From: a virus | DNA: 64,000 bases | Strand: one strand, 5' to 3' | IMG/VR virus record: IMGVR_UViG_3300020229_000001 | Span: 1 to 64,000 of that record | In this document: positions 1 to 64,000 of the stretch, one piece after another | Position numbering within the stretch: the stretch's first letter is position 1 | Layout of the letters: each line of letters opens with the position of its first letter | Program-made: the position numbers and the translations under genes | Notes under the pieces: model-generated | Database searches by the model: none | The model's input: the letters and a program-made list of their open reading frames with translations, nothing else | Told to the model about the DNA's origin: nothing

Positions 1-2265
1 GCTTGCCTGGTTTTTAACCAGGATACGTTTCCCCACTGCCACTGTCACCCCGTCAACCTGTAGCGCCGTGTTTAGAGCTCCCGTAAGAGTCGCCAGGACT
101 CCAACGCCAGCCCCGCCTGGCTGATTATAGTTAGCCGCCGGAACAAGCGCTGCTATTGTTCCATAATCGCAAGCGTCATGGAAATTAACGCCGGATGCGA
201 TTGAGTCTGCGTAGAGCTTGTTGACAATGTCGGTTGAGGCTCCTGGAGCCGTAGAAACGGTTCCTGTCGTCAAAGCTAGCGACGTGATTTGGTCAGACCC
301 ACCAGACTGATGAGTTGATGCGTGCGCCGTCGGCGTCCGAGAATCACTCAGCCTAGAGTCATTCCCCTGGGCCGCGGTTCCGGAAGTAGTCCCGTAAGAG
401 ACAGCAAGCGTCCTGTCGGCAGTTAAATTTCCGCCACCTGTGAGCCCAGTTCCCGCCGTGATTGTTCGTGTTGTTGGCGTCTTTCCGTCCAAGGCTGCCG
501 TCAACCCAGTAACATCTCCCGTTGCGACTTCCCTCGGCGCCCAAGTGTTCGTTCCCACATCCCAACCCAAGTACTGATCTCCAATTGGAGTTGTGCTTGA
601 AATTGGATTTCCTTGAAGCTGCGTGGCATTTTGACTGCTTGCAGCCTTGATGGAACGCACCAGGATGGTGGCGCCGGCAGGTGGAGCGGTAGCAAAGACA
701 ATATTCCCAGTTGCAAGAACAGCTTGGATTGTAAAATCAGTCGTTGGACGCTGATCAATGCCGCCAACCGAGACAATGTAGCCTTGAGGGTCAGTTGAAA
801 TGAACCCATTCAACGTTCCAAAAATGAGCGTTGATCCGTTCCCTGTAAACGTTGTGACAATTGTTCCTGGGCCTGTCAAAACCGACAGCAGTCCAGTTCC
901 AGAGACAGAGAGCCCATTGCCCACAATTACGCCACCCAAGGCGCTCGTTGTCGCCGGTAGTAGCGGAGTTGCATTTGCGCTCAGAACTCCGCTGACTGCG
1001 TTGATTGTCAGATTTGACCCAACTTTAATTCCGCCTAAAACACTTGCCGTTGCAATTGGTAGCGGCGTGGCGTCGGCGGAAAGCACTCCGCTGACTGCGT
1101 TGATTGTCAGATTTGACCCAACTTTAATGCCGCCCAAGACGCTTGCCGTCGCGATTGGAAGGGGCGTTGCGTCAGCAGAAAGAACCCCGCCAGTGATTGT
1201 CAAATTTGATCCAATCTTGACGCCGCCCAATACAGACGCAGTCGCCGTTGGTAGCGTGTAGGCCACATAATCGGACTGCTTGGAAATCGCAGTAATGCGA
1301 CCGTAAGTATCAACCGTGACAGTCAAAAATTGAGGCGTGGTGGCGCCGTATGTAGCCGCGGTTGCTCCGGAGGCAGGAAGACGCCCTGCCGCGAGCGTGC
1401 CGGACGAAATATTCGTCGCGTTGGTTGTGTCTGTCACCGCAGAAGCGGCGAGCGCAACCATCGTGACATTTGACAGGCGCCCCTTGGAATCAACGGTGAC
1501 CTGTGGCACCCTGGCGACGCCGGACTGAATGACGTTGTACGCGCCGGCTGACACGCCGGTCGGAGTCAGCGCTAAAACAGCCGAGCCAATCGAGGAGGTT
1601 ACCTCTCCCGAGAATGCCGGAAGCCTTCCAGCCGGAAGCGTCCCGCTGCTAATGTTTGACGCATTGGTTGTGTCAACGTAAGCAGATCCGGCCAAAGTTG
1701 CCCAGGTGGGGAGCGTGCCGTTGCTGAGCAGCACCTGGTTCAGAGATCCAACCGACAAGTATGCCGTGTGAGTTGAATCGGACTGGTAAACCAGAGATCC
1801 AGGGAATCCGCCTTGCAGAGACCCGTTAAGATTTGCGGAGACAACCGATGCGGAGAAGTTCCCGCTGCTGTCGCGTTGTACTAGAGCTCCAGGAACGTTG
1901 CCAGCCGCCGGCGTGACCCAAGCCAGGTAGTTTGTGCCAGCAGAGCTCAAAATCTGCCCGTACTGGCCAGCAGGAATGAATGTCACCGCTTGAGTGTCCT
2001 GGAACGCCCGAATGAAGTAGCACATGAGCCCTTCGTTAGCGTTTCTGGTAATGCCAAAGACAGTTGCTGAGTTTGTCGGATCACAAGGAATGATCCATTT
2101 CACCTTCCCCGAAGAAACATCCTTCTGAATGATGCCGTACAGAGCCAAAGTCAGATTGTCCATCATGGACGGCACTGACTCATGCGAGACGCTCGGATAA
2201 GGAATATCCGCGTTGCAGAAGTTGTTGTAGGCGTCTCCCCCTCCAGAATTACAGTCGCATGACAT
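1..2265 (-). CDS. Tail fibre protein, 3' end cut by window edge
   Basis: The frame stays open from an ATG at 2265 to base 1 (755 codons, no stop), so the C-terminus lies outside the window. Residues 1 to about 95 (MSCDCNS..., [22 protein letters not shown]) closely match the N-terminus of the collagen-like fibre at 56988-58202, which suggests a shared virion-anchoring module. The rest is beta-rich and low complexity. It has 33-residue repeats of the GGIKVGSNLTINAVSGVLSA type, an AHASTHQSGGSDQI motif and a VDGVTVAVGKRILVKNQ segment, all common in phage tail fibres. It follows the holin gene with a 2-base gap. The role is probably host-receptor binding. The fibre class is confident; the exact position in the virion is not. 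Confidence 0.85.
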   Translation of the reverse strand, partial: MSCDCNSGGGDAYNNFCNADIPYPSVSHESVPSMMDNLTLALYGIIQKDVSSGKVKWIIPCDPTNSATVFGITRNANEGLMCYFIRAFQDTQAVTFIPAGQYGQILSSAGTNYLAWVTPAAGNVPGALVQRDSSGNFSASVVSANLNGSLQGGFPGSLVYQSDSTHTAYLSVGSLNQVLLSNGTLPTWATLAGSAYVDTTNASNISSGTLPAGRLPAFSGEVTSSIGSAVLALTPTGVSAGAYNVIQSGVARVPQVTVDSKGRLSNVTMVALAASAVTDTTNATNISSGTLAAGRLPASGATAATYGATTPQFLTVTVDTYGRITAISKQSDYVAYTLPTATASVLGGVKIGSNLTITGGVLSADATPLPIATASVLGGIKVGSNLTINAVSGVLSADATPLPIATASVLGGIKVGSNLTINAVSGVLSANATPLLPATTSALGGVIVGNGLSVSGTGLLSVLTGPGTIVTTFTGNGSTLIFGTLNGFISTDPQGYIVSVGGIDQRPTTDFTIQAVLATGNIVFATAPPAGATILVRSIKAASSQNATQLQGNPISSTTPIGDQYLGWDVGTNTWAPREVATGDVTGLTAALDGKTPTTRTITAGTGLTGGGNLTADRTLAVSYGTTSGTAAQGNDSRLSDSRTPTAHASTHQSGGSDQITSLALTTGTVSTAPGASTDIVNKLYADSIASGVNFHDACDYGTIAALVPAANYNQPGGAGVGVLATLTGALNTALQVDGVTVAVGKRILVKNQAS
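986..1227 (-). repeat. 99-bp direct repeats inside the tail fibre gene
   Basis: A 44-base stretch at 986-1029 recurs at 1085-1128, giving a 99-bp period (33 residues). A shorter third copy follows to about 1227. Each unit encodes one copy of the GG(I/V)KVGSNLTI...GVLSA fibre repeat. The frame is preserved, so this is protein-level repetition rather than a DNA element. Confidence 0.8.
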
Positions 2266-2267
2266 AC

Positions 2268-2753
2268 TTATTTCCCTTCAGTTTTTTCGGGTTGATGACT
2301 GCTCCCGAAATAAAACGAGACAATCATAGCCCAGGACGCCCCGAGGCTCCCTACGAGCATCTGTAGCTCGGCGTGGCCTTCCCACATTTTGAGGTCTCCG
2401 GTCATTAGCCCGATTAAGATACCAAAGAATCCTAAGGTGACAACGCCGGCTAAGATTGGGACTGTTTTGGCGCCGGTTTTTGCCTGCATATCCCTAGCGC
2501 TTTGCCGGTCTTCCATCTCGAGCTTTTGCACGTCGATATTCATCGCCTTCATCTTTAGTTGAAGGTCAGCGTCGGCAGCCTTTATGGCAGCCAATTGCTC
2601 CGCGGTTAACGTGTTCTTTTGAAGCGCATTTTTAATGGCTTCCGGCGTCTTTTCGCCGCCCAAAATATTTCCAATTGCTTCAACGGCGATCCCAGCCAGG
2701 GGAGACCCCAAAAGCGAAGCAACGGTCGGTGCAATTTTTTTAAGCCACTCCAT
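2268..2753 (-). CDS. Three-TM holin (GTA/3TM holin-like)
   Basis: A 161-residue protein with a hydrophobic, amphipathic N-terminus (about 5-30), a charged central helix (about 45-95) and two clear membrane segments at about 98-118 and 130-149. This layout matches the 3TM holin family found in phages and gene transfer agents. It overlaps the start of the endolysin gene's downstream end by 14 bases, a typical lysis-cassette arrangement, and a purine-rich AAAGGA precedes the ATG. Its likely role is to permeabilise the inner membrane so that endolysin escapes. It is not similar to the holin-like gene of the second lysis cassette at 58521-58727. Confidence 0.75.
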   Translation of the reverse strand: MEWLKKIAPTVASLLGSPLAGIAVEAIGNILGGEKTPEAIKNALQKNTLTAEQLAAIKAADADLQLKMKAMNIDVQKLEMEDRQSARDMQAKTGAKTVPILAGVVTLGFFGILIGLMTGDLKMWEGHAELQMLVGSLGASWAMIVSFYFGSSHQPEKTEGK

Positions 2754-3288
2754 TTTTAATTCCTTTCACCATGTCAGCAACGCGCACCAGCCAACCATCG
2801 AGATATTCCGCTGATTCCGGATTCTTTTTTGCAAGCATTTCGTAGAAATCCGCTTTCATTTTGCAGATTTTCAACGCGAGATCTTTTGCGCCAATATTTT
2901 CAGCGGCAGCCAGCACCGCTGCTTTTGTTTTTGGACCCATGACGCCGTCGTCGTGCGCCCCAACTGCGCGCTGTAAGAACTTTGTGACCTGGCCGTTTCC
3001 CATATTCACGCAGCCGTCAAAATAGACCGCATTAAGGGGAAACGGGAAGTCATCGCAGTGAGCGTCTTTCCATTCTTCTTGGTAGATCTCCGTGGCCTGT
3101 TCCAAGGTTAGCGTTTCGATGCAAACGCCAGGGTGAGAGCGGGCGTCAACCCCGTAGCGGGTTGTACCCCCTGGATCATTTTTGTCATGCTCTGTGGCAA
3201 CATATTGGTCGTCGCCCCAGTGCTTGGGTTGGTATTCCGTTTCGTGCTCCAATACAAATTTCAGAGCTTTGGCAAAGTCCTCGTTCAT
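2740..3288 (-). CDS. Endolysin, GH108 family N-acetylmuramidase (copy A)
   Basis: A 182-residue protein from the preferred ATG at 3288; an in-frame ATG at 3312 adds eight residues but overlaps a hairpin, and the paralogue at 58724-59245 starts at the equivalent of 3288. Visible features are an N-terminal helix with Glu-His-Glu at 14-16, DPGG at 38-41, T-x-YG at 43-46, a W-containing substrate region, and DGVMGPKT, which is typical of the C-terminal peptidoglycan-binding part. These match glycoside hydrolase family 108 (lysozyme-like muramidase). In this family the catalytic acid is the early Glu after the His. It lies between the capsid and holin genes. Its paralogue in the right-hand module is clearly homologous. 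Confidence 0.88.
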   Translation of the reverse strand: MNEDFAKALKFVLEHETEYQPKHWGDDQYVATEHDKNDPGGTTRYGVDARSHPGVCIETLTLEQATEIYQEEWKDAHCDDFPFPLNAVYFDGCVNMGNGQVTKFLQRAVGAHDDGVMGPKTKAAVLAAAENIGAKDLALKICKMKADFYEMLAKKNPESAEYLDGWLVRVADMVKGIKNGVA

Positions 3289-3300
3289 AAGCGGTGACTT

Positions 3301-3326
3301 GGCCGGCCCCATCTCTGGAGCCGGCC
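3301..3326 (-). terminator. GC-rich hairpin after capsid gene A
   Basis: A perfect 7-bp inverted repeat (3301-3307 with 3320-3326) with a 12-base loop lies just past the capsid stop codon. No U-run follows, so it may be an mRNA-stabilising or attenuating hairpin rather than a full terminator. A hairpin sits at the equivalent place after capsid B. Confidence 0.4.
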
Positions 3327-3343
3327 CGTGTCAACGTTCAGGA

Positions 3344-4549
3344 TTAGAGGCCTGTTGCGCAGGGCAGAGCGGCGCCATCAAACTGGCAGCGCTTGTACAG
3401 CACCGGCAATACGTTCTGCGGACGAATTGGCTGAATTGCACGGCTGATTTGGTAGATGTGCTGACCAAAATCGCCATACAAGTTACAGTCATTGTCACGG
3501 AAGTAAGTCCATTCCAGTTCGCCCATTGAGAGCTGCGGAGCAAACTTAAACGTGCCTTCCCCGGTGTACTGCTCGGGCACCAAACGCTTGAATGCGTCAC
3601 CAGCAATAATGAATCCTACCTCGTAAGGAGCAGCGACCCAAGCGGGGTTGCGGCGCTGCGCAAAACCAGTTGTGACCGCTGTCGAGACGATGGGGTTTAT
3701 CAAGACGAGGTTGCCACTGCCGTCAAGGCCGGTGGAGCGCAAAGGCTGCTGGTCGATCCCAAAGGCAAACCCGCGGTATCCCATGAACTGGTAGCCGGAG
3801 ATGCTTTCTTCGCCGAGCTTGAAGCTACCGGCGGAGAGATACAGCAAGTCTTCTTTGACGTCCTGGTCGTTCCGAATGGCTTCAATCGCGTCGGCGCCCA
3901 GCATGACTTGGAAAAACTCTCCTTCTTTTGAGGAGAACGGTTCAGCAAGCATTTCCTCGCGAAGGAACGTCCCAAGACGATACAATGTCTTGAAATTCAA
4001 ATGCGAGTCTGTCGTGTTGTTGGCGAACTTCGTGTTGATCTGCTGCATATCACCGGTCAAATTGTCGGTGAAAGAATGCAACGAGGAGCAGACGAATTTG
4101 ACGCCAGACTGGAGCAGGTACTGGTAACGAATATCAGCGTTAATGAGCTGAAGGATCGTCTTTTCAAGGGATACCTGGGCTTGAAGGTACGAGCCTTTGA
4201 ACGCAGTCCGAGCCTGCTTAACGCAGACCCGAGGGCCGGCGCCGCGAAGCGTCTGGAGGCTGAATTCATATTCGGTGGACCCAACAACGTCAGGAGTGGC
4301 GCCAACGCCGCAAAGCGAAAGATCGCTCACAAACGTAGGAGCTGCCAGAGAAGAGGCCGGAACCGCCATTTCCTCAACCACCGAGCGGACGACATCCGAA
4401 ACGGAAGGCAGGGTGCCACCATCAATCGAATTGATGTAAGGGCTTTTGCGGGCCAGAACTTTTGCGATCTGTCCGATGATGCGCTTCGTATCTTTGGAAG
4501 CGAAATTCTGAATCGTTGCAATTGGAATACAATCGTTTGAGGAGGGCAT
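3344..4549 (-). CDS. Probable major capsid protein (copy A)
   Basis: A 401-residue protein with no signal peptide or membrane segment. I assign it as capsid from position (downstream of terminase, portal and scaffold candidate, upstream of lysis genes), size, and a strongly conserved paralogue at the right edge (63472-64000). The C-terminal third, including GYRGFAFGIDQQPLRSTG, GELEWTYFRDNDCNLYGDFG and QPIRPQNV, is nearly identical between the two copies. No HK97-type motif can be called by eye, so fold and family are unproven. There is no Shine-Dalgarno sequence at the start. The 232-base leader holds a small ORF and an inverted repeat. An alternative is another abundant head protein. Confidence 0.7.
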   Translation of the reverse strand: MPSSNDCIPIATIQNFASKDTKRIIGQIAKVLARKSPYINSIDGGTLPSVSDVVRSVVEEMAVPASSLAAPTFVSDLSLCGVGATPDVVGSTEYEFSLQTLRGAGPRVCVKQARTAFKGSYLQAQVSLEKTILQLINADIRYQYLLQSGVKFVCSSLHSFTDNLTGDMQQINTKFANNTTDSHLNFKTLYRLGTFLREEMLAEPFSSKEGEFFQVMLGADAIEAIRNDQDVKEDLLYLSAGSFKLGEESISGYQFMGYRGFAFGIDQQPLRSTGLDGSGNLVLINPIVSTAVTTGFAQRRNPAWVAAPYEVGFIIAGDAFKRLVPEQYTGEGTFKFAPQLSMGELEWTYFRDNDCNLYGDFGQHIYQISRAIQPIRPQNVLPVLYKRCQFDGAALPCATGL

Positions 4550-4570
4550 AGCTAAGTCTAAGTGTTGGCG

Positions 4571-4699
4571 CTATGTGTTCGCATCCCACACAGGCGCGAA
4601 ATCATAACGTCGGAACGTGTAAGGATTCCTTACAGGTTCAAGGTTTTCTGATGTTCGCTGCGACACGATACAGCTTTTATGCGTGTCAGGCGCCAACAT
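4571..4699 (-). CDS. Small hypothetical ORF in capsid leader
   Basis: A 42-residue ORF from ATG 4699 to TAG 4571. The composition is protein-like (ends ...RRYDFAPVWDANT), and the frame stays protein-like for about 18 further codons upstream without an ATG, so the true start may differ. It matches no family I know. Its start and stop are bracketed by a 9-bp inverted repeat (4563-4571 and 4690-4698), which could pair in the mRNA. It may be a leader peptide or a remnant gene. Confidence 0.4.
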   Translation of the reverse strand: MLAPDTHKSCIVSQRTSENLEPVRNPYTFRRYDFAPVWDANT

Positions 4700-4750
4700 T
4701 AGACCGTTAGCAGGGTCACCCCATGCGGAGGGGCATACCGAATTGATGTA

Positions 4751-4778
4751 TTTCTACTTAATTAAATGATATTTGCAA
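4751..4778 (-). promoter_or_regulatory. Weak candidate promoter upstream of capsid A
   Basis: TTGCAA (4773-4778) and TAGAAA (4751-4756) are separated by 16 bases in AT-rich DNA reading towards the capsid gene. Each hexamer matches the sigma-70 consensus at four of six positions. The location before a highly expressed gene is suggestive, but the match is weak. Confidence 0.25.
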
Positions 4779-4781
4779 CAA

Positions 4782-5369
4782 TTATTCCAATTCCTGACAA
4801 ATAGACTTCATTTTTTCGGATTTCTTTTCTCCGTTAGCTTGGACGTGAATTATCGGAAGATTTAATTCTTCAAGCGTTGAGCCCAGTCCAAGGATTTCAG
4901 CTTCGCTCTTCATCCTAGACCCATCTAGCCAAGGTTCAGACAAGAACTTATCCAGGGCTTGAGTGATGCATTTCTGTGAAACGTAAAACAAATAAGCCTT
5001 GTCCTGGGTGATATGTAGCTGGGATTCTAGCTCAAGCTTTCCAGCCTGTTCTGGAGTAAATCCAGCGTTTATAACGTCGTAATGGCTCATCCAGCCCCCC
5101 TTCGAGGCGTGAAGGGCGCACCACCTTAGCAAGGTTGCCGAGAACTGATCTCTGACCGGCCCAGGATGCATATTCTCTTGGGTGGCAAATTCATGGATTC
5201 TCCTGGCTAGCTTTGTGGAATATTGAGAAGCAGCGGCGTGCGATTTATTCAGCATCGCCGGCGCCCACCCAGCTTTTTGCCAAGAGTGTTTCCAGTAATT
5301 AGCTCGAGCAAACTGCTCGTCCTGGTTTGAATTCAGGACGGCAGAATAAAATGCGTAGATCGGCTTCAT
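4782..5369 (-). CDS. Glycosyltransferase-like protein (GT32-like sugar binding pattern)
   Basis: A 195-residue protein with N-terminal KPIYAFYSAVL, then W-rich helices. The segment at about 120-150, a helix with RWCALHASKGGWMSHYDVIN, resembles the R..aL...GG.Y.D.DV nucleotide-sugar and metal site of GT-A fold enzymes such as family 32. Its second acidic position reads HYD rather than DxD, so activity is uncertain. The start ATG overlaps the stop of the upstream glycosyltransferase-like gene by four bases, implying co-expression. It lies between scaffold and capsid genes. Possible roles are virion glycosylation or surface-sugar modification; neither is shown. Confidence 0.45.
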   Translation of the reverse strand: MKPIYAFYSAVLNSNQDEQFARANYWKHSWQKAGWAPAMLNKSHAAASQYSTKLARRIHEFATQENMHPGPVRDQFSATLLRWCALHASKGGWMSHYDVINAGFTPEQAGKLELESQLHITQDKAYLFYVSQKCITQALDKFLSEPWLDGSRMKSEAEILGLGSTLEELNLPIIHVQANGEKKSEKMKSICQELE

Positions 5370-6379
5370 ACATTCCCGCCCCCAAACGCGTGCCGCCCAA
5401 CGTTGTAAACCGGAATCCCGAAATCGCAGTAGGACTGATGGCCAGCCTTCCGAGCCAAAGCACAGAATGCGGCGTCGCCTTTAAAAAACTCCAGGGGCGC
5501 GTTTGGGCGATTGGGTCGGATGCTTGGGTCGGTTGCTTCAATGTCTTCAAAAACGCGACGGTGAATGAGCAGCATTCCGGAACCGATCCAGTCTACCGGA
5601 TGCACCGCCTCTGCGTGCTGCCGCGTCAGGGCCACCGCGTTAGGGTGACCGCACGCGACAGCGGCGCCAGCCTGTTTGCCGAAATAAGAGGCGCCCACCA
5701 GCTTTCGACCAGCGCCCATGAGCCGGTGAAGAACGTGGCGGTTGATGACATTGTCCTGGACAGAAGCAGGCAGGGCCAATTTGCGACGGGTAAACGGCGC
5801 CCGTCCAATTGCCGGAACGATATCATTGCCGACCATAAGCAACCAAGGCGCGTCGGTTTGCAGGAACAACCCAACAAGCTGGTTCTTGGCCTCGTTAGGA
5901 TCAGGGTCTGTTGCGTAGTCGAATCGAATCTTGTCTTTGCCAAAGTCCAATGCAAGCGCCAGCAACCCGAAAGCCGTGGCGACGTTTGTGTCAAAGTTGC
6001 AGTGAAACCCGACAAAAACGTCACGGCCTGGCCACTCGACGCGGTAATTCGGAGAGCCGGCCTGGCTTCTCGTTTCAGCAATTGGGTTCTCAAACACCGG
6101 CGCCTCAATGTCCTCAAGGCTGATCTCAATTGCATCTGCGGATGCCTTTGGCGGGCGTCCTGGCTTACGCTTGGGAATGGACGAGTCTGGGATTGGAGTT
6201 TGCCGAGGCCGGCCAGGGCCGCGCTTTGCATCTTCGTCCAATAGTGCCGGAGCTGGCGTTTCTGGGACCGGCGCCGGAATTGGCTTTCCATTCTTCAGCG
6301 TTGGCTTTGGCGCCGTGTTGAATGGATTAGGCGAATCCAGTGCGTTGAGGGTAATGTCTTCAAGTCGTGTCGTGCTCAT
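5366..6379 (-). CDS. Glycosyltransferase-like protein with N-terminal AT-hooks
   Basis: A 337-residue protein. Residues 1 to about 85 are Pro/Lys-rich and contain two AT-hook-like cores (RGPGRPR and KRKPGRPPK). From about 110 on it looks like a GT-A type glycosyltransferase: a beta-strand with LLMVGND (DxD-like), GASYFG, WIGSGMLLI, then FFKGDAAFCALARKAGHQSYCDFGI near the C-terminus, a pattern seen in phage glycosyltransferases. It starts after an AATAAATAA leader rather than a Shine-Dalgarno sequence. AT-hooks bind the DNA minor groove, so a DNA-linked role is possible, but Pro-rich GRP motifs may also be a flexible linker. Confidence 0.55.
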   Translation of the reverse strand: MSTTRLEDITLNALDSPNPFNTAPKPTLKNGKPIPAPVPETPAPALLDEDAKRGPGRPRQTPIPDSSIPKRKPGRPPKASADAIEISLEDIEAPVFENPIAETRSQAGSPNYRVEWPGRDVFVGFHCNFDTNVATAFGLLALALDFGKDKIRFDYATDPDPNEAKNQLVGLFLQTDAPWLLMVGNDIVPAIGRAPFTRRKLALPASVQDNVINRHVLHRLMGAGRKLVGASYFGKQAGAAVACGHPNAVALTRQHAEAVHPVDWIGSGMLLIHRRVFEDIEATDPSIRPNRPNAPLEFFKGDAAFCALARKAGHQSYCDFGIPVYNVGRHAFGGGNV

Positions 6380-6384
6380 TTTAT

Positions 6385-7653
6385 TTATTCGCCAGCTTCA
6401 TCTAGTCCCATATCAATTGCGTCAGATGACGACATTTTCAGTCGGTCTGTAGTGTTGTTTGCTTTTGAGCTTCCCGTCCCAACGCCTGGGCGAGGAACCT
6501 TTGCAGCCCCCTTATAGGAATTATTTTCAGTGACAGCTCGTTTAAGTTGCGATTCCAAGTCGGCGCGAAGCTTCTGTTCAACTCGGAGTTGCTGAGTCAA
6601 CACATGGCTGAACGTTGCAGCGGCGGCTACATTGGCGCGGTCCTGGGGCGTTGTCGGCCACAAGGCAGAATCAAACTTCTGCTTTAATTGCCAAACATTT
6701 TTGTTATGGCTTTGGAGGCGCTGAATCTGTTCTTGGCTTGCCCCTTGAGGGATCTGCTGGAACCTGGCCCAAGGCACATTCTCTACAATCTTCGAGATAT
6801 GATTCTCGATGTGATTCGTTTCTTCCGCGTACCAATTTTTGTTTTTCTCTTGGCGCTCTTGCAGAAATTGCTCCGCATTCTGGGCGGCGTGCTCGACCTC
6901 TTTGTCCTGCTGCTGCTTCAGCCCAACAACATCAACCAGGTTTTTCTTCAAGATCTCCCCGTCCAACATTGGGAGCTTGTCGATGGCGTTCTTTTTCCAC
7001 CAGTTCTGGTCAACCTTATCGGGGCCGCCGGCAGCCTCAATTGAGGCAATAACATCGTCTGGCGCGCCGTTTTTGCGCATGATGCTGTAGATGTTCTCCT
7101 TTGCGGAAGAAATCGGCGCATCATACTTTGTCCGGAATTCAGGGTCGTTTTTGATATCAAAGATCTGGCGGAATTTGCGCAGTTCGTCGTAATCCTGAGG
7201 CACCTGCTGATTGATTTGCTGCTGATCCAAGCGCTGCCTTAAGATCTCAGCTTCCGCTGCCTGGCGCTTATAGGTGCTCGCCGTCTCCTGAAGCTTGCGC
7301 CAGTTTGACTGGTTCTTCTCAGAGAGGTTCCTGGGCTGTTCAATTGCCAGTATTTCTGGGTCAATTTGCGCATGTTGTGTCCCGTAATTTTGCTGCGCAG
7401 GCTGCTGCTGCTGAGGCTGTTGAGGAGCGGTATCCCTAGAATAGGCTCCAGAATTGTCCGAGGAATTGTCCGCCGTTACTGGCGCGATATCTCGAGACGT
7501 GTCAGACGCGGATGTTTCCGCCTCCGCCATGTCGAGCATGGAATCAATCTGGTCGCTAGTGCTTTGCGTGATCGGATCGGCGTTTAGCTTTTCGGACCCG
7601 CCGTCCATGTTTGCTACGTTAAATTCCGGCACTGAATTGTTATCTTCGTCCAT
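6385..7653 (-). CDS. Candidate capsid scaffolding protein
   Basis: A 422-residue, highly charged protein. It has an acidic Ser/Thr/Gln-rich N-terminus (1-110, with a poly-Q/P run), long predicted helices and coiled coil in the middle (about 115-360), and a basic GTGSSKANN segment before an acidic C-terminus. This composition and the place between portal and capsid genes are typical of scaffolding proteins. No catalytic motif is visible. Family assignment rests on position and composition only. Confidence 0.6.
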   Translation of the reverse strand: MDEDNNSVPEFNVANMDGGSEKLNADPITQSTSDQIDSMLDMAEAETSASDTSRDIAPVTADNSSDNSGAYSRDTAPQQPQQQQPAQQNYGTQHAQIDPEILAIEQPRNLSEKNQSNWRKLQETASTYKRQAAEAEILRQRLDQQQINQQVPQDYDELRKFRQIFDIKNDPEFRTKYDAPISSAKENIYSIMRKNGAPDDVIASIEAAGGPDKVDQNWWKKNAIDKLPMLDGEILKKNLVDVVGLKQQQDKEVEHAAQNAEQFLQERQEKNKNWYAEETNHIENHISKIVENVPWARFQQIPQGASQEQIQRLQSHNKNVWQLKQKFDSALWPTTPQDRANVAAAATFSHVLTQQLRVEQKLRADLESQLKRAVTENNSYKGAAKVPRPGVGTGSSKANNTTDRLKMSSSDAIDMGLDEAGE

Positions 7654-7654
7654 A

Positions 7655-7891
7655 TTACATTGATGCGAATGATGCTGCTGCTGAATCGTCTGGTTGTTTT
7701 ACTTGTTCAAGGAGGGCGTCAAACTCGCGCAGCATATGCTCGCAGCCTTCTTTGAATTTTGCCTCTAGGGCGACAGACTCAATTGTCGTCCCCGAAATTC
7801 TTGGCACCCTGGAAGCCAGGTATGCTCTTAATAGTCCGCCCGTGCGGGCATGGTAGTCTCTGAGTCTCGATGTATCTGATTGTTCCCACAT
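7655..7891 (-). CDS. Hypothetical small protein between portal and scaffold
   Basis: A 78-residue mostly helical protein with Arg-rich N-terminal half (RLRDYHARTGGLLRAYLASR) and acidic C-terminal half. It sits one base from the scaffold start and three bases from the portal stop, so it is part of the head operon. I do not recognise a family. A head-completion or chaperone-like role would fit its place, but nothing in the sequence proves it. Confidence 0.6.
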   Translation of the reverse strand: MWEQSDTSRLRDYHARTGGLLRAYLASRVPRISGTTIESVALEAKFKEGCEHMLREFDALLEQVKQPDDSAAASFASM

Positions 7892-7894
7892 AAA

Positions 7895-10318
7895 TTATCC
7901 GGCAGTCGGAGGTTTTGGAGGGTTGGCGATATTGTTGACCAACCCAGCCTGGCTTTGCGAATTCTGGCCGTAGATCTCCCCAGCTATCTTTTGCCTGGCC
8001 GCGCTTGGCCGTGGCGCTGCTGGGTGATGCCCTCCGCCGCCATGCGCCGCTGCTGGAGCAATGTCCGGCACCGGAGGCCCATTGTGGCCTTTGGTTAAGT
8101 GCGCAGCCGCTTGGTAATACGCCTCTTTGTACTTCTGAAGCGCCTTCTTGTCGGCTCCTTTGACCTCCGCCGCGGCGATGTGTTCGTTGAAATGCTTGAG
8201 CGCTTGAACGAACGGAGGAACGCCTTCCGGAGGCAGTCCCCCAGGGGGGATTGCCTGGACGACCGGCATGAGCTTGAGCATAAGCGTGTCCAAGTGAACC
8301 CCGTCGTTGTCTCGAGGAGATACCGGAATCTCCTGGCCGGCAATAATCGATTGAAGCTCGATAATCTGCTGCCGCGTCGCCTCAATTGCGATGGCTTCGA
8401 TGCTGTCTTTCGGGAGGATGACCTGGTTGGCAACCGTCTCTCCCATTTTTCGGATCCAGTCGAGCTTCATCAACTCGTCTTGGTTGATGCCGGGATTTCC
8501 GGTGTAGCGCTGGATCATCATGTCCAGGATTTGATTGTCCTGGGCCGTCGTGTCCTGGAGCAATTCCATCGCCGGCGAGAATGCCATCAGCAGAATATCT
8601 GCCGGCGGCACATTGTGCTCTAGCATCTCGAGGCAACAATTAATTGCGTCCTCGTCCAGGTGCTCTGGAACTTCAAACGGAACCAGGAACGGAGGAAGTT
8701 CCATGTGAGAGCGGTCAAACGAGTCCACCACTTCGCGACGCGCCCAAATTGCGCCTTCTTGGTGCTGCCTAGCTAGGTCCAGCTTGCCTTTGAGATCCGC
8801 CGCCGCCTTGAGGTGCTCTGGGTGACAGATCCCGCGCTGCATCCGTTCAATCCCGTGGCTGAATTGCCGGCTGAACCGCATGAGAATTCCCTGCCGGAGC
8901 TGATTTTCAATAGCCGCAACACGATTCACCTCGGACGCCGTCTTGCGCTGCTGAGTTTCAACCGGAGATCCAGGAAGGAACGTTCCGACCTGAATTTCTG
9001 CAAGCTGAGAAACAAACTGATCCAGCTTCAAGAAGTCATCAATGTCCGCCGGCAGGTTGCCAGGGACGACCTCATACCCTTCCGAGATGTACGCAATGGG
9101 ATGATGAACCGTTAGCGGCGCCGCGTTTGGCTTCGCTGTCGGTAGCTTTTTGAGCAGGAGGAGCCCCTTTAGGTAGGCATTGTCCACAACCAAGTTACGA
9201 GCCTTGTCCACAGAGATGTGAGTATTGTACAGGTCGCGACCAGCGCCCCTGGAGGACATCAGACCGCCGCTGCCGATCTCGACAGCAAACAGCGCCAGGG
9301 TCTCTGACATTTTGTTGTACCGGTCCAACTGCGTGCAAATCTCGTCGCCGGACTTGTCGTCAAAGAGGAACCGGCTGATCTTCCCGTGCGGTTCTTTGAC
9401 CAGGATTTCCCCGAGCTCAACGTATTTTGCGTCGTTTTCGTAGGAGGCGCCGTAGCTGCCCTCCCGAATCCAGTCTTCGTACCGGCGCGCATCGTCGTCA
9501 GCGTCCAGTGTCCGGCCCGCGGGGATGGCGTTGTTGATGCTCCTCACCAGGTTGTTGATGTGCCAACCTGCCGCCGCGGAGTAATTTGGGCGTTCCAGGA
9601 TAGGCAGAAGCTCTGCAATCTGATACCGGCGTTTACGCGCCCAGATCGGCGTTGCGTCAGTCACCTGAGGCGTTTCGATAGAGAAGAACGTGTAATCCTG
9701 TCGGAGAAACTCGGCCTTCCAGTCGCGAAGGTCGTCCCAGCACCAGGCACAGAACCCGAAAGTTGTATTTTCATGGACGGTCTGGGCAACGAGGTCGTCA
9801 AAACCGGACCAGCCGCGGATGCATTTGGTGATCGCTTCTCGGAAGGTCTTGGTCTTGTGATCAGAATCAATCTCGTCCAGGGGATGCTTGGCAAAAGTGA
9901 GCGTCGGCGTCTGCTCAATGACCGCTTTAAACGGCGGCTGAATACGGCTCACCATTGTGCTCAGGAAGCCAGTAGGACGATTCGAGCGCCAATTCTGGCC
10001 CATAGACTCGAGCTTCTTTGGCGAATACGGAGGCTCGTTGTTGAGCTTCTTCTGAATCATTTGATTCTTCCGGTTCCGCTCAACGTTCTGCTGTTTCAGA
10101 CGGCGATACGCGGAATGGGCTTGAAGCGCGTCCTTAAACGTCCGGCGAACCGTAAGCGTCTCCGGATCGACCGTATCCATGTTTCCGTTGTCTGGATCGC
10201 GGACGTCTAGCCCGAGAACCCGTGGCTTGTCGTGAGTGTCCGATACCCTGGGCGCCTTGTCCGCAAACGCATCGGTAATGCGAGGGTCCAGTGGTTTAAT
10301 CGTCGAGGAAGTGGCCAT
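7895..10318 (-). CDS. Portal protein (podovirus-like)
   Basis: An 807-residue protein. The basic N-terminal helical region (RRLKQQNVERNRKNQ), the aromatic wing-like region (about 190-260), and the helical stem and crown segment with QQRKTASEVNRVAAIENQLRQG near residue 500 match portal proteins of large podovirus type. The T-A-S-E-V motif followed by a long helix is typical. The C-terminus is Pro/Gly/His-rich and probably disordered. It forms the dodecameric DNA gate bound by the terminase. Gene order (terminase, portal, scaffold, capsid) supports the call. Confidence 0.85.
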   Translation of the reverse strand: MATSSTIKPLDPRITDAFADKAPRVSDTHDKPRVLGLDVRDPDNGNMDTVDPETLTVRRTFKDALQAHSAYRRLKQQNVERNRKNQMIQKKLNNEPPYSPKKLESMGQNWRSNRPTGFLSTMVSRIQPPFKAVIEQTPTLTFAKHPLDEIDSDHKTKTFREAITKCIRGWSGFDDLVAQTVHENTTFGFCAWCWDDLRDWKAEFLRQDYTFFSIETPQVTDATPIWARKRRYQIAELLPILERPNYSAAAGWHINNLVRSINNAIPAGRTLDADDDARRYEDWIREGSYGASYENDAKYVELGEILVKEPHGKISRFLFDDKSGDEICTQLDRYNKMSETLALFAVEIGSGGLMSSRGAGRDLYNTHISVDKARNLVVDNAYLKGLLLLKKLPTAKPNAAPLTVHHPIAYISEGYEVVPGNLPADIDDFLKLDQFVSQLAEIQVGTFLPGSPVETQQRKTASEVNRVAAIENQLRQGILMRFSRQFSHGIERMQRGICHPEHLKAAADLKGKLDLARQHQEGAIWARREVVDSFDRSHMELPPFLVPFEVPEHLDEDAINCCLEMLEHNVPPADILLMAFSPAMELLQDTTAQDNQILDMMIQRYTGNPGINQDELMKLDWIRKMGETVANQVILPKDSIEAIAIEATRQQIIELQSIIAGQEIPVSPRDNDGVHLDTLMLKLMPVVQAIPPGGLPPEGVPPFVQALKHFNEHIAAAEVKGADKKALQKYKEAYYQAAAHLTKGHNGPPVPDIAPAAAHGGGGHHPAAPRPSAARQKIAGEIYGQNSQSQAGLVNNIANPPKPPTAG

Positions 10319-10319
10319 A

Positions 10320-10904
10320 TTAAGTGAGAACGTTTACCCAGCAGTCAGCCGGCAAGTTTGCGGCTTTGTTCAGGGCGTCCCGATCCAGGAACACCGCGCT
10401 GCGATTGTCGTGGCGCATTACAAAACAGCCGCCCAAGTTGACAGACGACTTTACGTCGCGGCCCTGGCGCACGCCGGCGCTCAGGCGATCAACGGCAGAC
10501 ACGCAGGAGGAGCAGGATGACCTCCAATTGAGGTTCTTGGGGCATTTCTCGCACACTTGCGCCCGAGCCTCGGCCAGCTCATCCAAGACCAGCGGGTGAG
10601 GCTTGCTGGAGTTCAGGACCAGCTTGGCCCACGCCTGAACATCATTCATCAACTGCGTCCCCGTCGTCGGCGTCAGGTAGCTGATTACACTGACCGCGTC
10701 AACGCCGTGACAAAAGTGAGGCCAATTCCCGCAAATATATGAATTAACGTCTCCAGTGACATCGTTTTGAGGTAGATTGTTTTCAGCTCTAAAATTAGAG
10801 ACGACTTCAATAAGGTTGGCATAACAGTCACCTTCTAATGTTACGTCGCCCTGTTTGAAATGCCAGCCCCCAGGGGGGACCATTCCTTGAATTGGAGTCG
10901 CCAT
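10320..10904 (-). CDS. Hypothetical Cys-rich protein with CxxCP motif
   Basis: A 194-residue protein. The N-terminal half (GGWHFKQGDVTLEGDCYANLIEVV) is globular. The C-terminal half has CEKCPKN, SSCSSCVS and a later GGCFVMRH, a spacing that suggests a zinc site. Similar small Cys-cluster proteins are encoded next to portal genes in phages, but the function is unknown to me. It begins at an AATAAATG leader and is followed directly by the portal gene. Confidence 0.6.
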   Translation of the reverse strand: MATPIQGMVPPGGWHFKQGDVTLEGDCYANLIEVVSNFRAENNLPQNDVTGDVNSYICGNWPHFCHGVDAVSVISYLTPTTGTQLMNDVQAWAKLVLNSSKPHPLVLDELAEARAQVCEKCPKNLNWRSSCSSCVSAVDRLSAGVRQGRDVKSSVNLGGCFVMRHDNRSAVFLDRDALNKAANLPADCWVNVLT

Positions 10905-10938
10905 TTATTGGATATTACCATTAATTCCAGCAACGCAA

Positions 10939-11490
10939 TCACAAAACAAATTCGTGATGGCATTTCGGACAAATAGTTGTATCTCCGTCCGCCTTCTTCT
11001 CTTCTTCATCTGCCACTTCCGGAGGTAGTTCCGGCGATCCAATTAATTCATCTAATTCTTCTTTGGTAAATCCCAATAATTCCAAATCAAACCCCTGGTC
11101 GTTCAAGGAATCAATTTCTGAAGCCAGTACATCAAAGTCCCAGCCGGCCATATTTGCGAGCTGGTTGTCTGCAATCACTAATGCTTGAACCTGAGCGTTA
11201 TTAAGGTGATCGAGCTTAATTACCGGCACCATTAATTGACCCACCCTGGACGCCGCTAATACCCTGCCGTGGCCCGCAATTATTTTTCCACCGGAATGGA
11301 TTAAAATTGGGTTTGTGAATCCAAAGGTCTTAATGCTTTCAGCAATCGCGTCAATTTGTTCGTCTGTATGAGTGCGTGAGTTTCTGGCGTAAGGCGTTAA
11401 CTCTGAAATGTTTATCATCTCAACCTGAAGTCGGCCTGGGGAATTGTTTGTATTTTCAGACATATTTTCTGAAATATTATTGACCGCCAT
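10939..11490 (-). CDS. ParB-like nuclease/CTPase-fold protein with zinc ribbon
   Basis: A 183-residue protein. The ParB N-terminal fold is visible: L-TPYARNSRTH (31-41), IAESIKTFGFTNPILI (49-64), GG-KIIAGHGRVLAA with the GHxR signature at 73-76. A helical extension follows, and the protein ends with a CPKCHHEF half zinc ribbon (about 174-181). Phage proteins of this type often accompany DNA modification or packaging genes and may bind DNA in a CTP-dependent way. There is no partner ParA or methyltransferase in the window. A different ParB-like gene lies at 21848. Confidence 0.8.
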   Translation of the reverse strand: MAVNNISENMSENTNNSPGRLQVEMINISELTPYARNSRTHTDEQIDAIAESIKTFGFTNPILIHSGGKIIAGHGRVLAASRVGQLMVPVIKLDHLNNAQVQALVIADNQLANMAGWDFDVLASEIDSLNDQGFDLELLGFTKEELDELIGSPELPPEVADEEEKKADGDTTICPKCHHEFVL

Positions 11491-11492
11491 TT

Positions 11493-11678
11493 TTATTGCG
11501 ACAATAATCCCCCCCGTGTCTGGGCTGTGATCTTCACGAGGTGGCGGCCTGGGCGCACAAGCTCATCAACCATGTGTTGAAGGAGTAACGAGGCCGTCCC
11601 GAAAGAGGCGGCCTCAGCTTCCCTTGTCGCCAGATGATTTGCAGGGAGACCCTGCAATGGCCTTGATGTTTGGTCCAT
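11493..11678 (-). CDS. Probable small hypothetical protein upstream of parB-like gene
   Basis: A 61-residue ORF starting at an internal ATG (11678) and ending two bases before the ParB-like ATG, the tight spacing typical of this operon. The sequence is balanced and protein-like (ASFGTASLLLQHMVDELVRPGRHLVKITAQ). Longer versions of this frame run antisense into the tRNA gene and are not credible. Perfect inverted repeats at 11590-11615 and 11639-11657 lie inside it and could instead indicate a structured RNA. I do not recognise a family. Confidence 0.45.
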   Translation of the reverse strand: MDQTSRPLQGLPANHLATREAEAASFGTASLLLQHMVDELVRPGRHLVKITAQTRGGLLSQ

Positions 11679-11707
11679 GAAACAAAGGCAGGCAAGGGTA
11701 TAACAGG

Positions 11708-11741
11708 GGGGGGCCGGCGTCGTTGTGGTCGCCGGCTCCCC
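11708..11741. other. Strong 12-bp hairpin upstream of tRNA genes
   Basis: 11708-11719 pairs with 11730-11741 (12 pairs, one G-T, loop of 10). No U-run flanks it on either strand. It lies between the minus-strand small gene and the plus-strand tRNAs, so it could separate opposing transcripts, process the tRNA precursor, or belong to an uncharacterised RNA. Confidence 0.5.
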
Positions 11742-11793
11742 AGCGCGACACCTGCGGGCTGGCACAAGTGCCGGTCGAATCAGTGGTGCGACG

Positions 11794-11820
11794 GCTCGGA
11801 GAGAACGAGCATCTTTTTTT
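11794..11820 (+). terminator. Short hairpin plus T-run before tRNA-Met
   Basis: A 5-bp stem (GCTCG at 11794-11798 with CGAGC at 11806-11810) is followed by ATCTTTTTTT. It looks like a weak rho-independent terminator on the plus strand, but it stands immediately before the tRNA rather than after it, so it may be coincidental. Confidence 0.25.
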
Positions 11821-11895
11821 AGCGGGGTGGAGCAGTGGTAGCTCGTCTGGCTCATAACCAGAAGGTCGGTGGTTCAATCCCACCCCCCGCCACCA
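11821..11895 (+). tRNA. tRNA-Met(CAT), initiator type
   Basis: A 75-base cloverleaf with encoded CCA. Arms: acceptor GCGGGG/CCCCGC with position 1 A opposite position 72 C (unpaired), D stem GAGC/GCTC, anticodon stem TCTGG/CCAGA with loop CTCATAA, and T stem GGTGG/CCACC with loop TTCAATC. The unpaired 1-72 position and the A11-T24 pair are hallmarks of bacterial initiator tRNA, and the body resembles E. coli tRNA-fMet. Of the three G-C pairs initiators usually carry at the base of the anticodon stem, one is T-A here. It lies on the strand opposite to nearly all genes. Confidence 0.93.
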
Positions 11896-11900
11896 ATTTT

Positions 11901-11975
11901 GCCGTGATAGCTCAGTGGTAGAGCAGGGCTTTTGTAAAGCTCAGGTCGTCAGTTCAATCCTGACTTGCGGCTCCA
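11901..11975 (+). tRNA. tRNA-Thr(TGT)
   Basis: A 75-base cloverleaf with encoded CCA, five bases after the tRNA-Met. The acceptor GCCGTGA pairs with TTGCGGC (two G-T pairs), D stem GCTC/GAGC, anticodon stem GGGCT/AGCTC with loop TTTGTAA (anticodon TGT), T stem GTCAG/CTGAC. It reads ACA and wobble Thr codons. Thr is very frequent in the collagen-like fibres of this phage, which may explain its retention. It is probably co-transcribed with the tRNA-Met. Confidence 0.93.
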
Positions 11976-12136
11976 ATTTCGGGACGCCGAATCGGGAACG
12001 CCACCAAGAGTTAACAGGCGTGACGCTGGGAAGAGACCCAGGATAAGTTGCGAGTGTCTGCCAAGGGTTGTGAGACTGCCCTATGATTGGACGCCCGCCC
12101 CCGCGTCTGGCTAACCGCAAAGGGGGCACCTCTGAC
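11976..12136. other. Non-coding stretch after the tRNAs
   Basis: No convincing gene on either strand. One short hairpin (12026-12030 with 12037-12041) is visible. A 62-codon minus-strand frame here only reads antisense through tRNA-Thr. Together with 11679-11820 it forms the longest protein-free region of the window (about 460 bases, interrupted by the two tRNAs). Confidence 0.6.
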
Positions 12137-12331
12137 CTATACAGGCGGCCTATACAGGTAAGCGTGCGATGGGCAGCAGTACACTAGGCGCCCGTCCGCG
12201 GTCTTGCCTTTGGTCGCCGTGAGCGTATCGCACCGGAGATACTTCGCCTTACCCTGCTTCTCAACGTGGTCGCACCGCTTCACCGCCGGCACACGCTGGT
12301 TCTTTTCTTTCTTGGGGCCACCGGTCTTCAT
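12137..12331 (-). CDS. Small basic protein with Cys/His pairs
   Basis: A 64-residue Lys-rich protein. Cys and His are spaced as C-x-H (about 20-22), C (about 34), CC (about 51-52) and H (about 55), which could bind zinc. It ends CCPSHAYLYRPPV. Its ATG overlaps the upstream stop (ATGA), so it is the last gene of the terminase group. I do not recognise a family. Confidence 0.6.
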   Translation of the reverse strand: MKTGGPKKEKNQRVPAVKRCDHVEKQGKAKYLRCDTLTATKGKTADGRLVYCCPSHAYLYRPPV

Positions 12332-12543
12332 TTGGTGTTTCCAGCTTGAGTGAATGTATGGGCCAATGTTCCTGGGGCCAGGCCAACATGGGGGGTCTCC
12401 GGAACAGGGGGGTCAGTGTCATTCGCGTCAGCGAGTCCGGTTTTTTTTTCCAGCTCCGCCACTCGGATCATCAACTCAGCCACCTTGCCGGCGGTCCTGG
12501 CCGCTTTCTTATTGAGCGCATCAAACTCTTCCTGGGGGATCAT
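12328..12543 (-). CDS. Hypothetical coiled-coil protein
   Basis: A 71-residue protein. Residues 1-40 form a heptad-like helix (EEFDALNKKAARTAGKVAEL); the rest is Pro/Thr-rich. A strong Shine-Dalgarno-like GGAAAGGGGG lies 6-8 bases before the ATG. Both ends overlap neighbours by ATGA. Function unknown. Confidence 0.6.
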   Translation of the reverse strand: MIPQEEFDALNKKAARTAGKVAELMIRVAELEKKTGLADANDTDPPVPETPHVGLAPGTLAHTFTQAGNTK

Positions 12544-12692
12544 CGTGCCCCCTTTCCTAGCTCTGCCAGCCTAATACGGGCGTAGGCGTCCAGTAACCCG
12601 CTAGCGCAGGAAGATACCGCGATCAACACCGCAATGGCCCCCATGAGGACCAGTAGGCGGTTAAACGTTCGTTCTTGGGTCTCGTTATTCAT
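12540..12692 (-). CDS. Small single-TM protein
   Basis: A 50-residue protein: charged N-terminus (NNETQERTFNR), one membrane segment (about 13-32, LLVLMGAIAVLIAVSSCASG), basic C-terminus. Its ATG overlaps the terminase stop and its stop overlaps the next ATG, which supports translation. The Cys at the end of the hydrophobic stretch (SSC-A) resembles a weak lipobox. Function unknown. Confidence 0.6.
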   Translation of the reverse strand: MNNETQERTFNRLLVLMGAIAVLIAVSSCASGLLDAYARIRLAELGKGAR

Positions 12693-14563
12693 AAGCTGAA
12701 ATCAACAAAGTTCATGTCTGCATCCACCACACTGTAAATCTCTTTGCCTGTCTTTGCCTCCGCCCTTGGCTTCATCATACGCGCCTCGCTCTCGCCCCGC
12801 TGCCGGAGCAAATACACCAGCAGACTCAGGGAATCCAATGCGTCCGGCGACGGCTGACCGGTCCGCTTCCGGTAGTCTCCTTTCGACTCAACCCGGACCT
12901 TGCCCAACCCCTTCTGCCTGTACCGGCGCCCCGTAGCCTGCCTGGTCAACTCCTCGGCCCGAAACCCAGGCGAGATCTTTAGCCAGCCAAACTCCATGTA
13001 CCGCGTCAAGCCAAACAACAACTCAGTCACAACGCCGTCGTACAGCTCTGAGGCTTTCTGGCTGTCGTCTCCCAGGATGAACGCGTCAGTCGCGGCCCAG
13101 GAGTAGTTCACCCCCATTACCTCTTCCGACCAGAGCGTCTTGAGCGCGTCGTGTACCCCCGACCCGTTCCCCGTCCGGTCCACACACACCCACCGCGGCT
13201 CAACCTTCATTGTCTTGCAGAACTTTTGGATCGCCTGCGCCTGCTCAATCGTCGCCGCCTTAGGAAAGGGCACCTGGCTGTCCAACTGAAGCACCGTCCT
13301 GGCGCCCTCAGGAAACGGATGGAACTTGTCGTCCCGTCCCGTCCACCCATCCGCCAACCCCCAGCGGCCATAGCTGCACACCGTCTGATCGTTCCCCTCG
13401 AGTGCCAAGTCGAACCCAGCCACCGCTGTCACCGCCCCAATGAACCGGACAATGCCCACCGCGTTGTCCACCAAGACCGGCGAGATGAGTCCCATGCTGA
13501 TCCCCTCGTCCGGAAACCACCCACGCGCCATCGTCATCGCCTCCGCCGTTTTGCCCCTGGATACATAGCTCATGTACCCCTCGTAGGTCTGGAGGCCGGC
13601 GTACACTAGCTTCCGCTCCTTCACGTTCTCACAACGCGCCGCGTCCAGGCGGAGGACGTGCCACCCCTCCCTGGACTCCCACTCATGGTCATCCTCAATG
13701 TCGATACTGCCCCAGCCCGACGACGGCTCGCACCGCTGCCCGAACTCCGAGGTCCGGTCTTTGGGGTTGCTGGCCGCGAAGATCTTGATGGACCCAGGGT
13801 GCGCGTGCAGATCAACCGAGGACAGGATGTTGTTGCAGCCCTCCCATACCCCCGCCGGTATCTCCTCCGCCTCGTCAAGGACCACCATCGTCCGAGACAG
13901 CCTGCCCCACCGCCGATGAGCCGGACCGAACCGAGGTGACGGGTGGAACCCACGGAGCGTCCCGTGCCCCGACTCCCCCCTGGGGATGGCCACCAGGTGA
14001 ATGCCCTGCTTGCTGTCCGGCGTCACCTGGATGCTGTTGACCAGGTCAGACTCGAACTGGGTAGGCGGCCTGACGAGCGCTTGCCGGTGAAAGGTCTTGA
14101 TGCTGGCGAAGATGTTCCGCTCTGCGTGCTCCCTGGTCAGCGATACCACCTTGATGGCCGTGTACTCAGGGTCGCGGAACCAGTCCAAGTAGAACCAAGC
14201 GCCGCCACAGAAGCTCTTACCCATCGCGCCGGCGCCCTGGATCAACAGCTTGTCCTGAGCGAACAGGCAGCGCCATGTATCCCTGGAGGCCAGGGGTCGC
14301 CAGTCGTACACGTCCGGCCCCCAGAGCAGGGTAGCAGCCGCCTCGAAGTGGTCGTACTCGAGCATTGCCTGGACGTACTTGTAGATGACCTGGCGTGCCA
14401 TCTCAGGAGTGAGAGCGAGCGAGGACGGCGGGCGGTCGCTGGCGTTGCGGGCTATGTACGCCGCCCCCTCCTGGAGGCCATCCTCGCCCTTGTCAGCCAA
14501 GCGTCGAGCCTCGAGAGCGATGGCCATCGTCCGATCCACCGTGCGTGCGCGTACAGCAGGCAT
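12689..14563 (-). CDS. terL: Terminase large subunit
   Basis: A 624-residue packaging motor. The ATPase domain has Walker A GAGAMGKSF at about 110-118 and Walker B VVLDEAEE at about 227-234. The RuvC-like nuclease domain has Asp residues in GFDLAL (about 383), CVDRTGNGSG and SPDALDSL near the C-terminus, as expected for headful or cos-cutting terminases. It translocates DNA into the prohead through the portal and cuts concatemers. Its ATG overlaps the stop of a small membrane protein gene. The terminase small subunit gene lies just upstream. Confidence 0.93.
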   Translation of the reverse strand: MPAVRARTVDRTMAIALEARRLADKGEDGLQEGAAYIARNASDRPPSSLALTPEMARQVIYKYVQAMLEYDHFEAAATLLWGPDVYDWRPLASRDTWRCLFAQDKLLIQGAGAMGKSFCGGAWFYLDWFRDPEYTAIKVVSLTREHAERNIFASIKTFHRQALVRPPTQFESDLVNSIQVTPDSKQGIHLVAIPRGESGHGTLRGFHPSPRFGPAHRRWGRLSRTMVVLDEAEEIPAGVWEGCNNILSSVDLHAHPGSIKIFAASNPKDRTSEFGQRCEPSSGWGSIDIEDDHEWESREGWHVLRLDAARCENVKERKLVYAGLQTYEGYMSYVSRGKTAEAMTMARGWFPDEGISMGLISPVLVDNAVGIVRFIGAVTAVAGFDLALEGNDQTVCSYGRWGLADGWTGRDDKFHPFPEGARTVLQLDSQVPFPKAATIEQAQAIQKFCKTMKVEPRWVCVDRTGNGSGVHDALKTLWSEEVMGVNYSWAATDAFILGDDSQKASELYDGVVTELLFGLTRYMEFGWLKISPGFRAEELTRQATGRRYRQKGLGKVRVESKGDYRKRTGQPSPDALDSLSLLVYLLRQRGESEARMMKPRAEAKTGKEIYSVVDADMNFVDFSL

Positions 14564-14742
14564 CAGAGTACCAGGCCAATGATCCAGTCAGCGACCAGGT
14601 AGGCGCAGCCCAGCATGAGGCCGATGAGGATGCCGGCAGCAGCGGCTAGGAGAACAGGGAGGCAGGCGAACGCGACGCTGCCCCATGCTTTGCCGATAGC
14701 CTGCTCAGCCGCGGTAGTGGGTTGTTTGTCTCGGATTATCAT
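14563..14742 (-). CDS. Small membrane protein upstream of terminase
   Basis: A 59-residue protein from ATG 14742 (a TTG at 14826 would extend it but is less likely). Two close hydrophobic segments (about 23-39 and 42-58) are rich in Ala, Leu and Gly. It overlaps the terminase start codon. Small TM proteins in this position are common, and their role is unknown. Confidence 0.5.
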   Translation of the reverse strand: MIIRDKQPTTAAEQAIGKAWGSVAFACLPVLLAAAAGILIGLMLGCAYLVADWIIGLVL

Positions 14743-14822
14743 AAATGGGACGTTAAGTGGTTGCAAATCAACATTTCCAATTCCACATGACACACGTTGT
14801 ATTAAGTTATGAAGCAAGTCGT

Positions 14823-15407
14823 TCAAACAGCGGATGTTACAGCCATTTGCGTGAACGAAAGCGTCTCAAGATCCGTTAGGCTTGGAGCTGTTTCATCAAC
14901 AGGCCCAGCGTATTGCGACAAGTCAACCGGCGTTGCGTCAATCTCACGCGTGACCGGCACAAGCTCAGCTTCAAGCCATTCCTTGGGCGCGAGCTTGTCG
15001 TCGCGTCCGTACATCTTAAACGTTAGTGCCAAGGCGCTTCCGTCTTGTTGCTGACGCCCGTCTGCTTCGCCGGAGATCTTGGCGTCCGTTTGCAGCGCCA
15101 GGAGCCGGTCAAAGATGGCTTCGACCTTGCCGTCGGCTTTGCGCACAACCTTAGTTGGAACCGTGCCCTCAATCATCTGGCGCAGCAGGTCTCTCTTTGC
15201 GTCCAAGCCCATGACGGCGCGACTGTGAACTTCAGTCTGGATCTCGGCGATGCGAGTCTTTACGTCAGGTCGCTGAGCAAGCCGGCAAGCCTGCGCGTTG
15301 GGATCAACGACGTGAGGAGCCAGCTTTCGGTAAGCGTCGCCCTGGAGAATGCCCTCAGCGAGCAAATGAGCGAAACGTTCGTGCAGTCGGTTTTGTAGAC
15401 GAGGCAT
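14823..15407 (-). CDS. terS: Terminase small subunit (probable)
   Basis: A 194-residue protein from ATG 15407. The N-terminal helix-turn-helix (HERFAHLLAEGILQGDAYRKLAP...), the RPDVKTRIAEIQTEV helix and the AKRDLLRQMIEG segment match the DNA-binding and oligomerisation parts of phage small terminases. The C-terminal part is acidic and flexible. It recognises the packaging site and hands DNA to TerL. It is the first gene after a 234-base AT-rich gap, so it may open the packaging and head transcript. Confidence 0.78.
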   Translation of the reverse strand: MPRLQNRLHERFAHLLAEGILQGDAYRKLAPHVVDPNAQACRLAQRPDVKTRIAEIQTEVHSRAVMGLDAKRDLLRQMIEGTVPTKVVRKADGKVEAIFDRLLALQTDAKISGEADGRQQQDGSALALTFKMYGRDDKLAPKEWLEAELVPVTREIDATPVDLSQYAGPVDETAPSLTDLETLSFTQMAVTSAV

Positions 15408-15641
15408 AAGTGGTTGAATAAAAAGGAAATACAAATAAAGACGGTCGTCTTTCTCTGGATTGACATCTAATCAATTGATTTCAATTAATTGCTAGAAACT
15501 GCTTTATTCATCACACAATTGCAAGTGCATTAAAACAATACGCCTCAATTCTGAACTTTATTCTTGACGGTTGATCGCTTGACTGCTTTAAAATTGAATC
15601 TATAGCCCTGTTATATGATGCTCATATGATAGAAGCCTGGC
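15408..15641. promoter_or_regulatory. AT-rich intergenic region upstream of terminase genes
   Basis: No gene is supported here. The stretch is much richer in A and T than its surroundings. It holds a perfect 12-bp palindrome (15469-15480) next to a similar half site, which could be an operator, and a plus-strand TTGACA at 15460 without a clear -10. It is the largest gap upstream of the head genes, so a late promoter here is reasonable but not demonstrable. Confidence 0.4.
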
Positions 15642-15938
15642 TTATTGGTTGACGATTAGTTGATAGGTGAACAGGCCGGCAATGAGACGGCGACGATTCA
15701 CGGTATGGCTGCCAAATCTGGCTTTCCTGAGGTCGCGCAGCCTGGCTGAAACTGAGGCTTCTGAGGCGCCGGTGATGCTTGAGAGCTCTGTTAGCGTGCG
15801 CCACTTAGCGTCTCGCATGACGCTGAATACCGCGGTGAGTTGCGCTGATAGCCTGGTTTGATCCTGTTTTGGGCTGTAGGTCTTGCCATCAAAGTGCCAG
15901 GGCGCAGGCTGATCAAAGTTGAGTGTTTCTTGAGTCAT
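15642..15938 (-). CDS. Winged-helix DNA-binding protein
   Basis: A 98-residue protein. The central helix-turn-helix (RTLTELSSITGASEASVSARL, continuing RDLRKARFG) is followed by a beta wing (HTVNRRR...LFTYQLIV). This matches small phage winged-helix proteins thought to act in transcription control. Its ATG overlaps the hydroxylase stop. Being the last gene before the regulatory gap, it could control the terminase promoter; this is inference. Confidence 0.72.
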   Translation of the reverse strand: MTQETLNFDQPAPWHFDGKTYSPKQDQTRLSAQLTAVFSVMRDAKWRTLTELSSITGASEASVSARLRDLRKARFGSHTVNRRRLIAGLFTYQLIVNQ

Positions 15939-16591
15939 TCTCTGGTTGTGAGTTTGCCCACGGTTCTGTTGAGCAGGTTCAGGATGATTTGGGTGCGTTT
16001 GCTCTTCATTTTGCGCTCAAAGTCCAGGAATAAGACTGTCCTGGGTGTTTCGGTATCGTTTACGACCCAATGTTGGGTTGTATCGTCAAAAGCGACCAGT
16101 TCTCTGTCTTTCCAGGAGTAACGCTGGCCGTTGAGTGAGATGAAGCAGTTTGGGCTGTTGGGCGTTGTCAGGCCGATATGCACGCGGATGCAGCCGGCCC
16201 AGGGACCAGCGTGAGGATGGATCGTTGCCCTGGGCTCTAGGATGCTGAGCATCGCCAGGTGAATGTCTGGGTGCCGGCTGATGACGGCTAACGTCGCTGG
16301 GAAATCGGTTAGGGCTCGTTTGCTGGGCTTGGCGTACCATTTGAGGTAGTACTTCTTCCACAGGCCGTCGTTAGTGACCCTTGAGTCAAAGAACAGATCG
16401 CCTTGTATTGGGCTGGCTTTGTGCCTGGCGCGGGCTGTCTCGTCCAAGATGATAGGCAGGGCTGCCAGGAGATCCTGAGCGCTCTGGCGGGCTAGGATGG
16501 CGTCTGTGAGGAACGTCGTCGTTGGGTCCAGGCTGTTCCGATGAATCCAGGGGTTCAGCACCTCGGTCAAATATGAAATGAACCGGATCAT
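15935..16591 (-). CDS. Aspartyl/asparaginyl beta-hydroxylase-like 2-oxoglutarate oxygenase
   Basis: A 218-residue protein from ATG 16591, which overlaps the upstream stop (ATGA). The double-stranded beta-helix signature of AspH-type oxygenases is clear: IHPHAGPW (His127 predicted metal ligand), R136-V-H138-IGL, FDDTTQHWVVND (His174 second metal ligand), and R184 in TPRTVLFLDF for 2-oxoglutarate. AspH enzymes use only two His ligands for Fe(II), as seen here. They hydroxylate Asp or Asn side chains. The target is unknown; a phage structural protein or a host protein is possible. Such genes are uncommon but known in phages. Confidence 0.82.
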   Translation of the reverse strand: MIRFISYLTEVLNPWIHRNSLDPTTTFLTDAILARQSAQDLLAALPIILDETARARHKASPIQGDLFFDSRVTNDGLWKKYYLKWYAKPSKRALTDFPATLAVISRHPDIHLAMLSILEPRATIHPHAGPWAGCIRVHIGLTTPNSPNCFISLNGQRYSWKDRELVAFDDTTQHWVVNDTETPRTVLFLDFERKMKSKRTQIILNLLNRTVGKLTTRE

Positions 16592-16869
16592 TTCAACACC
16601 CCGTTCCAGCCAATTTCGCAATCGCGGATGCGCTCGAGCGTTTCCTCAAGTTTCTCAATTTGTTCTTTTTGCTTAGCTATGAGCAGATCAGCAAATTTGG
16701 AAATGATTCCATGCCGCGTGCCTTTACCAACGCCTGCTGGTATTGGCAAATGCATTGCAGCTTGAACGATCTCAAAAACGTCATAGGCGCAGTTATACGC
16801 GTCCACATATGCATTGCATCCGTTGGCTTCTCGGGTTGTTAACTCAACCGCGTTAGGGTGAATTTTCAT
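16588..16869 (-). CDS. Hypothetical protein with C-terminal coiled coil
   Basis: A 93-residue protein. The start at 16869 is chosen because GGAGG lies seven bases upstream and the ATG overlaps the previous stop. It has an N-terminal globular part with Cys (GCNAYVDAYNCAYDVF) and a C-terminal helix (KQKEQIEKLEETLERI). No family recognised. Confidence 0.6.
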   Translation of the reverse strand: MKIHPNAVELTTREANGCNAYVDAYNCAYDVFEIVQAAMHLPIPAGVGKGTRHGIISKFADLLIAKQKEQIEKLEETLERIRDCEIGWNGVLK

Positions 16870-17177
16870 TCCTTTTCCTCCCATTTTCCCAGCGTCCGTA
16901 AAAACGCTTCTGCGCGTTGGCGGGCTGTTGCCCTGAGCAGGTACTCGTAATGGTGAGAGTTTGATATGTGCATTCCATATTCAAAAAGTAGCTCTTTGTC
17001 TCTTATCACCTTTTCCGCCTCATGCATCGCGTTGAGGCAGTGGGCGTACTCCTCAACCGCAGTCCGGCAGCCATGCGTCTCCGGGGCGACTCCCATCAAT
17101 CCAAACTCTGGATGCTCAAAAATGCCAGTCCATCCGCACGCTTTAGCAATCGCCGCGTTAATTTGGTCGTCGGTCAT
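16866..17177 (-). CDS. Phage ABA-sandwich domain protein
   Basis: A 103-residue protein. INAAIAKACGW at the N-terminus, EYAHCLNAMHEAEKVI in the middle and a RQRAEAFLRTLGKWEE end match the small phage ABA-sandwich family, common in early regions of tailed phages. The family has no established function. It is coupled by ATGA overlaps on both sides. Confidence 0.72.
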   Translation of the reverse strand: MTDDQINAAIAKACGWTGIFEHPEFGLMGVAPETHGCRTAVEEYAHCLNAMHEAEKVIRDKELLFEYGMHISNSHHYEYLLRATARQRAEAFLRTLGKWEEKE

Positions 17178-17767
17178 TTGGCCTCCTTTGCTGCTGCGAT
17201 GAGTGCGTCTGCCTGTTCAACAGCCCAGATTACTTCCAATTTTGCTTCCCACGATTCGCTTTCTCTGCCGGCCAGCGCAGCCAGCAACATCGCCGCAATC
17301 TCCAGCCGCGAGGGCTCGGGGCGAACTGTCAACTGTTGGTTGACGGTTGTGGCCTCGTAAGCTGCAACAGTGTCTTTGAGTTGTGCCACCTCGGCGCGGG
17401 CTTCGTCACGTTGTGACTGAAGCGTTACCGAACTGTTTAACTCGGCGTCTAGTTTTTCCTTCAATAGCTCCACCTCGACGCGGGCTTTGTTGCGTTGTTC
17501 CGCGAATTTTTCCGCATCTCGCGCATAGTCATCTCTATCGCTCTTAAGCCGCTTCACTTCTGCAAGTGCTTTGTCGAGCTCCTTTCGCAAAAAGGTAGCC
17601 TCCTCTCTTAAGAGCCCGTAATCGTGCGGGGTGCGCTCAGCAATGGCCTGGGATAATTCCTTTTGCAACGTTTCCAGTGCGTCTGCTGCCGACACATAAA
17701 GTATACATTCAAGCGGGCGCTTGGTTGCCACATAGCGCAGCCCTGTAATTATTTCTTTTGTGTTCAT
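17174..17767 (-). CDS. Long coiled-coil protein
   Basis: A 197-residue protein. It begins with a helical region (1-45), continues with an almost uninterrupted heptad coiled coil (about 52-140, KELDKALAEVKRLKSDRDDY and on), and ends in an Ala-rich helix (WAVEQADALIAAAKEAK). No catalytic motif. It could be a structural or spacer protein; function unknown. Confidence 0.62.
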   Translation of the reverse strand: MNTKEIITGLRYVATKRPLECILYVSAADALETLQKELSQAIAERTPHDYGLLREEATFLRKELDKALAEVKRLKSDRDDYARDAEKFAEQRNKARVEVELLKEKLDAELNSSVTLQSQRDEARAEVAQLKDTVAAYEATTVNQQLTVRPEPSRLEIAAMLLAALAGRESESWEAKLEVIWAVEQADALIAAAKEAK

Positions 17768-17934
17768 TTTTGTGTGGGTTGGCCTCCCAGGGAGGCGATT
17801 GTTTCTTCGTATGGGATCCCCAGGAGCTCAACGAGCTTCAACCTGGCTTCTGATTCTGACTCCGCGGTGATTGTCCAGGCTATGTATGGCAAAAAGTCCA
17901 CCGTCACGACGTACTCTGATTCCCAGGTGCTCAT
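17764..17934 (-). CDS. Small hypothetical protein
   Basis: A 56-residue ORF (MSTWESEYVV...GGQPTQK). It has a beta strand, VTVDFLPYIAWTITAESE, then a helix. Both ends overlap neighbours by ATGA, which is good evidence that it is translated. No family recognised. Confidence 0.6.
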   Translation of the reverse strand: MSTWESEYVVTVDFLPYIAWTITAESESEARLKLVELLGIPYEETIASLGGQPTQK

Positions 17935-18170
17935 ACTAAGCCGGCCTCCTGCGCCAGGCGCTTTGCTGCCGACAGCCCAGACTCTGCTTTTGGGTCAACC
18001 GGCGATTGGTGGGCGTAGGTTAGGCCGACCGCCTGAGCCTTACGCCTAGCAGCGGCTAGCGTGCCTTGGGCTGCCTCGCTGGAGCAGCAAAGCACTCGTC
18101 CGATCTCGCAAACAGACACTCCAGTGGCCGCCAGCCAATAAGCCAGGGCTTGACGTTGGCTAGGGCGCAT
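17931..18170 (-). CDS. Helix-turn-helix protein
   Basis: A 79-residue protein. QALAYWLAATGVSVCEIGRV followed by CSSEAAQGTLAAARRKA looks like a sigma-4/HTH unit (helix, turn at GVS, recognition helix). The second half is Ala/Lys-rich. It may be a small regulator. It overlaps the upstream gene's end by 11 bases. Confidence 0.5.
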   Translation of the reverse strand: MRPSQRQALAYWLAATGVSVCEIGRVLCCSSEAAQGTLAAARRKAQAVGLTYAHQSPVDPKAESGLSAAKRLAQEAGLV

Positions 18171-18405
18171 CTGGTTTGACTGTTGTGCCGAACATGCCGG
18201 CGGTTGTGTTAAGCTTTTCTCGTGACCGTTGCCATGCAGCTTTTTTTGCAGAGCTTAAAACGGCGTGTTGATGCATGATTTCCTTCATAGTTGTGGTTCC
18301 AGACTGGGCAACCCGTCTCGCGTTTAACGCCTTGTTGACTGCTCTCAACGCCCCGCGATCTTTTCTGTCGGCAATAGCGCACCGGCCAATTGATTGTTGT
18401 CTCAT
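18160..18405 (-). CDS. Small basic hypothetical protein
   Basis: An 81-residue Arg/Lys/Ala-rich protein (RGALRAVNKALNARRVAQSG) with no hydrophobic core obvious by eye. Its ATG overlaps the previous stop. Could bind nucleic acid; not recognised. Confidence 0.5.
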   Translation of the reverse strand: MRQQSIGRCAIADRKDRGALRAVNKALNARRVAQSGTTTMKEIMHQHAVLSSAKKAAWQRSREKLNTTAGMFGTTVKPDAP

Positions 18406-18581
18406 ACTTCGTCCCCCCAGGGCTGCTCAGGCTCGCCATCAGCCTCCCAAGACCAGCCACAATGGCTATTGATGCAGCTAGCCCAGTCTGGGCCAGTCGC
18501 TGTTGGTGACCCGCAAATCGGACATTCTTTGTCCACGGGGTAGCGGTCGTCTTCGTCCCCTGGTGATCCTGTGCTTAGCAT
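18402..18581 (-). CDS. Small zinc-ribbon-like protein
   Basis: A 59-residue acidic protein. CPICG (20-24) and a later C...HC (36-41) followed by W-W suggest a zinc ribbon. It overlaps both neighbours (seven bases with the upstream gene, ATGA with the downstream one). Not recognised further. Confidence 0.58.
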   Translation of the reverse strand: MLSTGSPGDEDDRYPVDKECPICGSPTATGPDWASCINSHCGWSWEADGEPEQPWGDEV

Positions 18582-18841
18582 AATTTTATGAATAAAGGCG
18601 TTCCTGGGCCAACATACGACCCAAGAGTGTTGAAACTAAACCAATCCCAGGCGTCGTCCTGGCTCATGCCTGATTCCTCCACAAGCGCATAGAGGCAACG
18701 GTCCTGGTCGTAGCAAGCCAGAACGGGTTCGTTCATGCGTTGGACAAAACCCAAGAACGCGGACTCCATGCCGTCGGCCAGGATTACACGTTCTTCTGGG
18801 AACTCCTGTTCCAAAAAGTCTTCAATTTCTTGCCTGGTCAT
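18575..18841 (-). CDS. Conserved phage hypothetical protein
   Basis: An 88-residue protein from ATG 18841 (overlaps upstream stop). The pattern LADGMESAFLGFVQR, then AC-YDQDRC, then a SGMSQDDAWDWFSFNTLGSYVG helix-strand unit and TPLFI end is one I know from many bacteria and phages as a small uncharacterised family. Function unknown. Confidence 0.65.
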   Translation of the reverse strand: MTRQEIEDFLEQEFPEERVILADGMESAFLGFVQRMNEPVLACYDQDRCLYALVEESGMSQDDAWDWFSFNTLGSYVGPGTPLFIKLC

Positions 18842-19026
18842 CGTGCGTTTTTTAAGGCTTTCATCCGCTCGATCATCCTGCCGAGATCGGCCTCGAGCTC
18901 CGCTACTCGAATTTTCAGCCGGCGGATCTCCTCCTCGGCCTGCTCCAGGGCATGGTCTTCGTCCATTGGACGCTCCCCGGTTGAACACAACCTGGAGCCT
19001 TCAATGTATCGCACGCGCCCGCTCAT
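18838..19026 (-). CDS. Small coiled-coil protein
   Basis: A 62-residue protein from ATG 19026. Residues 24-60 form a heptad helix (LEQAEEEIRRLKIRVAELEA). Coupled to both neighbours by ATGA. Function unknown. Confidence 0.55.
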   Translation of the reverse strand: MSGRVRYIEGSRLCSTGERPMDEDHALEQAEEEIRRLKIRVAELEADLGRMIERMKALKNAR

Positions 19027-19334
19027 GCGGACCTCCGAACAAAGGTGAATGTGCCGACCGGCCTGGAGTCCAGCTCCTCGCATTCCCACACTCCGTTGGG
19101 AAGCTCAAACGACCAGCCGACCGCTTGCTCCCATTTAAGGGGCGCCGGCGCCGTGTCTGTTCCGTCTTCGTAAAAGATCACTGGGACTTCATGCCCCATG
19201 CTGCATTCGTAGGCGTTCACCGCCCGATAATAGGCGCGCTCTCCGGCCCAAGAGCAATTCTTGCCGGCCTTTGCGCGGAGCACCGCGTTCCAAAGGGTTT
19301 GATTCCGCGTAGTTGTAGGTAGTGTTGCAGTCAT
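19023..19334 (-). CDS. Hypothetical protein, beta-rich
   Basis: A 103-residue protein with several Trp residues (KWEQAVGWSFELPNGVWECEEL). It begins after a TAATAAATAA leader with a 9-bp stem-loop (19342-19373) just upstream. It is the first gene of the tightly coupled run 19334 to 15642. No family recognised. Confidence 0.58.
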   Translation of the reverse strand: MTATLPTTTRNQTLWNAVLRAKAGKNCSWAGERAYYRAVNAYECSMGHEVPVIFYEDGTDTAPAPLKWEQAVGWSFELPNGVWECEELDSRPVGTFTFVRRSA

Positions 19335-19341
19335 TTATTTA

Positions 19342-19373
19342 TTACGGTTTTTGTCCGCGGTTACAAACCGTAA
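19342..19373 (-). promoter_or_regulatory. Stem-loop before a gene run
   Basis: TTACGGTTT (19342-19350) pairs perfectly with AAACCGTAA (19365-19373) around a 14-base loop, eight bases before the ATG at 19334. It could be a translational or protein-binding operator. No U-run marks it as a terminator. Confidence 0.4.
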
Positions 19374-19446
19374 CCTTGGACTGTTGTGGTTGTTTTTAAC
19401 TGAGACGCCAAGCTATTGGGAGTTAGAACCCAGGTCAAATTTATTT

Positions 19447-19731
19447 TCAATTATTTTTCCACTGCTCTCCTATTTCGTCATTATCATCATCGTCTTGAGG
19501 CACTTCTGGTTCTGCTTCGTTGTCTTCAGAATGGTAATTTGGGCATGATTCTTGGTCGTTGAAACTGCGCTCCATGACGCATTCATCGCAGCCACACAGC
19601 ACCGCGACTGATATCTGAATGATCTTTCCATCATGCTCGCCGTCAGAGCATTGTAACTGAGCCTTGAAGTTTGAAATTCCGGCACCCAAAGTAAAGTCTG
19701 CGATTGTTGCGATTGCTTGTTTGAAGTCCAT
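19447..19731 (-). CDS. Acidic hypothetical protein with Cys cluster
   Basis: A 94-residue protein. C-G-C-D-E-C (about 47-52) plus further Cys may bind metal; the last 25 residues are strongly acidic (PQDDDDNDEIGEQ). The acidic tail may bind basic partners or mimic DNA. It follows the loader gene. Not recognised. Confidence 0.5.
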   Translation of the reverse strand: MDFKQAIATIADFTLGAGISNFKAQLQCSDGEHDGKIIQISVAVLCGCDECVMERSFNDQESCPNYHSEDNEAEPEVPQDDDDNDEIGEQWKNN

Positions 19732-19752
19732 TAGATTGAGGCGGTTAAGTTT

Positions 19753-20406
19753 TTAGTTTGTTCTGTAAGACGGCCAATCGCAGAACGCGACGCCGCCGGT
19801 TTCTACGATCCTGGAAGCGACACTGTTTCCGATAGTGTCCAGGAATTTTGTTTGGTTTTGGTTAGTGATCAGCAGTGTGTCACGCATGGCGCCGTAGCGT
19901 CGGTCAATCAAATGCGTGAGAAGCCGGTTTTCCCAGGGGGTTTCTCCACGCTCCTGGAGCTCATCCAAGATCAGCAGACTTGGACCGCAATACGCATCAA
20001 TGACTGCTTTCTCCGAGCGTTTGCCCTCAAACGACTCTTTAATGTCGAGAAAGAACCCCATCGCCGTTGCGTACAATGGCGCCTTGCCGGCCCCCGCGTA
20101 GGTTTTGGCGATGGTTGCCGCCAATTGGGTCTTTCCGGTGCCCCTAGAGCCGCACAGAGCGATGATGAATCCGGAGTGGACCTTGGCCTCAACTCGAGCC
20201 AGGAGCGAAAGCCATCCTTCCCCTCGAGGCTCGACCGGTTGCCGGTGGCGATGGGGGATGTTGGACTTCTCCATCAGTTTGTGGGCAAGGATGCGTCGCT
20301 CCCTGGCCGCGGATTCTGCAACCCGTTGATCGATGTCGTCCTGGTCAAAAGACTGGGACATCAATGGACTCAGGACACTCTCCACTGCGTTTTTCAAGTT
20401 TTGCAT
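19753..20406 (-). CDS. DnaC-like helicase loader ATPase
   Basis: A 217-residue AAA+ protein. Walker A GSRGTGKT at 86-93, Walker B LLILDEL at 144-150, a sensor-like LLITNQ and an SRI-arginine region near the C-terminus match DnaC/IstB-type loaders. The N-terminal 60 residues are helical and would bind the helicase. The gene overlaps the initiator gene by 62 bases; an alternative ATG at 20361 would shorten the overlap. With the initiator it forms a pair like lambda O and P. Confidence 0.85.
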   Translation of the reverse strand: MQNLKNAVESVLSPLMSQSFDQDDIDQRVAESAARERRILAHKLMEKSNIPHRHRQPVEPRGEGWLSLLARVEAKVHSGFIIALCGSRGTGKTQLAATIAKTYAGAGKAPLYATAMGFFLDIKESFEGKRSEKAVIDAYCGPSLLILDELQERGETPWENRLLTHLIDRRYGAMRDTLLITNQNQTKFLDTIGNSVASRIVETGGVAFCDWPSYRTN

Positions 20407-21151
20407 TTGTTTTGGTTTCTATGTGAATTCCGCTCCAGCCCTTTTCCATTGATTGAATCATTCCGGCTATCGCCGCCGGCACTCCGACCTCCACCGCCTT
20501 GGCGAAGACCCGAGTCCTGGACGGGAGCGTTTTGGCCGATTGCTTCTTCTTGTACGCGATATACTCAAGCCAGACGTTGACAAACTCCGGAACATTCAGG
20601 ACCGCCGGCAGGCCATCAAGCGGATGACCCCAGGCTGACTTCCGAACCCTGGGAGCTGCGACAGCAGCGACCGCCCCCTTAAAGGGGGTAGGGGGTATTA
20701 CTTGGTTACTGGTTCTTGGTTCTTGGTTCTTGGTTGGTATACCAGCACCCGTATACGGCACCTGGTATTCCTGCGGTATACTTTCTGATACCGTCGGTAC
20801 GGTTTCCGATACCGTCGGTATACCGTCGGTATTTTTAGACCATCTTTTTGACACTCTGGCCCTCTGCTGTTCCGAAAGCGAACGGTACTTTTCAAGCTCT
20901 TTGTCGGCTCGTTTGTGAGACCATACACCGTTGCAGTGAGAAAAGAACTCCCGCAAAACTCGTTCCACGGCTTCACGCTCGTCCTGAGCCCGAGCGCACA
21001 GCTTTCGGATTGCGTCGTCAACAGTGAGTTGAAGTGGTCCGTTGTTGAGGTAATAGAGATCGAGCAGGCGGCTGTAGACGCCGTGCTCTAGCAGAGACAG
21101 GTGACCGGTGTCCCGGAGGTAGTCCCCAATGTGTCGAGGGTAGTGGTTCAT
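20345..21151 (-). CDS. Replication initiator, DUF1376 (YdaU-like) family
   Basis: A 268-residue protein. Residues 1-85 (HYPRHIGDYLRDTG, LEHGVYSRLLDLYYLNNGPL) are a clear DUF1376 winged-helix domain. Residues about 105-150 are a low-complexity Thr/Val/Pro linker encoded by the iteron-like cluster at 20736-20832. Residues about 165-250 form a second helical domain. This order (DNA-binding domain, linker encoding the origin, loader-binding domain) parallels lambda O. It probably opens the origin and recruits the DnaC-like loader encoded downstream. Confidence 0.82.
   Translation of the reverse strand: MNHYPRHIGDYLRDTGHLSLLEHGVYSRLLDLYYLNNGPLQLTVDDAIRKLCARAQDEREAVERVLREFFSHCNGVWSHKRADKELEKYRSLSEQQRARVSKRWSKNTDGIPTVSETVPTVSESIPQEYQVPYTGAGIPTKNQEPRTSNQVIPPTPFKGAVAAVAAPRVRKSAWGHPLDGLPAVLNVPEFVNVWLEYIAYKKKQSAKTLPSRTRVFAKAVEVGVPAAIAGMIQSMEKGWSGIHIETKTNAKLEKRSGECPESIDVPVF
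20736..20832. repeat. Iteron-like palindrome cluster, candidate replication origin
   Basis: ATACCGTCGGTA occurs at 20788-20799, 20809-20820 and 20820-20831; each is a near-perfect inverted repeat. Related palindromes are GGTATACC (20736-20743) and CCGTATACGG (20750-20759). A run of TTCTTGG repeats (20710-20734) adjoins it. All lie in the linker region of the initiator gene, as iterons do in lambda O. The origin function is inferred. Confidence 0.6.
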
Positions 21152-21441
21152 TTGGTCGGACGAATTCGGCGGTTAGCCTCCTCCTGGGGATACCCAACTT
21201 TCACCAGGCCTTTCTTTAGGTCGTCGTCTGTCCATGTCTCTCCTTCAATAGGGTAGCGCATATATTCATCCAGATGGTCCCACCGGTTGCTACACGTCCT
21301 GGACGCAAACCAGTCCCACCAAACAATTCTGGCTACCGCGGCCCTGTACCGGGTTGGCAACCGCTTTACATTGTCCGCCCAGACGTCTGGGTCAATTCGG
21401 CGCCCGCGTGATATCCAAGGTCTCCCGCTCACTTTGCTCAT
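21148..21441 (-). CDS. Hypothetical basic protein
   Basis: A 97-residue protein, Trp- and Arg-rich (RRIDPDVWADNVKRLPTRYR, WWDWFASRTCSNRWDHLDEY). It begins at an AATAAATAAATT leader and overlaps the initiator start by ATGA, so it is likely part of the replication operon. Not recognised. Confidence 0.58.
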   Translation of the reverse strand: MSKVSGRPWISRGRRIDPDVWADNVKRLPTRYRAAVARIVWWDWFASRTCSNRWDHLDEYMRYPIEGETWTDDDLKKGLVKVGYPQEEANRRIRPTK

Positions 21442-21851
21442 AATTTATTTATTTTAACTTCAATTTTTGGATCTTCGCCAATTGCTGCGTAGCACTTTCC
21501 GAGGTTCAGACGCACGATCTGGGCGTCGTCGTGCCAGAAGCCTTTTATGGCGTCCTGGAGCCCCTTCTGGAGGTTGTCCAGGTCGGGCCGGTGGATGTTC
21601 CATATGCGATCCGTTGAGTGCTTTTTAGCCATCAACACTTTTGGCCGGCGCAAAACGTACAGCACCTTCATCTCCAGGGCGCCTTCCAAGAGCACTGCTG
21701 GCCGGTAGGGAGCAGTCAGCCACTCGATTGACTGCTCCCATTTGACGACCTTTTTCTGCTTAAAGAAGATCGGCTTTCCGGCGCGCACCATCACCCGCTT
21801 TCCCGAAAACTGAACCGACATTGGGTCCACGGGGATAGTGAATTCAATCAT
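21438..21851 (-). CDS. rusA: RusA-like Holliday junction resolvase
   Basis: A 137-residue protein from ATG 21851 (overlaps upstream stop). The RusA signature is clear: RPDLDNLQKGLQDAIKG with Asp90, Asp92 and Asp100, then W-HDDAQI (Asp108-109) and a downstream K119. RusA enzymes cut four-way junctions and resolve recombination or replication intermediates before packaging. Length is typical (family about 120-140). Confidence 0.9.
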   Translation of the reverse strand: MIEFTIPVDPMSVQFSGKRVMVRAGKPIFFKQKKVVKWEQSIEWLTAPYRPAVLLEGALEMKVLYVLRRPKVLMAKKHSTDRIWNIHRPDLDNLQKGLQDAIKGFWHDDAQIVRLNLGKCYAAIGEDPKIEVKINKL

Positions 21852-22609
21852 AATTGAGGGAACGCCTCTTTGTCTGGAGTCCAAGCCAAGGTCAATTTCC
21901 TGCCAGTCTTTGACCACTTCATGGCTTTAACAAGAACCGCCGTTAAATGGAGGCATCCCTCATTCCTCGAAGGCGCCAATCGTTTTTTCATGTACAAATC
22001 AAAGGCAGCTTGGGCGGAATCAAATTCGCTTTTTGACAGCTTTAAAAGCCACTCATTAACCCAATTGAGGCCATAAGCACGCATTGCAACAAAGAAAGCC
22101 GCGTGCTCAACGCTGGATGGAACTTTGAAAAACTTTAGGCGTCTCGATTTAACGCAATCGCGAATGTCTGGATTATCCTCTAAAATTTCACGCTGCGGGG
22201 AATAAGCTAATCGCTGATAACGTCCTCCAAAGATTTCGGCAATCAGGTTGATGACGGCACTCAAATGTTTAACGTTTTTCTCTTCATCAAAGGCGAGCAT
22301 ATCTGAAACCGTCCTCGGTTGAACTATGTCTATAGAATAGATGTACTCGTCAGGGATTCCGCGAGTCACCCACGTCTCAAATGAGACGTTAGCCTTGATG
22401 CAAGCCATCAACCGTTTCTGCCCATCGAGCAATCTTCCAGTAACGCCAAAACGAATGTTGGACGCATTCAGTTGCCAGTTTCCGCTGGCCATACTCTTAG
22501 CGTAGAGGTCAATTCGATGGTTCGACGCAGGACGATTTACCCAGTTTTGTAAGAGCATTCTATTTGCAATTGCTGGGGTGATAAGTTCAATTCTAGCTGT
22601 CTGTTTCAT
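21848..22609 (-). CDS. ParB-superfamily-like phage protein
   Basis: A 253-residue protein. GRLLDGQKRLMACIKA (59-74) corresponds to the GxxR/HxR motif of the ParB-like fold, preceded by YAKSMASGNWQLN and followed by V-TRGIPDEYIYSID...PRTVSDML. This pattern is known from many phage proteins of unknown function. The C-terminal half is helical. It is distinct from the ParB-like gene at 10939. It begins after an AATAAATACA leader. Confidence 0.68.
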   Translation of the reverse strand: MKQTARIELITPAIANRMLLQNWVNRPASNHRIDLYAKSMASGNWQLNASNIRFGVTGRLLDGQKRLMACIKANVSFETWVTRGIPDEYIYSIDIVQPRTVSDMLAFDEEKNVKHLSAVINLIAEIFGGRYQRLAYSPQREILEDNPDIRDCVKSRRLKFFKVPSSVEHAAFFVAMRAYGLNWVNEWLLKLSKSEFDSAQAAFDLYMKKRLAPSRNEGCLHLTAVLVKAMKWSKTGRKLTLAWTPDKEAFPQL

Positions 22610-22627
22610 TGTATTTATTGGGTTTGG

Positions 22628-22755
22628 GTTTTGCGCGTTTTACGAATGCGCGCCCCTCGGGTTTGCTGCTTTTACGAGAGCGTACTACTCCGGTTTGCTG
22701 CTTTTACGAGAGCGCGCCCCTCGAACTTGCTGTTTTTAATTTGCGTTTTAACTTG
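22628..22755. repeat. 32-bp tandem repeats
   Basis: Units at 22628-22659, 22660-22691 and 22692-22723 share a 32-bp period; a fourth at 22724-22755 is degenerate. The second and third share 23 identical leading bases (GGTTTGCTGCTTTTACGAGA...). The period is not a multiple of three. Each unit has CGAG...CTCG arms that could form a small hairpin. The last units form the 3' end of the small zinc-protein gene. Confidence 0.75.
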
Positions 22756-22877
22756 GCTTCTTTTGTGTCTGACTTTGTGCAAGCTTTGCACTTATTTAGA
22801 TGGCCGTCGCTCATCCTTAGGTGGTGATAAAACTCAGTGAGGGGAAGTTTATTTCCGCATTTGAAACACGTTTTCAT
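22704..22877 (-). CDS. Small zinc-binding protein
   Basis: A 57-residue protein. CFKCG (4-8), then PLTEFY, then DGHLNKCKAC (24-33) make a four-Cys zinc site typical of small phage HNH-like or zinc-ribbon proteins, here without the HNH catalytic part. Its ATG overlaps the SSB-like stop (TAATG). The 3' end runs into the 32-bp repeats and the stop codon lies in a repeat unit. Confidence 0.7.
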   Translation of the reverse strand: MKTCFKCGNKLPLTEFYHHLRMSDGHLNKCKACTKSDTKEAKLKRKLKTASSRGALS

Positions 22878-23407
22878 TAAAACGGAATATCGTCGTCAGC
22901 CAGATCAACAGGATCTGTCGCTTTCACTACCCGCCCTGGGACAACGGCCTTAGCGGCCAACCCCCGAGCGTTTGCCTTCATCCCGCGGTCCAAGGCACCA
23001 AGGATCGACCGGATCTTGGCTGGGTCTTGAGCGACGGTAGACTCCGGAGCGTTTGGATTATTGAGCCACTGCGCTTTCAGCGACTTCTTGCCATTCCAAT
23101 CGTTCCATTCAATGACAACTTCCACCTCTTTGCCAGCAAACGGCACTCGGCCATCTGCCAAAGCGGCTGAATCCCAGTCCCAGTCAAAACAGCGCTTAAG
23201 CTGGTCCTGGGTGATCTGCCGGCCTTTGTCAGTGCTCAACGAGCCGAACCAAGTTATTTCTGTCCCGCTGTTGTCGCCCTGGCCGTGGTCGATGACCATG
23301 CCAATGACAACGCTCGGCTTGTCGTCCTTGGACAAATATACCCAGGACTTTGATTCTTTGACGATGGCCAAGTAGCGGCCAGGTTCCGTTGGTTTTGTGT
23401 ATTCCAT
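22877..23407 (-). CDS. ssb: Single-stranded DNA-binding protein (probable)
   Basis: A 176-residue protein. The body is beta-rich with aromatic residues (TWFGSL, CFDWDWDS, VVIEWNDWNG), and it ends DLADDDIPF, the acidic tail with terminal hydrophobics that SSB proteins use to bind partner enzymes. It sits directly downstream of the Sak4-like and exonuclease genes, as expected for a recombination and replication set. The OB fold itself cannot be verified by eye. Confidence 0.7.
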   Translation of the reverse strand: MEYTKPTEPGRYLAIVKESKSWVYLSKDDKPSVVIGMVIDHGQGDNSGTEITWFGSLSTDKGRQITQDQLKRCFDWDWDSAALADGRVPFAGKEVEVVIEWNDWNGKKSLKAQWLNNPNAPESTVAQDPAKIRSILGALDRGMKANARGLAAKAVVPGRVVKATDPVDLADDDIPF

Positions 23408-23408
23408 A

Positions 23409-24287
23409 TTACTGTAGGGTTTTCAATTTTTCGATTCCGACTTTGATCCGGTCAGCAGGAAGCTGATCAACCGGTGTTTTCTGCCACTTGGCTTTGGCTT
23501 CTCCTTCGAGTTTGGCCGTGCTTAAGAGGGCGAGAAATTGTGCGCGGAGCTTGTCTGGCCGGTTGGCCTCGACTTCTGCCGCAAAGGTTGCGTAGTCCAA
23601 CTCCATCACTTCAGAAAGGCCCAGGCGGTTCTTAGCGTCCCACCCTGGCGACCAGGTGGTGTGCAATACTCGACCGCCGCCAGTGACCTTCTCGTTATTG
23701 GAGCCGCGCTCCTTGGTCTTGTAGACCTCGTAAACCGCAAACAAACAGGCGTCTGGCCACTCGCGGAGAATTCCGGTGAATCCCTTGTGCCCCTTCATTT
23801 CGTAGCGATCCCATGTATTGCCGTCCGGCGCCGAGAACGTCTTGATCTGGACGTGCGAGAGCAAGATGATCCCAAACTTCTGGCGCTGCCGGAGCGTGTC
23901 CAGTTTGGCCAGGAGAAGGCTAAGCTCCTGCTCGGCGATCTTGTAGCCCTTGCCAAACCCGTAGTCCTCAACGCCGGCTTTCCCGTCGCGCTTGCAGATA
24001 AACTGGTGGATGCTGCGCTCAAGCCAGTCGGTTGTGTCCAGGACCAAGGTCTTGTACTCGCCGGCGTCCAGGGTGAGCGCCTCGACCATCGCCGTAGTGT
24101 CGGCATAGGTTTCAGGGCTGATCCTGGCAACGTGATCCAGACCGGTGAGGCCGTCCTCCTGGGAGATAAACAACGGGCTGGGCGCCCCTGCTCCGAACGT
24201 TGATTTGCCAATCCCTTCCGGACCGGAAAGAAGAACTCGAGGTGGGAGGCTTTCGCCGCCGCGTTTGATTTTAGTTAGAATGCTCAT
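23409..24287 (-). CDS. Sak4-like RecA-fold ATPase
   Basis: A 292-residue protein. Walker A GPEGIGKST at 22-30, Walker B LVLDTTD at 81-87, a LLSHVQIK strand, then a conserved KGF region. This matches the Sak4/AAA_24 group of phage single-strand annealing or recombination ATPases, which usually pair with an exonuclease and an SSB, as here. It begins after an AAATAAATACAACC leader. Confidence 0.82.
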   Translation of the reverse strand: MSILTKIKRGGESLPPRVLLSGPEGIGKSTFGAGAPSPLFISQEDGLTGLDHVARISPETYADTTAMVEALTLDAGEYKTLVLDTTDWLERSIHQFICKRDGKAGVEDYGFGKGYKIAEQELSLLLAKLDTLRQRQKFGIILLSHVQIKTFSAPDGNTWDRYEMKGHKGFTGILREWPDACLFAVYEVYKTKERGSNNEKVTGGGRVLHTTWSPGWDAKNRLGLSEVMELDYATFAAEVEANRPDKLRAQFLALLSTAKLEGEAKAKWQKTPVDQLPADRIKVGIEKLKTLQ

Positions 24288-24295
24288 GGTTGTAT

Positions 24296-25354
24296 TTATT
24301 TGCTGACAATGAAATGGCGCAGGAACGTTTCCGCGGCCAGGTGAAAGGCGGTGCCCAGGGCGAGGGCTTCTTCTGTCTCTCCGACCTTCATGGTGGGAGA
24401 CTCGTATTTAAGGTAATGATACCGGCTGCACTTCCTCAGGGCCGTCAGCCGGCTATTAGTGAGGAGTTCTTTGGTGTTGGTCTCCTTCATCTCGAGCTCA
24501 GCGTGTTTTTCCGGCTTTGGAGCGTACCGGATGCCATCAACAGCCGACCGGCCTGAACAGAGCTCAAAGTACTCGCAGGTGCCGAACTGGGCGCAGGCGC
24601 TCGGGTTTCTGGGCCAAAGGTTCCGGCGGCGGAACCAAAGGATCTGCTGCGACAACGCCCAGGCGTCGTTCATGTACTCGAGCAGGTCGGAGTCGCTGCG
24701 TGCAATGTCACGCTGGACAAAGTAGTCCAGGGGCCGGTCACTGATCTCCTTAAACGTCCGGTCAAACAACTCCTGGGGCGTCTCCGGCCTTGAGAGAACA
24801 GCCCACCCGCGCTCAGTGTCCGCTGTCTGACGCCATTTTTTGCCGTCACTTGTGGTTATCCTGTTGCCGAACTGGTCCTGGACAATTTTGAGCCCGTTCT
24901 CGTCCAGGGTCGGCACCGAGCCGAGCTTGTATCCTGGTTTCCGGATAACGTCGTAGCAAACTTGGTTTGCGTCCAGGCCGCGGGCGCGGAGGCTCAATAG
25001 ATATTTGGAAATTTGCGTGTCCATCACCAGCCTGGGCCAGTAGTTGCTGTCCGAGTCGATGCTGTCCGCGGTCGTCTTGTGCTCGAGCACCTTTATGGTG
25101 CCAGAACGCTTATTGCGGAGAACGCCGTCAATCTTGCCGGCCTCCAGGAAGGTCTTGGACGGCGACTCAGTCTCGGGATTAAGGAGCGGGAATGAGAATT
25201 CCGACTCGACCTCGAGGACGTCGTGTTCGTCCAGGATGTGCCGGAAGGAACGGGTCCAGCCCAGGAAGAGGGCTGCCGCCTTTGCGGTCGCTGCGTTGGC
25301 AATGTTAATGGTTGCCATGCCGGCATCGGCGGCGTCAGTGTACTGATTTGTCAT
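24296..25354 (-). CDS. Cas4/RecB-like PD-(D/E)XK exonuclease, apparently circularly permuted
   Basis: A 352-residue protein. The nuclease core is at the N-terminus: AGKID with Asp76, EHK with Glu91 and Lys93, then DSNYWPRLVMDTQISKY. Three Cys (254, 260, 266) follow near the expected end (KPEKHAELE). After Met289 comes LLTNSRLTALRKCSRYHYLK...ALALGTAFH, which is normally the N-terminus of this family and carries the fourth Cys (309) of the 4Fe-4S cluster. All key residues are present but the order is rotated. It degrades DNA ends for recombination. Alternatively the last 64 residues could be a separately started peptide. Confidence 0.78.
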   Translation of the reverse strand: MTNQYTDAADAGMATINIANAATAKAAALFLGWTRSFRHILDEHDVLEVESEFSFPLLNPETESPSKTFLEAGKIDGVLRNKRSGTIKVLEHKTTADSIDSDSNYWPRLVMDTQISKYLLSLRARGLDANQVCYDVIRKPGYKLGSVPTLDENGLKIVQDQFGNRITTSDGKKWRQTADTERGWAVLSRPETPQELFDRTFKEISDRPLDYFVQRDIARSDSDLLEYMNDAWALSQQILWFRRRNLWPRNPSACAQFGTCEYFELCSGRSAVDGIRYAPKPEKHAELEMKETNTKELLTNSRLTALRKCSRYHYLKYESPTMKVGETEEALALGTAFHLAAETFLRHFIVSK

Positions 25355-25466
25355 TGGATGTATTTATTTGAATTTCCAGCTCAGTGATGCGGAGCTGAAG
25401 GCGCAGGTTTTCTTGAAGGAGCTCACGAATGCGCTCTTGTAGGAGGTCAATGAGGTGAGCGCTCAT
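25335..25466 (-). CDS. Tiny leucine-zipper-like protein
   Basis: A 43-residue ORF: LIDLLQERIRELLQENLRLQ and on is a regular Leu heptad helix. It overlaps the exonuclease start by 20 bases and the upstream gene by 20. May oligomerise. Function unknown. Confidence 0.5.
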   Translation of the reverse strand: MSAHLIDLLQERIRELLQENLRLQLRITELEIQINTSNDKSVH

Positions 25467-25638
25467 TATTTCGTGCCTCCAGGCCGCCGCACCGAGCGCG
25501 GAGGGATTTATTTTTTGCCGCTCTAGCGTTTGTCTGCGCCAGTTTTTCGGCTTTTGTGCGGTTTGGATTTTTTACCCGATTCCCGGAATAAATCCAACAT
25601 TCCGTCATTCCGCCCATGCCGGCTGTTCGCGAGCCCAT
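25447..25638 (-). CDS. Small basic hypothetical protein
   Basis: A 63-residue protein from ATG 25638, whose A is shared with the upstream stop (TAATG). Basic (NPNRTKAEKLAQTNARAAKN). Not recognised. Confidence 0.45.
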   Translation of the reverse strand: MGSRTAGMGGMTECWIYSGNRVKNPNRTKAEKLAQTNARAAKNKSLRARCGGLEARNNERSPH

Positions 25639-25904
25639 TATTTCCGAGCCTCCAGTGCTGCAAAGATGACAAGGATCCCGGTCGGCATTGTCAGCGCGGC
25701 CACAATGCAGGCCTCGACCGCGGACTCGGCAAAATGCGCCATGGCGCACCCGTCTGCCATCAGTAGTGCGACGCCCACCAGCAGCCAGACCGTGGCGGTG
25801 GTGCGCTGTGGGCGCGGGCGCAGGTGCGGATCCCCGAGTGGGATCCGGATCGTATCGCGGCCGACGTCGCCCCGGGGAGGGCGGGAATAGTGTGAGGTGC
25901 TCAT
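25638..25904 (-). CDS. Two-TM membrane protein
   Basis: An 88-residue protein. The Arg/Pro-rich N-terminus (1-35) is followed by two membrane helices (about 37-57 and 63-84). Coupled to both neighbours. It could be a small early inner-membrane protein; function unknown. Confidence 0.52.
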   Translation of the reverse strand: MSTSHYSRPPRGDVGRDTIRIPLGDPHLRPRPQRTTATVWLLVGVALLMADGCAMAHFAESAVEACIVAALTMPTGILVIFAALEARK

Positions 25905-25907
25905 TGT

Positions 25908-26366
25908 CTATAAAAGTTTGATAATGGTTTCGGCGACAGCGTCAAGCGTTCCGGCTCTCTTGAGCGCGGCAATTCGCTCGCAAAGATCGACGAACTCGCG
26001 CAGCCTGGCTATTTCCTGATCGTGCTCGGCCCCGACAAAAAAAGTGCGGATATCTTGTAGCTCTTTTTTTATGGCGGTCACTTCGGCGACGTATGCGATT
26101 TTGAATCCCTTCAAATTTGAGAGGTGATTCTTCATGTTTTCCCGGTGTTTTTCCATATCCCCGCCGATGCCATTGTACATTTCGTCGATTGTCGCCCGGG
26201 CGTCTTGTGCCATGAGTACTTGAGGCCTGGTTTCTCGTGGCATCTTGCCGATTTGCTCTGCAATTAAGACGGCTATGTCGTCAAAGCTGTAAACATCCTC
26301 TCCGTTGACAATCTTGGTTTTGATTTTGCTGTCGCTGTCGTGACTGCTCATTACGTTATTTTTCAT
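25908..26366 (-). CDS. Hypothetical helical protein
   Basis: A 152-residue protein from ATG 26366, chosen because a GATAAATAG leader precedes it (an ATG at 26351 is possible). Charged, mostly helical, with a coiled-coil stretch (YVAEVTAIKKELQDIRTFF). Not recognised. Confidence 0.55.
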   Translation of the reverse strand: MKNNVMSSHDSDSKIKTKIVNGEDVYSFDDIAVLIAEQIGKMPRETRPQVLMAQDARATIDEMYNGIGGDMEKHRENMKNHLSNLKGFKIAYVAEVTAIKKELQDIRTFFVGAEHDQEIARLREFVDLCERIAALKRAGTLDAVAETIIKLL

Positions 26367-26371
26367 ACTAT

Positions 26372-26770
26372 TTATCGTTTTGAAATCAGGTACCCCGCCC
26401 GCACCCCCGCAACGATCCGCTCGTCCTGAGCGGTCGTCAGCGACAACTGGCTGCCTCCGCCGTGCCATGTCTCAACGCTGGCCAGCTCGGCGAGCGTCCA
26501 GCCTGTGGCGACGCGGACCAGCGTGGCGTGGGTGATTTTGACCTTGTATTTGTAGGCCGACGGCAACTTTTGCCCAGACGCCACTACTACGCTGGCGCCC
26601 TTGCGAGCGCTAACTGGCAGTCCGAGTTTTGCGAGGGCCGCCTCGGACGCCTCCGCGCAGGCGGTGATCTCGCTGGCCCGGGTGTAGGTGTGGGCCGTTG
26701 CTTTGCCGTTAACCGCTAGTAAGGCGGCGGTAATGGCCGCTGCGTTAGAAGTCGTGATTTTGATTTTCAT
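26372..26770 (-). CDS. Conserved phage hypothetical protein
   Basis: A 132-residue protein beginning MKIKIT. The pattern NGKATAHTYTRASEITACAE, then LGLPVSARKGA, AYKYKVKITHATLVR and a C-terminal LTTAQDERIVAG resembles a small family I have seen in phages, with no known role. Its leader (24 bases) is identical to that of the next upstream gene. Confidence 0.55.
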   Translation of the reverse strand: MKIKITTSNAAAITAALLAVNGKATAHTYTRASEITACAEASEAALAKLGLPVSARKGASVVVASGQKLPSAYKYKVKITHATLVRVATGWTLAELASVETWHGGGSQLSLTTAQDERIVAGVRAGYLISKR

Positions 26771-26784
26771 GTTTGGATTTGGTT
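26761..26784. repeat. 24-bp direct repeat, first copy (gene leader)
   Basis: The identical 24 bases occur at 26761-26784 and 27017-27040, spanning the first codons (ATGAAAATCA) and the untranslated leader of two adjacent genes. Likely a duplicated translation or expression signal. Confidence 0.7.
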
Positions 26785-26787
26785 AGA

Positions 26788-26808
26788 GGCGGGGGATAGA
26801 ACCCCGCC
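26788..26808. other. 7-bp stem-loop between two small genes
   Basis: GGCGGGG (26788-26794) pairs with CCCCGCC (26802-26808). It lies between the stop at 26817 and the leader of the 26770 gene. No U-run follows, so it may be an mRNA-processing or stabilising hairpin. Confidence 0.4.
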
Positions 26809-26816
26809 AGGGGTGA

Positions 26817-27026
26817 TTAGTTTACCGGAACAATCTGCGCATTCTTGTACCTGGATTCCGCCTGGTATTGTGCGAGAGCTTTGTGCGCCAGCACCAGGTT
26901 GCCGCAGTATGAAGTTGCGCCCCAGGTGTCATTGTCGCGGTCCTGGACCACAATTGCGTGGGTGTAGGTGCGGTTGGTTGTGCGCTTCGCGATTGTGCCG
27001 TCGGGGAGAGTAACTGTGATTTTCAT
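26817..27026 (-). CDS. Small hypothetical protein
   Basis: A 69-residue protein from ATG 27026 (MKITVTLPDGTIAKR...). Beta-strand start, then VQDRDNDTWGATSYCGN and a helical KALAQYQAESRYKN. The start is set by the leader repeat shared with 26770. First gene after the strong terminator at 27115, so a promoter may lie between 27027 and 27114. Not recognised. Confidence 0.55.
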   Translation of the reverse strand: MKITVTLPDGTIAKRTTNRTYTHAIVVQDRDNDTWGATSYCGNLVLAHKALAQYQAESRYKNAQIVPVN

Positions 27027-27040
27027 GTTTGGATTTGGTT
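27017..27040. repeat. 24-bp direct repeat, second copy (gene leader)
   Basis: Second copy of the leader repeat at 26761-26784; covers the first codons and untranslated leader of the gene at 26817-27026. Confidence 0.7.
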
Positions 27041-27114
27041 GTGGTTTCGTTGGCCGTACTGCGACCAACTGGAGCTATTAGAACCCACGGTTAGAATCTT
27101 GTGAAGCTTTTTTT

Positions 27115-27151
27115 ATAAAAAAAAGTGCGCTGCGGTTAAACAGCGCACTTT
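27115..27151 (-). terminator. Rho-independent terminator
   Basis: A perfect 11-bp stem (27122-27132 with 27141-27151, core GTGCGCTG/CAGCGCAC) with an 8-base loop. Read on the minus strand, the stem is followed by eight U (27117-27124) and more AU-rich sequence. It ends the transcript coming from 27159 and above, just 8 bases after that gene's stop. The best terminator in the window. Confidence 0.88.
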
Positions 27152-27158
27152 CAGCCAC

Positions 27159-27335
27159 TTAGTAGCTGTATGTCGTTCGTCCGTTGCGTCGTCGCTTCAC
27201 CTTTCCGGACATTTTTCCACGCCCTTGGATGTTTTCAAAATTGGATTGGAACTTCGCTTTGTCCACCGGCCTGGGATCGTCTCCCTTTCCAGCGTGAGTT
27301 GAGTAGCATGGCCACTTGAATAGGTCTTCTTTCAT
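27159..27335 (-). CDS. Small basic hypothetical protein
   Basis: A 58-residue protein (MKEDLFKWPC...), strongly basic at the end (KVKRRRNGRTTYSY). ATGA overlap with the upstream gene and close position before the terminator support it. Could bind nucleic acid. Not recognised. Confidence 0.6.
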   Translation of the reverse strand: MKEDLFKWPCYSTHAGKGDDPRPVDKAKFQSNFENIQGRGKMSGKVKRRRNGRTTYSY

Positions 27336-27493
27336 TTGTCGTCCATTGGCTTTGGGTTCTTGCCTTTAAACAGCCCGCCAAGCTTGCTGTTCAGCTTCTT
27401 TTTAGTGCCGGCGTGAATGCGACTATTCCGGAGCTCCTGCTGGGTCTCAGTGATCGCAATGCAACGTTGAAGATGCGGGTTCTTGTGTTTCAT
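27332..27493 (-). CDS. Small basic hypothetical protein
   Basis: A 53-residue protein (MKHKNPHLQR...), Lys-rich (GTKKKLNSKLGGLFKGKNPK). ATGA overlaps at both ends. Not recognised. Confidence 0.58.
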   Translation of the reverse strand: MKHKNPHLQRCIAITETQQELRNSRIHAGTKKKLNSKLGGLFKGKNPKPMDDK

Positions 27494-27678
27494 AACTCGT
27501 TGTCTCTTTTAAGCTTAAAAGATGAAAGCATATGCCGAGCAAGCACATCTTTGCGTTGCGGGTTTGCCTTCTTTGCGTCTCCTCCAGCAGGCTCATGTGC
27601 ATGAGCTCGAGGAGCTTCAGCTCGGCTCGCTGACGGGTTCTTCGTCGCCTGTCTGCTGTACTGGTTCTTGGCTTTCAT
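27490..27678 (-). CDS. Small basic hypothetical protein overlapping its neighbour
   Basis: A 62-residue protein from ATG 27678 (MKAKNQYSRQ...FKLKRDNEL), ending in an ATGA overlap. It overlaps the gene at 27617 by 62 bases in another frame, which lowers confidence in the start. Not recognised. Confidence 0.42.
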   Translation of the reverse strand: MKAKNQYSRQATKNPSASRAEAPRAHAHEPAGGDAKKANPQRKDVLARHMLSSFKLKRDNEL

Positions 27679-27877
27679 TTTTCGGAGTGATTTTTTGAAG
27701 CACCGCGGTGGCAACCATGAGACGGAAAGACAACGTATTGAGAGCATTAAGAACATCAGCAATCACCTCTTGGTGGGTGACCTTCTCAAAGTCAATGGCG
27801 TTAATTGTTTGCGCAAATAGCTGCTCCATAGTCATTTGCTTAGGAGCTTCAGGCTGGGTTTCTTCGTTGGTTTCCAT
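27617..27877 (-). CDS. Hypothetical acidic protein
   Basis: An 86-residue protein from ATG 27877. It has an acidic, Pro/Glu-rich start and end, with a helical middle (TMEQLFAQTINAIDFEKVTH, LSFRLMVATAVLQ). Not recognised. Confidence 0.55.
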   Translation of the reverse strand: METNEETQPEAPKQMTMEQLFAQTINAIDFEKVTHQEVIADVLNALNTLSFRLMVATAVLQKITPKNESQEPVQQTGDEEPVSEPS

Positions 27878-27878
27878 T

Positions 27879-28136
27879 TTATTTTCTAACTGAGCGACGT
27901 GCCGGAATTCGGGCAGGTTTGCCTGGCATCGTGATTTTCTTTTCGTCTGTCTTAACTTTTTTTGCGTCGGCGGCACCTTTGTCCTTTGTTGGTGATTTGT
28001 AGGGCTTTGCAGCTTCCAGGCCGATACGGATTTCCGGCGAGCCGGTGTTTAACGAAACGCCAGAGTGGGTCTTTTCGGGCGCCTGGTAGGACGCTTTACC
28101 AGGCGTCACGGGGGTTTTTTTAGGTGGGAATCTCAT
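27879..28136 (-). CDS. Lys/Pro-rich hypothetical protein
   Basis: An 85-residue basic, low-complexity protein (TPVTPGKASYQAPEKTHSG, KKVKTDEKKITMPGKPAR). Probably disordered. Coupled to the upstream gene by ATGA. Not recognised. Confidence 0.52.
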   Translation of the reverse strand: MRFPPKKTPVTPGKASYQAPEKTHSGVSLNTGSPEIRIGLEAAKPYKSPTKDKGAADAKKVKTDEKKITMPGKPARIPARRSVRK

Positions 28137-28354
28137 TTGTAATTCTCTTTTTCTGTTAACATTGTCTCAGCAAGCTTGAATGACTCTACAGAAGCGTCGG
28201 ACGAGTCCCATCCGGCAGCAAGCAGGCCGGTAAGAGCTGCCGCCGCAAAGTAGTCCAGGATGCTCATGCCGCTGTTTGATCGCACCGCCGCATTGTCTCG
28301 GTCGCCAGGGTAAGCCTGGACAGGAAAAGCTGGGTAGATAGGTATTCGTTTCAT
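28133..28354 (-). CDS. Conserved small phage protein (GMSxxDYFAAxAL family)
   Basis: A 73-residue protein. SNSGMSILDYFAAAALTGLLA is a motif found in many small phage proteins of unknown role, followed by an amphipathic helix (SFKLAETMLTEKENY). An AATAAATG leader precedes it. Confidence 0.68.
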   Translation of the reverse strand: MKRIPIYPAFPVQAYPGDRDNAAVRSNSGMSILDYFAAAALTGLLAAGWDSSDASVESFKLAETMLTEKENYK

Positions 28355-28357
28355 TTA

Positions 28358-29059
28358 TTAAAAAAGTCTGTTTAGCCAGAGCGTCCTGGCTCCAATCGGG
28401 TCGATCAGAGGTTTTCCGAGGCGCTCGTTGACATTATTATGCAGACGCACCGACCAGTCAAACAGACGAGTGTAGTCCGGCGGGTCGGCAGCCAGGAAGG
28501 CTTCCAGGTGCGCTTTGCACGGGCACCCGTCAAACGGGAGGTCTCCCATCCAGTCCAGGAGCCAATGGTGCATATACCTAGGTTTCCCTTCGTGCCGGAG
28601 CGCGTACAGGTGCAGCTCCGCCCAAAACCTCGGGCCGGCCAGCATGATTTGGCTCTTCCGGCTTTCGCCGCGGTCGTAGATGCGCTCAACCTCGTTGCCG
28701 GCGTTGATGACCCATTGGTTATGGGCGTCCCAATCAGTTGAGAATGACATTGCGACCGTTTTCTCGGTCAACATGGCCGCCTGGTGTTGGATATGGTACG
28801 GCGCCTTGGGATCGTCGCCAGGCTCCTCGAGCTTGGGATGATCGGTGTCAAATTTGGTGACTTCCTCGTCGGTGATCCCGTCGCGCTTACAAAGCCATGC
28901 TTCGACAAGCTCATGCAGGGCCACCAGGAGGGCGCTTTGGTCCTGGCCGCCGTAGTCTGGCGCCGTAATCTTCAGCGCGCCGTCTGGGAGCCATTCCCAG
29001 TCGCCGGCTGTAGGATAACGCATGGCCGACGCGTCGATGGTCTTAATCTCAATCCTCAT
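28358..29059 (-). CDS. HExxE-domain protein fused to Erv1/Alr-like thiol oxidase domain
   Basis: A 233-residue protein. The N-terminal part has LLVALHELVEAWLC (His49, Glu50, Glu53) followed by GITDEEVTKFD, a recurring phage domain. The C-terminal part shows PRFWAELHLYA (144-153), CPCKAHLEAFL (179-189) and W202 with HNNVNERLGKP (207-217), matching the helical FAD-binding Erv1/Alr thiol oxidase fold. The usual CxxC is replaced by C-P-C, so redox activity is uncertain. It overlaps the ATP-grasp gene by ATGA. Confidence 0.62.
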   Translation of the reverse strand: MRIEIKTIDASAMRYPTAGDWEWLPDGALKITAPDYGGQDQSALLVALHELVEAWLCKRDGITDEEVTKFDTDHPKLEEPGDDPKAPYHIQHQAAMLTEKTVAMSFSTDWDAHNQWVINAGNEVERIYDRGESRKSQIMLAGPRFWAELHLYALRHEGKPRYMHHWLLDWMGDLPFDGCPCKAHLEAFLAADPPDYTRLFDWSVRLHNNVNERLGKPLIDPIGARTLWLNRLF

Positions 29060-30324
29060 TCGTTAAACACGCTGAGGTTGAGCTTCTCCATTTCCTTGAT
29101 CTGCTCTCGCACCTGCTCAATGGCAGAGCTTTTTGACTCGAGGTAGTAACCTTCAACCTGCTCTGCGTTCTCTAAAGCGTGCGCAAACGCGTCTTCCATT
29201 GTGTCGCCCAGGCCGATAACAGCGCCTATCTCCGGCAGCCCACAGTCCTGGGGGATGCAATAAAAGCCGTCCTTGTTCTTGTAAACGTTCCGGAGCTTAA
29301 CAAAATCCCGGATCTCGTCGGGGAATTTGACCTTCTGCCAATTCTGGTCCGCCCAGGACGAGTGGAGCATGATCTCGGCGCCATAAATGGCCGTCGGCTC
29401 AGGATCAACCACAACGCCGTTCGCTCCGTACCACATACACTCTGCCAGGTTGGAATACTGCTCCTGGTAGAGCTCGTTTGGAGGACTCGGAGCCCTGGCG
29501 CAGAAATCGATCATGTAGGGATCCATGTCTTTCCCGATCCGGATCTCGGTCGAGAAAAAGCCGCGGTATCCGTAAGCCTCGAAAACCGGCTTCATCGCCT
29601 CATTAAAGCGAGTTAAAGGTTCCGGAAGGTCGGCGTAGTTTTTGAAGACGGAGGCGAACCCGCAATCCTTGATCTCCAGGCCGGAGATGAGCGTATTCGG
29701 AAACTGGCCGTCGATTGTCCAGGCATCTGTCCCAAACTCAACGCGGTCGGGAAGGTCTTCCTCGACAATAAATTTGAGGTCATGCTTGAGCGGCCCGAGC
29801 TTGTACTCGACCTCGTCCAGTTTTGGCTCCACCTCTTCATACGAGGGCGCCTTGAATGTTTCAAAAGTGCCGCGGTACTTGTCGATCTTGACGTGAACGT
29901 CGTCGTGCTCCTTCAGGAAGGAGCGCAGGTTGTCCATGCCAGTGATTTCCCAATACTTGCCAACAGGCAGGCCGGTGCGCTCGATAATGCGCTTCATGCC
30001 GGCGCGGTCCAGTTCCATTTCCTCGCCCAGGCGAGAACCCCAGACAACCTTACCCATCCGGTCCAGCATTCGCTGCTCCCATCCAAAATAGATATCGGGG
30101 AAGCAGAAGAAATCGACGTCGTCAAAATGCGGGCCGTAGATGGAATCAACCAGCTCCAGGCCGTCCAACCCCTTGCCGATCCAGGCGGTGTTCAGCTTGG
30201 CAAAGGCGCACTCCCAGGGGCAATAATAGTAAACCTTTTTGAAGGTCTTGCTTAGTTTTAGCGCAAGTTCAACAAACAGGCCGTTGTCTACGACAAGACA
30301 GACTACGTCTTTTGGGTCTTTCAT
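29056..30324 (-). CDS. ATP-grasp ligase-like protein
   Basis: A 422-residue protein. The N-terminal domain (about 1-100) is alpha/beta. The ATP-grasp part (about 105-340) has VHVKIDKYRGTFETF, the FIVEEDLP strand, and metal-binding GFFSTEIRIGKD...PYMIDFCARAPSPP...N-LAE. This resembles the carboxylate-amine ligase group (PurD, biotin carboxylase-like). Substrate unknown; phage ATP-grasp proteins may make amide-linked modifications. It lies with the Erv-like gene directly upstream of the replication region and downstream of the giant protein. Confidence 0.75.
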   Translation of the reverse strand: MKDPKDVVCLVVDNGLFVELALKLSKTFKKVYYYCPWECAFAKLNTAWIGKGLDGLELVDSIYGPHFDDVDFFCFPDIYFGWEQRMLDRMGKVVWGSRLGEEMELDRAGMKRIIERTGLPVGKYWEITGMDNLRSFLKEHDDVHVKIDKYRGTFETFKAPSYEEVEPKLDEVEYKLGPLKHDLKFIVEEDLPDRVEFGTDAWTIDGQFPNTLISGLEIKDCGFASVFKNYADLPEPLTRFNEAMKPVFEAYGYRGFFSTEIRIGKDMDPYMIDFCARAPSPPNELYQEQYSNLAECMWYGANGVVVDPEPTAIYGAEIMLHSSWADQNWQKVKFPDEIRDFVKLRNVYKNKDGFYCIPQDCGLPEIGAVIGLGDTMEDAFAHALENAEQVEGYYLESKSSAIEQVREQIKEMEKLNLSVFNE

Positions 30325-30590
30325 TTGCAGTTCCAGCGTTTAAGTGATGCGGCTTTACGGGTTGGGCGACCCTTTTCGTCTTTCATCGGACCGGGATTGC
30401 CGCTCATTCTAGCGCAGAATGAAGCCTTTCTGCCAGCGTCGGCCTTGGTCTTTGGGTGCGGCGCAGGCGCCTTCAAGTTGCTGCCAGTTGCCGCGTTGAT
30501 TTTGGCTCGGCCCTTGGCTGTTAGCCCGGCGCCCCGGGAAACAGGAAGCTTATCTCCCTTCGATACAGATAGTTTTGGTGTTTTTGGCAT
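30321..30590 (-). CDS. DUF6321-like phage protein
   Basis: An 89-residue basic protein. GLTAKGRAKINAATGSNLKA, then RKASFCARMSGNPGPMKD, KGRPTRKAASLKRWNC is a conserved phage family that I recognise as DUF6321. No known function; Lys/Arg-rich enough to bind nucleic acid. ATGA overlap with the ATP-grasp gene. Confidence 0.75.
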   Translation of the reverse strand: MPKTPKLSVSKGDKLPVSRGAGLTAKGRAKINAATGSNLKAPAPHPKTKADAGRKASFCARMSGNPGPMKDEKGRPTRKAASLKRWNCK

Positions 30591-30591
30591 A

Positions 30592-33500
30592 TTATTCTTC
30601 GTCTTCTCCTTCAGCTTCTTTTCGCAGTTTTTCTGCCGCTTTGATTGCTTTTTCTTTTTCCATCAATTGCTTCATTAGCCCCTTATTGGGAGACTTAACG
30701 CCAGTGAGGTTTGCCTCATCGGCCTCGGACAAGAGTCGCACTGTTTCCCCTTTACGATCCACTTGGAACAAACCTCCAGCTTGGATGATGTCCAAAGAAA
30801 ACTTGGCGGCGTCAGCGTAGTCCGCTGGCTCTGCTCCGCTCGTTGCCGCCCCGTACTTGCCAAACAATTCCTTCTCGTTAAACCACAGGGCAGCCTGCAT
30901 ATCGGCAATGGTAACAACAATCCCGGCTTGAGCAAGCCTAGCCTGAGCCTGCTCCATCGTTGTCTGCTGAAACGCCCGCTCGTTACTGGCCCGAGGTGCG
31001 CCAAGCGGCGTTGTGCGATCCTGCACCCAATTCTTGGCGGCTCTTCGTAATTCGGTTTTTCCCTTGAAGCTGCCAGTTCTGAATACTTTTTCAAGGTGCT
31101 CCGCAAACTCAAGCATCGCGCCGCTGTCTTCTAGTAATTTGTGGAATTCTTTTTTCGACCATCTGGGCGCGTCTTCTCCGTAAAGGTAGGGCTCTTCAAC
31201 TCCTTTTTTAATGAGCACTCGGTCGGTATATTCCTTGCCTTTTTTGAGCGCCTGATTTCTGTTGTATTCCTCAATCAACGAGTCTTGAAACCGCTCAAAT
31301 TGATGCCCTTCCTTGAGAGGATCATACTTAAATGAGCGACCAAGAATTCGATTCCACGTTCTGGTATACCAAAGGTCGGCGGTTAGCGTTGAGTAGTCGC
31401 CGTGGAGGTTATTAATGAAAGATCCGATCTTTGGCCCAAAGACCATAAACCCGGTCACCATTTGATTTTTGCCGCCCTCAACAGACAGCGGCTCCCCGTT
31501 GTAATACAGGGAGGTGTCTTGCTTCAGATTCTTGTTCCAATTTGCAACAGTGTCCGTTTTGAACAAAAGGGCTCGGAGCTGACTTGGGGTATGCCTTGTC
31601 AGCAACTCGTGCAATTTCAGTATGTTGTTTTCAATCGCGGCAGTTTTATCGCCGAATGTGCCATGCAGTGCGGTGACAATTTCTGGAAGGGTTTTGCCAT
31701 TTTCTAACATTAGCGTTACCCGAGTTGCCATTTTGCCATTCTCGAAGACGTCGTTGCCCTGAGACGCAATCCCGAGAACCGCATCGAAAACAAGGCTCTT
31801 GTCTGCGTCGTGCTGGGGAGACCCAACCTCGAGCCACGGAAAGAGTTGCGAGTACATTCCCTTCATCCGCTTCAGGGCCGCGTCGTACCATCCAATTGCG
31901 TTTGGAGACTTTGGATTCAGCGCGGCCCTCGCCATGTGCTGCTGAACCTCGTCGGCCACAACTGACGAAATGATATCCATCGCCCTCGGGCTATAGTCTC
32001 CGGGCAGGATTACCCCATCACTGGCCGCTCGATTCTGCAACGCATGAATCATGTCCGGGACGGCTGTCTCCCGCTTGCCTGCAAGCGTGTACGTTGACCT
32101 CACGGGCAGGATTTCGGTTCCTGCCAACAGCGGACTGGCGCTCCGGGCCATTGGGTCTACCGGGTACAGCTTGTCCTTTATGTACTTGGCGTCGGAGTCA
32201 CTGAGTCCGTACCGCTTGGCGTAGAGGGCTGGGTCGAAGATGTAGCCTTGCGCGGCTGCTGCCTTGGCGTAGTCGATAAGAAGGCTATCGATACTTCGTT
32301 GTAGTAAGGACTGTCCACCGGAAGTGGCTTGAAGCCAAACCGGGAGAACTCTCTGGTTGTCTCTTCCCTTGAATATTTTTTCAGTTTCATAAAGCTCTGA
32401 GGCTACAATTGTTTCGTATGATTGATCGATTGATGCTGATTTTTGGATTTCACTGAGCTTGCTGGCAAAGTCCTCGGTCCCAAAGTTGAGTGCCTTGATG
32501 CCCTTGCCGTCCGTTGTCGTAGAAACGTCTACGCCAACTTCTCTCGCTTTGTCAAAAGCCAACTTCAACTGGTCGTCGGTGAGCTTTGTAGAATGGATCA
32601 GGTATGCTGCCTGAGTGCCTTCTTTAAGGTCAATTGACGGCTTGTAGGTGATGCCAGCGTCTTGAGCAAAAGCAAGAGTTAGAAGCTGAGTGATTTGCTT
32701 TGCCTTGTCAAACGTAAGTTCAGGATGAACCAAATCAAAAGATGGTTCTACCTTCCCCTGCCACGTTCCTGCAATCGGCCTAATCTCCAGACCATCAAGG
32801 CCAAAGAAGTCTTTTAGTATCCCGTTGAAGCCATCGGATTTCAGAATGTCATGCACTGAGTCTCCAAGCTCTGCCATGCTGCGAATTCCAAGCGGATTGG
32901 CGGTGAATGGAGCAGGGGTTGCCTTTAGCGACACCTCTTCAAACGACCTGTTTAGCTTTTTGACTTGAGCTTTCCACGCGGCGTCTTCCGGGCTCATGTT
33001 CTGCATCTTTTCCGGGAACTGCGAGCGCATCTCTTCGATCTGGGTGTCGAGCGCGGCAACCTTTTCCGCATAGGCGGCCTTCTTTGCTTCAAATTCCGCC
33101 GTTTTTTCAGGCTTCTTTGCGTTCTTAGCCGCCTCGTCTGCCTTGGCAAGCAACTCAAGTTGGCGTTGTTTTTTAAGCTGCAATTCGCCCCATGTTTCAA
33201 CTGCTGCCTTTTGGCCGGAAACCGTTTTAAGCTGATCTCTTAGCTCGGATGCCGTTCTGTAGGTGTAACCGTGCTCACCGGGCTTGGCTCCAATCACAAC
33301 GCTGAACATCCCGCGTTCATCAGTGATGGTTTTGGGAAGCGGAGCAATTGACGCAAGAGCAGGCAGACGCTCTTCCTCTTTTGGCTCTATTTTTATGCCT
33401 TCCAGCGCCCCGGGAATATTTTCGTTGTCCGGCATAAACCGCACCTGAGCACCTTCAAGGGCTCCCGAGGCGCTGGGGTCGGTTAGGAATGGTTTAATTT

Positions 33501-36500
33501 CGTCGTATTTTTCACGACTGATGGAGCCATTCACCATTTTAGTAAACAGCTTTCGATTAAACGCCTTGATGTCATTGGCATCCGATGCATTTGCATAACG
33601 CATTGGCACATCGATGACAAAAATGGCCTCCTTTCCATCGGGGCCAAGCCCCGAAACCACATTTCCTTCGTGGGCATCTCGCAAAAATGTTTTTGCCTTT
33701 GGATTGTAGAATTCAAAAAGATTGCCTCTTACTATCCTGAAAAAGTTTCTTTGATTTAAATATGAATCAATTTGGTTAATTGATAACGGGTCTAAAATTT
33801 TGACGTAAGGCTGCTCCGTGACAACATACGCACCGGGATCAGATCCCGTTACCCTTCCAGTAACAAGGTCTGAAAAATTTCCCTGAACATTGGCTTCCGA
33901 TTCCTTTGCTTGATCGTGGATTCCCTTAACGGTGATTTTTGTTTCAGGGAAAAACTCATTGTGCAGTCGAATTCGGTCGAAATAATCACCCCAGTTTTCT
34001 TCAAACATGGGAATATTTGTCCGCTTTTCAACTTTGCCATTTTCATTTCCAAGAATGACTTGATGCTCGGCCCCTGATTTATACCCCGACGCCCTCCACC
34101 TCTCGAGAAAGTCCCGATGATCCAAAAGCGCCCCGTGCTGGCGTGCTGCATCAACTAGACGGGTGTCTTGCGCTCGCTTTGCTGCCTCTGACGCACGGCG
34201 ACTTTCAGTTTCTCCTCGAACCTGTTCTGATTCTGAATCCTTTCCTCTAACGGAACGCTCGAAAACACTTCCGAGATTCTCACTAGGTGCTCTCGACCCT
34301 TGTTTGTTTTGGCTGCTTCCTGCTCTACTAACCTCTCCCTCTCTGCTCTGTCTGGAATTAAGTATTCGTTCATATTCTTCTTTTTCGGCAAAATCGCCAG
34401 ATTCTTTAGGATTACCATCAGGCATAAATCGAGCCTGACCGCCTTCCACAGAGGAGCGCATCTCGGGAGTAATGGCGACTTTCCAGATTTTGGGATTTTC
34501 TCCAATCTCTACAACTTCTCCACCTTCTCCGCGTCCCCGGTTGTTAAGCGCAACAACTGCGTGAGAACGGTTGGTGAACGTCATTGTTGGAGCGATATTT
34601 GGATTTCCTTGAATGACGTACTCTTTCTTGCCTTCAACCTCACCCGTTTCAACTTTAGCACCCCATTGCTTGACGTACTTGCCAATTTCATTTGGTAGGA
34701 TTTTGTCGTAAAAGCCTGTCATGCCTTCGCCGCCAATATCAAGGTCTAATCCGTCAGCTTTTGCGTATGCCGTAACCGGATCTGATTGAGAATTGAGGTC
34801 AGCAATAAGCTTTTCTGCAAGTGGCTTCCCTATTGTGTCAGCTACCTCCTGAGCAGACAGTCCGGGTTTATTTATTACTGATACAGGAAGGTTTGATCCA
34901 TCTGTGTTTTGGTATGCACTGACATGATACTTTCCGTCACCGTCATTTATTAGGTCAATGGCTGAGACATGTTTACTTAGGGAATACCGATCAGCTTGCG
35001 CTTCTCCTCCGGTCCAGCCAATCCAATTCTTGCCGTCAGCAACAGCTTTTTGAAGTGCGTGCTTGAATAGTTGAATGGGCCAATCTTTGCGGAATGGTGC
35101 GTCGGCAACGCCGTCTTGACGCATTGCTCCTGCGTTCATTAAGGCTGTCCATTCCTTGCGCTCTTCAGGTGTTGCCGCTTGCCCTTTTGCTTCAATTTCA
35201 CGCACCCTATTATAATCGCGAAGTTGTTCATTTTTGTACCCTCTTTTCCTAGCCGCCTGATGCAGATCAGATTGCAACTCTTCAATCAGCCTGCCAGTTC
35301 CAAAGTCTTGAGTGCGCATATGCGCAACATAGTTTGGAACGTCTGGAAAGTGGCTTGAGCGAAACTCTCCAACTCCAACAACATCGCTTTCTCCCCTGCC
35401 ATCAATTCTGGCTTGATCTAATGTGTCATAAGTGCCTTGTTCTCCATCAATAAATTCAACATCAAAAGATCCATCGTTTAATTTTTTAAATGAAGCAATT
35501 GGGTCAATTTCTGTTTTAGACGGCATTCTAAGAACAACCTCTTCGTAGTTTGTGCCGCCGGGAAGCTTGTATTTGGAGTATTGCGTCTCGTCTTCTCCGT
35601 ACTCAGAATCGATTTGGTTGGTCTCAGAAACGAACTCTTCCGCTTCTGGTCTACTCATCCCAAACATTTCCATTGCAGATTTCTCTGCTTCCTCAATTGT
35701 GTTAAATTTTGCAGCGCCTCCCCACTCTTCAGCTTCAGAGTAGAACTCGCCTTCAAAGGACTTTGCTTCTCGCATCCTCTGCGTCTCAAACTTTGCAACG
35801 TAACCGTCTTTCAAGAACTGCTTAACGTCATCTTTCGTGACATATCCTTTCTCCGCCTGCGCTGCGTCAATAAACTGATTGATGCCGCTCCATTTCATTT
35901 CGTCAGGCTTCACGCCACTACCCTTCTGCGGGTCCAGAATGCCCCTTATTTGCTCCGCACTGGCCCGATTAGGCATCTTGTTTAATAGAACCCGTCCAGC
36001 CTTGCTGTAGAACCCGGGGGCGACCTTTGTAGGGTCTTCCTCACGCTCTGGCATGAAGCGAATGCCTGACGGGATTTTGCTAGATGCCCACATGCTCCCG
36101 CCTTGCGGATCTGGTCTGCCAGTTTCCGTATCAAATAATTTTTCTCTTCGTAATGTAGCCTGTTTTGATATTGGCTCTCCGTATAGTTTTGTTGCACCAA
36201 TGCTTTGAGCATATTTTGCAATTTCTCGGTACAAAGCTTCTCCGTATCCTTGTTTTTCAAACCCGGAAGAATTGGCAGACAGCACCACCTTCAGGAGCTC
36301 TGGGTCATACGGATCTCTAGTGACAGTTGCGCTAGCCGCAACCTTGTTAGACATTTCCGGGTAAATGTAAATGTGCGTGTCTGGGTCTTCTTCAATTTCC
36401 TCAACTCTAGATTTGTATTTTGGCAACCTTGCCTTCATTACGTTCAGCTCTTCTTGAGTTGGTACGCGACGGTATTCATCTTCCAATTTCTCAGGTATAA

Positions 36501-39500
36501 ACCGGACCTGCGCTTCTGCTGGCTGAACCGTTGCCTTGATTTCACCAGTGCCTTTTGGGTCGTACTTAGCAGAGACTGATCCCAAACCTTTTAGGATACT
36601 ACCACCGAGCGCAGGACGCTGTTCTTCTTTAGCCTCCTGTTCGGGCATAAACCGGGCCTTGTACGGGATCGGGTACTTATACTCCGTGTTTGCGTTCTCT
36701 TCGGCAGCAGTGTGCGAATCAAGGCGGAATGATTTGATGATCTGGTCAAAGCTAGACTGTTTATCGAGCTTGCGTTCGGATCGGCTAAACTTGTTCCGGT
36801 CTAGGTCTGGAATAGACTCAACGTCGGGCACATTTGGATTTGGTGCGCCGAGCATCTTTTCGTAAATGGTTCGCTTGAGCTTTGCAACATTTGGGTCTGC
36901 ATCGAGTCCCTGCCAGCCCGGGACACTTGCGTCGGGGTTCGCAAGGTTCGGAAGCAGCACCGTTCTAAACTCGTTCCAAAATTTTTGTGTGTCGCCGCCC
37001 CAAGGCTCAAACACTCCCTTGGCATATTTCTCATAAAGCCCAACCTTCCTACGAAGGTCGCTAATATCCCAAGCAGTTGTGTAAAAATTGCCAGCCTTTG
37101 AGAGGTGCAATTGCAATGGGACGATCTGCCGAATCTTTGGAGAAAACGCCTGATAGTTGCCTTTGTCATTCAACCGGGAGGCGTAATCGATATCAAGCAC
37201 CGTCCCGTCGCCCCGAGTCATTAGGTCGTCGTACTTAAACAACAGTTCCTTCATTGAGGCTGGAACAATACTTTCAGGAAGTGCAGCAATTGCCGCACGC
37301 TGCGCTGGAGTCATTTTTCCAGTGTAGTGCAGGTCTTCATCATCTTTTCCCTGCCCGCCTTTGATCGCCCGGAACCGTCCCAGCTCAGATGGATCTCCAG
37401 CGTTATCGATGGCATCACGGACCATTTGCACCCGGCGCTTAATATGCGCTACGGTTTCCTTGTTTTTGCGTTCTTTTGGCTTCCCGGTGGCCTCGTCGTA
37501 AGCAATCTGACGTTCTACTTGTACTCGCCCACCGACCGGGACTTCGAGTCCAACTAATTCAGGATGTAATTCTCCAAATCCCCGTTCCTTGTTTGGAACA
37601 TTATCCCCAGTCGTATCGTCTTGGTGATAAATCCAACTACCTTCAGATGCGTTGTTGTCAGTTAGGTTAACCGTCTGCACTACCTTACCATCTGCGTCCG
37701 TAACTACAGCCACTGGAATCGTCTCAAATTTCCCTGTGTCCTTAAAATACTTGTTAAGCAACTCTTTTGAGTTTTTTACGTCTTTTGGCGTAATGGGCGC
37801 AGCCACCGCTTCTCCCGGCTCTGCGTCAGTAAAGTCGCCGTCGTACTTCTTCATCTCCCGCTCGACGTTGCGTATCGCACGCATTACCTCAGGGCTGTAC
37901 GTTGCGCCAACAAGCCCAGAAGTCCACTGTTTGTACACCGCTGGCCCTGCAATTGCGTACAAGTGATTCAACGCAGATTTGACGTTGTTGCTACTGACAC
38001 GAGAAGCCAACCAGTTAATTCCTCGCTGCGCTGGAGACTCTGGGTCGCCAAAGAACCTTCCTGCGTGAGCTTCTGCGAGAGTTTCCTCCCGCATCAATTC
38101 AACAATCTTGTTCTTGTTAAAGTCGTTTGCCGCTTCATCCCAAACTCCAGCGGCTTCAGCGTAATCCTGAACTTGTTCTGCTGTCTTTCCTTCTAAATAT
38201 TTTTTGTAAAATTTGCCAAACAGATCATCCCGGGACATTCCGGGCTCCGCAGGAGTGATTTGTCGCACATTGCCATTTTCATCAACAGCCTCTGTGCCGA
38301 ATATTTTGTTGAACAAAGGTGCGATCCGCTTGCGGTATTCGTCCTTGCCAAACAAGCCGTGCCCAACAACTTCGTGAGCAAGGACGTTTGAGATAGCCTC
38401 CCCAGAAAGCTCTGCCTTTTTTAAAGCGTTTTCAACATTCACAAACACCGTATCTTTGGCAGGGTCCATCGTAAACCCGTCCTTGGCGGTGCCTTTCCCA
38501 ATCATAATGCCGTCAGCGGTTGGATTCTTTTCTAACGCCTGCTCAATAGTCATTGGTGCTCCAACCCCATTGAAATTAGGGTTTTCCGTAATCATCTTGT
38601 CGATAATTTGGCTAGATGTAAGCAACTCAATGTTCATGTTGCTGTTAGGAGTCAGCACCCCGTTTATGAGGTTTGACACTTTCCCTAGCGACAATTTAAT
38701 GCCATCCTCGAACGCTTGCCGGGCTTCCGGGGGCGCAACTATGTTTTCCTGATGGAGTCGATAAGCAAACTCGTAATCTGCTTTGGCCTTAGCCGCTTCA
38801 GGTGTATTTGCCCCGTTCACCATTTCGGCAAAATGCGTTTTCTGAGCCCGATCAAGGCGTTTTTCAGACTGCTTGATGACCTTGTCCCAGTTCAAATTTG
38901 TGACATTTTCTCGAGATTCTGGGCTTAACCCAAGCATAACCCTTTGAGCCTGTCGCATCTCTGCGTCTCGGTTCATTTTGTTGCGAATCGGATCATTCCC
39001 TACTAATCCTCCGAGAACCTGCCCGTGAATAAATCCATAGGTCGCAAACTCAGCCCACATTTGTGCAAACTCTTGAGCGTCCTTGTCTTCAAGTACTCCC
39101 ATTGCAACCATCATTGGCAGCATTGACACGTTGTGTTGCACAAAGACGTTTGCGTTTTTTTCAATAAAATCCAACGCTTTGCCGCCACCAGCTTTTTGCG
39201 ACCAGTTCAAAAATCGTTGCACCTCAGGAGATGCTGATTCCATTTTTTCTAACGCCTCAAAGCGGCCCAATTCAGCGCCGGATAACCTTCCAGCTTTAAG
39301 TAGCTGCTGCCCAAGGCGAGGCGCAGCCGCAATCGCCTTACCAGCAAGCTGAATTCCAAGCCCAGTTCCTGCGCCTTTTAACGCCCCGGCCAGCGGATCA
39401 TCAGACGCCAATGCACCAGCGCCAGCGCCAAGTAGAGTCGACCCGGCATATTTTACAGGTTTTGGAAGGCTTTCAAAGGCTGTTTTAGACCGATCAATGG

Positions 39501-40998
39501 TGTCTGCAATGTTGCCAAGTGGCTTTTCGAGCCACCCGGGCTGCTCTCGGGCAATTGCCTCCGCTTCACGCTGCGCTTGCAGTGCCGCGCTATCAGCGGC
39601 GTACATAACATTGCGAGCCTCACCAGTCTTTCCAGCCGCTCTCAACCCTCGACCTATTTGCTGACCTAACATGCTCAAATCTCGCACAACTGCCCCGCCC
39701 AACCCAAACACGTTTAATGGCGATGTCATGGCAATTGCGCCAACTTGTTCAGGGTCTTCCCGTAGACGATTGGCTTCTTTTATTTGAGCTTGCACCCCAG
39801 TTTCAGCGGCTGCTTCTGCTTGCAATCGACGGTTAGCCCTCGCTGCTTCAATATTGCCTCCAAATCCAAAAACAGCGTCTTCTGCTGGGGGCATCAACTT
39901 TTCAACAACATCAACCCAGTATTTTTTAACGGCAGGATCTTGCCACAGGTCATCAATTGTTCTGGCCAAAACAGCGGGATTTTTTTCCCTCTGCATGTGG
40001 TCGATATACTTTGCATTCATCCGAGTTGCAAAGTTCTTCCTAGCTTGATCCATTGCTGGAGCAGCCGCAGCTTCACGCAATGCAGCTTCTTGCTCCATAG
40101 AGATGGCAGGAGCAATTGATGGGTCTGCTAGAGTCCCTTCCGCAGTGGCTTTAGCAATGCCAACCTTAGCCTTGTCCCAAAGCATAGCTCTACCTTCAGA
40201 AAAATCCTTTGTTGCCTTTAAAAGGTCTTCTCTAGCCATCAAAAGGGCATCGCCAAACACCCGAGCGGACCGATACGTTTTGTCTCGGAGCGACAATTCA
40301 GCGTCTCGGATTTGCTGTTCGTTTAGTCCCTTTTTTTGCTCTTCAGTGAGCGTTTTGCCTTTCCCGAAATCTTCAGGGCTACCGACATACACTGCGCCTG
40401 TAAGAGCATCCTTTGCTAGCCTGCCAGCGCCAGCAGCAAGAGGAGGCAAAGACGCCAACATTCCAACCCCGGCCTTCCCTGCGTCTGCAATTAAATCAAA
40501 CGCACTTGTATCCTTGTTCCACCTGTAATCGAACAGAGACTGCAACTGCACAGGGTTTTCGGCCATGTTGTACCAAGGAACTGTCTTGTGTAGCTCCTCA
40601 AGGTCGTGCGGGTCGGTGATTCCTTTGAACACCGTTTCCGTAATCCCCTTGCGGGTGTTAGGATCAGTGATTCCAGCGTATGCATTAAACTTGCCTGTTG
40701 GGCCAACCGGGACTGGGGCAAACTGCCCAGAGCCGAGTGCTCCGCTGCCAATCAACGAAGACTGTTCTGGAGGCGCAGTGCTGCCGACCATTTCGGGACG
40801 AAACATCTCGCCGCCACCAGACAGCGTGCCACCAGAAGTCTGCATTCCGGGGGATTCCCCCTTGAATGCAGCTAGAATTTCTTCATCAGAAATGCCTTTT
40901 GCCTCTTCCTTGCTGTAAATAGGCTGACTGACAGATGGCTGTTCTCCCTTAAACGCAGCCAGAATTTCTTCGTCTGAAATCTTTGGAGTTTCAGCCAT
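30592..40998 (-). CDS. Giant polyvalent protein (3468 aa)
   Basis: A modular protein, probably carried in the virion and injected (inference). In order: a duplicated ISDEEILAAFKGE motif (7-19, 36-48); helical Ala-rich regions; a Gly/Ala-rich possible membrane segment near 515-560; zincin-like HEVVGHG (875-881); a GNAT-like QGYGEALYREIAKYAQ region (about 1500-1620); polyvalent motifs EELQSDLHQAARKRGY (about 1906) and GWTGGEAQADRYSLSK (about 1994); a kinase-PolyVal-like DAHEGNV (2441); long helical C-terminus to 3468. Five RFMPE/D-type motifs have their Arg at 1449, 1499, 1647, 2190 and 2520 and punctuate the modules. Active sites are read by eye only. Confidence 0.85.
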   Translation of the reverse strand: MAETPKISDEEILAAFKGEQPSVSQPIYSKEEAKGISDEEILAAFKGESPGMQTSGGTLSGGGEMFRPEMVGSTAPPEQSSLIGSGALGSGQFAPVPVGPTGKFNAYAGITDPNTRKGITETVFKGITDPHDLEELHKTVPWYNMAENPVQLQSLFDYRWNKDTSAFDLIADAGKAGVGMLASLPPLAAGAGRLAKDALTGAVYVGSPEDFGKGKTLTEEQKKGLNEQQIRDAELSLRDKTYRSARVFGDALLMAREDLLKATKDFSEGRAMLWDKAKVGIAKATAEGTLADPSIAPAISMEQEAALREAAAAPAMDQARKNFATRMNAKYIDHMQREKNPAVLARTIDDLWQDPAVKKYWVDVVEKLMPPAEDAVFGFGGNIEAARANRRLQAEAAAETGVQAQIKEANRLREDPEQVGAIAMTSPLNVFGLGGAVVRDLSMLGQQIGRGLRAAGKTGEARNVMYAADSAALQAQREAEAIAREQPGWLEKPLGNIADTIDRSKTAFESLPKPVKYAGSTLLGAGAGALASDDPLAGALKGAGTGLGIQLAGKAIAAAPRLGQQLLKAGRLSGAELGRFEALEKMESASPEVQRFLNWSQKAGGGKALDFIEKNANVFVQHNVSMLPMMVAMGVLEDKDAQEFAQMWAEFATYGFIHGQVLGGLVGNDPIRNKMNRDAEMRQAQRVMLGLSPESRENVTNLNWDKVIKQSEKRLDRAQKTHFAEMVNGANTPEAAKAKADYEFAYRLHQENIVAPPEARQAFEDGIKLSLGKVSNLINGVLTPNSNMNIELLTSSQIIDKMITENPNFNGVGAPMTIEQALEKNPTADGIMIGKGTAKDGFTMDPAKDTVFVNVENALKKAELSGEAISNVLAHEVVGHGLFGKDEYRKRIAPLFNKIFGTEAVDENGNVRQITPAEPGMSRDDLFGKFYKKYLEGKTAEQVQDYAEAAGVWDEAANDFNKNKIVELMREETLAEAHAGRFFGDPESPAQRGINWLASRVSSNNVKSALNHLYAIAGPAVYKQWTSGLVGATYSPEVMRAIRNVEREMKKYDGDFTDAEPGEAVAAPITPKDVKNSKELLNKYFKDTGKFETIPVAVVTDADGKVVQTVNLTDNNASEGSWIYHQDDTTGDNVPNKERGFGELHPELVGLEVPVGGRVQVERQIAYDEATGKPKERKNKETVAHIKRRVQMVRDAIDNAGDPSELGRFRAIKGGQGKDDEDLHYTGKMTPAQRAAIAALPESIVPASMKELLFKYDDLMTRGDGTVLDIDYASRLNDKGNYQAFSPKIRQIVPLQLHLSKAGNFYTTAWDISDLRRKVGLYEKYAKGVFEPWGGDTQKFWNEFRTVLLPNLANPDASVPGWQGLDADPNVAKLKRTIYEKMLGAPNPNVPDVESIPDLDRNKFSRSERKLDKQSSFDQIIKSFRLDSHTAAEENANTEYKYPIPYKARFMPEQEAKEEQRPALGGSILKGLGSVSAKYDPKGTGEIKATVQPAEAQVRFIPEKLEDEYRRVPTQEELNVMKARLPKYKSRVEEIEEDPDTHIYIYPEMSNKVAASATVTRDPYDPELLKVVLSANSSGFEKQGYGEALYREIAKYAQSIGATKLYGEPISKQATLRREKLFDTETGRPDPQGGSMWASSKIPSGIRFMPEREEDPTKVAPGFYSKAGRVLLNKMPNRASAEQIRGILDPQKGSGVKPDEMKWSGINQFIDAAQAEKGYVTKDDVKQFLKDGYVAKFETQRMREAKSFEGEFYSEAEEWGGAAKFNTIEEAEKSAMEMFGMSRPEAEEFVSETNQIDSEYGEDETQYSKYKLPGGTNYEEVVLRMPSKTEIDPIASFKKLNDGSFDVEFIDGEQGTYDTLDQARIDGRGESDVVGVGEFRSSHFPDVPNYVAHMRTQDFGTGRLIEELQSDLHQAARKRGYKNEQLRDYNRVREIEAKGQAATPEERKEWTALMNAGAMRQDGVADAPFRKDWPIQLFKHALQKAVADGKNWIGWTGGEAQADRYSLSKHVSAIDLINDGDGKYHVSAYQNTDGSNLPVSVINKPGLSAQEVADTIGKPLAEKLIADLNSQSDPVTAYAKADGLDLDIGGEGMTGFYDKILPNEIGKYVKQWGAKVETGEVEGKKEYVIQGNPNIAPTMTFTNRSHAVVALNNRGRGEGGEVVEIGENPKIWKVAITPEMRSSVEGGQARFMPDGNPKESGDFAEKEEYERILNSRQSREGEVSRAGSSQNKQGSRAPSENLGSVFERSVRGKDSESEQVRGETESRRASEAAKRAQDTRLVDAARQHGALLDHRDFLERWRASGYKSGAEHQVILGNENGKVEKRTNIPMFEENWGDYFDRIRLHNEFFPETKITVKGIHDQAKESEANVQGNFSDLVTGRVTGSDPGAYVVTEQPYVKILDPLSINQIDSYLNQRNFFRIVRGNLFEFYNPKAKTFLRDAHEGNVVSGLGPDGKEAIFVIDVPMRYANASDANDIKAFNRKLFTKMVNGSISREKYDEIKPFLTDPSASGALEGAQVRFMPDNENIPGALEGIKIEPKEEERLPALASIAPLPKTITDERGMFSVVIGAKPGEHGYTYRTASELRDQLKTVSGQKAAVETWGELQLKKQRQLELLAKADEAAKNAKKPEKTAEFEAKKAAYAEKVAALDTQIEEMRSQFPEKMQNMSPEDAAWKAQVKKLNRSFEEVSLKATPAPFTANPLGIRSMAELGDSVHDILKSDGFNGILKDFFGLDGLEIRPIAGTWQGKVEPSFDLVHPELTFDKAKQITQLLTLAFAQDAGITYKPSIDLKEGTQAAYLIHSTKLTDDQLKLAFDKAREVGVDVSTTTDGKGIKALNFGTEDFASKLSEIQKSASIDQSYETIVASELYETEKIFKGRDNQRVLPVWLQATSGGQSLLQRSIDSLLIDYAKAAAAQGYIFDPALYAKRYGLSDSDAKYIKDKLYPVDPMARSASPLLAGTEILPVRSTYTLAGKRETAVPDMIHALQNRAASDGVILPGDYSPRAMDIISSVVADEVQQHMARAALNPKSPNAIGWYDAALKRMKGMYSQLFPWLEVGSPQHDADKSLVFDAVLGIASQGNDVFENGKMATRVTLMLENGKTLPEIVTALHGTFGDKTAAIENNILKLHELLTRHTPSQLRALLFKTDTVANWNKNLKQDTSLYYNGEPLSVEGGKNQMVTGFMVFGPKIGSFINNLHGDYSTLTADLWYTRTWNRILGRSFKYDPLKEGHQFERFQDSLIEEYNRNQALKKGKEYTDRVLIKKGVEEPYLYGEDAPRWSKKEFHKLLEDSGAMLEFAEHLEKVFRTGSFKGKTELRRAAKNWVQDRTTPLGAPRASNERAFQQTTMEQAQARLAQAGIVVTIADMQAALWFNEKELFGKYGAATSGAEPADYADAAKFSLDIIQAGGLFQVDRKGETVRLLSEADEANLTGVKSPNKGLMKQLMEKEKAIKAAEKLRKEAEGEDEE

Positions 40999-41001
40999 AA
41001 A

Positions 41002-43074
41002 TTACTCTTTTGAGGAAGTATTCCATCCGCCATCAGCGTTCCATCCGTTCTCAAACTGTGATGGCGCAGGTGCAGAGAAATACGAAGCGTGAAACCCGGG
41101 CACTTTGAAGTATGTCAGGGATCCAAAAGCTTCCTTTTTGGGGTGTTTTAACTCATCAAGGTTCGGAGGGATAAAGCTGTTGTTTTTCAACGCAATGTAA
41201 TCTTTAACAATCGGGTTTAGTTTCAAAAATTGCTCACGTTTATCTTTGGGCATTTCCCCCTTTAAAGTGCCAGTTGCGTCATCAAAATACTCACCTTTCA
41301 ATTTTGCGTGCTCAATCAATGCTTGCTCTAGATCTTTCCCTCCGAGTTGCTCTTTCAAGAACTCCTTTGTCTTCAGTAGCGGATATTTTACAGGCAACTT
41401 GATAGGCGAAATGTTTGGGTTTTCGCTTTTCAAAATAGACTCAATATTTGTCAACTGAGCGTTCACCTGATCCGCAGACGTGTTGTAAGTGTTAAGCATC
41501 AAATCTTGCATTGTGCGGACATCACGTTCATCAAGCGTAGCCCCAGAGTTCCAAAATTGCACTTTTTTGGCAATGCTCTGCCATCCGCTCAAACCTGAAA
41601 ATGCGTGTTTTGTTTCTTTGAATTGGGCTTCGGTAGGAGCTTTTCCAGAAGCAAATTGAGCAAACAAATCCATCATTTCTTGATGGACTGCCCCCAATGA
41701 TGCTTCAGCATTATTTTTACGAGCAATTTTATCTTCCGCCACGGCTGTAAGCATGCGCTGCATTGCGTCTTTACGAGTGTCCATCAACTTTGATGTCGGA
41801 TGCCTTTCGTAATTATTTGCCATTGCCGTCACTTTGGCTTCTCGGGAAATATCAAGGCGCTGCTGTTTCAATCCTTGAGTTGCAGCATGTTCTTCAACGG
41901 TGCGAATTTCGGCCCTGCGTTCTTTTGTCACATCTATGTAATCAACGTGAAAATAAGGAACTTGCGTGGTCGGATCTTTGGACACCGCCATAACCTCTCC
42001 AAAAGGATATTTCCTGTTGAATGTAAGCGCCTGAAGATTTGCTAAATCTTTTCTTTCTGGATAACGAGTCAGCATGTCTCGCTGATTAACTTTTTGAATG
42101 TCTGGTACTCTAGCCAAGGCCCCTTTTGGTTTTGAGTCTTCAGGCTGAAGTGATGGCTCTCCTAACATTCCCAATGCAGGCAGATATTTAACGGCATCAG
42201 TCTGGGAATTGTCTTTTTCCCCGGCAGGAGTTCCAAGTGCAGGAAGCTCTTCTTTTTTTGATTCTTCTTTTGGTTTTGGAGGTTCAAAAGTTGGTAGTGG
42301 CAAGCTTGAAAGCCTTCCCTTTTTGATAATTTCAGCCTCTTGCTCTGCTGGCGTTAATTCAACAGGAACCGCAATAGGAGCCGCCACAGGAATAACTTTA
42401 GGCGGAGCCGCTGTGGAAGCCACAGGAACAACCTTAGGTGGAGCGGCGATAGGAGCAACTGAAAGCGACATTGCAGGCCCACCCGTTGGGGCTCCGTTTA
42501 ATGTCATTGTTGGCATGCTTGGAATAAGAGGAGAAGCAGTGGCAATGCCTTGCAGTGCTCCAACTTGGTCAGTAGAAGATGCCTGCGGGAGCGGGAGCGG
42601 GTCAAGTGTGGGGGCAATGCGTGTGTTGGTTGCTCCAGTTGATGCATCACCTTGATCGCCTTCATCACCCCCAGCCCCAATAACCGGGTCTAAAGAAAAC
42701 TGTTGCTTTCCTTTCCCAGAAGAAACAGCGTCCACCCGGGCCATCGCCTCTTTGTGCATGTCCTCGTTTCGCTTTTCTTGAGCCGCCTGTTTCTGCTCTT
42801 GTAAAGCTTGCTGTCTCTCAGCTAACGCTGTCCTTTTGGCGTCTTTCTCTGCCGCATATCTGGCGCTGATTCCAGCCCCAATGGACTTGATTGCGCTCTC
42901 GATCCCTTGAGCAATGTAAGGCTTGCCTTCAGGAACCACCCATTGAGCACCTGCACTAATTTGAATTGGATTCTGACCAAATGACAACGGACGAATACCT
43001 GCCAGCGCATTATAATTAATGTTTGGCGTGGCTAATTGAATTGGAATTCCAGCGGTGTCGTAAAACAAAGGCAT
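41002..43074 (-). CDS. Putative internal virion protein
   Basis: A 690-residue protein from ATG 43074. It has a coiled-coil stretch (about 75-110), a long Pro/Ala/Val-rich low-complexity linker (about 130-330), and a helical C-terminal half. It directly precedes the giant polyvalent gene on the transcript, so the two are likely virion partners. Not recognised as a family. Confidence 0.6.
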   Translation of the reverse strand: MPLFYDTAGIPIQLATPNINYNALAGIRPLSFGQNPIQISAGAQWVVPEGKPYIAQGIESAIKSIGAGISARYAAEKDAKRTALAERQQALQEQKQAAQEKRNEDMHKEAMARVDAVSSGKGKQQFSLDPVIGAGGDEGDQGDASTGATNTRIAPTLDPLPLPQASSTDQVGALQGIATASPLIPSMPTMTLNGAPTGGPAMSLSVAPIAAPPKVVPVASTAAPPKVIPVAAPIAVPVELTPAEQEAEIIKKGRLSSLPLPTFEPPKPKEESKKEELPALGTPAGEKDNSQTDAVKYLPALGMLGEPSLQPEDSKPKGALARVPDIQKVNQRDMLTRYPERKDLANLQALTFNRKYPFGEVMAVSKDPTTQVPYFHVDYIDVTKERRAEIRTVEEHAATQGLKQQRLDISREAKVTAMANNYERHPTSKLMDTRKDAMQRMLTAVAEDKIARKNNAEASLGAVHQEMMDLFAQFASGKAPTEAQFKETKHAFSGLSGWQSIAKKVQFWNSGATLDERDVRTMQDLMLNTYNTSADQVNAQLTNIESILKSENPNISPIKLPVKYPLLKTKEFLKEQLGGKDLEQALIEHAKLKGEYFDDATGTLKGEMPKDKREQFLKLNPIVKDYIALKNNSFIPPNLDELKHPKKEAFGSLTYFKVPGFHASYFSAPAPSQFENGWNADGGWNTSSKE

Positions 43075-43075
43075 A

Positions 43076-43588
43076 CTAAGAGCCCCCAAAGGAGATTTGA
43101 CCTAAATTCGGGACTTGAAATTGTTTCACCTCGGGCGGGGTTGCCGTCATTTGGTTTGCCGCCCGGGCAGCTTGTGGGCCTTGAGACACTTGAGCTGCTT
43201 GCGGTGACATTCTTGGCGATTGGGTTGTAGCAGCGGGGGAAACGGGCGCTGCTGCCGCTCCGGGTGCTTTAAGCACGCTCGCGTTGGTTATGCCCTGAGG
43301 GGCAGAATATGCCGTTGGCTGCTGCACTGCTGGTGTTACTGAAGCGGAAGTAGAAGGTGATGCAGATGGCGCTGGAAGCCCTTGTGCAGGCTCTGTCTTT
43401 ACTGGGTGAGCATCTCCATACGCTTTGGTGAAATCACCGTAGCTCTGTCCTTTTGCGGGGGGAGGAGCGTCAGAGTGAGCCGCAGCAAACTCACGATTTT
43501 TTGTAAAATCCGAGCCAAAAGTAGCATTTAAAAAGTTGGTTCCACCTATTTTTTCAATAAAGTCAGGGTTTTTAAATTTTCCGCCCAT
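43076..43588 (-). CDS. Small virion protein with shared C-terminal motif (1)
   Basis: A 170-residue protein. An ordered N-terminus (GGKFKNPDFIEKIGG) is followed by a long Ala/Pro/Ser-rich linker, and it ends KQFQVPNLGQISFGGS. The last about 14 residues match the ends of the two next upstream genes. The FGG codons also provide a G-rich ribosome-binding sequence for the next gene. Function unknown. Confidence 0.62.
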   Translation of the reverse strand: MGGKFKNPDFIEKIGGTNFLNATFGSDFTKNREFAAAHSDAPPPAKGQSYGDFTKAYGDAHPVKTEPAQGLPAPSASPSTSASVTPAVQQPTAYSAPQGITNASVLKAPGAAAAPVSPAATTQSPRMSPQAAQVSQGPQAARAANQMTATPPEVKQFQVPNLGQISFGGS

Positions 43589-43590
43589 AA

Positions 43591-44148
43591 TTAAGATCCT
43601 CCAAAGGTTAAGCCCGAAATGCTCGGGAGACGAAAGTTGCTCTGCTCTTGCGCTTGTTGTGTAAGAAAAGCTCCACCGCCACCCGGCTTATTATAAACTG
43701 GAGCATTTTTTACTGCTTTTGTCATGGAAGTTGGTGCGCTAAAATTAGTTGGCGACCCATCGCTCGTAGACATTGGTCCCACAGCTTGCATTGGTCCCAC
43801 AGCTTGACTAGCTGTTGTATCTGGAGCAGTTGCCGTAACTGGTCCGCCAAGGGTAGCCTGCCCAACAATGTTTGGATGCTGAATGTCATAAAGTTTTTTT
43901 GCCTGAACGTCAGAGGCTGCTTTTGCTTGAGCATCCGCATTAGCTGCGGCCAAGCTATTTGCCTTCATTAAGTTAAGCCCTACGCCCGCAGAAACAAGTC
44001 CAATTGGCCCCATGAACGGGGCAGTGGCAACCAGTACTGGAGCAAGTTCTTTTGGAACCGCTTTAGTAAATTCTTTTGGAACAGCCTTGGCTATTTCATT
44101 GGGAATCATTTTTGCAACGGCACGAAATCCAGATGACAACCAGCTCAT
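43591..44148 (-). CDS. Small virion protein with shared C-terminal motif (2)
   Basis: A 185-residue protein from ATG 44148 (GGAGG upstream). The N-terminus has repeated AVPKE motifs and a hydrophobic stretch (LVATAPFMGPIGLVSAGVGL), followed by an Ala/Gln helix and a Thr/Ala-rich linker with a short tandem QAVGPM repeat. It ends SNFRLPSISGLTFGGS, the shared motif. Possibly membrane-active during injection; unproven. Confidence 0.62.
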   Translation of the reverse strand: MSWLSSGFRAVAKMIPNEIAKAVPKEFTKAVPKELAPVLVATAPFMGPIGLVSAGVGLNLMKANSLAAANADAQAKAASDVQAKKLYDIQHPNIVGQATLGGPVTATAPDTTASQAVGPMQAVGPMSTSDGSPTNFSAPTSMTKAVKNAPVYNKPGGGGAFLTQQAQEQSNFRLPSISGLTFGGS

Positions 44149-44149
44149 A

Positions 44150-44632
44150 TTATATTCCTCCAAAAGTTACTCCAGTCGTGCGGGGCATCTGGAATTGTGA
44201 TTGCTTAGAATTGGGCATAGCTGGGTTTACTGGGCTCAAGTTGCTTCCAGCAAGATTGGCCGCAGTCCGGGGTAGATAGTATGCCGCTGCGCTTAAATTA
44301 GATAGCTTGGCTTGATTTAAGGCATTAACGTCAATTGCGCCACCAGTAATGGCGGACCCAGCCATTCCCGCCTGAGCTGCCGCCGCCTGTGAGGCAGTAG
44401 AATCTTTTGCCTTCTGATAAGCCTGCGCTCGAAGGAGGCTTTGTTGCGCCTGAGAATTACTCTGGTTCATGCCTAGCTGCGCTGCGTTATTTTGAGCGTC
44501 AATCATGGCTCTGCGCTGGGCTTCCGCTGCATCCTGCGCTGCTGCCCCCTGTTGTTGGCGCATCAATTCAATCTGCGCGATCATCGGAGTGTAATCAGGA
44601 GGTGGTGGTGCTGAGTAATGTGATCCGCCCAT
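44150..44632 (-). CDS. Small virion protein with shared C-terminal motif (3)
   Basis: A 160-residue Ala/Gln-rich helical protein (AAQDAAEAQRRAMIDAQNNA). It ends SQFQMPRTTGVTFGGI, matching the two following genes. The GGAGGA that encodes Gly-Gly in this tag also acts as the Shine-Dalgarno of the next gene. Function unknown. Confidence 0.62.
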   Translation of the reverse strand: MGGSHYSAPPPPDYTPMIAQIELMRQQQGAAAQDAAEAQRRAMIDAQNNAAQLGMNQSNSQAQQSLLRAQAYQKAKDSTASQAAAAQAGMAGSAITGGAIDVNALNQAKLSNLSAAAYYLPRTAANLAGSNLSPVNPAMPNSKQSQFQMPRTTGVTFGGI

Positions 44633-44638
44633 AATTTG

Positions 44639-45472
44639 TTATTTCTTAAATAGCCCGGGATTGCCAGCAAATCCTCCTGCAATTGACCCTGCCGCGCCAA
44701 TACCAGCCCCAACAAGAGCATTGCTTTGATCTGCGTTATGCTGCGCCCCTTGGAGCATAGCCTGTTGGTAGTTCTGCCAGTCTTTTTTGTTAGCTTCCGC
44801 CGCTTGATTGGTAGAAGACATCATCTGATTAATCCAGTCTGTCGTTGTCTGAGCAGCGCCTTGCGTGCGCCCCAGCATCGCTTCTTGAAATCCAGCCCGC
44901 TGTTGCATTCCCTGAGCTTTAGCGGCCTGCTGTGCGCCCAGAATCGAACCAACATCAATGCCTGCGGTGGGTGCTGGATTGCCACCAAGATAAGCTTGCG
45001 CCCGATCTAGATTTGCCCGTCGCATTGCCATCCCTTCGAGCGTTCCAGCGTCGTAGAGCGCCGACTTGCCAACCGTGGAATCAGCCATCCCAGAACCAAG
45101 ATATTTGGCTAACCCCGCACGTTTTGCCCATTGATCCATTTGTTTCTGCCAGTTCCCGGGCGAGAGGTCTTCCTGCATTGCGGCTGGCAGTGACTGGCGC
45201 AACGCTGCCATTTCTGGGTTGGTCTGCTTTTCAAGCTCCTTCGACTTAAAGGAGTTAATTGCAGCAATTTCGCCAGCTTGCGTTGACATGCCATCCTGCC
45301 CCCAGATGTCAGGAGTCCAGCTTTCCAAAGGCATGTTAGCAGCAAAGCCAAGCAGCCTGTTTTGTTGGGCCATCTGTTGGGTGCCCAGAGCCGACTGCAT
45401 GCCAAGTTGCGCCGCCGAAAGGGCAGGATCTGGGCGAGTGATAAAAGCTGAAGGGTCAACGGAAGATCCCAT
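44639..45472 (-). CDS. Putative internal virion protein
   Basis: A 277-residue Gln/Ala/Met-rich helical protein (LGMQSALGTQQMAQQNRLLG) ending in a Gly/Ala stretch (GAGIGAAGSIAGGFAGNP) that could insert in a membrane. The composition and location with other tail-proximal genes resemble ejection proteins of podoviruses. Not recognised by motif. Confidence 0.58.
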   Translation of the reverse strand: MGSSVDPSAFITRPDPALSAAQLGMQSALGTQQMAQQNRLLGFAANMPLESWTPDIWGQDGMSTQAGEIAAINSFKSKELEKQTNPEMAALRQSLPAAMQEDLSPGNWQKQMDQWAKRAGLAKYLGSGMADSTVGKSALYDAGTLEGMAMRRANLDRAQAYLGGNPAPTAGIDVGSILGAQQAAKAQGMQQRAGFQEAMLGRTQGAAQTTTDWINQMMSSTNQAAEANKKDWQNYQQAMLQGAQHNADQSNALVGAGIGAAGSIAGGFAGNPGLFKK

Positions 45473-45476
45473 AGTT

Positions 45477-45866
45477 TTAAAAGGTAGGATAGTACAATTC
45501 TCTGTTAAGTCTAGTTAATCCAAGTTTTTTCATTATGTCTTCTGAAAAATTGCCGATTCCATTGTTGTTGTTGGACGGAACTGCAATGTAGCCCGGATTG
45601 CCTGATAGTTGAGAGTGTGTTTTCCAGTCATTCATCACCTGAACAACGTCCCTTGGCTTAGTGTGTTCAGGGTGGAACGCTGGGTATGCTGTTGGGATAA
45701 AGACCTGATCAATGTATCCAAACAAGCGCCCATTTTTGTAATTTGCATAAACCACAATGTTTGGATGTGGCGTTATGACGTGGTTAAACGATTTTGCAAA
45801 CTCTTGAAGTTCAGAGAATTCAGGAGTTCCGTCTTGTGTTTTTCTGTAATGGATGGAATTTATCAT
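45477..45866 (-). CDS. GNAT-acetyltransferase-like protein
   Basis: A 129-residue protein from ATG 45866. A beta-rich core (NIVVYANYKNGRLFGYIDQVF) is followed by a helix, and it ends NFSEDIMKKLGLTRLNRELYY, the C-terminal pattern of GNAT enzymes. The acetyl-CoA loop is weak, so activity is uncertain. Phages carry similar genes near tail loci. Confidence 0.48.
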   Translation of the reverse strand: MINSIHYRKTQDGTPEFSELQEFAKSFNHVITPHPNIVVYANYKNGRLFGYIDQVFIPTAYPAFHPEHTKPRDVVQVMNDWKTHSQLSGNPGYIAVPSNNNNGIGNFSEDIMKKLGLTRLNRELYYPTF

Positions 45867-45867
45867 T

Positions 45868-46113
45868 TTATGGGAATAATTGAACACTTACCGTTTCGTC
45901 AGCGATAGAAATGTTCTTGGTTGCTTCGTAAGCTATGACTTGCGCCCGTTGTGTGGAATTTCCGCAAACTACGCACGGGACACACCCAGAGCCAACGCCA
46001 CTTATTAGCGGAATACTGGAATACAAGGGGATAATTCCATCATTGCCATATGGAGAGACAAATTTGTTTGGAAAAACCGAAACCGCCGTTGATGCCGATT
46101 TAATGGATGGCAT
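45868..46113 (-). CDS. Small hypothetical protein with CVPC motif
   Basis: An 81-residue protein from ATG 46113. SGCVPCVVCGNSTQ holds three Cys (C..C..C); the N- and C-terminal parts are beta-rich. One base separates it from the nozzle-like gene. It may bind metal or form disulfides. Not recognised. Confidence 0.52.
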   Translation of the reverse strand: MPSIKSASTAVSVFPNKFVSPYGNDGIIPLYSSIPLISGVGSGCVPCVVCGNSTQRAQVIAYEATKNISIADETVSVQLFP

Positions 46114-46114
46114 A

Positions 46115-48256
46115 TTATGCGATTGGAGGGTGAAGCGCCCTATATTGTTGCGCAGCCAACTGCGCTTCTGCTGTTGCTTTTGCAAGCGCAATAGCGTCAG
46201 CGTCAGCCTGTGAAATGTACGACGTTGCTGTAGCGGTGGCTGTGGCAACGGCATTTCCGCGCCTCCCCGAAATGGCACCGACTTGAACGGAGGCTGTTTT
46301 TGTAGCGGTCCAAACCATCCTTTGGCTGTTTGGATTTTCTTGCGGGGCAGGAGCCAGTGAAACCAGTGTTGTTGCCCCCGTTTCGCCTAAAACACAGAAT
46401 TGCGTCTCGTTGAAAGTTACCTGACCAGTAGAGCGGTCTTGGAACGGATCTTGATACATGCGAAGGGCCTCGACACCAAGGCCGCCGCACCACTCGATTA
46501 AAAGCGAAAACGCCTTGTCAATATTAAGCAAAAAGTTGCTTTCGCAGCTCTTTTCCGTTGAATTTGGTTGCACGGATTCCGTGATAAGCCTGCGGTGTTG
46601 AGTTTGAAGAAACCCAAATTTATCAATGTTATTTGATTCGTAGCTTGTCTCGTACTCGTAACCTTCCGTGGCGGCTAAGATGCGAGTGCTTAAAATAGGT
46701 TGGTAAGTACCCTTGCTGCCTCTGTAACTAATCTTAACGTCAACAGTCCCTGCAATTTGACCGCAATCAACTTCAGCGTAGGCCAACTGCTTTAAGTCCA
46801 TGCTGTCTCCGAGCAGCGCTGTTTCCATCTGGCAGTAAATTCGATTCACCAAAGTGGTTGTGCTGCCATCCTCGTTGATATTTAGGTAAGTGTCATACCT
46901 TTCTGGCACAAATGCTTCCCAAAGGTGGATGTGCGAGCCGTCGTTTGTACGCCCGTAATCTACCGAAAACGCAAAGATCCTCGGCGCACTCGTGACAACC
47001 CCAGAAACCCACTCAATAGGGCGAATCCCTGTCCAGACTCCGGCCCAAGCAGGGTTCCTAGCTTGGTTCCACTCGGCGGCGGCGGCATAATCGAGCATCA
47101 TCGTTACCGAGTTGACGGGCTCAAGGTAAGGTATTGAGCAAAGTAGGTAATTTTCAAACGAGGCAGAACAAATGCCAGACAAGTTGGACGACATAAGCCG
47201 TTTGGCCTTTGCCATCTCCACATCCTTGTACAGCACCTGCGACGAAAGATAACTGCTAGCGGCAACGTCCGCGCTTACAAGCCCACCTTGCGAGTACCAC
47301 CACATCATCCCGGCTTGGAACGCAATGCTTTTCCCAGCAATGCACCCCACAGTGGGGTAGAGGACGTTCTGAAAGTTCGCGGTAGTCGCCCACTGCGCTC
47401 GGTCAAGAATCCCAGACGCTAGCGAATAGGTTGAACGGTCAGTCCAGACGTAGAGTCGAGAGTCGTTATTCTGCCCGACATAGTCCTGCATGGCGGTAAT
47501 TCTACGCGGGACCGAAAAATCACCTCTACCCGATCCAATCGTGCGTTCAATCCAACTGAGGGGATCGCCAAGATCTGACGCTGAAATAATATTTCCAGAC
47601 GCAACCCAAAGGCGGTTTCCGGAAAATGCCATCCAATAGCCGATTGGAATGTCTTTTAATTGCGTTCCAGTTTGGTCTGAGCCATCCCAAACACCAGCAT
47701 ATCGCACTCCATCTTGAACAACGATAATTCGATGCGCGGGCGTGATTGAGAAGTCGCCGCCAGACGAGATGGTTGCTGTCTTGGTAGCAGTTACGAAATT
47801 GACCCGTTCAACATTAGGGTCTAAAGAGATGCCTGCCAGCAGGTAGTCGTTCCAGTTCTTGGGCTGAACCAGCGGGAATGGGCAGTAATAAACCTTGCCA
47901 TCGACGGAAAACACAATGTAGGGCAACTCGGACTCCTCAGACTGACCACCTTCAGGCGTGTAGATTGTAGCGACCTGCGAAATCTCTACACCATAAAGAT
48001 TTGTGTACGTTGAACTCGCCTTGTACTGCTTGTTGGAATTAAAAAGTATTCCGCCTTGGAAGTTGCCACTTGGAAGCGAAAGCCGCATGGCAAACCCCGG
48101 GCGAGTTTGAACAATACCTCCGCGAACGGTAACATTTTGCCCCCATTTAAACTGGTCCTCTGGCAGGGTCCACGGGTTGCGAACTGAGTTAACTCCATGC
48201 GTCCACCCAGCGGAAACCTTATTGAGCCGCCCAGAAGTAATATTTGGGCTTTTCAT
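46115..48256 (-). CDS. Beta-propeller-like tail nozzle protein
   Basis: A 713-residue protein. It starts with GWTHGVNSVRNPWTLPEDQFKWGQNVTVRGG and contains repeated blade-like units: GVRYAGVWDG, GYWMAFSGNRLWVASGN, SDLGDPLSW, DSRLYVWTDRSTYSLAS. These fit tail tubular B or stabilisation-type nozzle proteins of podoviruses. Near the C-terminus there is a coiled or Ala-rich tail (TATATSYISQADADAIALAK). It sits just after the adaptor-like gene, the order seen in podoviruses. Confidence 0.72.
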   Translation of the reverse strand: MKSPNITSGRLNKVSAGWTHGVNSVRNPWTLPEDQFKWGQNVTVRGGIVQTRPGFAMRLSLPSGNFQGGILFNSNKQYKASSTYTNLYGVEISQVATIYTPEGGQSEESELPYIVFSVDGKVYYCPFPLVQPKNWNDYLLAGISLDPNVERVNFVTATKTATISSGGDFSITPAHRIIVVQDGVRYAGVWDGSDQTGTQLKDIPIGYWMAFSGNRLWVASGNIISASDLGDPLSWIERTIGSGRGDFSVPRRITAMQDYVGQNNDSRLYVWTDRSTYSLASGILDRAQWATTANFQNVLYPTVGCIAGKSIAFQAGMMWWYSQGGLVSADVAASSYLSSQVLYKDVEMAKAKRLMSSNLSGICSASFENYLLCSIPYLEPVNSVTMMLDYAAAAEWNQARNPAWAGVWTGIRPIEWVSGVVTSAPRIFAFSVDYGRTNDGSHIHLWEAFVPERYDTYLNINEDGSTTTLVNRIYCQMETALLGDSMDLKQLAYAEVDCGQIAGTVDVKISYRGSKGTYQPILSTRILAATEGYEYETSYESNNIDKFGFLQTQHRRLITESVQPNSTEKSCESNFLLNIDKAFSLLIEWCGGLGVEALRMYQDPFQDRSTGQVTFNETQFCVLGETGATTLVSLAPAPQENPNSQRMVWTATKTASVQVGAISGRRGNAVATATATATSYISQADADAIALAKATAEAQLAAQQYRALHPPIA

Positions 48257-48257
48257 A

Positions 48258-51200
48258 CTAGAACATTACGCAATCGGTTCCATCTCCGTATGTTATGTTG
48301 TTTATCTGCGGAGGTTGCATGGCATGCCCGTCCATTGAATCGCTTTCGCTGCGCAAATACATAACGGATGCCTGCCAATACTTTTGCGCTTGATCAAGAA
48401 AGTCTTTGTCTTCCAAATCAACCGCATGAACGCCAGCAATAATTGCGCGGGCGTTTTCAAGCGGAATGTAGTCGTAAACACTCGTGATTTCAGGGCACTT
48501 TACGCGATAAATCAAGCGAACCCACGCGGATTGCTGGCCAATGCGAATGCGCCGATACTTTGGGTTGGTCTCGGACGGGTGATACTGCCCGATCAGCGCC
48601 ATATCGTTTGAGCGCCCATAATCAAAAGCGTAGAGCGAAACATAGCCAATCGTTAGTGGCTTTTCAATGTGTTGCACTGACTTCACTAAAATTGGATCAA
48701 GGATGGAATCGATGTAGAAAATGGAATCGATAGTGTCCCCAGTGCTCAGAAAGTCTATTCTTCCAGTGATGCTGGATGTTGTGGTTGCATGTGGCTTGGT
48801 GTCATACAGCTCCACAAAATTATCTCCAATAGCCCGGGCGTAATAAGTCGAAGAGTCAGACAATGGAACGGGAAGCGTGTCGCCCTGATTTGCCCGAACC
48901 AGAACTTGATCCCCCGTGTTTAAAATAGAATTTCCTGCAATTACTGCCGTGGATGGCTCGACTGTAAAATCGCGAGAAATATCAAGCGACAAATACCCCT
49001 CGCCAAGATTAGTAAAAACAATCGGCGTTCCGTTTTGTAAGGTTATTGAAACTTTTCCCTTTATTACAGACAACAAGTATACAGTCGATGCACTCAAAGG
49101 CGCAGGCAATACTCCCGTGGTTGAAGAAAACTTCACCCTCATGCCCGATAACAGGTAAGTCAAGTACGATGGGATAATTTCGTTGTTTGCAACTATTCCA
49201 CCACTGCGAGCGCCATAAGCGTAATACGCTTGCCCAGCTCCAAGTTCTTGGACTTGCAATAAGACAGTGGCACCAGAATCCGTGTAAACTCCTGCGCTAA
49301 AATTACTTACTGCCTTTAGGTAATACGTTTGCGCTACACTTGATGGTGGTGAAGTTATTGGCAACTCGTAATCTGTTTGCAACCTTACTGGAAGGACAGT
49401 GGTGATTGCAGAAAAGTCTCCATTCCAATAATTAGTAAATCCAATCGCGAATGTTCTGGAAATAACCAAGTACAAAGTGCCACTTCCAGTTGACGTTACG
49501 TTTACGTCCGTAAAATCAGCATTTTTGACGGTGAACGAGTTTCCAGAAGACGGATTTTCAGCCCGATACGACTGCCCCTGCACGAGAGGAATCGGAAGCG
49601 TTCCAGTGGACGAGAATTGAATAAAAACACCAGTGGACGGCAACACGGAAACCGTAGGCGCTGTAGTATATCCTGTGCCTTCAGTAACGACATTTACATT
49701 TGTCACAACGCCAGTGTATTCAAACGAGAATGTTGCCCCTCCTCCCCCTGCGGGAGAGAAAGAAATTTGCGGGTTACTGTAGCCGTATCCGTAATTAGTG
49801 ATTGTTATTCCCGTGATCTTTCCAGCGGAGACGGCGACTGACGCAGTTGCGCCAGTTCCAGTTCCGCTAGATCCGTCCGTGATGAGAGCGGTCAAAGAAG
49901 ACGAATATCCAGAACCCTGCGTAAGTACGTTAATTTTACCGATCCCAAATTGATCCAGCACCGCAGTTGCGCTAGCGCCTGTTCCGCCTCCGCCAGAGAT
50001 GTTGACGGCAGGGACGTTCTGGTATCCAGATCCGCCATTTTCAACAACGTACTCGGATACAAATGACGTTGTGATGGTGCTAGATGCCGTTGCCGTTTTA
50101 GGAAGGCTGCTTGAGAACGTAATTGCGGGCGTTGAGCCTCCTGTCATCACGCTAATCGACGTTATTGTCACCCCCGTTGGAGGCGTAATTACAATTGTAT
50201 CGTTGGATGTTGGAGAAACGGCGGCGGAATAACCTCCAACCGTAATTAAAGGAGCCAAACCAGCGGCAACTGTGGAAACGGACGGGGCAGCGGGGGTATT
50301 GGTAAATGTAGCAGACAACAAATTTGTAGCTAACCCATTGACTGTAAGTGAAGTTACGGTTGCGTTTTGTACGCCCGGGCTAGCAATTGTGAGCTGCGGC
50401 TTTAGCTGCTGCGGGGCGCTAATGGTCACTCGTGGCGGATACAGGTAGCCCTGTCCTGACGAAGTGATGTTAATCCCGTTTACAGAACCCGTAATAGAGT
50501 TTACGGACAAAGAAGCCGCTGCATCCGATCCATATGGCAAAAGTGTAACTCCAGTGATTGTGCCGCTTCCATTGAGAACCAAGGACGCTTTTGCGTGGAA
50601 TCCGCCAGTCGAAAGACCACCAATAAAAACAACCTTTGGTAAATTTGCGACCGTGTAGCCCAATCCGCCGCTGTTAATTTGTATTGAAGCCACATAACTA
50701 AATCCAGTGGCTACGTCAGTGCCAAGGATTGCTTGGAGCGATGCCGCTGTCGTATATGTGCCGCCCACAAGAGACAAATTTGGAGCGGCTGCGTACTTGT
50801 ATCCTCCAATGTCTGAAATTGTGGCCGTTGCCGTTGTGTAGCCTGCGCCCCCAGTCACCAACGTCATCAACGTGATTGGCCCGGAAACGCGAGCTGTGAT
50901 AAGAGCACCTGACCCAGTTGCAGGCGGAAGCGTCAAACCAGAAACGGAAATGTTATTTTTAGTTCCGGGCGATGCTGTTGCCGTTAAAAGTTTAGCAATA
51001 CTGTTCTGGCCAGACCCCGCCGTAGTCAACGCAATTGGGCTAGACCCACTCAGTGCATCCGAGTAACTGTTATGTAATGTAACCGCTGGAAGTAATTCAT
51101 CTGGCAACACATACACATAATAATTCTGGCCAATAATTAACGGCTGAGGAAGGGTGCCTCCAGCAGTATTTGCTTGAACTATGTCCCCAGAGGAGTAATT

Positions 51201-52316
51201 TGGGTCGGACGTAAAAACCAATTTAGTTTGAGGACTAAATGGCTTGCGAATGTAAGTCGTCAAGTCGCTCGATGAGCCAGATAAATAAATTGGATTTGTA
51301 GAATTTTGAGCATCACGGAGCGAAGCGTAAACCTGCAAATTTACAACAGCACTTGATCCAGAGTCAACTTGCTGGGCAAAATAAGTTGTATTTATTTGCA
51401 ATGGAACTGGAAGCGGATTTGCCCCACGAATTGCAAATGTAACTTCGTTGGGAGAGTCAATCGGCACTGGAGGAACGCCATCTTTTAGCGTGACAACCGT
51501 AGAAAGCTGGGTTGGACGAGAGTCCGTAAGGTTTATCCCAGTTGAGCCAACAATAGACGACATCTTGTACGGGTTTGTCCCGTATTGAGCGTCCAACTCG
51601 TTGTCGTAAAGCTCAACTTCAGTGCTGGATATCACTCCAGTGTAGTACTTTTGCTTGTCCTCAAGGCCCGCTGGCATTGTGCCTGTAGCAGTTAGCTGAA
51701 CAGACTGCCCAGAGGATAGCTGGTGCGGGGTGCTGGAAAGTAGCGTGGTAATTGGATCAACAGCAACTGACCGAGTTGTGATCGTCACGCCATCGGGCTG
51801 GATTGTCCCGTAAGGAAAGTCGCTTTGCGCCCGGACGGTGACCAACAGTCCGTCAACGGTTGTCCCGTCTCCTAATTGCGCCCGCAATTCGCGGTTGTTG
51901 CCGTCGGTTCCAATTACCCGGATAACTTTCCCTGCATCGGCTTCATGTTCAGCAACCGCAACAAGCTGGGACGGCTGACGAATATCCATTTGAGTCGCCA
52001 CCATCCCCCGGTCGTCCCATGCCCACCCGACAGGGTTGTACATGCCCCCTTTGTTGATATTGTACTGAAAAAGCCGCCCCCTAAAGTACATTGGAGACCC
52101 ATCAACATTGACTGCCAGAGGTACTTCTATGCCTCTTGGCAGGGTTATTGTCTGCCCGTCCCATCCTGAACATACATCGACCTCAGCGTTCGTATGAAAA
52201 TAGTGCCCACTCTGCATGAGCACCTGAACAGCTTGCGTCAATTTCCGGAAAGCCTTGGGTTTGTCTGTGGTCCCGAGGATCTCAAGAATTTCGTCGATGA
52301 TTTGGGAGACAAACAT
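48258..52316 (-). CDS. Tail adaptor-like protein with very large beta-rich insert (1352 aa)
   Basis: N-terminal (1-190) and C-terminal (about 1225-1352, VKCPEITSVYDYIPLENARA, then a long helix) parts look like the helical head-tail adaptor of podoviruses. Between them lies a repetitive beta-rich region. About seven GGxGY units occur at roughly 487, 549, 619, 759, 800, 840 and 878, and LP.PL...YY units at roughly 211, 299, 386, 906, 1067 and 1145. The repeats may form a rod or decorations outside the adaptor ring. The adaptor assignment rests on position and terminal patterns. Confidence 0.65.
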   Translation of the reverse strand: MFVSQIIDEILEILGTTDKPKAFRKLTQAVQVLMQSGHYFHTNAEVDVCSGWDGQTITLPRGIEVPLAVNVDGSPMYFRGRLFQYNINKGGMYNPVGWAWDDRGMVATQMDIRQPSQLVAVAEHEADAGKVIRVIGTDGNNRELRAQLGDGTTVDGLLVTVRAQSDFPYGTIQPDGVTITTRSVAVDPITTLLSSTPHQLSSGQSVQLTATGTMPAGLEDKQKYYTGVISSTEVELYDNELDAQYGTNPYKMSSIVGSTGINLTDSRPTQLSTVVTLKDGVPPVPIDSPNEVTFAIRGANPLPVPLQINTTYFAQQVDSGSSAVVNLQVYASLRDAQNSTNPIYLSGSSSDLTTYIRKPFSPQTKLVFTSDPNYSSGDIVQANTAGGTLPQPLIIGQNYYVYVLPDELLPAVTLHNSYSDALSGSSPIALTTAGSGQNSIAKLLTATASPGTKNNISVSGLTLPPATGSGALITARVSGPITLMTLVTGGAGYTTATATISDIGGYKYAAAPNLSLVGGTYTTAASLQAILGTDVATGFSYVASIQINSGGLGYTVANLPKVVFIGGLSTGGFHAKASLVLNGSGTITGVTLLPYGSDAAASLSVNSITGSVNGINITSSGQGYLYPPRVTISAPQQLKPQLTIASPGVQNATVTSLTVNGLATNLLSATFTNTPAAPSVSTVAAGLAPLITVGGYSAAVSPTSNDTIVITPPTGVTITSISVMTGGSTPAITFSSSLPKTATASSTITTSFVSEYVVENGGSGYQNVPAVNISGGGGTGASATAVLDQFGIGKINVLTQGSGYSSSLTALITDGSSGTGTGATASVAVSAGKITGITITNYGYGYSNPQISFSPAGGGGATFSFEYTGVVTNVNVVTEGTGYTTAPTVSVLPSTGVFIQFSSTGTLPIPLVQGQSYRAENPSSGNSFTVKNADFTDVNVTSTGSGTLYLVISRTFAIGFTNYWNGDFSAITTVLPVRLQTDYELPITSPPSSVAQTYYLKAVSNFSAGVYTDSGATVLLQVQELGAGQAYYAYGARSGGIVANNEIIPSYLTYLLSGMRVKFSSTTGVLPAPLSASTVYLLSVIKGKVSITLQNGTPIVFTNLGEGYLSLDISRDFTVEPSTAVIAGNSILNTGDQVLVRANQGDTLPVPLSDSSTYYARAIGDNFVELYDTKPHATTTSSITGRIDFLSTGDTIDSIFYIDSILDPILVKSVQHIEKPLTIGYVSLYAFDYGRSNDMALIGQYHPSETNPKYRRIRIGQQSAWVRLIYRVKCPEITSVYDYIPLENARAIIAGVHAVDLEDKDFLDQAQKYWQASVMYLRSESDSMDGHAMQPPQINNITYGDGTDCVMF

Positions 52317-52322
52317 GGGCGA

Positions 52323-52685
52323 TTATCGGGACTTCAAGTTGCCTTCTTCCATCATTGAGCGCAGAAAATCTTCATCTTCGGGAGCCGCTCCACCGGGAGG
52401 CATTTCTCCGCCCATGTCGCCGCCCATGTCAGGAGGCATTTCTCCACCCCCGGGAGGCGCTCCTGCGGCCTGTTGGTTGACCTCTTTGGCAAGCTGATCG
52501 AGGCCGCTGGCCAACTGCATCACAATTTGATGCATGGTATCAAAGGCGGCTTTTGGGAGATTGATCATTACATCCCCGCCGGGTCCGCCGGGTCCGCCGG
52601 GAGGCATTGAGGGATCGCCGCCTCCGTAAGAAGGTGATGGCATGGAGCTTGGGTCGTTAGGAGGCATTGTTTTGTCGGTGGCCAT
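52323..52685 (-). CDS. Pro/Gly/Met-rich small protein
   Basis: A 120-residue protein. Pro-Gly-Met-rich ends (GGPGGPGGD, GGEMPPDMGGDMGG) flank a helix (about 42-72, AFDTMHQIVMQLASGLDQLA). Probably a small virion or assembly protein. Not recognised. Confidence 0.55.
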   Translation of the reverse strand: MATDKTMPPNDPSSMPSPSYGGGDPSMPPGGPGGPGGDVMINLPKAAFDTMHQIVMQLASGLDQLAKEVNQQAAGAPPGGGEMPPDMGGDMGGEMPPGGAAPEDEDFLRSMMEEGNLKSR

Positions 52686-52723
52686 AATGGTTGTGTGTAA
52701 AAGTCAAAATTTTCCTAAAAAAA

Positions 52724-53425
52724 TTACCATTGAAGTGGCGTCATGTACAACCAATTCATTCTGGTACATCTGCCCTCGTGCCGAATGTAATCTAAGACGT
52801 AATCAGGCAACACTATGCCTTCCGGGAGCCTTGGAATTGTCTTATTCCAGTCGTCTACAATGTTGATGATCCTGTGGGTTCGCTGAAATCTAGCTATCAG
52901 CTCGTTTGTGACGCCCATCCTAAAACAATCGTGCATTTCTACAGTGATTGTAGCCCTCGATAAGTCCGGGGCTTCTGCCGGGTTTAGTAAGTCAGCCTCA
53001 GCTCCTTCTATATCCACAAAGACCCAAGGGTTATTGCTCCCGGCAAGAGCCGCCTGAAGGCTCTGATTATTGAACTCGTTCCGAAACGTGTAATCTGAAA
53101 TCCCATTCAAGTTACACGACAGCTTGACCTGTTCCAAGCAGGCGGAATCGATGTCCACCATGAGCAAGTTTGTGCTTGGGCTTCTGAGTTTCACCCCGAC
53201 TCCATAATAGCCGTCCCCACAACCAATATTGATAAAAAGGTCGTGGTTTTTAGCCAGTTCGGAATTAATGCTTCTGTGGATTGGCTGCTCAAATGTCCCC
53301 AAAAGTTTCACAACGGAATGACCAACTCCGAAATGAGCAATGTCACTCATCTGCATCCCCATAAATGGCCCAGAGATTGCCTTTCCAAGGCAGGCGGCGT
53401 GAATCTTGCGCTCAATGTCTTCCAT
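52724..53425 (-). CDS. FkbM-like SAM-dependent methyltransferase
   Basis: A 233-residue protein from ATG 53425. The Rossmann motif I FINIGCGDGYYGVG, motif II LLMVDIDS and VFVDIEGAE match FkbM-type methyltransferases, which methylate sugar or polyketide hydroxyls. Together with the two adjacent glycosyltransferases it suggests assembly of a methylated glycan. Confidence 0.78.
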   Translation of the reverse strand: MEDIERKIHAACLGKAISGPFMGMQMSDIAHFGVGHSVVKLLGTFEQPIHRSINSELAKNHDLFINIGCGDGYYGVGVKLRSPSTNLLMVDIDSACLEQVKLSCNLNGISDYTFRNEFNNQSLQAALAGSNNPWVFVDIEGAEADLLNPAEAPDLSRATITVEMHDCFRMGVTNELIARFQRTHRIINIVDDWNKTIPRLPEGIVLPDYVLDYIRHEGRCTRMNWLYMTPLQW

Positions 53426-53426
53426 A

Positions 53427-54320
53427 TTATTCAATTAATTTTACCCAAGGTTCGATGCGGTTACTCCAGTCAAAATTTTCCCTAGCGTACTGCTGAGACC
53501 GCTCGCAGGTTTCTTTGTAGATTATCGGGTCTTGGTGCGCCAGCAAAGCAGCTCTAGCGTCTTTTACCCACTCATCTTCCGGGAGACGGCAATTGATGCC
53601 AAAATTCCCGTCAAAGTAGCCAACCCCGGCGGAGCACAAAACCAATCGGCCAGCAGCCGCCGCTTCCATCATGGGCAGTCCGCAGGCTTCATAGCTAGAG
53701 GGCAACAAAAGAGCGTCTATCGTCTGGTAGAACGAAGCCATGCACAAATGATGCATGAAATTGTGGTCTTTAAACTCAAGCGGCAACCCATCCAGCACCC
53801 TTGGGATAAGTTCTTTTCGTTTGCAGTCAACTCCATCAGGACGGTTATGGAACAGCGCCCCGGCGTACCCGGCAATCTTCACTGCATTGCCTATAGGCGA
53901 GTAGAAAAAGTCAAAATCAATGCCGTTGAGTACGACATCTGGAATTCGCGTCAGCCCAAACTGCTGACTAGACGATACCAGCGACTCGTGGACAGCTCCG
54001 TAGGCTTTCAGGCCGTCAAACATCTCAGGACCAGCAGCCATGACTGCTTTGTGGATGTCGTCGTCGGCGTGAGCAACCGTAATGATCCGCTCTTTTGGAA
54101 TTCCAAAAGTCTGCATCAAAACAGGAACCTGCGGAGGGTTTGTGTACCAGTACTCAAACTTTTGCCGCAAGTACTCTATCTCAAGAGCACTGTAGCTCAG
54201 ATTCCAGTCGAGAATGTGAGAGTAAATACCATGCTCCCACAGCCTTTTAATGAGGGCATTGTGGATTGTTCCAAACGCCCAAGCGTTCCGCGTAAAAAAC
54301 AGGACAGAACGGCTATACAT
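53427..54320 (-). CDS. GT-B glycosyltransferase (GT4-like)
   Basis: A 297-residue protein. The C-terminal donor domain holds SSYEACGLPMMEAAAAGRLVL, the E-x7-E region of family 4 enzymes. The N-terminal acceptor domain is alpha/beta. It overlaps the next glycosyltransferase gene by eight bases. It transfers a sugar to an unknown acceptor; fibre proteins or a host glycan are possible. Confidence 0.8.
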   Translation of the reverse strand: MYSRSVLFFTRNAWAFGTIHNALIKRLWEHGIYSHILDWNLSYSALEIEYLRQKFEYWYTNPPQVPVLMQTFGIPKERIITVAHADDDIHKAVMAAGPEMFDGLKAYGAVHESLVSSSQQFGLTRIPDVVLNGIDFDFFYSPIGNAVKIAGYAGALFHNRPDGVDCKRKELIPRVLDGLPLEFKDHNFMHHLCMASFYQTIDALLLPSSYEACGLPMMEAAAAGRLVLCSAGVGYFDGNFGINCRLPEDEWVKDARAALLAHQDPIIYKETCERSQQYARENFDWSNRIEPWVKLIE

Positions 54321-55455
54321 ACAGGCTCTTGTAATCCAACCCGAGCGAAGTCAATGGTCTGTCGTGCAACTCGTACCAGCCTTTGCCGTGCATTACGTCC
54401 GAGAAATCGGCAAACGCCCGTTCAAACTTGGGGCGCACCGCATCGAGCGAGAAATTGTCCTGAGCAAAACGAATCATTCGGTCCCGGTTAATAGTTGGAA
54501 CAAGCCTAATGGCCCGGAGGATATCTCCCATTGTGTTGCACCTAAATCCATTCACGCCATCAACGATATATTCTGTCATTGCCCCCGAGTCAGTACAGAC
54601 CGGGACACAGCCCGACAGCATTGATTCAACGGCAGTTCCGCCAAACGGCTCCCAGTATGTTGAGAGGAGGAATGAAAACGATGCCTCCCCTAGTAGGCGC
54701 TTTCGCGTCTCAAGGTCTGCGTATCCAATGTACTCGACGTGATCTGGCCATTTCTCGTACCCCACGTCCCGTGGGCCTCCCTGCCCGGCCACGACCAGTT
54801 TAATGCCAGCCCGGAACGAAGCCTCAATTGCGATATCAACGCCTTTATTTGGGCCGATGCGGCCCAGCGCAACGGCATAAGGCTGACGCTCGCTTTTTGC
54901 CTCAAAGTCTCGAAGATCAAAATAGTTTGGGACAACACGTCCATACCATTCTGGGTTGCAATAAGCGACAGTTTGCGTCCCGGCAAAAGCCGCCTTGAGC
55001 GGATAGGACTCGTAGCATCTAAATTGAGCAAAAGCGTACCCAGAGCCAATCCCGGGTTCCACGATGATCAGATCGCCGTCTTTGTTTGCGTCATGCGCGG
55101 ACTGAGCCGTGCCGCCCCAAAAGCACAAAACAAAGTCTCCCCGTTGCTTTCGAGCGTAGATCTCTTTACCAGCGTTTTCGTTAAACGTCTTGTGGGCGTG
55201 GTCGTCGATTGAATGTTTAAACAACCCCTTTTTCCAATCGTACCCCCCGTAAGCCTTTTTGAGAGTTTCGTTGTCGGTGACCGTCACCTGCTCGTCGGCA
55301 TCCGTCACAGAGTCTTTGTGGCCGTAGTGAATTGTCTTATAGCCACGTCCCTTGAACATGGTCAGAAACTTACGCACCTTTTGGGTAAAGGCGCACGCTA
55401 CATAGTCAGCGTTGGAAATTGTATGTGGAAGTCCAAGGCAATGTATCTGAGTCAT
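54313..55455 (-). CDS. GT-B glycosyltransferase (GT4-like)
   Basis: A 380-residue protein. ALGRIGPNKGVDIAIEA in the donor domain, LLSTYWEPFGGTAVESMLSGC with the E-x7-E motif, then SGAMTEYIVDGVNGF match GT4 family enzymes. Longer and more complete than its downstream neighbour. It begins at an ATGA overlap with the cupin gene. Confidence 0.83.
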   Translation of the reverse strand: MTQIHCLGLPHTISNADYVACAFTQKVRKFLTMFKGRGYKTIHYGHKDSVTDADEQVTVTDNETLKKAYGGYDWKKGLFKHSIDDHAHKTFNENAGKEIYARKQRGDFVLCFWGGTAQSAHDANKDGDLIIVEPGIGSGYAFAQFRCYESYPLKAAFAGTQTVAYCNPEWYGRVVPNYFDLRDFEAKSERQPYAVALGRIGPNKGVDIAIEASFRAGIKLVVAGQGGPRDVGYEKWPDHVEYIGYADLETRKRLLGEASFSFLLSTYWEPFGGTAVESMLSGCVPVCTDSGAMTEYIVDGVNGFRCNTMGDILRAIRLVPTINRDRMIRFAQDNFSLDAVRPKFERAFADFSDVMHGKGWYELHDRPLTSLGLDYKSLYV

Positions 55456-55718
55456 TTAATAATGTTTACAATCCGGCTGTTGGGTTCGAGAGCTATGAAC
55501 TCATGCTCTTGATTGGCTGGAAGATCAATAACTTTACCACACTCTACATCGTCTGTCCAGTTTCCTGCTGTGACTCGTATTTTGCCCTTAGCCACAATCG
55601 TGATGTGAGCAGTTGCGTCATCATGCCTGTGCATGGGAAGAACGTCCCCTACCTCAGGAAAATCGTAAATAGCCCCTTTTAATTTCCCAAACGCAATTGG
55701 GATTGAAGTCACTATCAT
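55452..55718 (-). CDS. Small cupin protein
   Basis: An 88-residue single-domain cupin. Motif 1 is MHRHDDATAHITIVAKGKIRV and motif 2 LPANQEHEFIAL, with His residues to bind a metal. In glycan pathways such cupins can be epimerases or isomerases (inference). ATGA overlaps on both sides. Confidence 0.75.
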   Translation of the reverse strand: MIVTSIPIAFGKLKGAIYDFPEVGDVLPMHRHDDATAHITIVAKGKIRVTAGNWTDDVECGKVIDLPANQEHEFIALEPNSRIVNIIK

Positions 55719-55939
55719 ACCACCGTAGGAGTTGCATCAGTATTAACTGGAGGCTCAACAGGTGGTGCTGGTGGGATTTCAACAAATTGAGTGCCATCCC
55801 ATGTGTGCGTTGATGGAGACACTCCTGCGGGACAATTCACCCAAAAAAACTCAGGTTCCGTAACTGGAAACTGCGCCTCGGATGTTTGTAAAAAACAATA
55901 CGGTTGTTCTGCGTATATTGTGGAGATTAATGCGAACAT
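55715..55939 (-). CDS. Small fibre-associated hypothetical protein
   Basis: A 74-residue protein from ATG 55939 (an upstream frame start is less likely). AEQPYCFLQTSEAQFPVTEP, THTWDGTQFVEIPPAP resembles small proteins at the end of phage fibre genes. Pro-rich tail. Possible fibre chaperone or tip subunit. Confidence 0.5.
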   Translation of the reverse strand: MFALISTIYAEQPYCFLQTSEAQFPVTEPEFFWVNCPAGVSPSTHTWDGTQFVEIPPAPPVEPPVNTDATPTVV

Positions 55940-55944
55940 AATTT

Positions 55945-56985
55945 TTACCATTGAACGATAACTGCACCTTTACCCGCACCGCTGCCAGCCGCACCAACAG
56001 TCACAGAGTTTGAGTAAGTATTGCCTGACGTGACGGCAATCGTATAGGTTGCGTACCCACCTCCTCCACCATCACTCCCTGCACCGAACTGGGTGGTATC
56101 ACCAGAACCACCAAATCCAGCTCCTCTACCCGGGAGTGCTATAGGACTATTGGCAATAACGACCATACTTCCATATCCGCCTCCTCCAATACCACACCCC
56201 CCGCCAATATACCCTGATCCCGGGTAACACCCACCCCAAGAGCCATATCCATTACCCCCGCCGCCATACCCGCCGCTTGTACCAGTGCCATTTGTTTGGG
56301 AAACGGTGCCAGAGGATGATCCTGTACCTCCCGTACCAGCCCCCAACCCAACCCCAGCCACAGCAGCCACAGAACCACCGCTTCCTGTTCCGCCACCGCT
56401 AATCCCGCCACCCGCAGTTATTGTAGTTCCCCCGATGGAGCAAGTGGATGCGCCCCCGTTGGTAGACCCACCGCCACCGCCGATCACTGTTATCTGGACG
56501 CTTGTGACCCCAGTAGGGACAGTCCAAGATTGGTTTGCACCTACCGTATCAAAAATTTTGATCCCGCCGCCGCCGCCGCCGCCGCTTGCCGAGGAGTTAA
56601 TCGTGATTGCTCCAGCCCCATTGGTGATCGTTACGTTCGTTCCTGCCGTAATGGTAGCAAGAGTGTATCCAGTGGCGTTACCGATTGGGATCTGCCCATT
56701 AGCCGGTGTGGCAGTAAGGCCAGTGCCGCCTTTACCAACCGTCACGGTAGCAAGCGTTGCGGCAATCGTTCCACCTTGGGCTTCACTCGTAGCGGTCGCA
56801 GTAGATCCGGTAACGTCACCGGTCAATATGACGCGAGCGGGATCTTGCACCGCAGCAGACTCCGTTTTAACGTAAAGCCGTCCGGTGAATTTGTTTTCGG
56901 CAAGTTCACCAGCAACCAGTGCCGACGCAAGCGGCGCGGTGGCCGACCCAGCAGTTGAATTTGTTTTTGGAATAAGCGCGGCCAT
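55945..56985 (-). CDS. Gly-rich tail fibre or adhesin
   Basis: A 346-residue protein. N-terminal ALVAGELAENKFTGRLYVKT is a fibre anchor pattern. VGKGGTGLTATPANGQIPIGNATGYTLATIT is a typical fibre repeat. From about 135 it becomes Gly-rich (GGGGNGYGSWGGCYPGSGY, GGGGYATYTIAVT), as in polyglycine tip adhesins. It would bind the host surface. It lies two bases from the collagen-like fibre gene. Confidence 0.78.
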   Translation of the reverse strand: MAALIPKTNSTAGSATAPLASALVAGELAENKFTGRLYVKTESAAVQDPARVILTGDVTGSTATATSEAQGGTIAATLATVTVGKGGTGLTATPANGQIPIGNATGYTLATITAGTNVTITNGAGAITINSSASGGGGGGGIKIFDTVGANQSWTVPTGVTSVQITVIGGGGGSTNGGASTCSIGGTTITAGGGISGGGTGSGGSVAAVAGVGLGAGTGGTGSSSGTVSQTNGTGTSGGYGGGGNGYGSWGGCYPGSGYIGGGCGIGGGGYGSMVVIANSPIALPGRGAGFGGSGDTTQFGAGSDGGGGGYATYTIAVTSGNTYSNSVTVGAAGSGAGKGAVIVQW

Positions 56986-56987
56986 AA

Positions 56988-58202
56988 TTAGTAAGTCCCA
57001 AATGCGGTTTGAGTGAGTACGTTATCACGAACAGACACAGACGTTGTCAAATACAAAGTATTCCCGTCCCATTCTGCGGCGTTGGCTTGAGGAGAAGCCA
57101 TCAAAGTTGCAGGCGTTTGAAAATAAAACGGAGCTTGGTTGGCAGAAGCGCCATTTGCCCTAAATGTCTGCGGGCCTGTATATGTATTTGCCCCAAGGCT
57201 TTGAACTCCTGTCGCTCCATTATAACCTGTCCCGCCTTGATACCCGGTTGCCCCCAGCCCGGTAGCTCCCTGAAAACCCGTCGCGCCCAGCCCGGTCGCC
57301 CCTTGAAAACCCTGAGTCCCAATACCCGTGCTTCCTTGAAGGCCCGTCGCGCCCAGCCCAGTCGCTCCTTGAAAACCCTGAGTCCCAATACCCGTGCTTC
57401 CTTGAAGGCCCGTCGCGCCCAGCCCAGTCGCTCCTTGAAATCCAGCACCTGTACTGCCTTGGTATCCTGTCGCGCCCGGTGATCCAATTCCAGTAGCGCC
57501 CGTAGCCCCAGCGGGTCCGTTGGCTGGCCCTGTGGCCCCTTGATAACCCGTAGCGCCCTGAAATCCAGAGCCTGTACTTCCCTGCAATCCTACCCCAGTT
57601 GCGCCTTGATAACCAGTTGCACCGACTCCAGTTGCGCCAATTCCAGTGCTGCCGCGAAGCCCAGTACTGCCTTGATACCCCGTACTTCCGTCGTTGCCAG
57701 CAACTCCAATACCTGTGCTGCCCTGATACCCGGTGCTGCCTTGATAACCTGTTGCTCCAGCGCCAGTTGCGCCAATTCCTGTACTTCCTTGCAACCCTGT
57801 ACTGCCTTGATACCCGGTACTTCCGTTGTAACCAGTTGCGCCTGACCCAGTTGAGCCACGAAGCCCAACCCCGGTCGCCCCTTGGTAGCCTGTACTCCCC
57901 TGATACCCAGTCGCCCCGATGATGCTTGAAGCTTGAAGCGCCCTGATAAAGTAGCACATCAAGCCCTCGCCTTCATTTCGAGGAACCCCAAAAACTGTTG
58001 CGCTTTGAGTGGGATCGCAAGTAGTCCAGACCACCTTTCCGCTCACTACGGATTTTTGCACCGTCCCGTACAGTGCCTGCGTTAAATTTGAGATCAGGCT
58101 CGGGACAGATTCTGCCGATACGCTCGGGTATGGAACCTCCGGGGCGCAGGCGGCGTAGTATGCGGAATTTTGCCCAAATGGACTATTGCAATCGCAGCTC
58201 AT
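56988..58202 (-). CDS. Collagen-like tail fibre with shared N-terminal anchor
   Basis: A 404-residue protein. Residues 1 to about 95 are clearly homologous to the start of the fibre at 1-2265 ([35 protein letters not shown]). From about 95 to 330 Gly-X-Y collagen repeats follow ([10 protein letters not shown] and similar, Thr common at Y). A C-terminal globular tip (about 335-404) ends [11 protein letters not shown]. It probably trimerises as a triple helix and presents a receptor tip. Different distal parts on the same anchor suggest fibre swapping. Confidence 0.85.
57206..57921 (-). repeat. Collagen-coding minisatellite
   Basis: DNA encoding Gly-X-Y triplets. A 66-bp unit (22 residues) is clearly repeated, for example starting at 57303 and 57369. 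The reading frame is kept, so length changes would add or remove whole triplets. Confidence 0.78.
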
Positions 58203-58203
58203 G

Positions 58204-58467
58204 TTAATGGTTCTCTCTTTGTTTAAGGGCAGAAACCGCAGTTATGGCGTCTTGCTCGCATGCAGCGTAACGAGCCGCAGAATGCCATGTCTCATTGCCC
58301 GCTGCTGTGTACGTCTGGCCCGGGGACAGCCTCAAGATTCCGCTGGGCGGAAACACTGAGTCCCGAGGAACTGAGGAAACGCTGGTGCAGGAGGTCTGCG
58401 CGACCGTCATCGCCAGCAGAGCGAGCCTTGAGGATTTGATTCTGAACGTCGTCACAATAATTTTCAA
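58204..58467 (-). CDS. Spanin-like small lipoprotein candidate
   Basis: An 87-residue protein. A basic start, hydrophobic [13 protein letters not shown] with a Cys at the end of the signal-like stretch (weak lipobox), then [18 protein letters not shown] and [18 protein letters not shown]. It overlaps the gene at 58292 in another frame, like Rz1 within Rz. It may be an outer-membrane spanin. The lipobox is poor, so this is tentative. Confidence 0.5.
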
Positions 58468-58558
58468 TGTCTCGTTCCAGCTCCCATTTGGCCCGGACCG
58501 ATTTGATGTTTAGGAAAGCCTCAAGAGACTTTAGGATCGACAGGAGCAGCGGTAGCAT
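58292..58558 (-). CDS. Spanin-like inner partner candidate
   Basis: An 88-residue protein. A hydrophobic start (LPLLLSILKSLEAFL) is followed by a helical domain ([20 protein letters not shown]). It overlaps both the holin-like gene upstream and the lipoprotein-like gene downstream, as Rz genes do. The tail past the overlap is read in a frame shared with the lipoprotein gene and may not be conserved. Confidence 0.48.
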   Translation of the reverse strand: MLPLLLSILKSLEAFLNIKSVRAKWELERDIENYCDDVQNQILKARSAGDDGRADLLHQRFLSSSGLSVSAQRNLEAVPGPDVHSSGQ

Positions 58559-58727
58559 TGGTCTTTTCCTTGCGAACGACGTTAATGACGCCCATTAGCG
58601 CCAACCCGGCAGAAATGATGGACTCCGCGAGGTCTGGGCGTAACTTAACTCCGAGACCAGTGATTAGAGAGATGACTCCACGCCAAGTGGATGGCTCGTT
58701 AAGTCGTTCAGTGATGTATTGAATCAT
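58521..58727 (-). CDS. Small holin-like protein
   Basis: A 68-residue protein. RLNEPSTWRGVISLITGLGV, then LAESIISAGLALMGVINVVRK gives one or two membrane helices and a basic tail, matching small phage holin-like proteins found after endolysins. Four-base overlap with the endolysin gene. Not related by sequence to the 3TM holin of the left module. Confidence 0.62.
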   Translation of the reverse strand: MIQYITERLNEPSTWRGVISLITGLGVKLRPDLAESIISAGLALMGVINVVRKEKTNATAAPVDPKVS

Positions 58728-59245
58728 ACAATTATGGTTTTTTTGAGGTCAGAAACTCGGTTTAGCCATCCGTTTTTGGCGTAGTTATATTCAGGCTTTG
58801 CCTTGCAAAGCGCAACGTAGAACTGTTCTTTCTTTTGGCAGTATGCTAATGCCACCTCTGTGGGCGTTTTGAGCGTGCAGGCCGTAATTGCAGCTCCAAT
58901 GGTAGCAGGACCAATGATGCCGTCATCTTTGGCTCCTACGGTGCGTTGGAGCAGTAAAACACCTTGATGCACCCCGGAATTAACGCAGGCGTCAAAATAT
59001 GCAAGCGACAATGGCCAAGGTAGCTTGTCGGCCTTGCAGTCGAGCCATTCCTGCCAGTAAATTGCGGTCGCCATCTCCTCGTTGAGGTTTTCCACGTCCA
59101 CCCCCTTATGGCTACGGGCATCAATCCCGTATTTCGTGAGGCCACCCGGGTCCCGGGGGTCATGCTCACTGAGCACCTTGCCACGAGACATCACGTTCTC
59201 GTGTTCAAAGATGAACTTCATGGCATTTTTAAAATCATTTGTCAT
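58724..59245 (-). CDS. Endolysin, GH108 family (copy B)
   Basis: A 173-residue protein from ATG 59245, with GGAAGGAG upstream. FIFEHEN (Glu14, His15, Glu16), DPGG at 32-35 and TKYGIDARSHKG match copy A and GH108 muramidases. YFDACVNSG, then DGIIGPAT complete the pattern. It cleaves peptidoglycan at lysis. Confidence 0.87.
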   Translation of the reverse strand: MTNDFKNAMKFIFEHENVMSRGKVLSEHDPRDPGGLTKYGIDARSHKGVDVENLNEEMATAIYWQEWLDCKADKLPWPLSLAYFDACVNSGVHQGVLLLQRTVGAKDDGIIGPATIGAAITACTLKTPTEVALAYCQKKEQFYVALCKAKPEYNYAKNGWLNRVSDLKKTIIV

Positions 59246-59481
59246 TGTGCGCTCCTTCCAAGAACTTTTGCCCATAACTCTTTGCGGTCTCGCTCGCACT
59301 CAAGAATTGCTTCTTTAAGGTCGTTAATTTGATCGCCGAGAGCCTTCATATGCTGATTTCGCTCTTCGTTTAGCCTTGTGATTAACCCTTTATTCATTTG
59401 CTGGATAAAGCCAATCGCGACGCAGGCCATTAAAAACGGAAGCCCTTGGTTTTTTGACGCTTCTATGAGTAATTCGTTCAT
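59242..59481 (-). CDS. TM plus coiled-coil lysis-region protein
   Basis: A 79-residue protein. One membrane helix (about 13-30, GLPFLMACVAIGFIQQM) is followed by a coiled coil (ERNQHMKALGDQINDLKEAI). This resembles i-spanin or BhlA/UviB-like holin layout. It overlaps the endolysin start by four bases. Its exact lysis role is not certain. Confidence 0.5.
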   Translation of the reverse strand: MNELLIEASKNQGLPFLMACVAIGFIQQMNKGLITRLNEERNQHMKALGDQINDLKEAILECERDRKELWAKVLGRSAQ

Positions 59482-59483
59482 AA

Positions 59484-62400
59484 TTAATACGTTCCGAATG
59501 ATGCTGCTGTTAAAATTGCGTCTCTGTTGGCTATAGTAAACGAAGTGGCAGTTGCTGCTGCGTTTGTTGGGTTAGCTCCAACAGTAAACGTCGTGAGGCT
59601 GTTGATTGCAGTCACATACAATTGTGCCGCCCCAGTGATCCCAGACGCAATTGCCGCCCCGACAACGAGGCCAGACGTTGTCCCAGTTGTTAGCGTAATA
59701 AGCGCACTTCCCGTTGTCCAAGTGCCAGCCAATGAGACAAGTGCCGTCAGGTATTCAGTGTTTCCATCCCATTCTACGGAATGCACTACTGGCGTTGTTT
59801 GAACTACCCCAGCTTGAAACTTTGTTGGGGCACTCGTAAGCGTTCCTGCTGCAAAATTTTGCGTTGAACTTGCGGTAAAAGTATTACTTGCTAAAACTGC
59901 GTTAGTGTTTCCCCTTGAAGCAACAAGGCTAACGGTTAACGAGTCAACGCCAATTTGCGTTCCAGTTGCGCCTGCCACTAAACTCACTGTCAAAATAGCC
60001 CCTTGGTTGCCTGTACCAGAGGTAATTGTGACTAAAAGAGGCGCAGTTATATTTCCTGTAAACCAGCTTGGACGAACAAGAGAAACTCCAGTGCCAATGC
60101 TACTTACAACCCAAGGACCACTTTGCGCCAACGCCGTTTGACTCAAAAAAACAGTATCTCCAGTTGCAAGGGTTTTACCATCAACTGTCAAAAGAGATGC
60201 CGTAACAAGCGTTGTAGGCGTTGAGTTGTAAAGTATTAGAGCCCCAGATCCAGTTGCCCCAGCACCACTGCTCATCGTGATCTGCGTCGCGCTATCAACT
60301 GTTTTAATAACGCCCGCAGCCACCCCCAAATTGATGCTCATCCCAACAACCGGAGTTATTGAGGAGGTTGCAAAAGTAATAACACCAGAGTTTTGAGTCC
60401 AACTTGCTCCTGCAATCGTTCCGGCAGTTGCGGGAATTACGTTTGACGTTTGCCTGACTGTAACTAATTGCGGCCCTCCAACAACGGCCCTTGCGTCTCC
60501 TGCGGTTGTAGAAGCAGTCCCACCATTTGCAATCGAAACAGGCGTTGCAATTGCTGGACCTGTAGCTCCAGTGGCTCCTAGCGTGCCAATTCCTGTGGCC
60601 CCGGTAGCTCCGACAGACCCAATCCCGGTTGCTCCAGTCGCTCCAATACTTCCAATACCCGTAGCTCCCGTAGCCCCAGCGGACCCAATGCCCGTGGCCC
60701 CCGTGGCCCCGATTGTGCCGATCCCTGTGGCCCCAGTCGCGCCAATGCTTCCAATTCCCGTTGCGCCCGTCGCGCCTTGCGTTCCAATTCCCGTGGCTCC
60801 TTGAATACCAATGCCCGTAGCTCCCGTTGACCCCTGTGTGCCAACGCCTGTGGCTCCTTGGAACCCTGTAGCGCCCAACCCTGTAGCACCTTGAAGTCCT
60901 TGCGTTCCGACTCCTGTGCTTCCCTGAGTTCCGACCCCCGTGCTCCCCTGAAAGCCCGTCGCACCAAGCCCGGTTGCCCCTTGCAAACCTTGAGTTCCAA
61001 GCCCGGTTGCTCCTTGCAATCCCTGAGTGCCGACGCCAGTAGAACCCTGATAACCAGTGGCCCCCAATCCAGTTGCTCCTTGTAAACCTTGAGTTCCAAG
61101 ACCCGTCGCCCCTTGTAAGCCTTGAGTTCCAAGACCCGTCGCCCCCGTCGCCCCAATGGCTCCGATGCCAGTAGCCCCAGTAGATCCAATATTTCCAATC
61201 CCGGTTGCTCCTTGCGTCCCGATGCCTGTAGCCCCCGTGGACCCCTGAGTTCCGATCCCGGTTGCGCCCTGATAACCAGTTGCGCCCTGCCCGGTTGCGC
61301 CCTGTACCCCGGTAGACCCAATGCCAGTCGCCCCTTGTAGTCCTTGTGATCCTATGCCTGTGCTGCCTTGATAACCAGTTGCGCCAACGCCAGTTGCACC
61401 TTGGGACCCAATTCCTGTCGCTCCCTGATACCCAGTGCTTCCTTGATAACCCGTTGATCCAATTCCAGTTGCGCCTTGATAGCCCGTGCTTCCCTGTAAT
61501 CCAGACGTAACAATAGCCCAAATCAACTGATGGTTATTGGCAAAATTCGTTGTACCGCTGCCGCCAGAAGTTTGAAGCGTTACAGGAATTACAATGTAAG
61601 AATTGTCGCCAATTGTGGGAGTGCCATTAATTTTCCAACTTTGATAATTATCGGAATTGTTTTGATCTTGAATAACAAACGTGTCCCCATTTTTATAAAG
61701 CGGGAAAAATACATCAATGTCATTTCCATTGCCGTCAATGTGCGAGAATGCAATATTTGCGGAAAGTCGCTGTGTAGCGTTGTCCCATAAAATGTGCCCA
61801 TTGGTAATTGGCCCAGTAGGAGGCAGAACTTGAGTAGACGTGTCCGCTTGGTAATTAAAGAATGAGGCCGACTGCCCGTTTGCCCCCGTCAACCCGGTCG
61901 CGCCCTGATACCCGGTACTCCCAATCCCAGTCGCCCCTTGATTTCCTACACCAGTGCTGCCCTGATACCCGGTGCTGCCCTGATCCCCGGTTGATCCGAT
62001 TCCAGTAGCCCCTTGATATCCAGTTGAGCCAATCCCAGTGCTACCTTGATACCCGGTCGAGCCGATGCCAGTTGCCCCCTGTAACCCTTGAGATCCAATC
62101 CCGGTGCTGCCCTGATAACCAGTGGCTCCGATGCCCGTAGCTCCCGTGTCTCCTTGAGTTCCGACCCCGGTTGCGCCCTGCGTTCCAACGCCCGTACTGC
62201 CTTGCAATCCAGTTGCGCCGACGCCTGTAGCCCCTTGAATTCCAACGCCAGTACTGCCCTGCAATCCCTGAGTGCCAACGCCAGTGGCCCCTTGGAACCC
62301 CGTTGCGCCCAACCCCGTTGCGCCCTGAGATCCCTGCGTGCCGATGCCAGTCGCACCCTGCAAGCCCTGAGTGCCGATTCCAGTAGAACCCTGAAATCCC

Positions 62401-63401
62401 GTCGCACCAAGACCAGTTGCGCCCTGAATGCCCTGAGTTCCAACCCCCGTTGCCCCCTGCAAGCCAACTCCTGTTGCCCCTTGCGTGCCGATACCCGTGG
62501 CTCCGACGATTCCGATGCCTGTCGCGCCCTGCAATCCAATCCCGGTGCTGCCCTGATAACCCGTGGCTCCGACGCCCGTGGCTCCCGTGTCTCCTTGAGC
62601 GCCTTGCGTGCCGACTCCTGTGCTACCCTGATACCCGGTCGAGCCGATGCCCGTGGCTCCCGTGTCTCCTTGAGCGCCAATCCCAGTGCTACCTTGATAA
62701 CCCGTGGCTCCGACGCCTGTAGCTCCTTGAACCCCTTGCGTGCCGACTCCTGTGCTCCCTTGAGTTCCAACCCCCGTGCTCCCCTGAAAGCCCGTCGCAC
62801 CAACCCCGGTAGCGCCTTGCAAGCCCGTGCTGCCTTGATTTCCAACTCCTGTTGCCCCCTGAAGACCAACACCAGTGCTGCCTTGATAACCCGTGGCTCC
62901 GACAGTTCCGATGCCTGTCGCGCCCTGCAATCCGATGCCTGTGCTGCCTTGATATCCAGTTGCCCCGGCCAAACCAGCCCCTGTTGAACCTTGAGTTCCA
63001 ACCCCGGTTGCCCCCTGCGTGCCGATACCCGTACTGCCCTGATAGCCCGTGGCTCCAACGGTTCCGATGCCCGTGCTGCCTTGAGTTCCAACCCCGGTTG
63101 CCCCTTGGAAGCCAACACCAGTGCTGCCCTGATAGCCTGTAGCCCCGAACCCCGTAGCCCCAACCAATCCAGCTCCTGTTGAACCCTGATACCCGGTCGC
63201 CCCCTGATACCCGGTCGCGCCGATACCGCTGCCGCCACCCCCGCCATGAGTAGCAATGTATTCCAGCAACGACAGGACGTATTGCCTGTAAACCGCTGTA
63301 GACAAATTGCTGTGAATGCCCACAATTCCAGATGCTCCGGCAATCTGCTGGAGCAAAGTGAGTGCGTATTGCTGAAAAACTGCGGTAGACAAATTAGACA
63401 T
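59484..63401 (-). CDS. Large collagen-like fibre protein (1305 aa)
   Basis: The N-terminus has a duplicated motif ([19 protein letters not shown], then again [19 protein letters not shown]), a probable anchor. Two collagen-like blocks follow: about residues 58-507 and 633-949, Gly-X-Y with Thr and Gln common ([15 protein letters not shown]). Between them is a beta-rich domain (about 510-630). A C-terminal globular domain (about 950-1305) ends [13 protein letters not shown], similar to the end of the fibre at 56988. It probably forms trimeric fibres. The gene directly follows capsid copy B. Confidence 0.85.
60556..63230 (-). repeat. Collagen-coding repetitive DNA, two blocks
   Basis: Blocks at about 61880-63230 and 60556-61503 encode Gly-X-Y triplets with many near-identical modules of 15 to 30 bases. 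Long shadow frames arise in them because the triplet period removes stops in other frames. The gap between the blocks encodes a non-collagen domain. Confidence 0.8.
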
Positions 63402-63424
63402 AACCTTGCGTAAGCTAATCAGAA

Positions 63425-63448
63425 GGGGCTGGCAATCTAACCAACCCC
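63425..63448 (-). terminator. Hairpin after capsid gene B
   Basis: GGGGCTGG (63425-63432) pairs with CCAACCCC (63441-63448), 8 pairs with one wobble, eight-base loop, 24 bases past the capsid stop. No long U-run. Probably lowers read-through from the capsid into the fibre gene. Confidence 0.45.
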
Positions 63449-63471
63449 CTCTTCATTAACTCACGTTAAGA

Positions 63472-64000
63472 TTAAAGCCCAGTTGCTGCTGTGCTGCAAG
63501 GCAACGGCTGACCGTCAAACGGGCAACGCTTGTACAGAATTGGCATGACATTTTGCGGACGAATTGGCTGAATTGCACGGCTGATTTGGTAGATGTGCTG
63601 ACCAAAGTCGCCGTACAAGTTACAGTCATTGTCGCGGAAGTAAGTCCATTCCAGTTCGCCCATTGCAAGCTGCGGGGCAAATTTAAACGTGCCTTCTCCA
63701 GCGTAATTTTCTGGAACCAAACGCTTGAATGCGTCTCCTGCAACAACAAAGCCTACTTCGTAAGGAGCAGAGACCCAATCAGGGTTCCGGCGCTGGGCAA
63801 ACCCGTTCGTGACAGCAGTGCTGATGATAGGATTTACAAGCACCAGATTGCCGTTGGAATCAAACCCCGTGGATCGAAGCGGTTGCTGGTCAATCCCGAA
63901 CGCAAAGCCACGATAGCCTTGGAACTGGTATCCAGAAATCGAGTCTTCACCGAGTTTGAAGCTGCCAGCGGTTAGGTAGAGCAAGTCTTCCTTCACGTCA
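63472..64000 (-). CDS. Probable major capsid protein (copy B), 5' end outside window
   Basis: The frame is open from the right edge to the stop; 175 residues are visible. They align without gaps until the last few residues with the C-terminus of copy A (3344-4549), including KEDLLYL.AGSFKLG, GYRGFAFGIDQQPLRSTG, CNLYGDFG and QPIRPQNV. No local start codon is credible (the apparent first Met is a Val codon matching Val in copy A). As in copy A, a hairpin follows and a fibre and lysis set come next, although copy B has a large collagen-like fibre gene inserted first. Confidence 0.8.
   Translation of the reverse strand, partial: DVKEDLLYLTAGSFKLGEDSISGYQFQGYRGFAFGIDQQPLRSTGFDSNGNLVLVNPIISTAVTNGFAQRRNPDWVSAPYEVGFVVAGDAFKRLVPENYAGEGTFKFAPQLAMGELEWTYFRDNDCNLYGDFGQHIYQISRAIQPIRPQNVMPILYKRCPFDGQPLPCSTAATGL

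Follow-up and report, generated by a model that had tools for sequence, protein, structure and literature searches.

A 94,385-base virus contig, of which the first 64 kb (positions 1-64000) form the window, carries the same structural set twice, which raises the question of whether one phage possesses two sets or whether two phages have come to lie on a single contig. The doubled set consists of a capsid, a GH108 endolysin and a fibre with a common anchor, and its copies are spaced ~60.1 kb apart, with the stop codons of the two capsid genes separated by 60,128 bp. We refer to the sources of the two sets as phage A and phage B. Capsid A (3344-4549, minus strand, 401 aa) shares 85% identity at the protein level and 77% at the DNA level with capsid B, whose gene (3’ part at 63472-64000, minus strand) crosses the window edge and reaches position 64686 of the contig to encode 404 residues. 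The endolysins of phage A (2740-3312, minus strand) and phage B (58724-59299, minus strand) both match the Pfam families GH108 and PG_binding_3 (PF05838, PF09374). The fibre of phage A (1-2265, minus strand) is truncated by the window edge and is about 1,308 residues long in another contig (G002), and the fibre of phage B is located at 56988-58202 (minus strand); both proteins begin with MSCDCNS and are ~66% identical over their aligned N-terminal part. A collagen-like fibre of 1305 residues (59484-63401, minus strand) is present only in phage B. A preliminary description, made from the sequence alone, had reported these two modules, their shared fibre anchor, the endolysin in each and the confinement of the collagen fibre to module B, and all of these observations are borne out.

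That description had also proposed reading the flank to the right of the window, and the contig there encodes an FGE-like protein, a scaffold-like protein, a second portal (69571-71970), a second terminase (74357-76231) and early genes, before ending within a second copy of a giant gene. The FGE-sulfatase-like protein (PF03781, contig 64748-65731) is located directly upstream of capsid B; it occurs in relatives of B and was not found in A. Comparison of the contig with itself, likewise proposed, revealed a collinear duplication in which 3.4-31.9 kb matches 63.5-94.4 kb on the same strand, with gene order almost wholly kept and a DNA identity of 68-91% that greatly exceeds chance expectation. 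By pair, DNA identity is 77% for the capsid, 71% for the portal, 69% for the terminase, 68% for an ATP-grasp-like gene and 91% for the end of the giant gene. The region from 31.9 to ~56 kb is single-copy and holds the rest of the giant gene, the tail genes and glycosyltransferases. Terminal redundancy is ruled out, as copies that are only 68-91% identical are too different, a point on which the preliminary description was correct. Several other genes were observed in the phage A part of the contig. An aspartyl/asparaginyl beta-hydroxylase (PF05118, E 1.3e-36) is encoded at 15935-16621 and has no match in the relatives compared. At 28358-29059, a gene with an Erv1/Alr-like sulfhydryl oxidase match (PF04777, E 4.4e-8) adjoins the ATP-grasp-like gene and has a homologue in B. 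In addition, tRNA-Met and tRNA-Thr genes lie on the plus strand at 11821-11975, the strand opposite to that of the phage A genes, and the tRNA-Thr region has a 76-bp match of 93% identity in the related record 3300034104_004892.

The right end of the contig is informative. Its final 127 bases (94259-94385) are identical to positions 31736-31862, with the first mismatch at position 31735, and the contig contains no longer exact repeat and no other repeated 127-mer. A usual largest k of the SPAdes assembler is 127, and we infer that an assembler operating at this k produced the contig. In published simulations, contigs from metaSPAdes and MEGAHIT end in sequences of maximum k length where the assembly graph branches (PMC10914622). 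We read positions 31863-94385 as a 62,523-bp circle closed by the 127-bp repeat, which is phage B (31863-64000 in the window, minus strand), to which positions 1-31735 are attached. The attached part is a fragment of phage A (minus strand) that contains the fibre, lysis genes, capsid A, portal, terminase, early genes and the C-terminus of the giant gene. The preliminary description had suggested that everything between the two capsids could be one full phage genome; a complete genome is indeed present, but it spans 31863-94385, and the capsid-to-capsid interval instead runs across the switch between A and B. The circular closure of B also bears on whether two related phages were integrated as tandem prophages in one host chromosome. 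Two related genomes do lie head-to-tail as this would require, but no integrase was seen among the proteins scanned, which included only some of the small ORFs, no host genes were seen between the copies and no relative of the lineage was found in contigs of prokaryote genomes; together with the circle, these results make tandem prophages extremely improbable.

Related viral records contain one set per genome. Each of the 19 related records tested, several of which are fragments, has a single portal, and a capsid match was found in 14 of the 18 records searched, again including fragments, with never more than one per record. Phage B was compared with 3300037189_006948 (G008), a circular record of 60,631 bp with an 87-bp end repeat, which matches the B circle throughout its head, tail and early genes. 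Identity between the two is 97% for the capsid protein, 92% for the terminase, 91% for the portal and 81-90% for the main tail-region proteins, and the collagen-like fibre has a related gene in this record (62%) and none in A. The two circles are collinear gene for gene, which assigns the tail genes at 41-57 kb to set B and shows B to be coherent as one genome. Another relative (G009) is 64,406 bp long and has a 127-bp end repeat. The lineage, which is uncultivated and has genomes of ~60-64 kb, is represented by 3300037189_006948 and 3300034104_004892, which resemble A and B in gene order, capsid, portal and terminase and in having one set per 60-64 kb genome; unlike A and B, 3300037189_006948 has a giant-gene C-terminus that is only ~20-30% identical to theirs. 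Among 50,697 phage records, no match to the portal or capsid was found and the terminase gave one weak partial match of 27%; searches of PHROGs returned weak matches only.

These comparisons speak against a single phage of ~94 kb or more with two interchangeable structural sets, which the preliminary description had offered as one of its two readings. One contig does bear two full sets; however, the relatives are single-set phages of ~60-64 kb, the packaging and early genes are doubled along with the structural genes, the tail of B goes with the head of B in the circular relative, and A is found separately with a different continuation (see below), such that we consider this reading to have almost no chance of being correct. 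In a portal tree, B falls within a clade of single-set phages and A occupies a separate branch. Duplication within one genome was rejected, as B groups with other single-set phages. The two sets are orthologues of two phages rather than paralogues within one; the strong resemblance of the capsids noted in the preliminary description therefore stands, but not their paralogy.

Phage A was recovered in a different sample as IMGVR_UViG_3300021473_000005 (51,805 bp), whose capsid is 100% identical to capsid A and which differs from the window at one position over 1-31986. This independent assembly departs from the window at position 31987, remains ~91% identical up to 33336 and thereafter mostly does not align. 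Because it matches up to 31986 and departs at 31987, the switch from A to B is placed inside a 251-bp stretch common to both phages (31736-31986), of which the contig-end repeat forms the first 127 bp. Pattern scans of the viral contigs of sample 3300021473 did not find a phage B copy of this stretch, so A’s continuation in that sample looks uncontested by B. At k = 127, A and the B circle share only two runs, of 251 and 170 bp, and the 251-bp run begins exactly at the vertex at which the contig ends; thus, both the position of the switch and the contig end are predicted by this comparison. A second contig, 3300021079_000006, has an identical A-to-B join. Its sequence is identical to 28332-94385 throughout, and it is therefore probably not independent, as it may share a DNA pool and assembly graph with the contig studied here. 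Among the viral contigs, none that carries A’s own continuation was found for sample 3300021079, where A is represented by a 9.8-kb fragment, and low coverage may explain its absence.

The switch lies within the giant gene, which as assembled is a hybrid polyvalent-type ORF of 3468 residues (30592-40998, minus strand) that joins a C-terminus from A (30592-31735) through the common 251 bp to a remainder from B (31987-40998). One polyvalent-type domain (Polyvalent proteins, PMC5512222) was matched, Kinase-PolyVal (PF18762, E 3.6e-16) at residues 2274-2464, and a PDB search with the C-terminus returned insignificant matches only. Over the last ~914 residues (30592-33336), the giant proteins of A and B share 92-98% identity, whereas the rest is mostly ~22-57% identical, except for one island of 88%. 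In G007 and 3300037189_006948, whose portals are ~91% identical to that of B, the C-terminal part of the giant protein is only ~20-40% identical, and a third phage with one portal, 3300023184_000121 (62,817 bp), has a copy of the module that is 87-88% identical in DNA. This distribution suggests that recombination has passed the C-terminal module between these phages, apparently recently, which would account for the near-identity of A and B at the join and for a shared stretch long enough to confuse an assembler. A run of 251 identical bases amid ~91% identity also exceeds the length expected from random spacing of differences, making a recent exchange between A and B at this stretch plausible, although any misjoin at k = 127 must lie in such a run.

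The apparent mobility of the module raises the alternative that the contig records a real recombinant, either a concatemer formed during coinfection or a hybrid genome, with the 251-bp stretch as the junction between A and B. The apparent exchange of the module and the recurrence of the join in 3300021079_000006 favor it, but A’s normal continuation is present intact elsewhere, the contig end sits exactly on a 127-mer vertex, and the contig’s left end shows no return to B, as the two are not connected by any exact repeat of at least 40 bp. We regard such a recombinant as very unlikely, and give a similarly small chance to the related proposal that A and B recombine naturally at the giant-gene stretch and that the contig mirrors hybrid molecules in the sample.

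We strongly favor the conclusion that two related phages that occur together, each having a single ordinary structural set, were misjoined into a chimeric contig during assembly; the doubling is very probably artefactual rather than biological. In this mechanism, phage A would contribute positions 1 to ~31.7 kb and phage B its entire circular-mapping genome (31863-94385, 62,523 bp); both have the 251-bp stretch where the giant gene encodes its C-terminal part. A de Bruijn assembler at k = 127 would have entered this stretch from A, exited into B, rounded the B circle once and halted upon meeting the same 127-mer again, and presumably the A-to-B join exists in no DNA molecule. In its other reading, the preliminary description proposed related phages in head-to-tail order, and the contig does show this arrangement, but the join of the two phages is very probably a misjoin, an outcome that it had itself set against that reading. 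The contig end resembles the maximum-k breakpoints described in the COBRA paper (PMC10914622), being a 127-bp sequence that occurs elsewhere at a point where two genomes share sequence, and differs in that the contig overlaps its own interior, the path having already crossed the shared stretch one time. The assembly artefacts named in the CheckV paper (PMC8116208) include concatenated genomes and chimeras between related viruses, and the present contig similarly places more than one genome on one assembler contig, but here the genomes are two phages at ~70% identity.

We advise against counting this record as a 94-kb phage that has two structural sets and against analyzing the giant ORF at 30592-40998 as a single protein. 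Filters that detect duplication through identical k-mers would probably be blind to this contig, and two genomes that are 70% identical are likely to escape them; we suggest as a simple screen a search for an exact match of k length between a contig’s end and its own interior.

Follow-up and report, generated by a model that had tools for sequence, protein, structure and literature searches.

A circularly permuted RecB/Cas4-like exonuclease from a viral genome, and evidence for repeated permutation in its family

The window analysed here is a 64,000-nucleotide stretch of the virus record IMGVR_UViG_3300020229_000001. One uninterrupted open reading frame (ORF) on the minus strand occupies exactly positions 24296–25354, starting with ATG and encoding 352 amino acids. 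Pfam, PHROG, a rotation scan and a structure model identify its predicted product as a RecB/Cas4-like PD-(D/E)XK exonuclease of the PF12705/phrog_1218 kind in circularly permuted form. Pfam PDDEXK_1 (PF12705) matches at E = 5e-9 (36.8 bits, against a curated cut-off of 22) and the exonuclease family phrog_1218 at E = 4e-25, each in two stretches. Residues 22–267 correspond to positions 96–330 of the 364 in the PHROG profile, and residues 299–346 to positions 3–50 of the 247 in PDDEXK_1. The canonical PF12705 order, with the opening segment first, is absent from the window protein; this segment, bearing the first cluster cysteine and a G-x3-H motif, stands at the C-terminus. Judged by homology, the permuted variant belongs to the PF12705 family.

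Four segments, S1 to S4, follow one another in the usual order S1-S2-S3-S4 (1234) in unpermuted relatives and in the order S2-S3-S4-S1 (2341) in the window protein. Segment S2 (residues 1–84, 25103–25354; all features here are on the minus strand) comprises helices, the VExEF motif and the GKxD strand; it is N-terminal here and, according to segment HMMs and alignment, comes after the opening segment in unpermuted relatives. The catalytic Asp76 lies in GKID (25127–25129), followed by the catalytic Glu91-His92-Lys93 (25076–25084) and by Q114-x3-Y118 (25001–25015), the motif of the RecB family named QhxxY in the available text of PMC4176176. Three cluster cysteines, Cys254, Cys260 and Cys266, span 24557–24595. 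HAEL (residues 284–287, 24494–24505), the natural C-terminal motif of unpermuted relatives, stands just ahead of the seam (residues 288–298, 24461–24493, from linker measurement), at which the old C-terminus meets the old N-terminus. The transposed opening segment S1 (residues 299–352, 24299–24460; Pfam and segment HMM) runs from TNSRL through the fourth cluster cysteine, Cys309 (24428–24430), to LGTAFH and includes helices. The ORF, Asp76, Glu91-x-Lys93 and all four cysteines lie where the original prediction, made from the sequence of the window, had placed them.

That prediction, a circular permutation, is supported by sequence, profile, structure-model and comparative evidence. Using an HMM built from ten unpermuted relatives only, we scored every rotation of each protein. 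The native window protein reached 247 bits over profile positions 86–352 of 355, and the best rotation, at residue 292, reached 288.9 bits over positions 2–350; an end-to-end match to unpermuted homologues was obtained only after rotation. Every rotation scoring no more than 3 bits below the best fell at residues 270–295. Rotation also raised the scores of other permutants: from 189 to 234 bits for Tunturi_2, from 170 to 216 for L039 and from 266 to 293 for L198. In three unpermuted controls the native order gave the best score or came no more than 0.4 bit short of it, and a single shuffled copy gave no match to this HMM. In blast, the alignment of the native window protein to the unpermuted protein of Microbacterium phage Zanella stopped at the break (49.7 bits, ~111 residues), while that of the rotated protein continued through the seam (57.4 bits, ~213 residues). 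Pfam and PHROG matches were split in the permutants and continuous in the unpermuted proteins L038 and L046. Both parts are homologous to the unpermuted protein and stand in exchanged order over the full length, as in a circular permutant.

AlphaFold2, supplied with 63 permuted rows, placed both parts in one fold with a mean pLDDT of 95.2 and a pTM of 0.88; an earlier model from 11 close rows was poor (pLDDT 63). The modelled fold of the window protein is RecB-like. VIA-align superposed model residues 4–269 on residues 838–1039 of the AdnA nuclease (Z 9.6), 1–268 on residues 76–271 of the Cas4-family protein ACE1 (Z 8.4) and 11–242 on residues 199–336 of MGME1 (Z 8.0), with lower values for RecE, AddB, Cas4 SSO0001 (6.0) and lambda exonuclease (5.8); these are single PDB matches of middling Z, and the tool warns that values below 8 may mean little. 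Residue 1 of the model meets ACE1 about 70 residues into its chain. That the aligned part starts well inside the chains of free-standing enzymes is expected if the opening segment has moved. A Foldseek search of the permuted model against the PDB returned weak partial matches with large r.m.s.d., as expected of a permutant, and the best predicted viral protein match, A0A6J5NSY1, was the only one listed with a query-normalised TM score above 0.7. Among PDB sequences, phmmer with query P0001 found nothing meaningful, and a profile of the unpermuted relatives found AdnA at E = 0.003.

At the last census, at least 379 loci had been gathered from eight viral and two genome scans, each scan contributing at most 80, out of 98, 130 and 198 relatives in three of them. 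Among the matches listed, four segment HMMs found two or more segments in each of 211 distinct ORFs. An ORF counts as distinct if no other contains it; near-copies are included, as is the second copy from the record of the window itself. Complete interior ORFs numbered at least 123 in order 1234, at least 62 in order 2341 and at least 2 in a further order, 3412; the values 62 and 123 are not frequencies, because loci were fetched with both permuted and unpermuted queries. ORFs at contig edges added 3 to order 1234 and 4 to order 2341, and 17 of the 211 were partial, mostly cut by contig ends. The permuted order is inherited: 63 rows align in the order of the window protein, at 23–94% identity to it. 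All permuted sequences come from metagenome or metagenome-assembled genome (MAG) contigs except those of the phages Tunturi_1 and Tunturi_2. Unpermuted relatives, for which the original prediction had advised a search, proved common. They include the close sister L038, 41% identical over residues 45–291, and the further sisters L046–L054. The notion that the window protein has no close unpermuted relative was rejected. The scan of genome contigs gave ten relatives with query A3 and none with P0001 alone, and a plasmid search with L193 gave no match.

The permuted chains open at three places. L218, L281 and a near-copy of L218 that comes from another metagenome, L219, share the general order 2341, with a break that the alignment places one helix later than in the main group. 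In L193 and L353, of order 3412, the chain starts at the Glu-x-Lys strand and ends just past the catalytic Asp, so that the cut falls in the hairpin connecting the two catalytic strands. The seam is always the same, joining HxEL, the old C-terminus of unpermuted proteins, to T-x-S, their old opening, just as the prediction of a natural-looking C-terminus fused to a natural-looking N-terminus had it. The linker measures 8–19 residues (median 11) in the 60 measurable rows of the 66 permuted rows listed. Permutation is probably tolerated because the native termini adjoin where the first cysteine meets the last three; joining them would cost a linker of about ten residues, after which the chain could open in outer loops.

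Such proteins could arise if the gene is duplicated in tandem and the copies are fused in frame, with a start and a stop then newly formed within the pair. We favour this route because three break points with one seam follow directly from it, and regard an origin by tandem duplication as plausible. As to the original prediction, the permutation stands, and the duplication route that came with it is plausible but unproven: none of the 211 distinct ORFs among the matches listed, a limited sample, carries any segment twice, and the flanks of L281, L218, L219 and L193 held nothing convincing as a duplication remnant. The available text of PMC3320104 gives duplication, and fission with fusion, as the two standard routes to permutants. 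On the second, the gene would have been split and its halves fused in the other order. We consider this unlikely here, as three break points would require three kinds of split, and neither a split gene nor an interior ORF with segments 2-3-4 only was found among the 211. Two observations concern L353. A small ORF just upstream of its 3412 gene (L353:2361-2501) contains VVEHKT, which resembles the catalytic strand. A 15-base exact repeat, considered as a duplication remnant, was discarded as too weak (E = 0.002, against 0.006 in an unpermuted control).

How often the chain was reordered was addressed with trees of proteins rotated to a common order. For the first tree, 120 ORFs were reduced to 106 by removing short rows at contig edges, rows that scored weakly in the core and those with no opening segment, and to 94 after dropping rows more than 90% identical. 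Later trees held 62, 76 and 79 rows, hand-chosen from those available; the last omitted L285, L227, L288 and L299 of the 76-row tree. In all three of these later trees, the window protein falls in a permuted group P1 and the Tunturi phages in a permuted group P2, each fully supported. The free 94-row tree split P1 from P2, and holding both together raised the likelihood by 16. The trees do not fix how P1, P2 and the unpermuted clades branch at depth, so P1 and P2 could represent one event or two. L218, L281 and the pair L193 and L353 lie inside an unpermuted clade, Ua (100/99). L218 is 63% identical to the unpermuted L214, and L281 60% to the unpermuted L230. L193 and L353 are 48% identical, pair with support of 99/94, and stand beside unpermuted genes in Ua (97/97, 79-row tree). 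Support for the small clade of L281, a single contig, went from 99/93 with 76 rows to 90/89 with 79.

Four AU tests, with uncorrected p values, did not reject P1+P2 as one clade (p = 0.795), weakly and marginally rejected P1+P2 joined with L193 (p = 0.032), and rejected both L218+L281 (p = 0.007; this label was given after the nearest relatives had been seen) and all 2341 proteins, P1+P2+L218+L281 (p = 0.0007), as single clades. These sequence comparisons support at least four separate permutations: in the large old group that holds the window protein and the Tunturi phages, in L218/L219, in L281 and in L193 with L353. Counted most simply, there were four permutations, with three break points and one seam. 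A single ancient permutation behind all permuted orders, followed by reversions and by moves of the break point, would fit the identical seam everywhere, the retention of P1+P2 as a clade and the weakness of the rejection with L193. We nevertheless find it improbable, given the two firmer rejections, the different break points and the 60–63% identity that L218 and L281 share with unpermuted genes, and given that reversion itself requires new permutations. This recurrence within the family had gone unseen in the original prediction.

The residues expected to work are kept in these repeatedly permuted proteins, as had been predicted, with the active-site residues and four cysteines present in 62–63 of the 63 permuted rows. 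Asp76 is found in 62 (one gap), Glu or Asp at position 91 in 63, and Lys93, Gln114, Tyr118, Cys254, Cys260, Cys266 and Cys309 in 63 each. From what we know of RecB/AddB/Cas4-type nucleases, we take Asp76, Glu91 and Lys93 to bind metal and cut DNA. Position 91 is Glu in 41 rows and Asp in 22, the P2 rows L017, L039 and L040 among the latter. The C-terminal 57 codons show dN/dS of 0.12–0.14, and the core 0.075–0.235, in three pairs that include the window gene; for the transposed segment, two other pairs gave 0 and 0.12, and two further pairs were saturated. These ratios indicate that the transposed segment is under purifying selection.

The same data bear on whether the locus holds two genes, a core nuclease and a small protein translated separately from Met289, sharing one ORF by chance. 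The window protein does have a Met there, after a natural-looking C-terminal motif; however, only 7 of the 63 permuted rows have it, so no separate start is conserved at the seam. The segment is in frame, is under the selection described above and, in the confident model, belongs to the same fold as the core. Among the matches listed, all 66 complete or edge ORFs of order 2341 with four segments are continuous, and none of the 211 is an interior ORF with segments 2-3-4 but lacking segment 1. These data speak against a separate protein of residues 289–352, and we give the two-gene reading very little credence. An assembly or recombination artefact can be dismissed almost entirely. In its favour, the 94-kb record containing the window looks like a join of two related phages, and the relatives are mostly metagenomic. 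Against it, an independent 51.8-kb contig carries the gene together with 13 kb of its surroundings at 99.99% identity, dozens of contigs and two isolated phages show the same order, L218 and L219 are near-identical from two metagenomes, and L193 and L353 share a break point at 48% identity.

The record itself, of 94,385 bases, has a composite appearance. Positions 64001–94385 form a second, divergent but syntenic copy of about 3.9–31.9 kb of the window, and by tblastn many of its ORFs are 40–84% identical to those of the window. This copy has its own permuted exonuclease (87215–88258, 65% identical). The far end, 93118–94383, is 97% identical to window positions 30661–31860, and window positions 18299–31354 are 99.99% identical to part of the separate 51.8-kb contig. 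From these comparisons, the record probably joins two related phages.

Downstream of the permuted exonuclease gene of the window, also on the minus strand, lie a gene for a Sak4-like single-stranded DNA annealing ATPase (AAA_24; 23409–24287; Pfam AAA_24 1.6e-37, phrog_124 3.8e-36) and one for an SSB-like protein (22877–23407), the latter matched weakly by phrog_378 (5e-4) and with a Tunturi_2 homologue annotated as SSB. The same cluster contains a RusA-like Holliday junction resolvase (21438–21917, minus strand; phrog_140 4.9e-29), and a DnaC-like loader gene lies further downstream. Exonuclease, a small ORF, Sak4 and SSB also follow one another in this order in Tunturi_2, an isolated phage of Acidobacteriota. 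A Sak4 gene follows the exonuclease in 59 of 63 main-group permuted loci, 2 of 3 loci of L218, L219 and L281, 1 of 1 for L193 and 81 of 94 unpermuted loci; L353 stands outside this count. In every order, SSB genes too neighbour the exonuclease gene at most loci. The Sak4-like protein is a probable functional partner of the exonuclease. From the position of the gene upstream of those for the Sak4 annealase and SSB, we infer a likely role in DNA-end resection for phage recombination. The enzyme would resect double-stranded DNA ends, leaving single strands for the Sak4 annealase and SSB to use in annealing or strand invasion.

The phage exonucleases of PF12705 and PHROG 1218 share with the window protein the catalytic Asp, Glu-x-Lys, QxxxY, four cysteines and the G-x3-H opening segment, and their genes likewise neighbour those for Sak4 and SSB in the loci sampled; they differ in order, 1234 when unpermuted and 2341 or 3412 in permutants. 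The label 'Cas4-like', given in the original prediction, holds loosely, in the sense of the 'Cas4-like proteins of pfam12705' named in the available text of PMC5704561, and probably fails if taken to mean a CRISPR Cas4. With CRISPR Cas4 (SSO0001, Pcal_0546), the window protein has the RecB-like fold in common. Unlike those proteins, it is permuted, has all four cysteines within 56 residues (254–309), is not closest to Cas4 in sequence, and has Sak4, SSB-like and RusA genes as its named neighbours. The nuclease domains of AdnA, AddB and RecB, and MGME1, RecE and lambda exonuclease, match the fold of model residues ~1–274; all of these are unpermuted, and AdnA, AddB and RecB carry a helicase.

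According to the available text of PMC4176176, Cas4 has an Fe-S cluster held by one cysteine of the N-terminal part and three at the C-terminus, and the cluster links these two regions of the chain. The window protein has the arrangement of 'iron staple' nucleases: of its four conserved cysteines, the opening segment bears one and the region close to the native C-terminus the other three. By analogy, these four would hold an Fe-S cluster.

Taken together, a permuted exonuclease that arose in at least four events, with a likely role in end resection, a putative Fe-S cluster, adjoining termini that make permutation tolerable and a plausible origin by duplication, is an account in which we have high confidence. 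Its striking new part is the repeated origin of the permuted order. The literature searched yielded no account of a RecB/Cas4-like or PD-(D/E)XK nuclease in permuted form, and an earlier mention is possible for other PD-(D/E)XK families. To our knowledge, natural permutants with close unpermuted sisters (60–63%) and several independent origins are rare, and DNA methyltransferases are the nearest known parallel for repeated permutation of a DNA enzyme. That family is permuted in several ways, also in phages, according to the portions available of PMC7824862 and PMC3320104. It has an unrelated fold, and duplicated intermediates are reported there, whereas none was seen here.

A bolder and more tentative reading, which we think possible though doubtful, is that this phage exonuclease has a lasting tendency to be permuted again and again, at least four times and at three break points. 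Possible causes are tandem duplications made by the recombination module of which the gene is part and new termini that alter contact with Sak4 and SSB or regulation. On the same reading, the cluster must do more than staple, since the cysteines are invariant although the cluster no longer ties the chain ends. Permuted and unpermuted pairs offer a direct test of whether an Fe-S cluster of the Cas4/AddB type only staples or aids DNA binding or catalysis, because the cluster cysteines are kept even though the chain ends are now covalently joined. As matched pairs differing only in chain order, they would also allow tests of the part that order plays in folding, processivity and partner contact, and the family is an unusually good natural test of the limits of protein-chain rearrangement. 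Annotation by profile may miss or halve such genes.

Two further observations concern the setting of these genes. The window carries two adjacent tRNA genes on the plus strand, for Met (cat) and Thr (tgt), at 11821–11975. In a Chthoniobacterales MAG (L198, JACSRX010000002.1), a permuted exonuclease of the window protein's group, 58% identical to it, has Sak4 and SSB genes downstream; this locus is perhaps a prophage, and as such a lead to hosts in Verrucomicrobiota.
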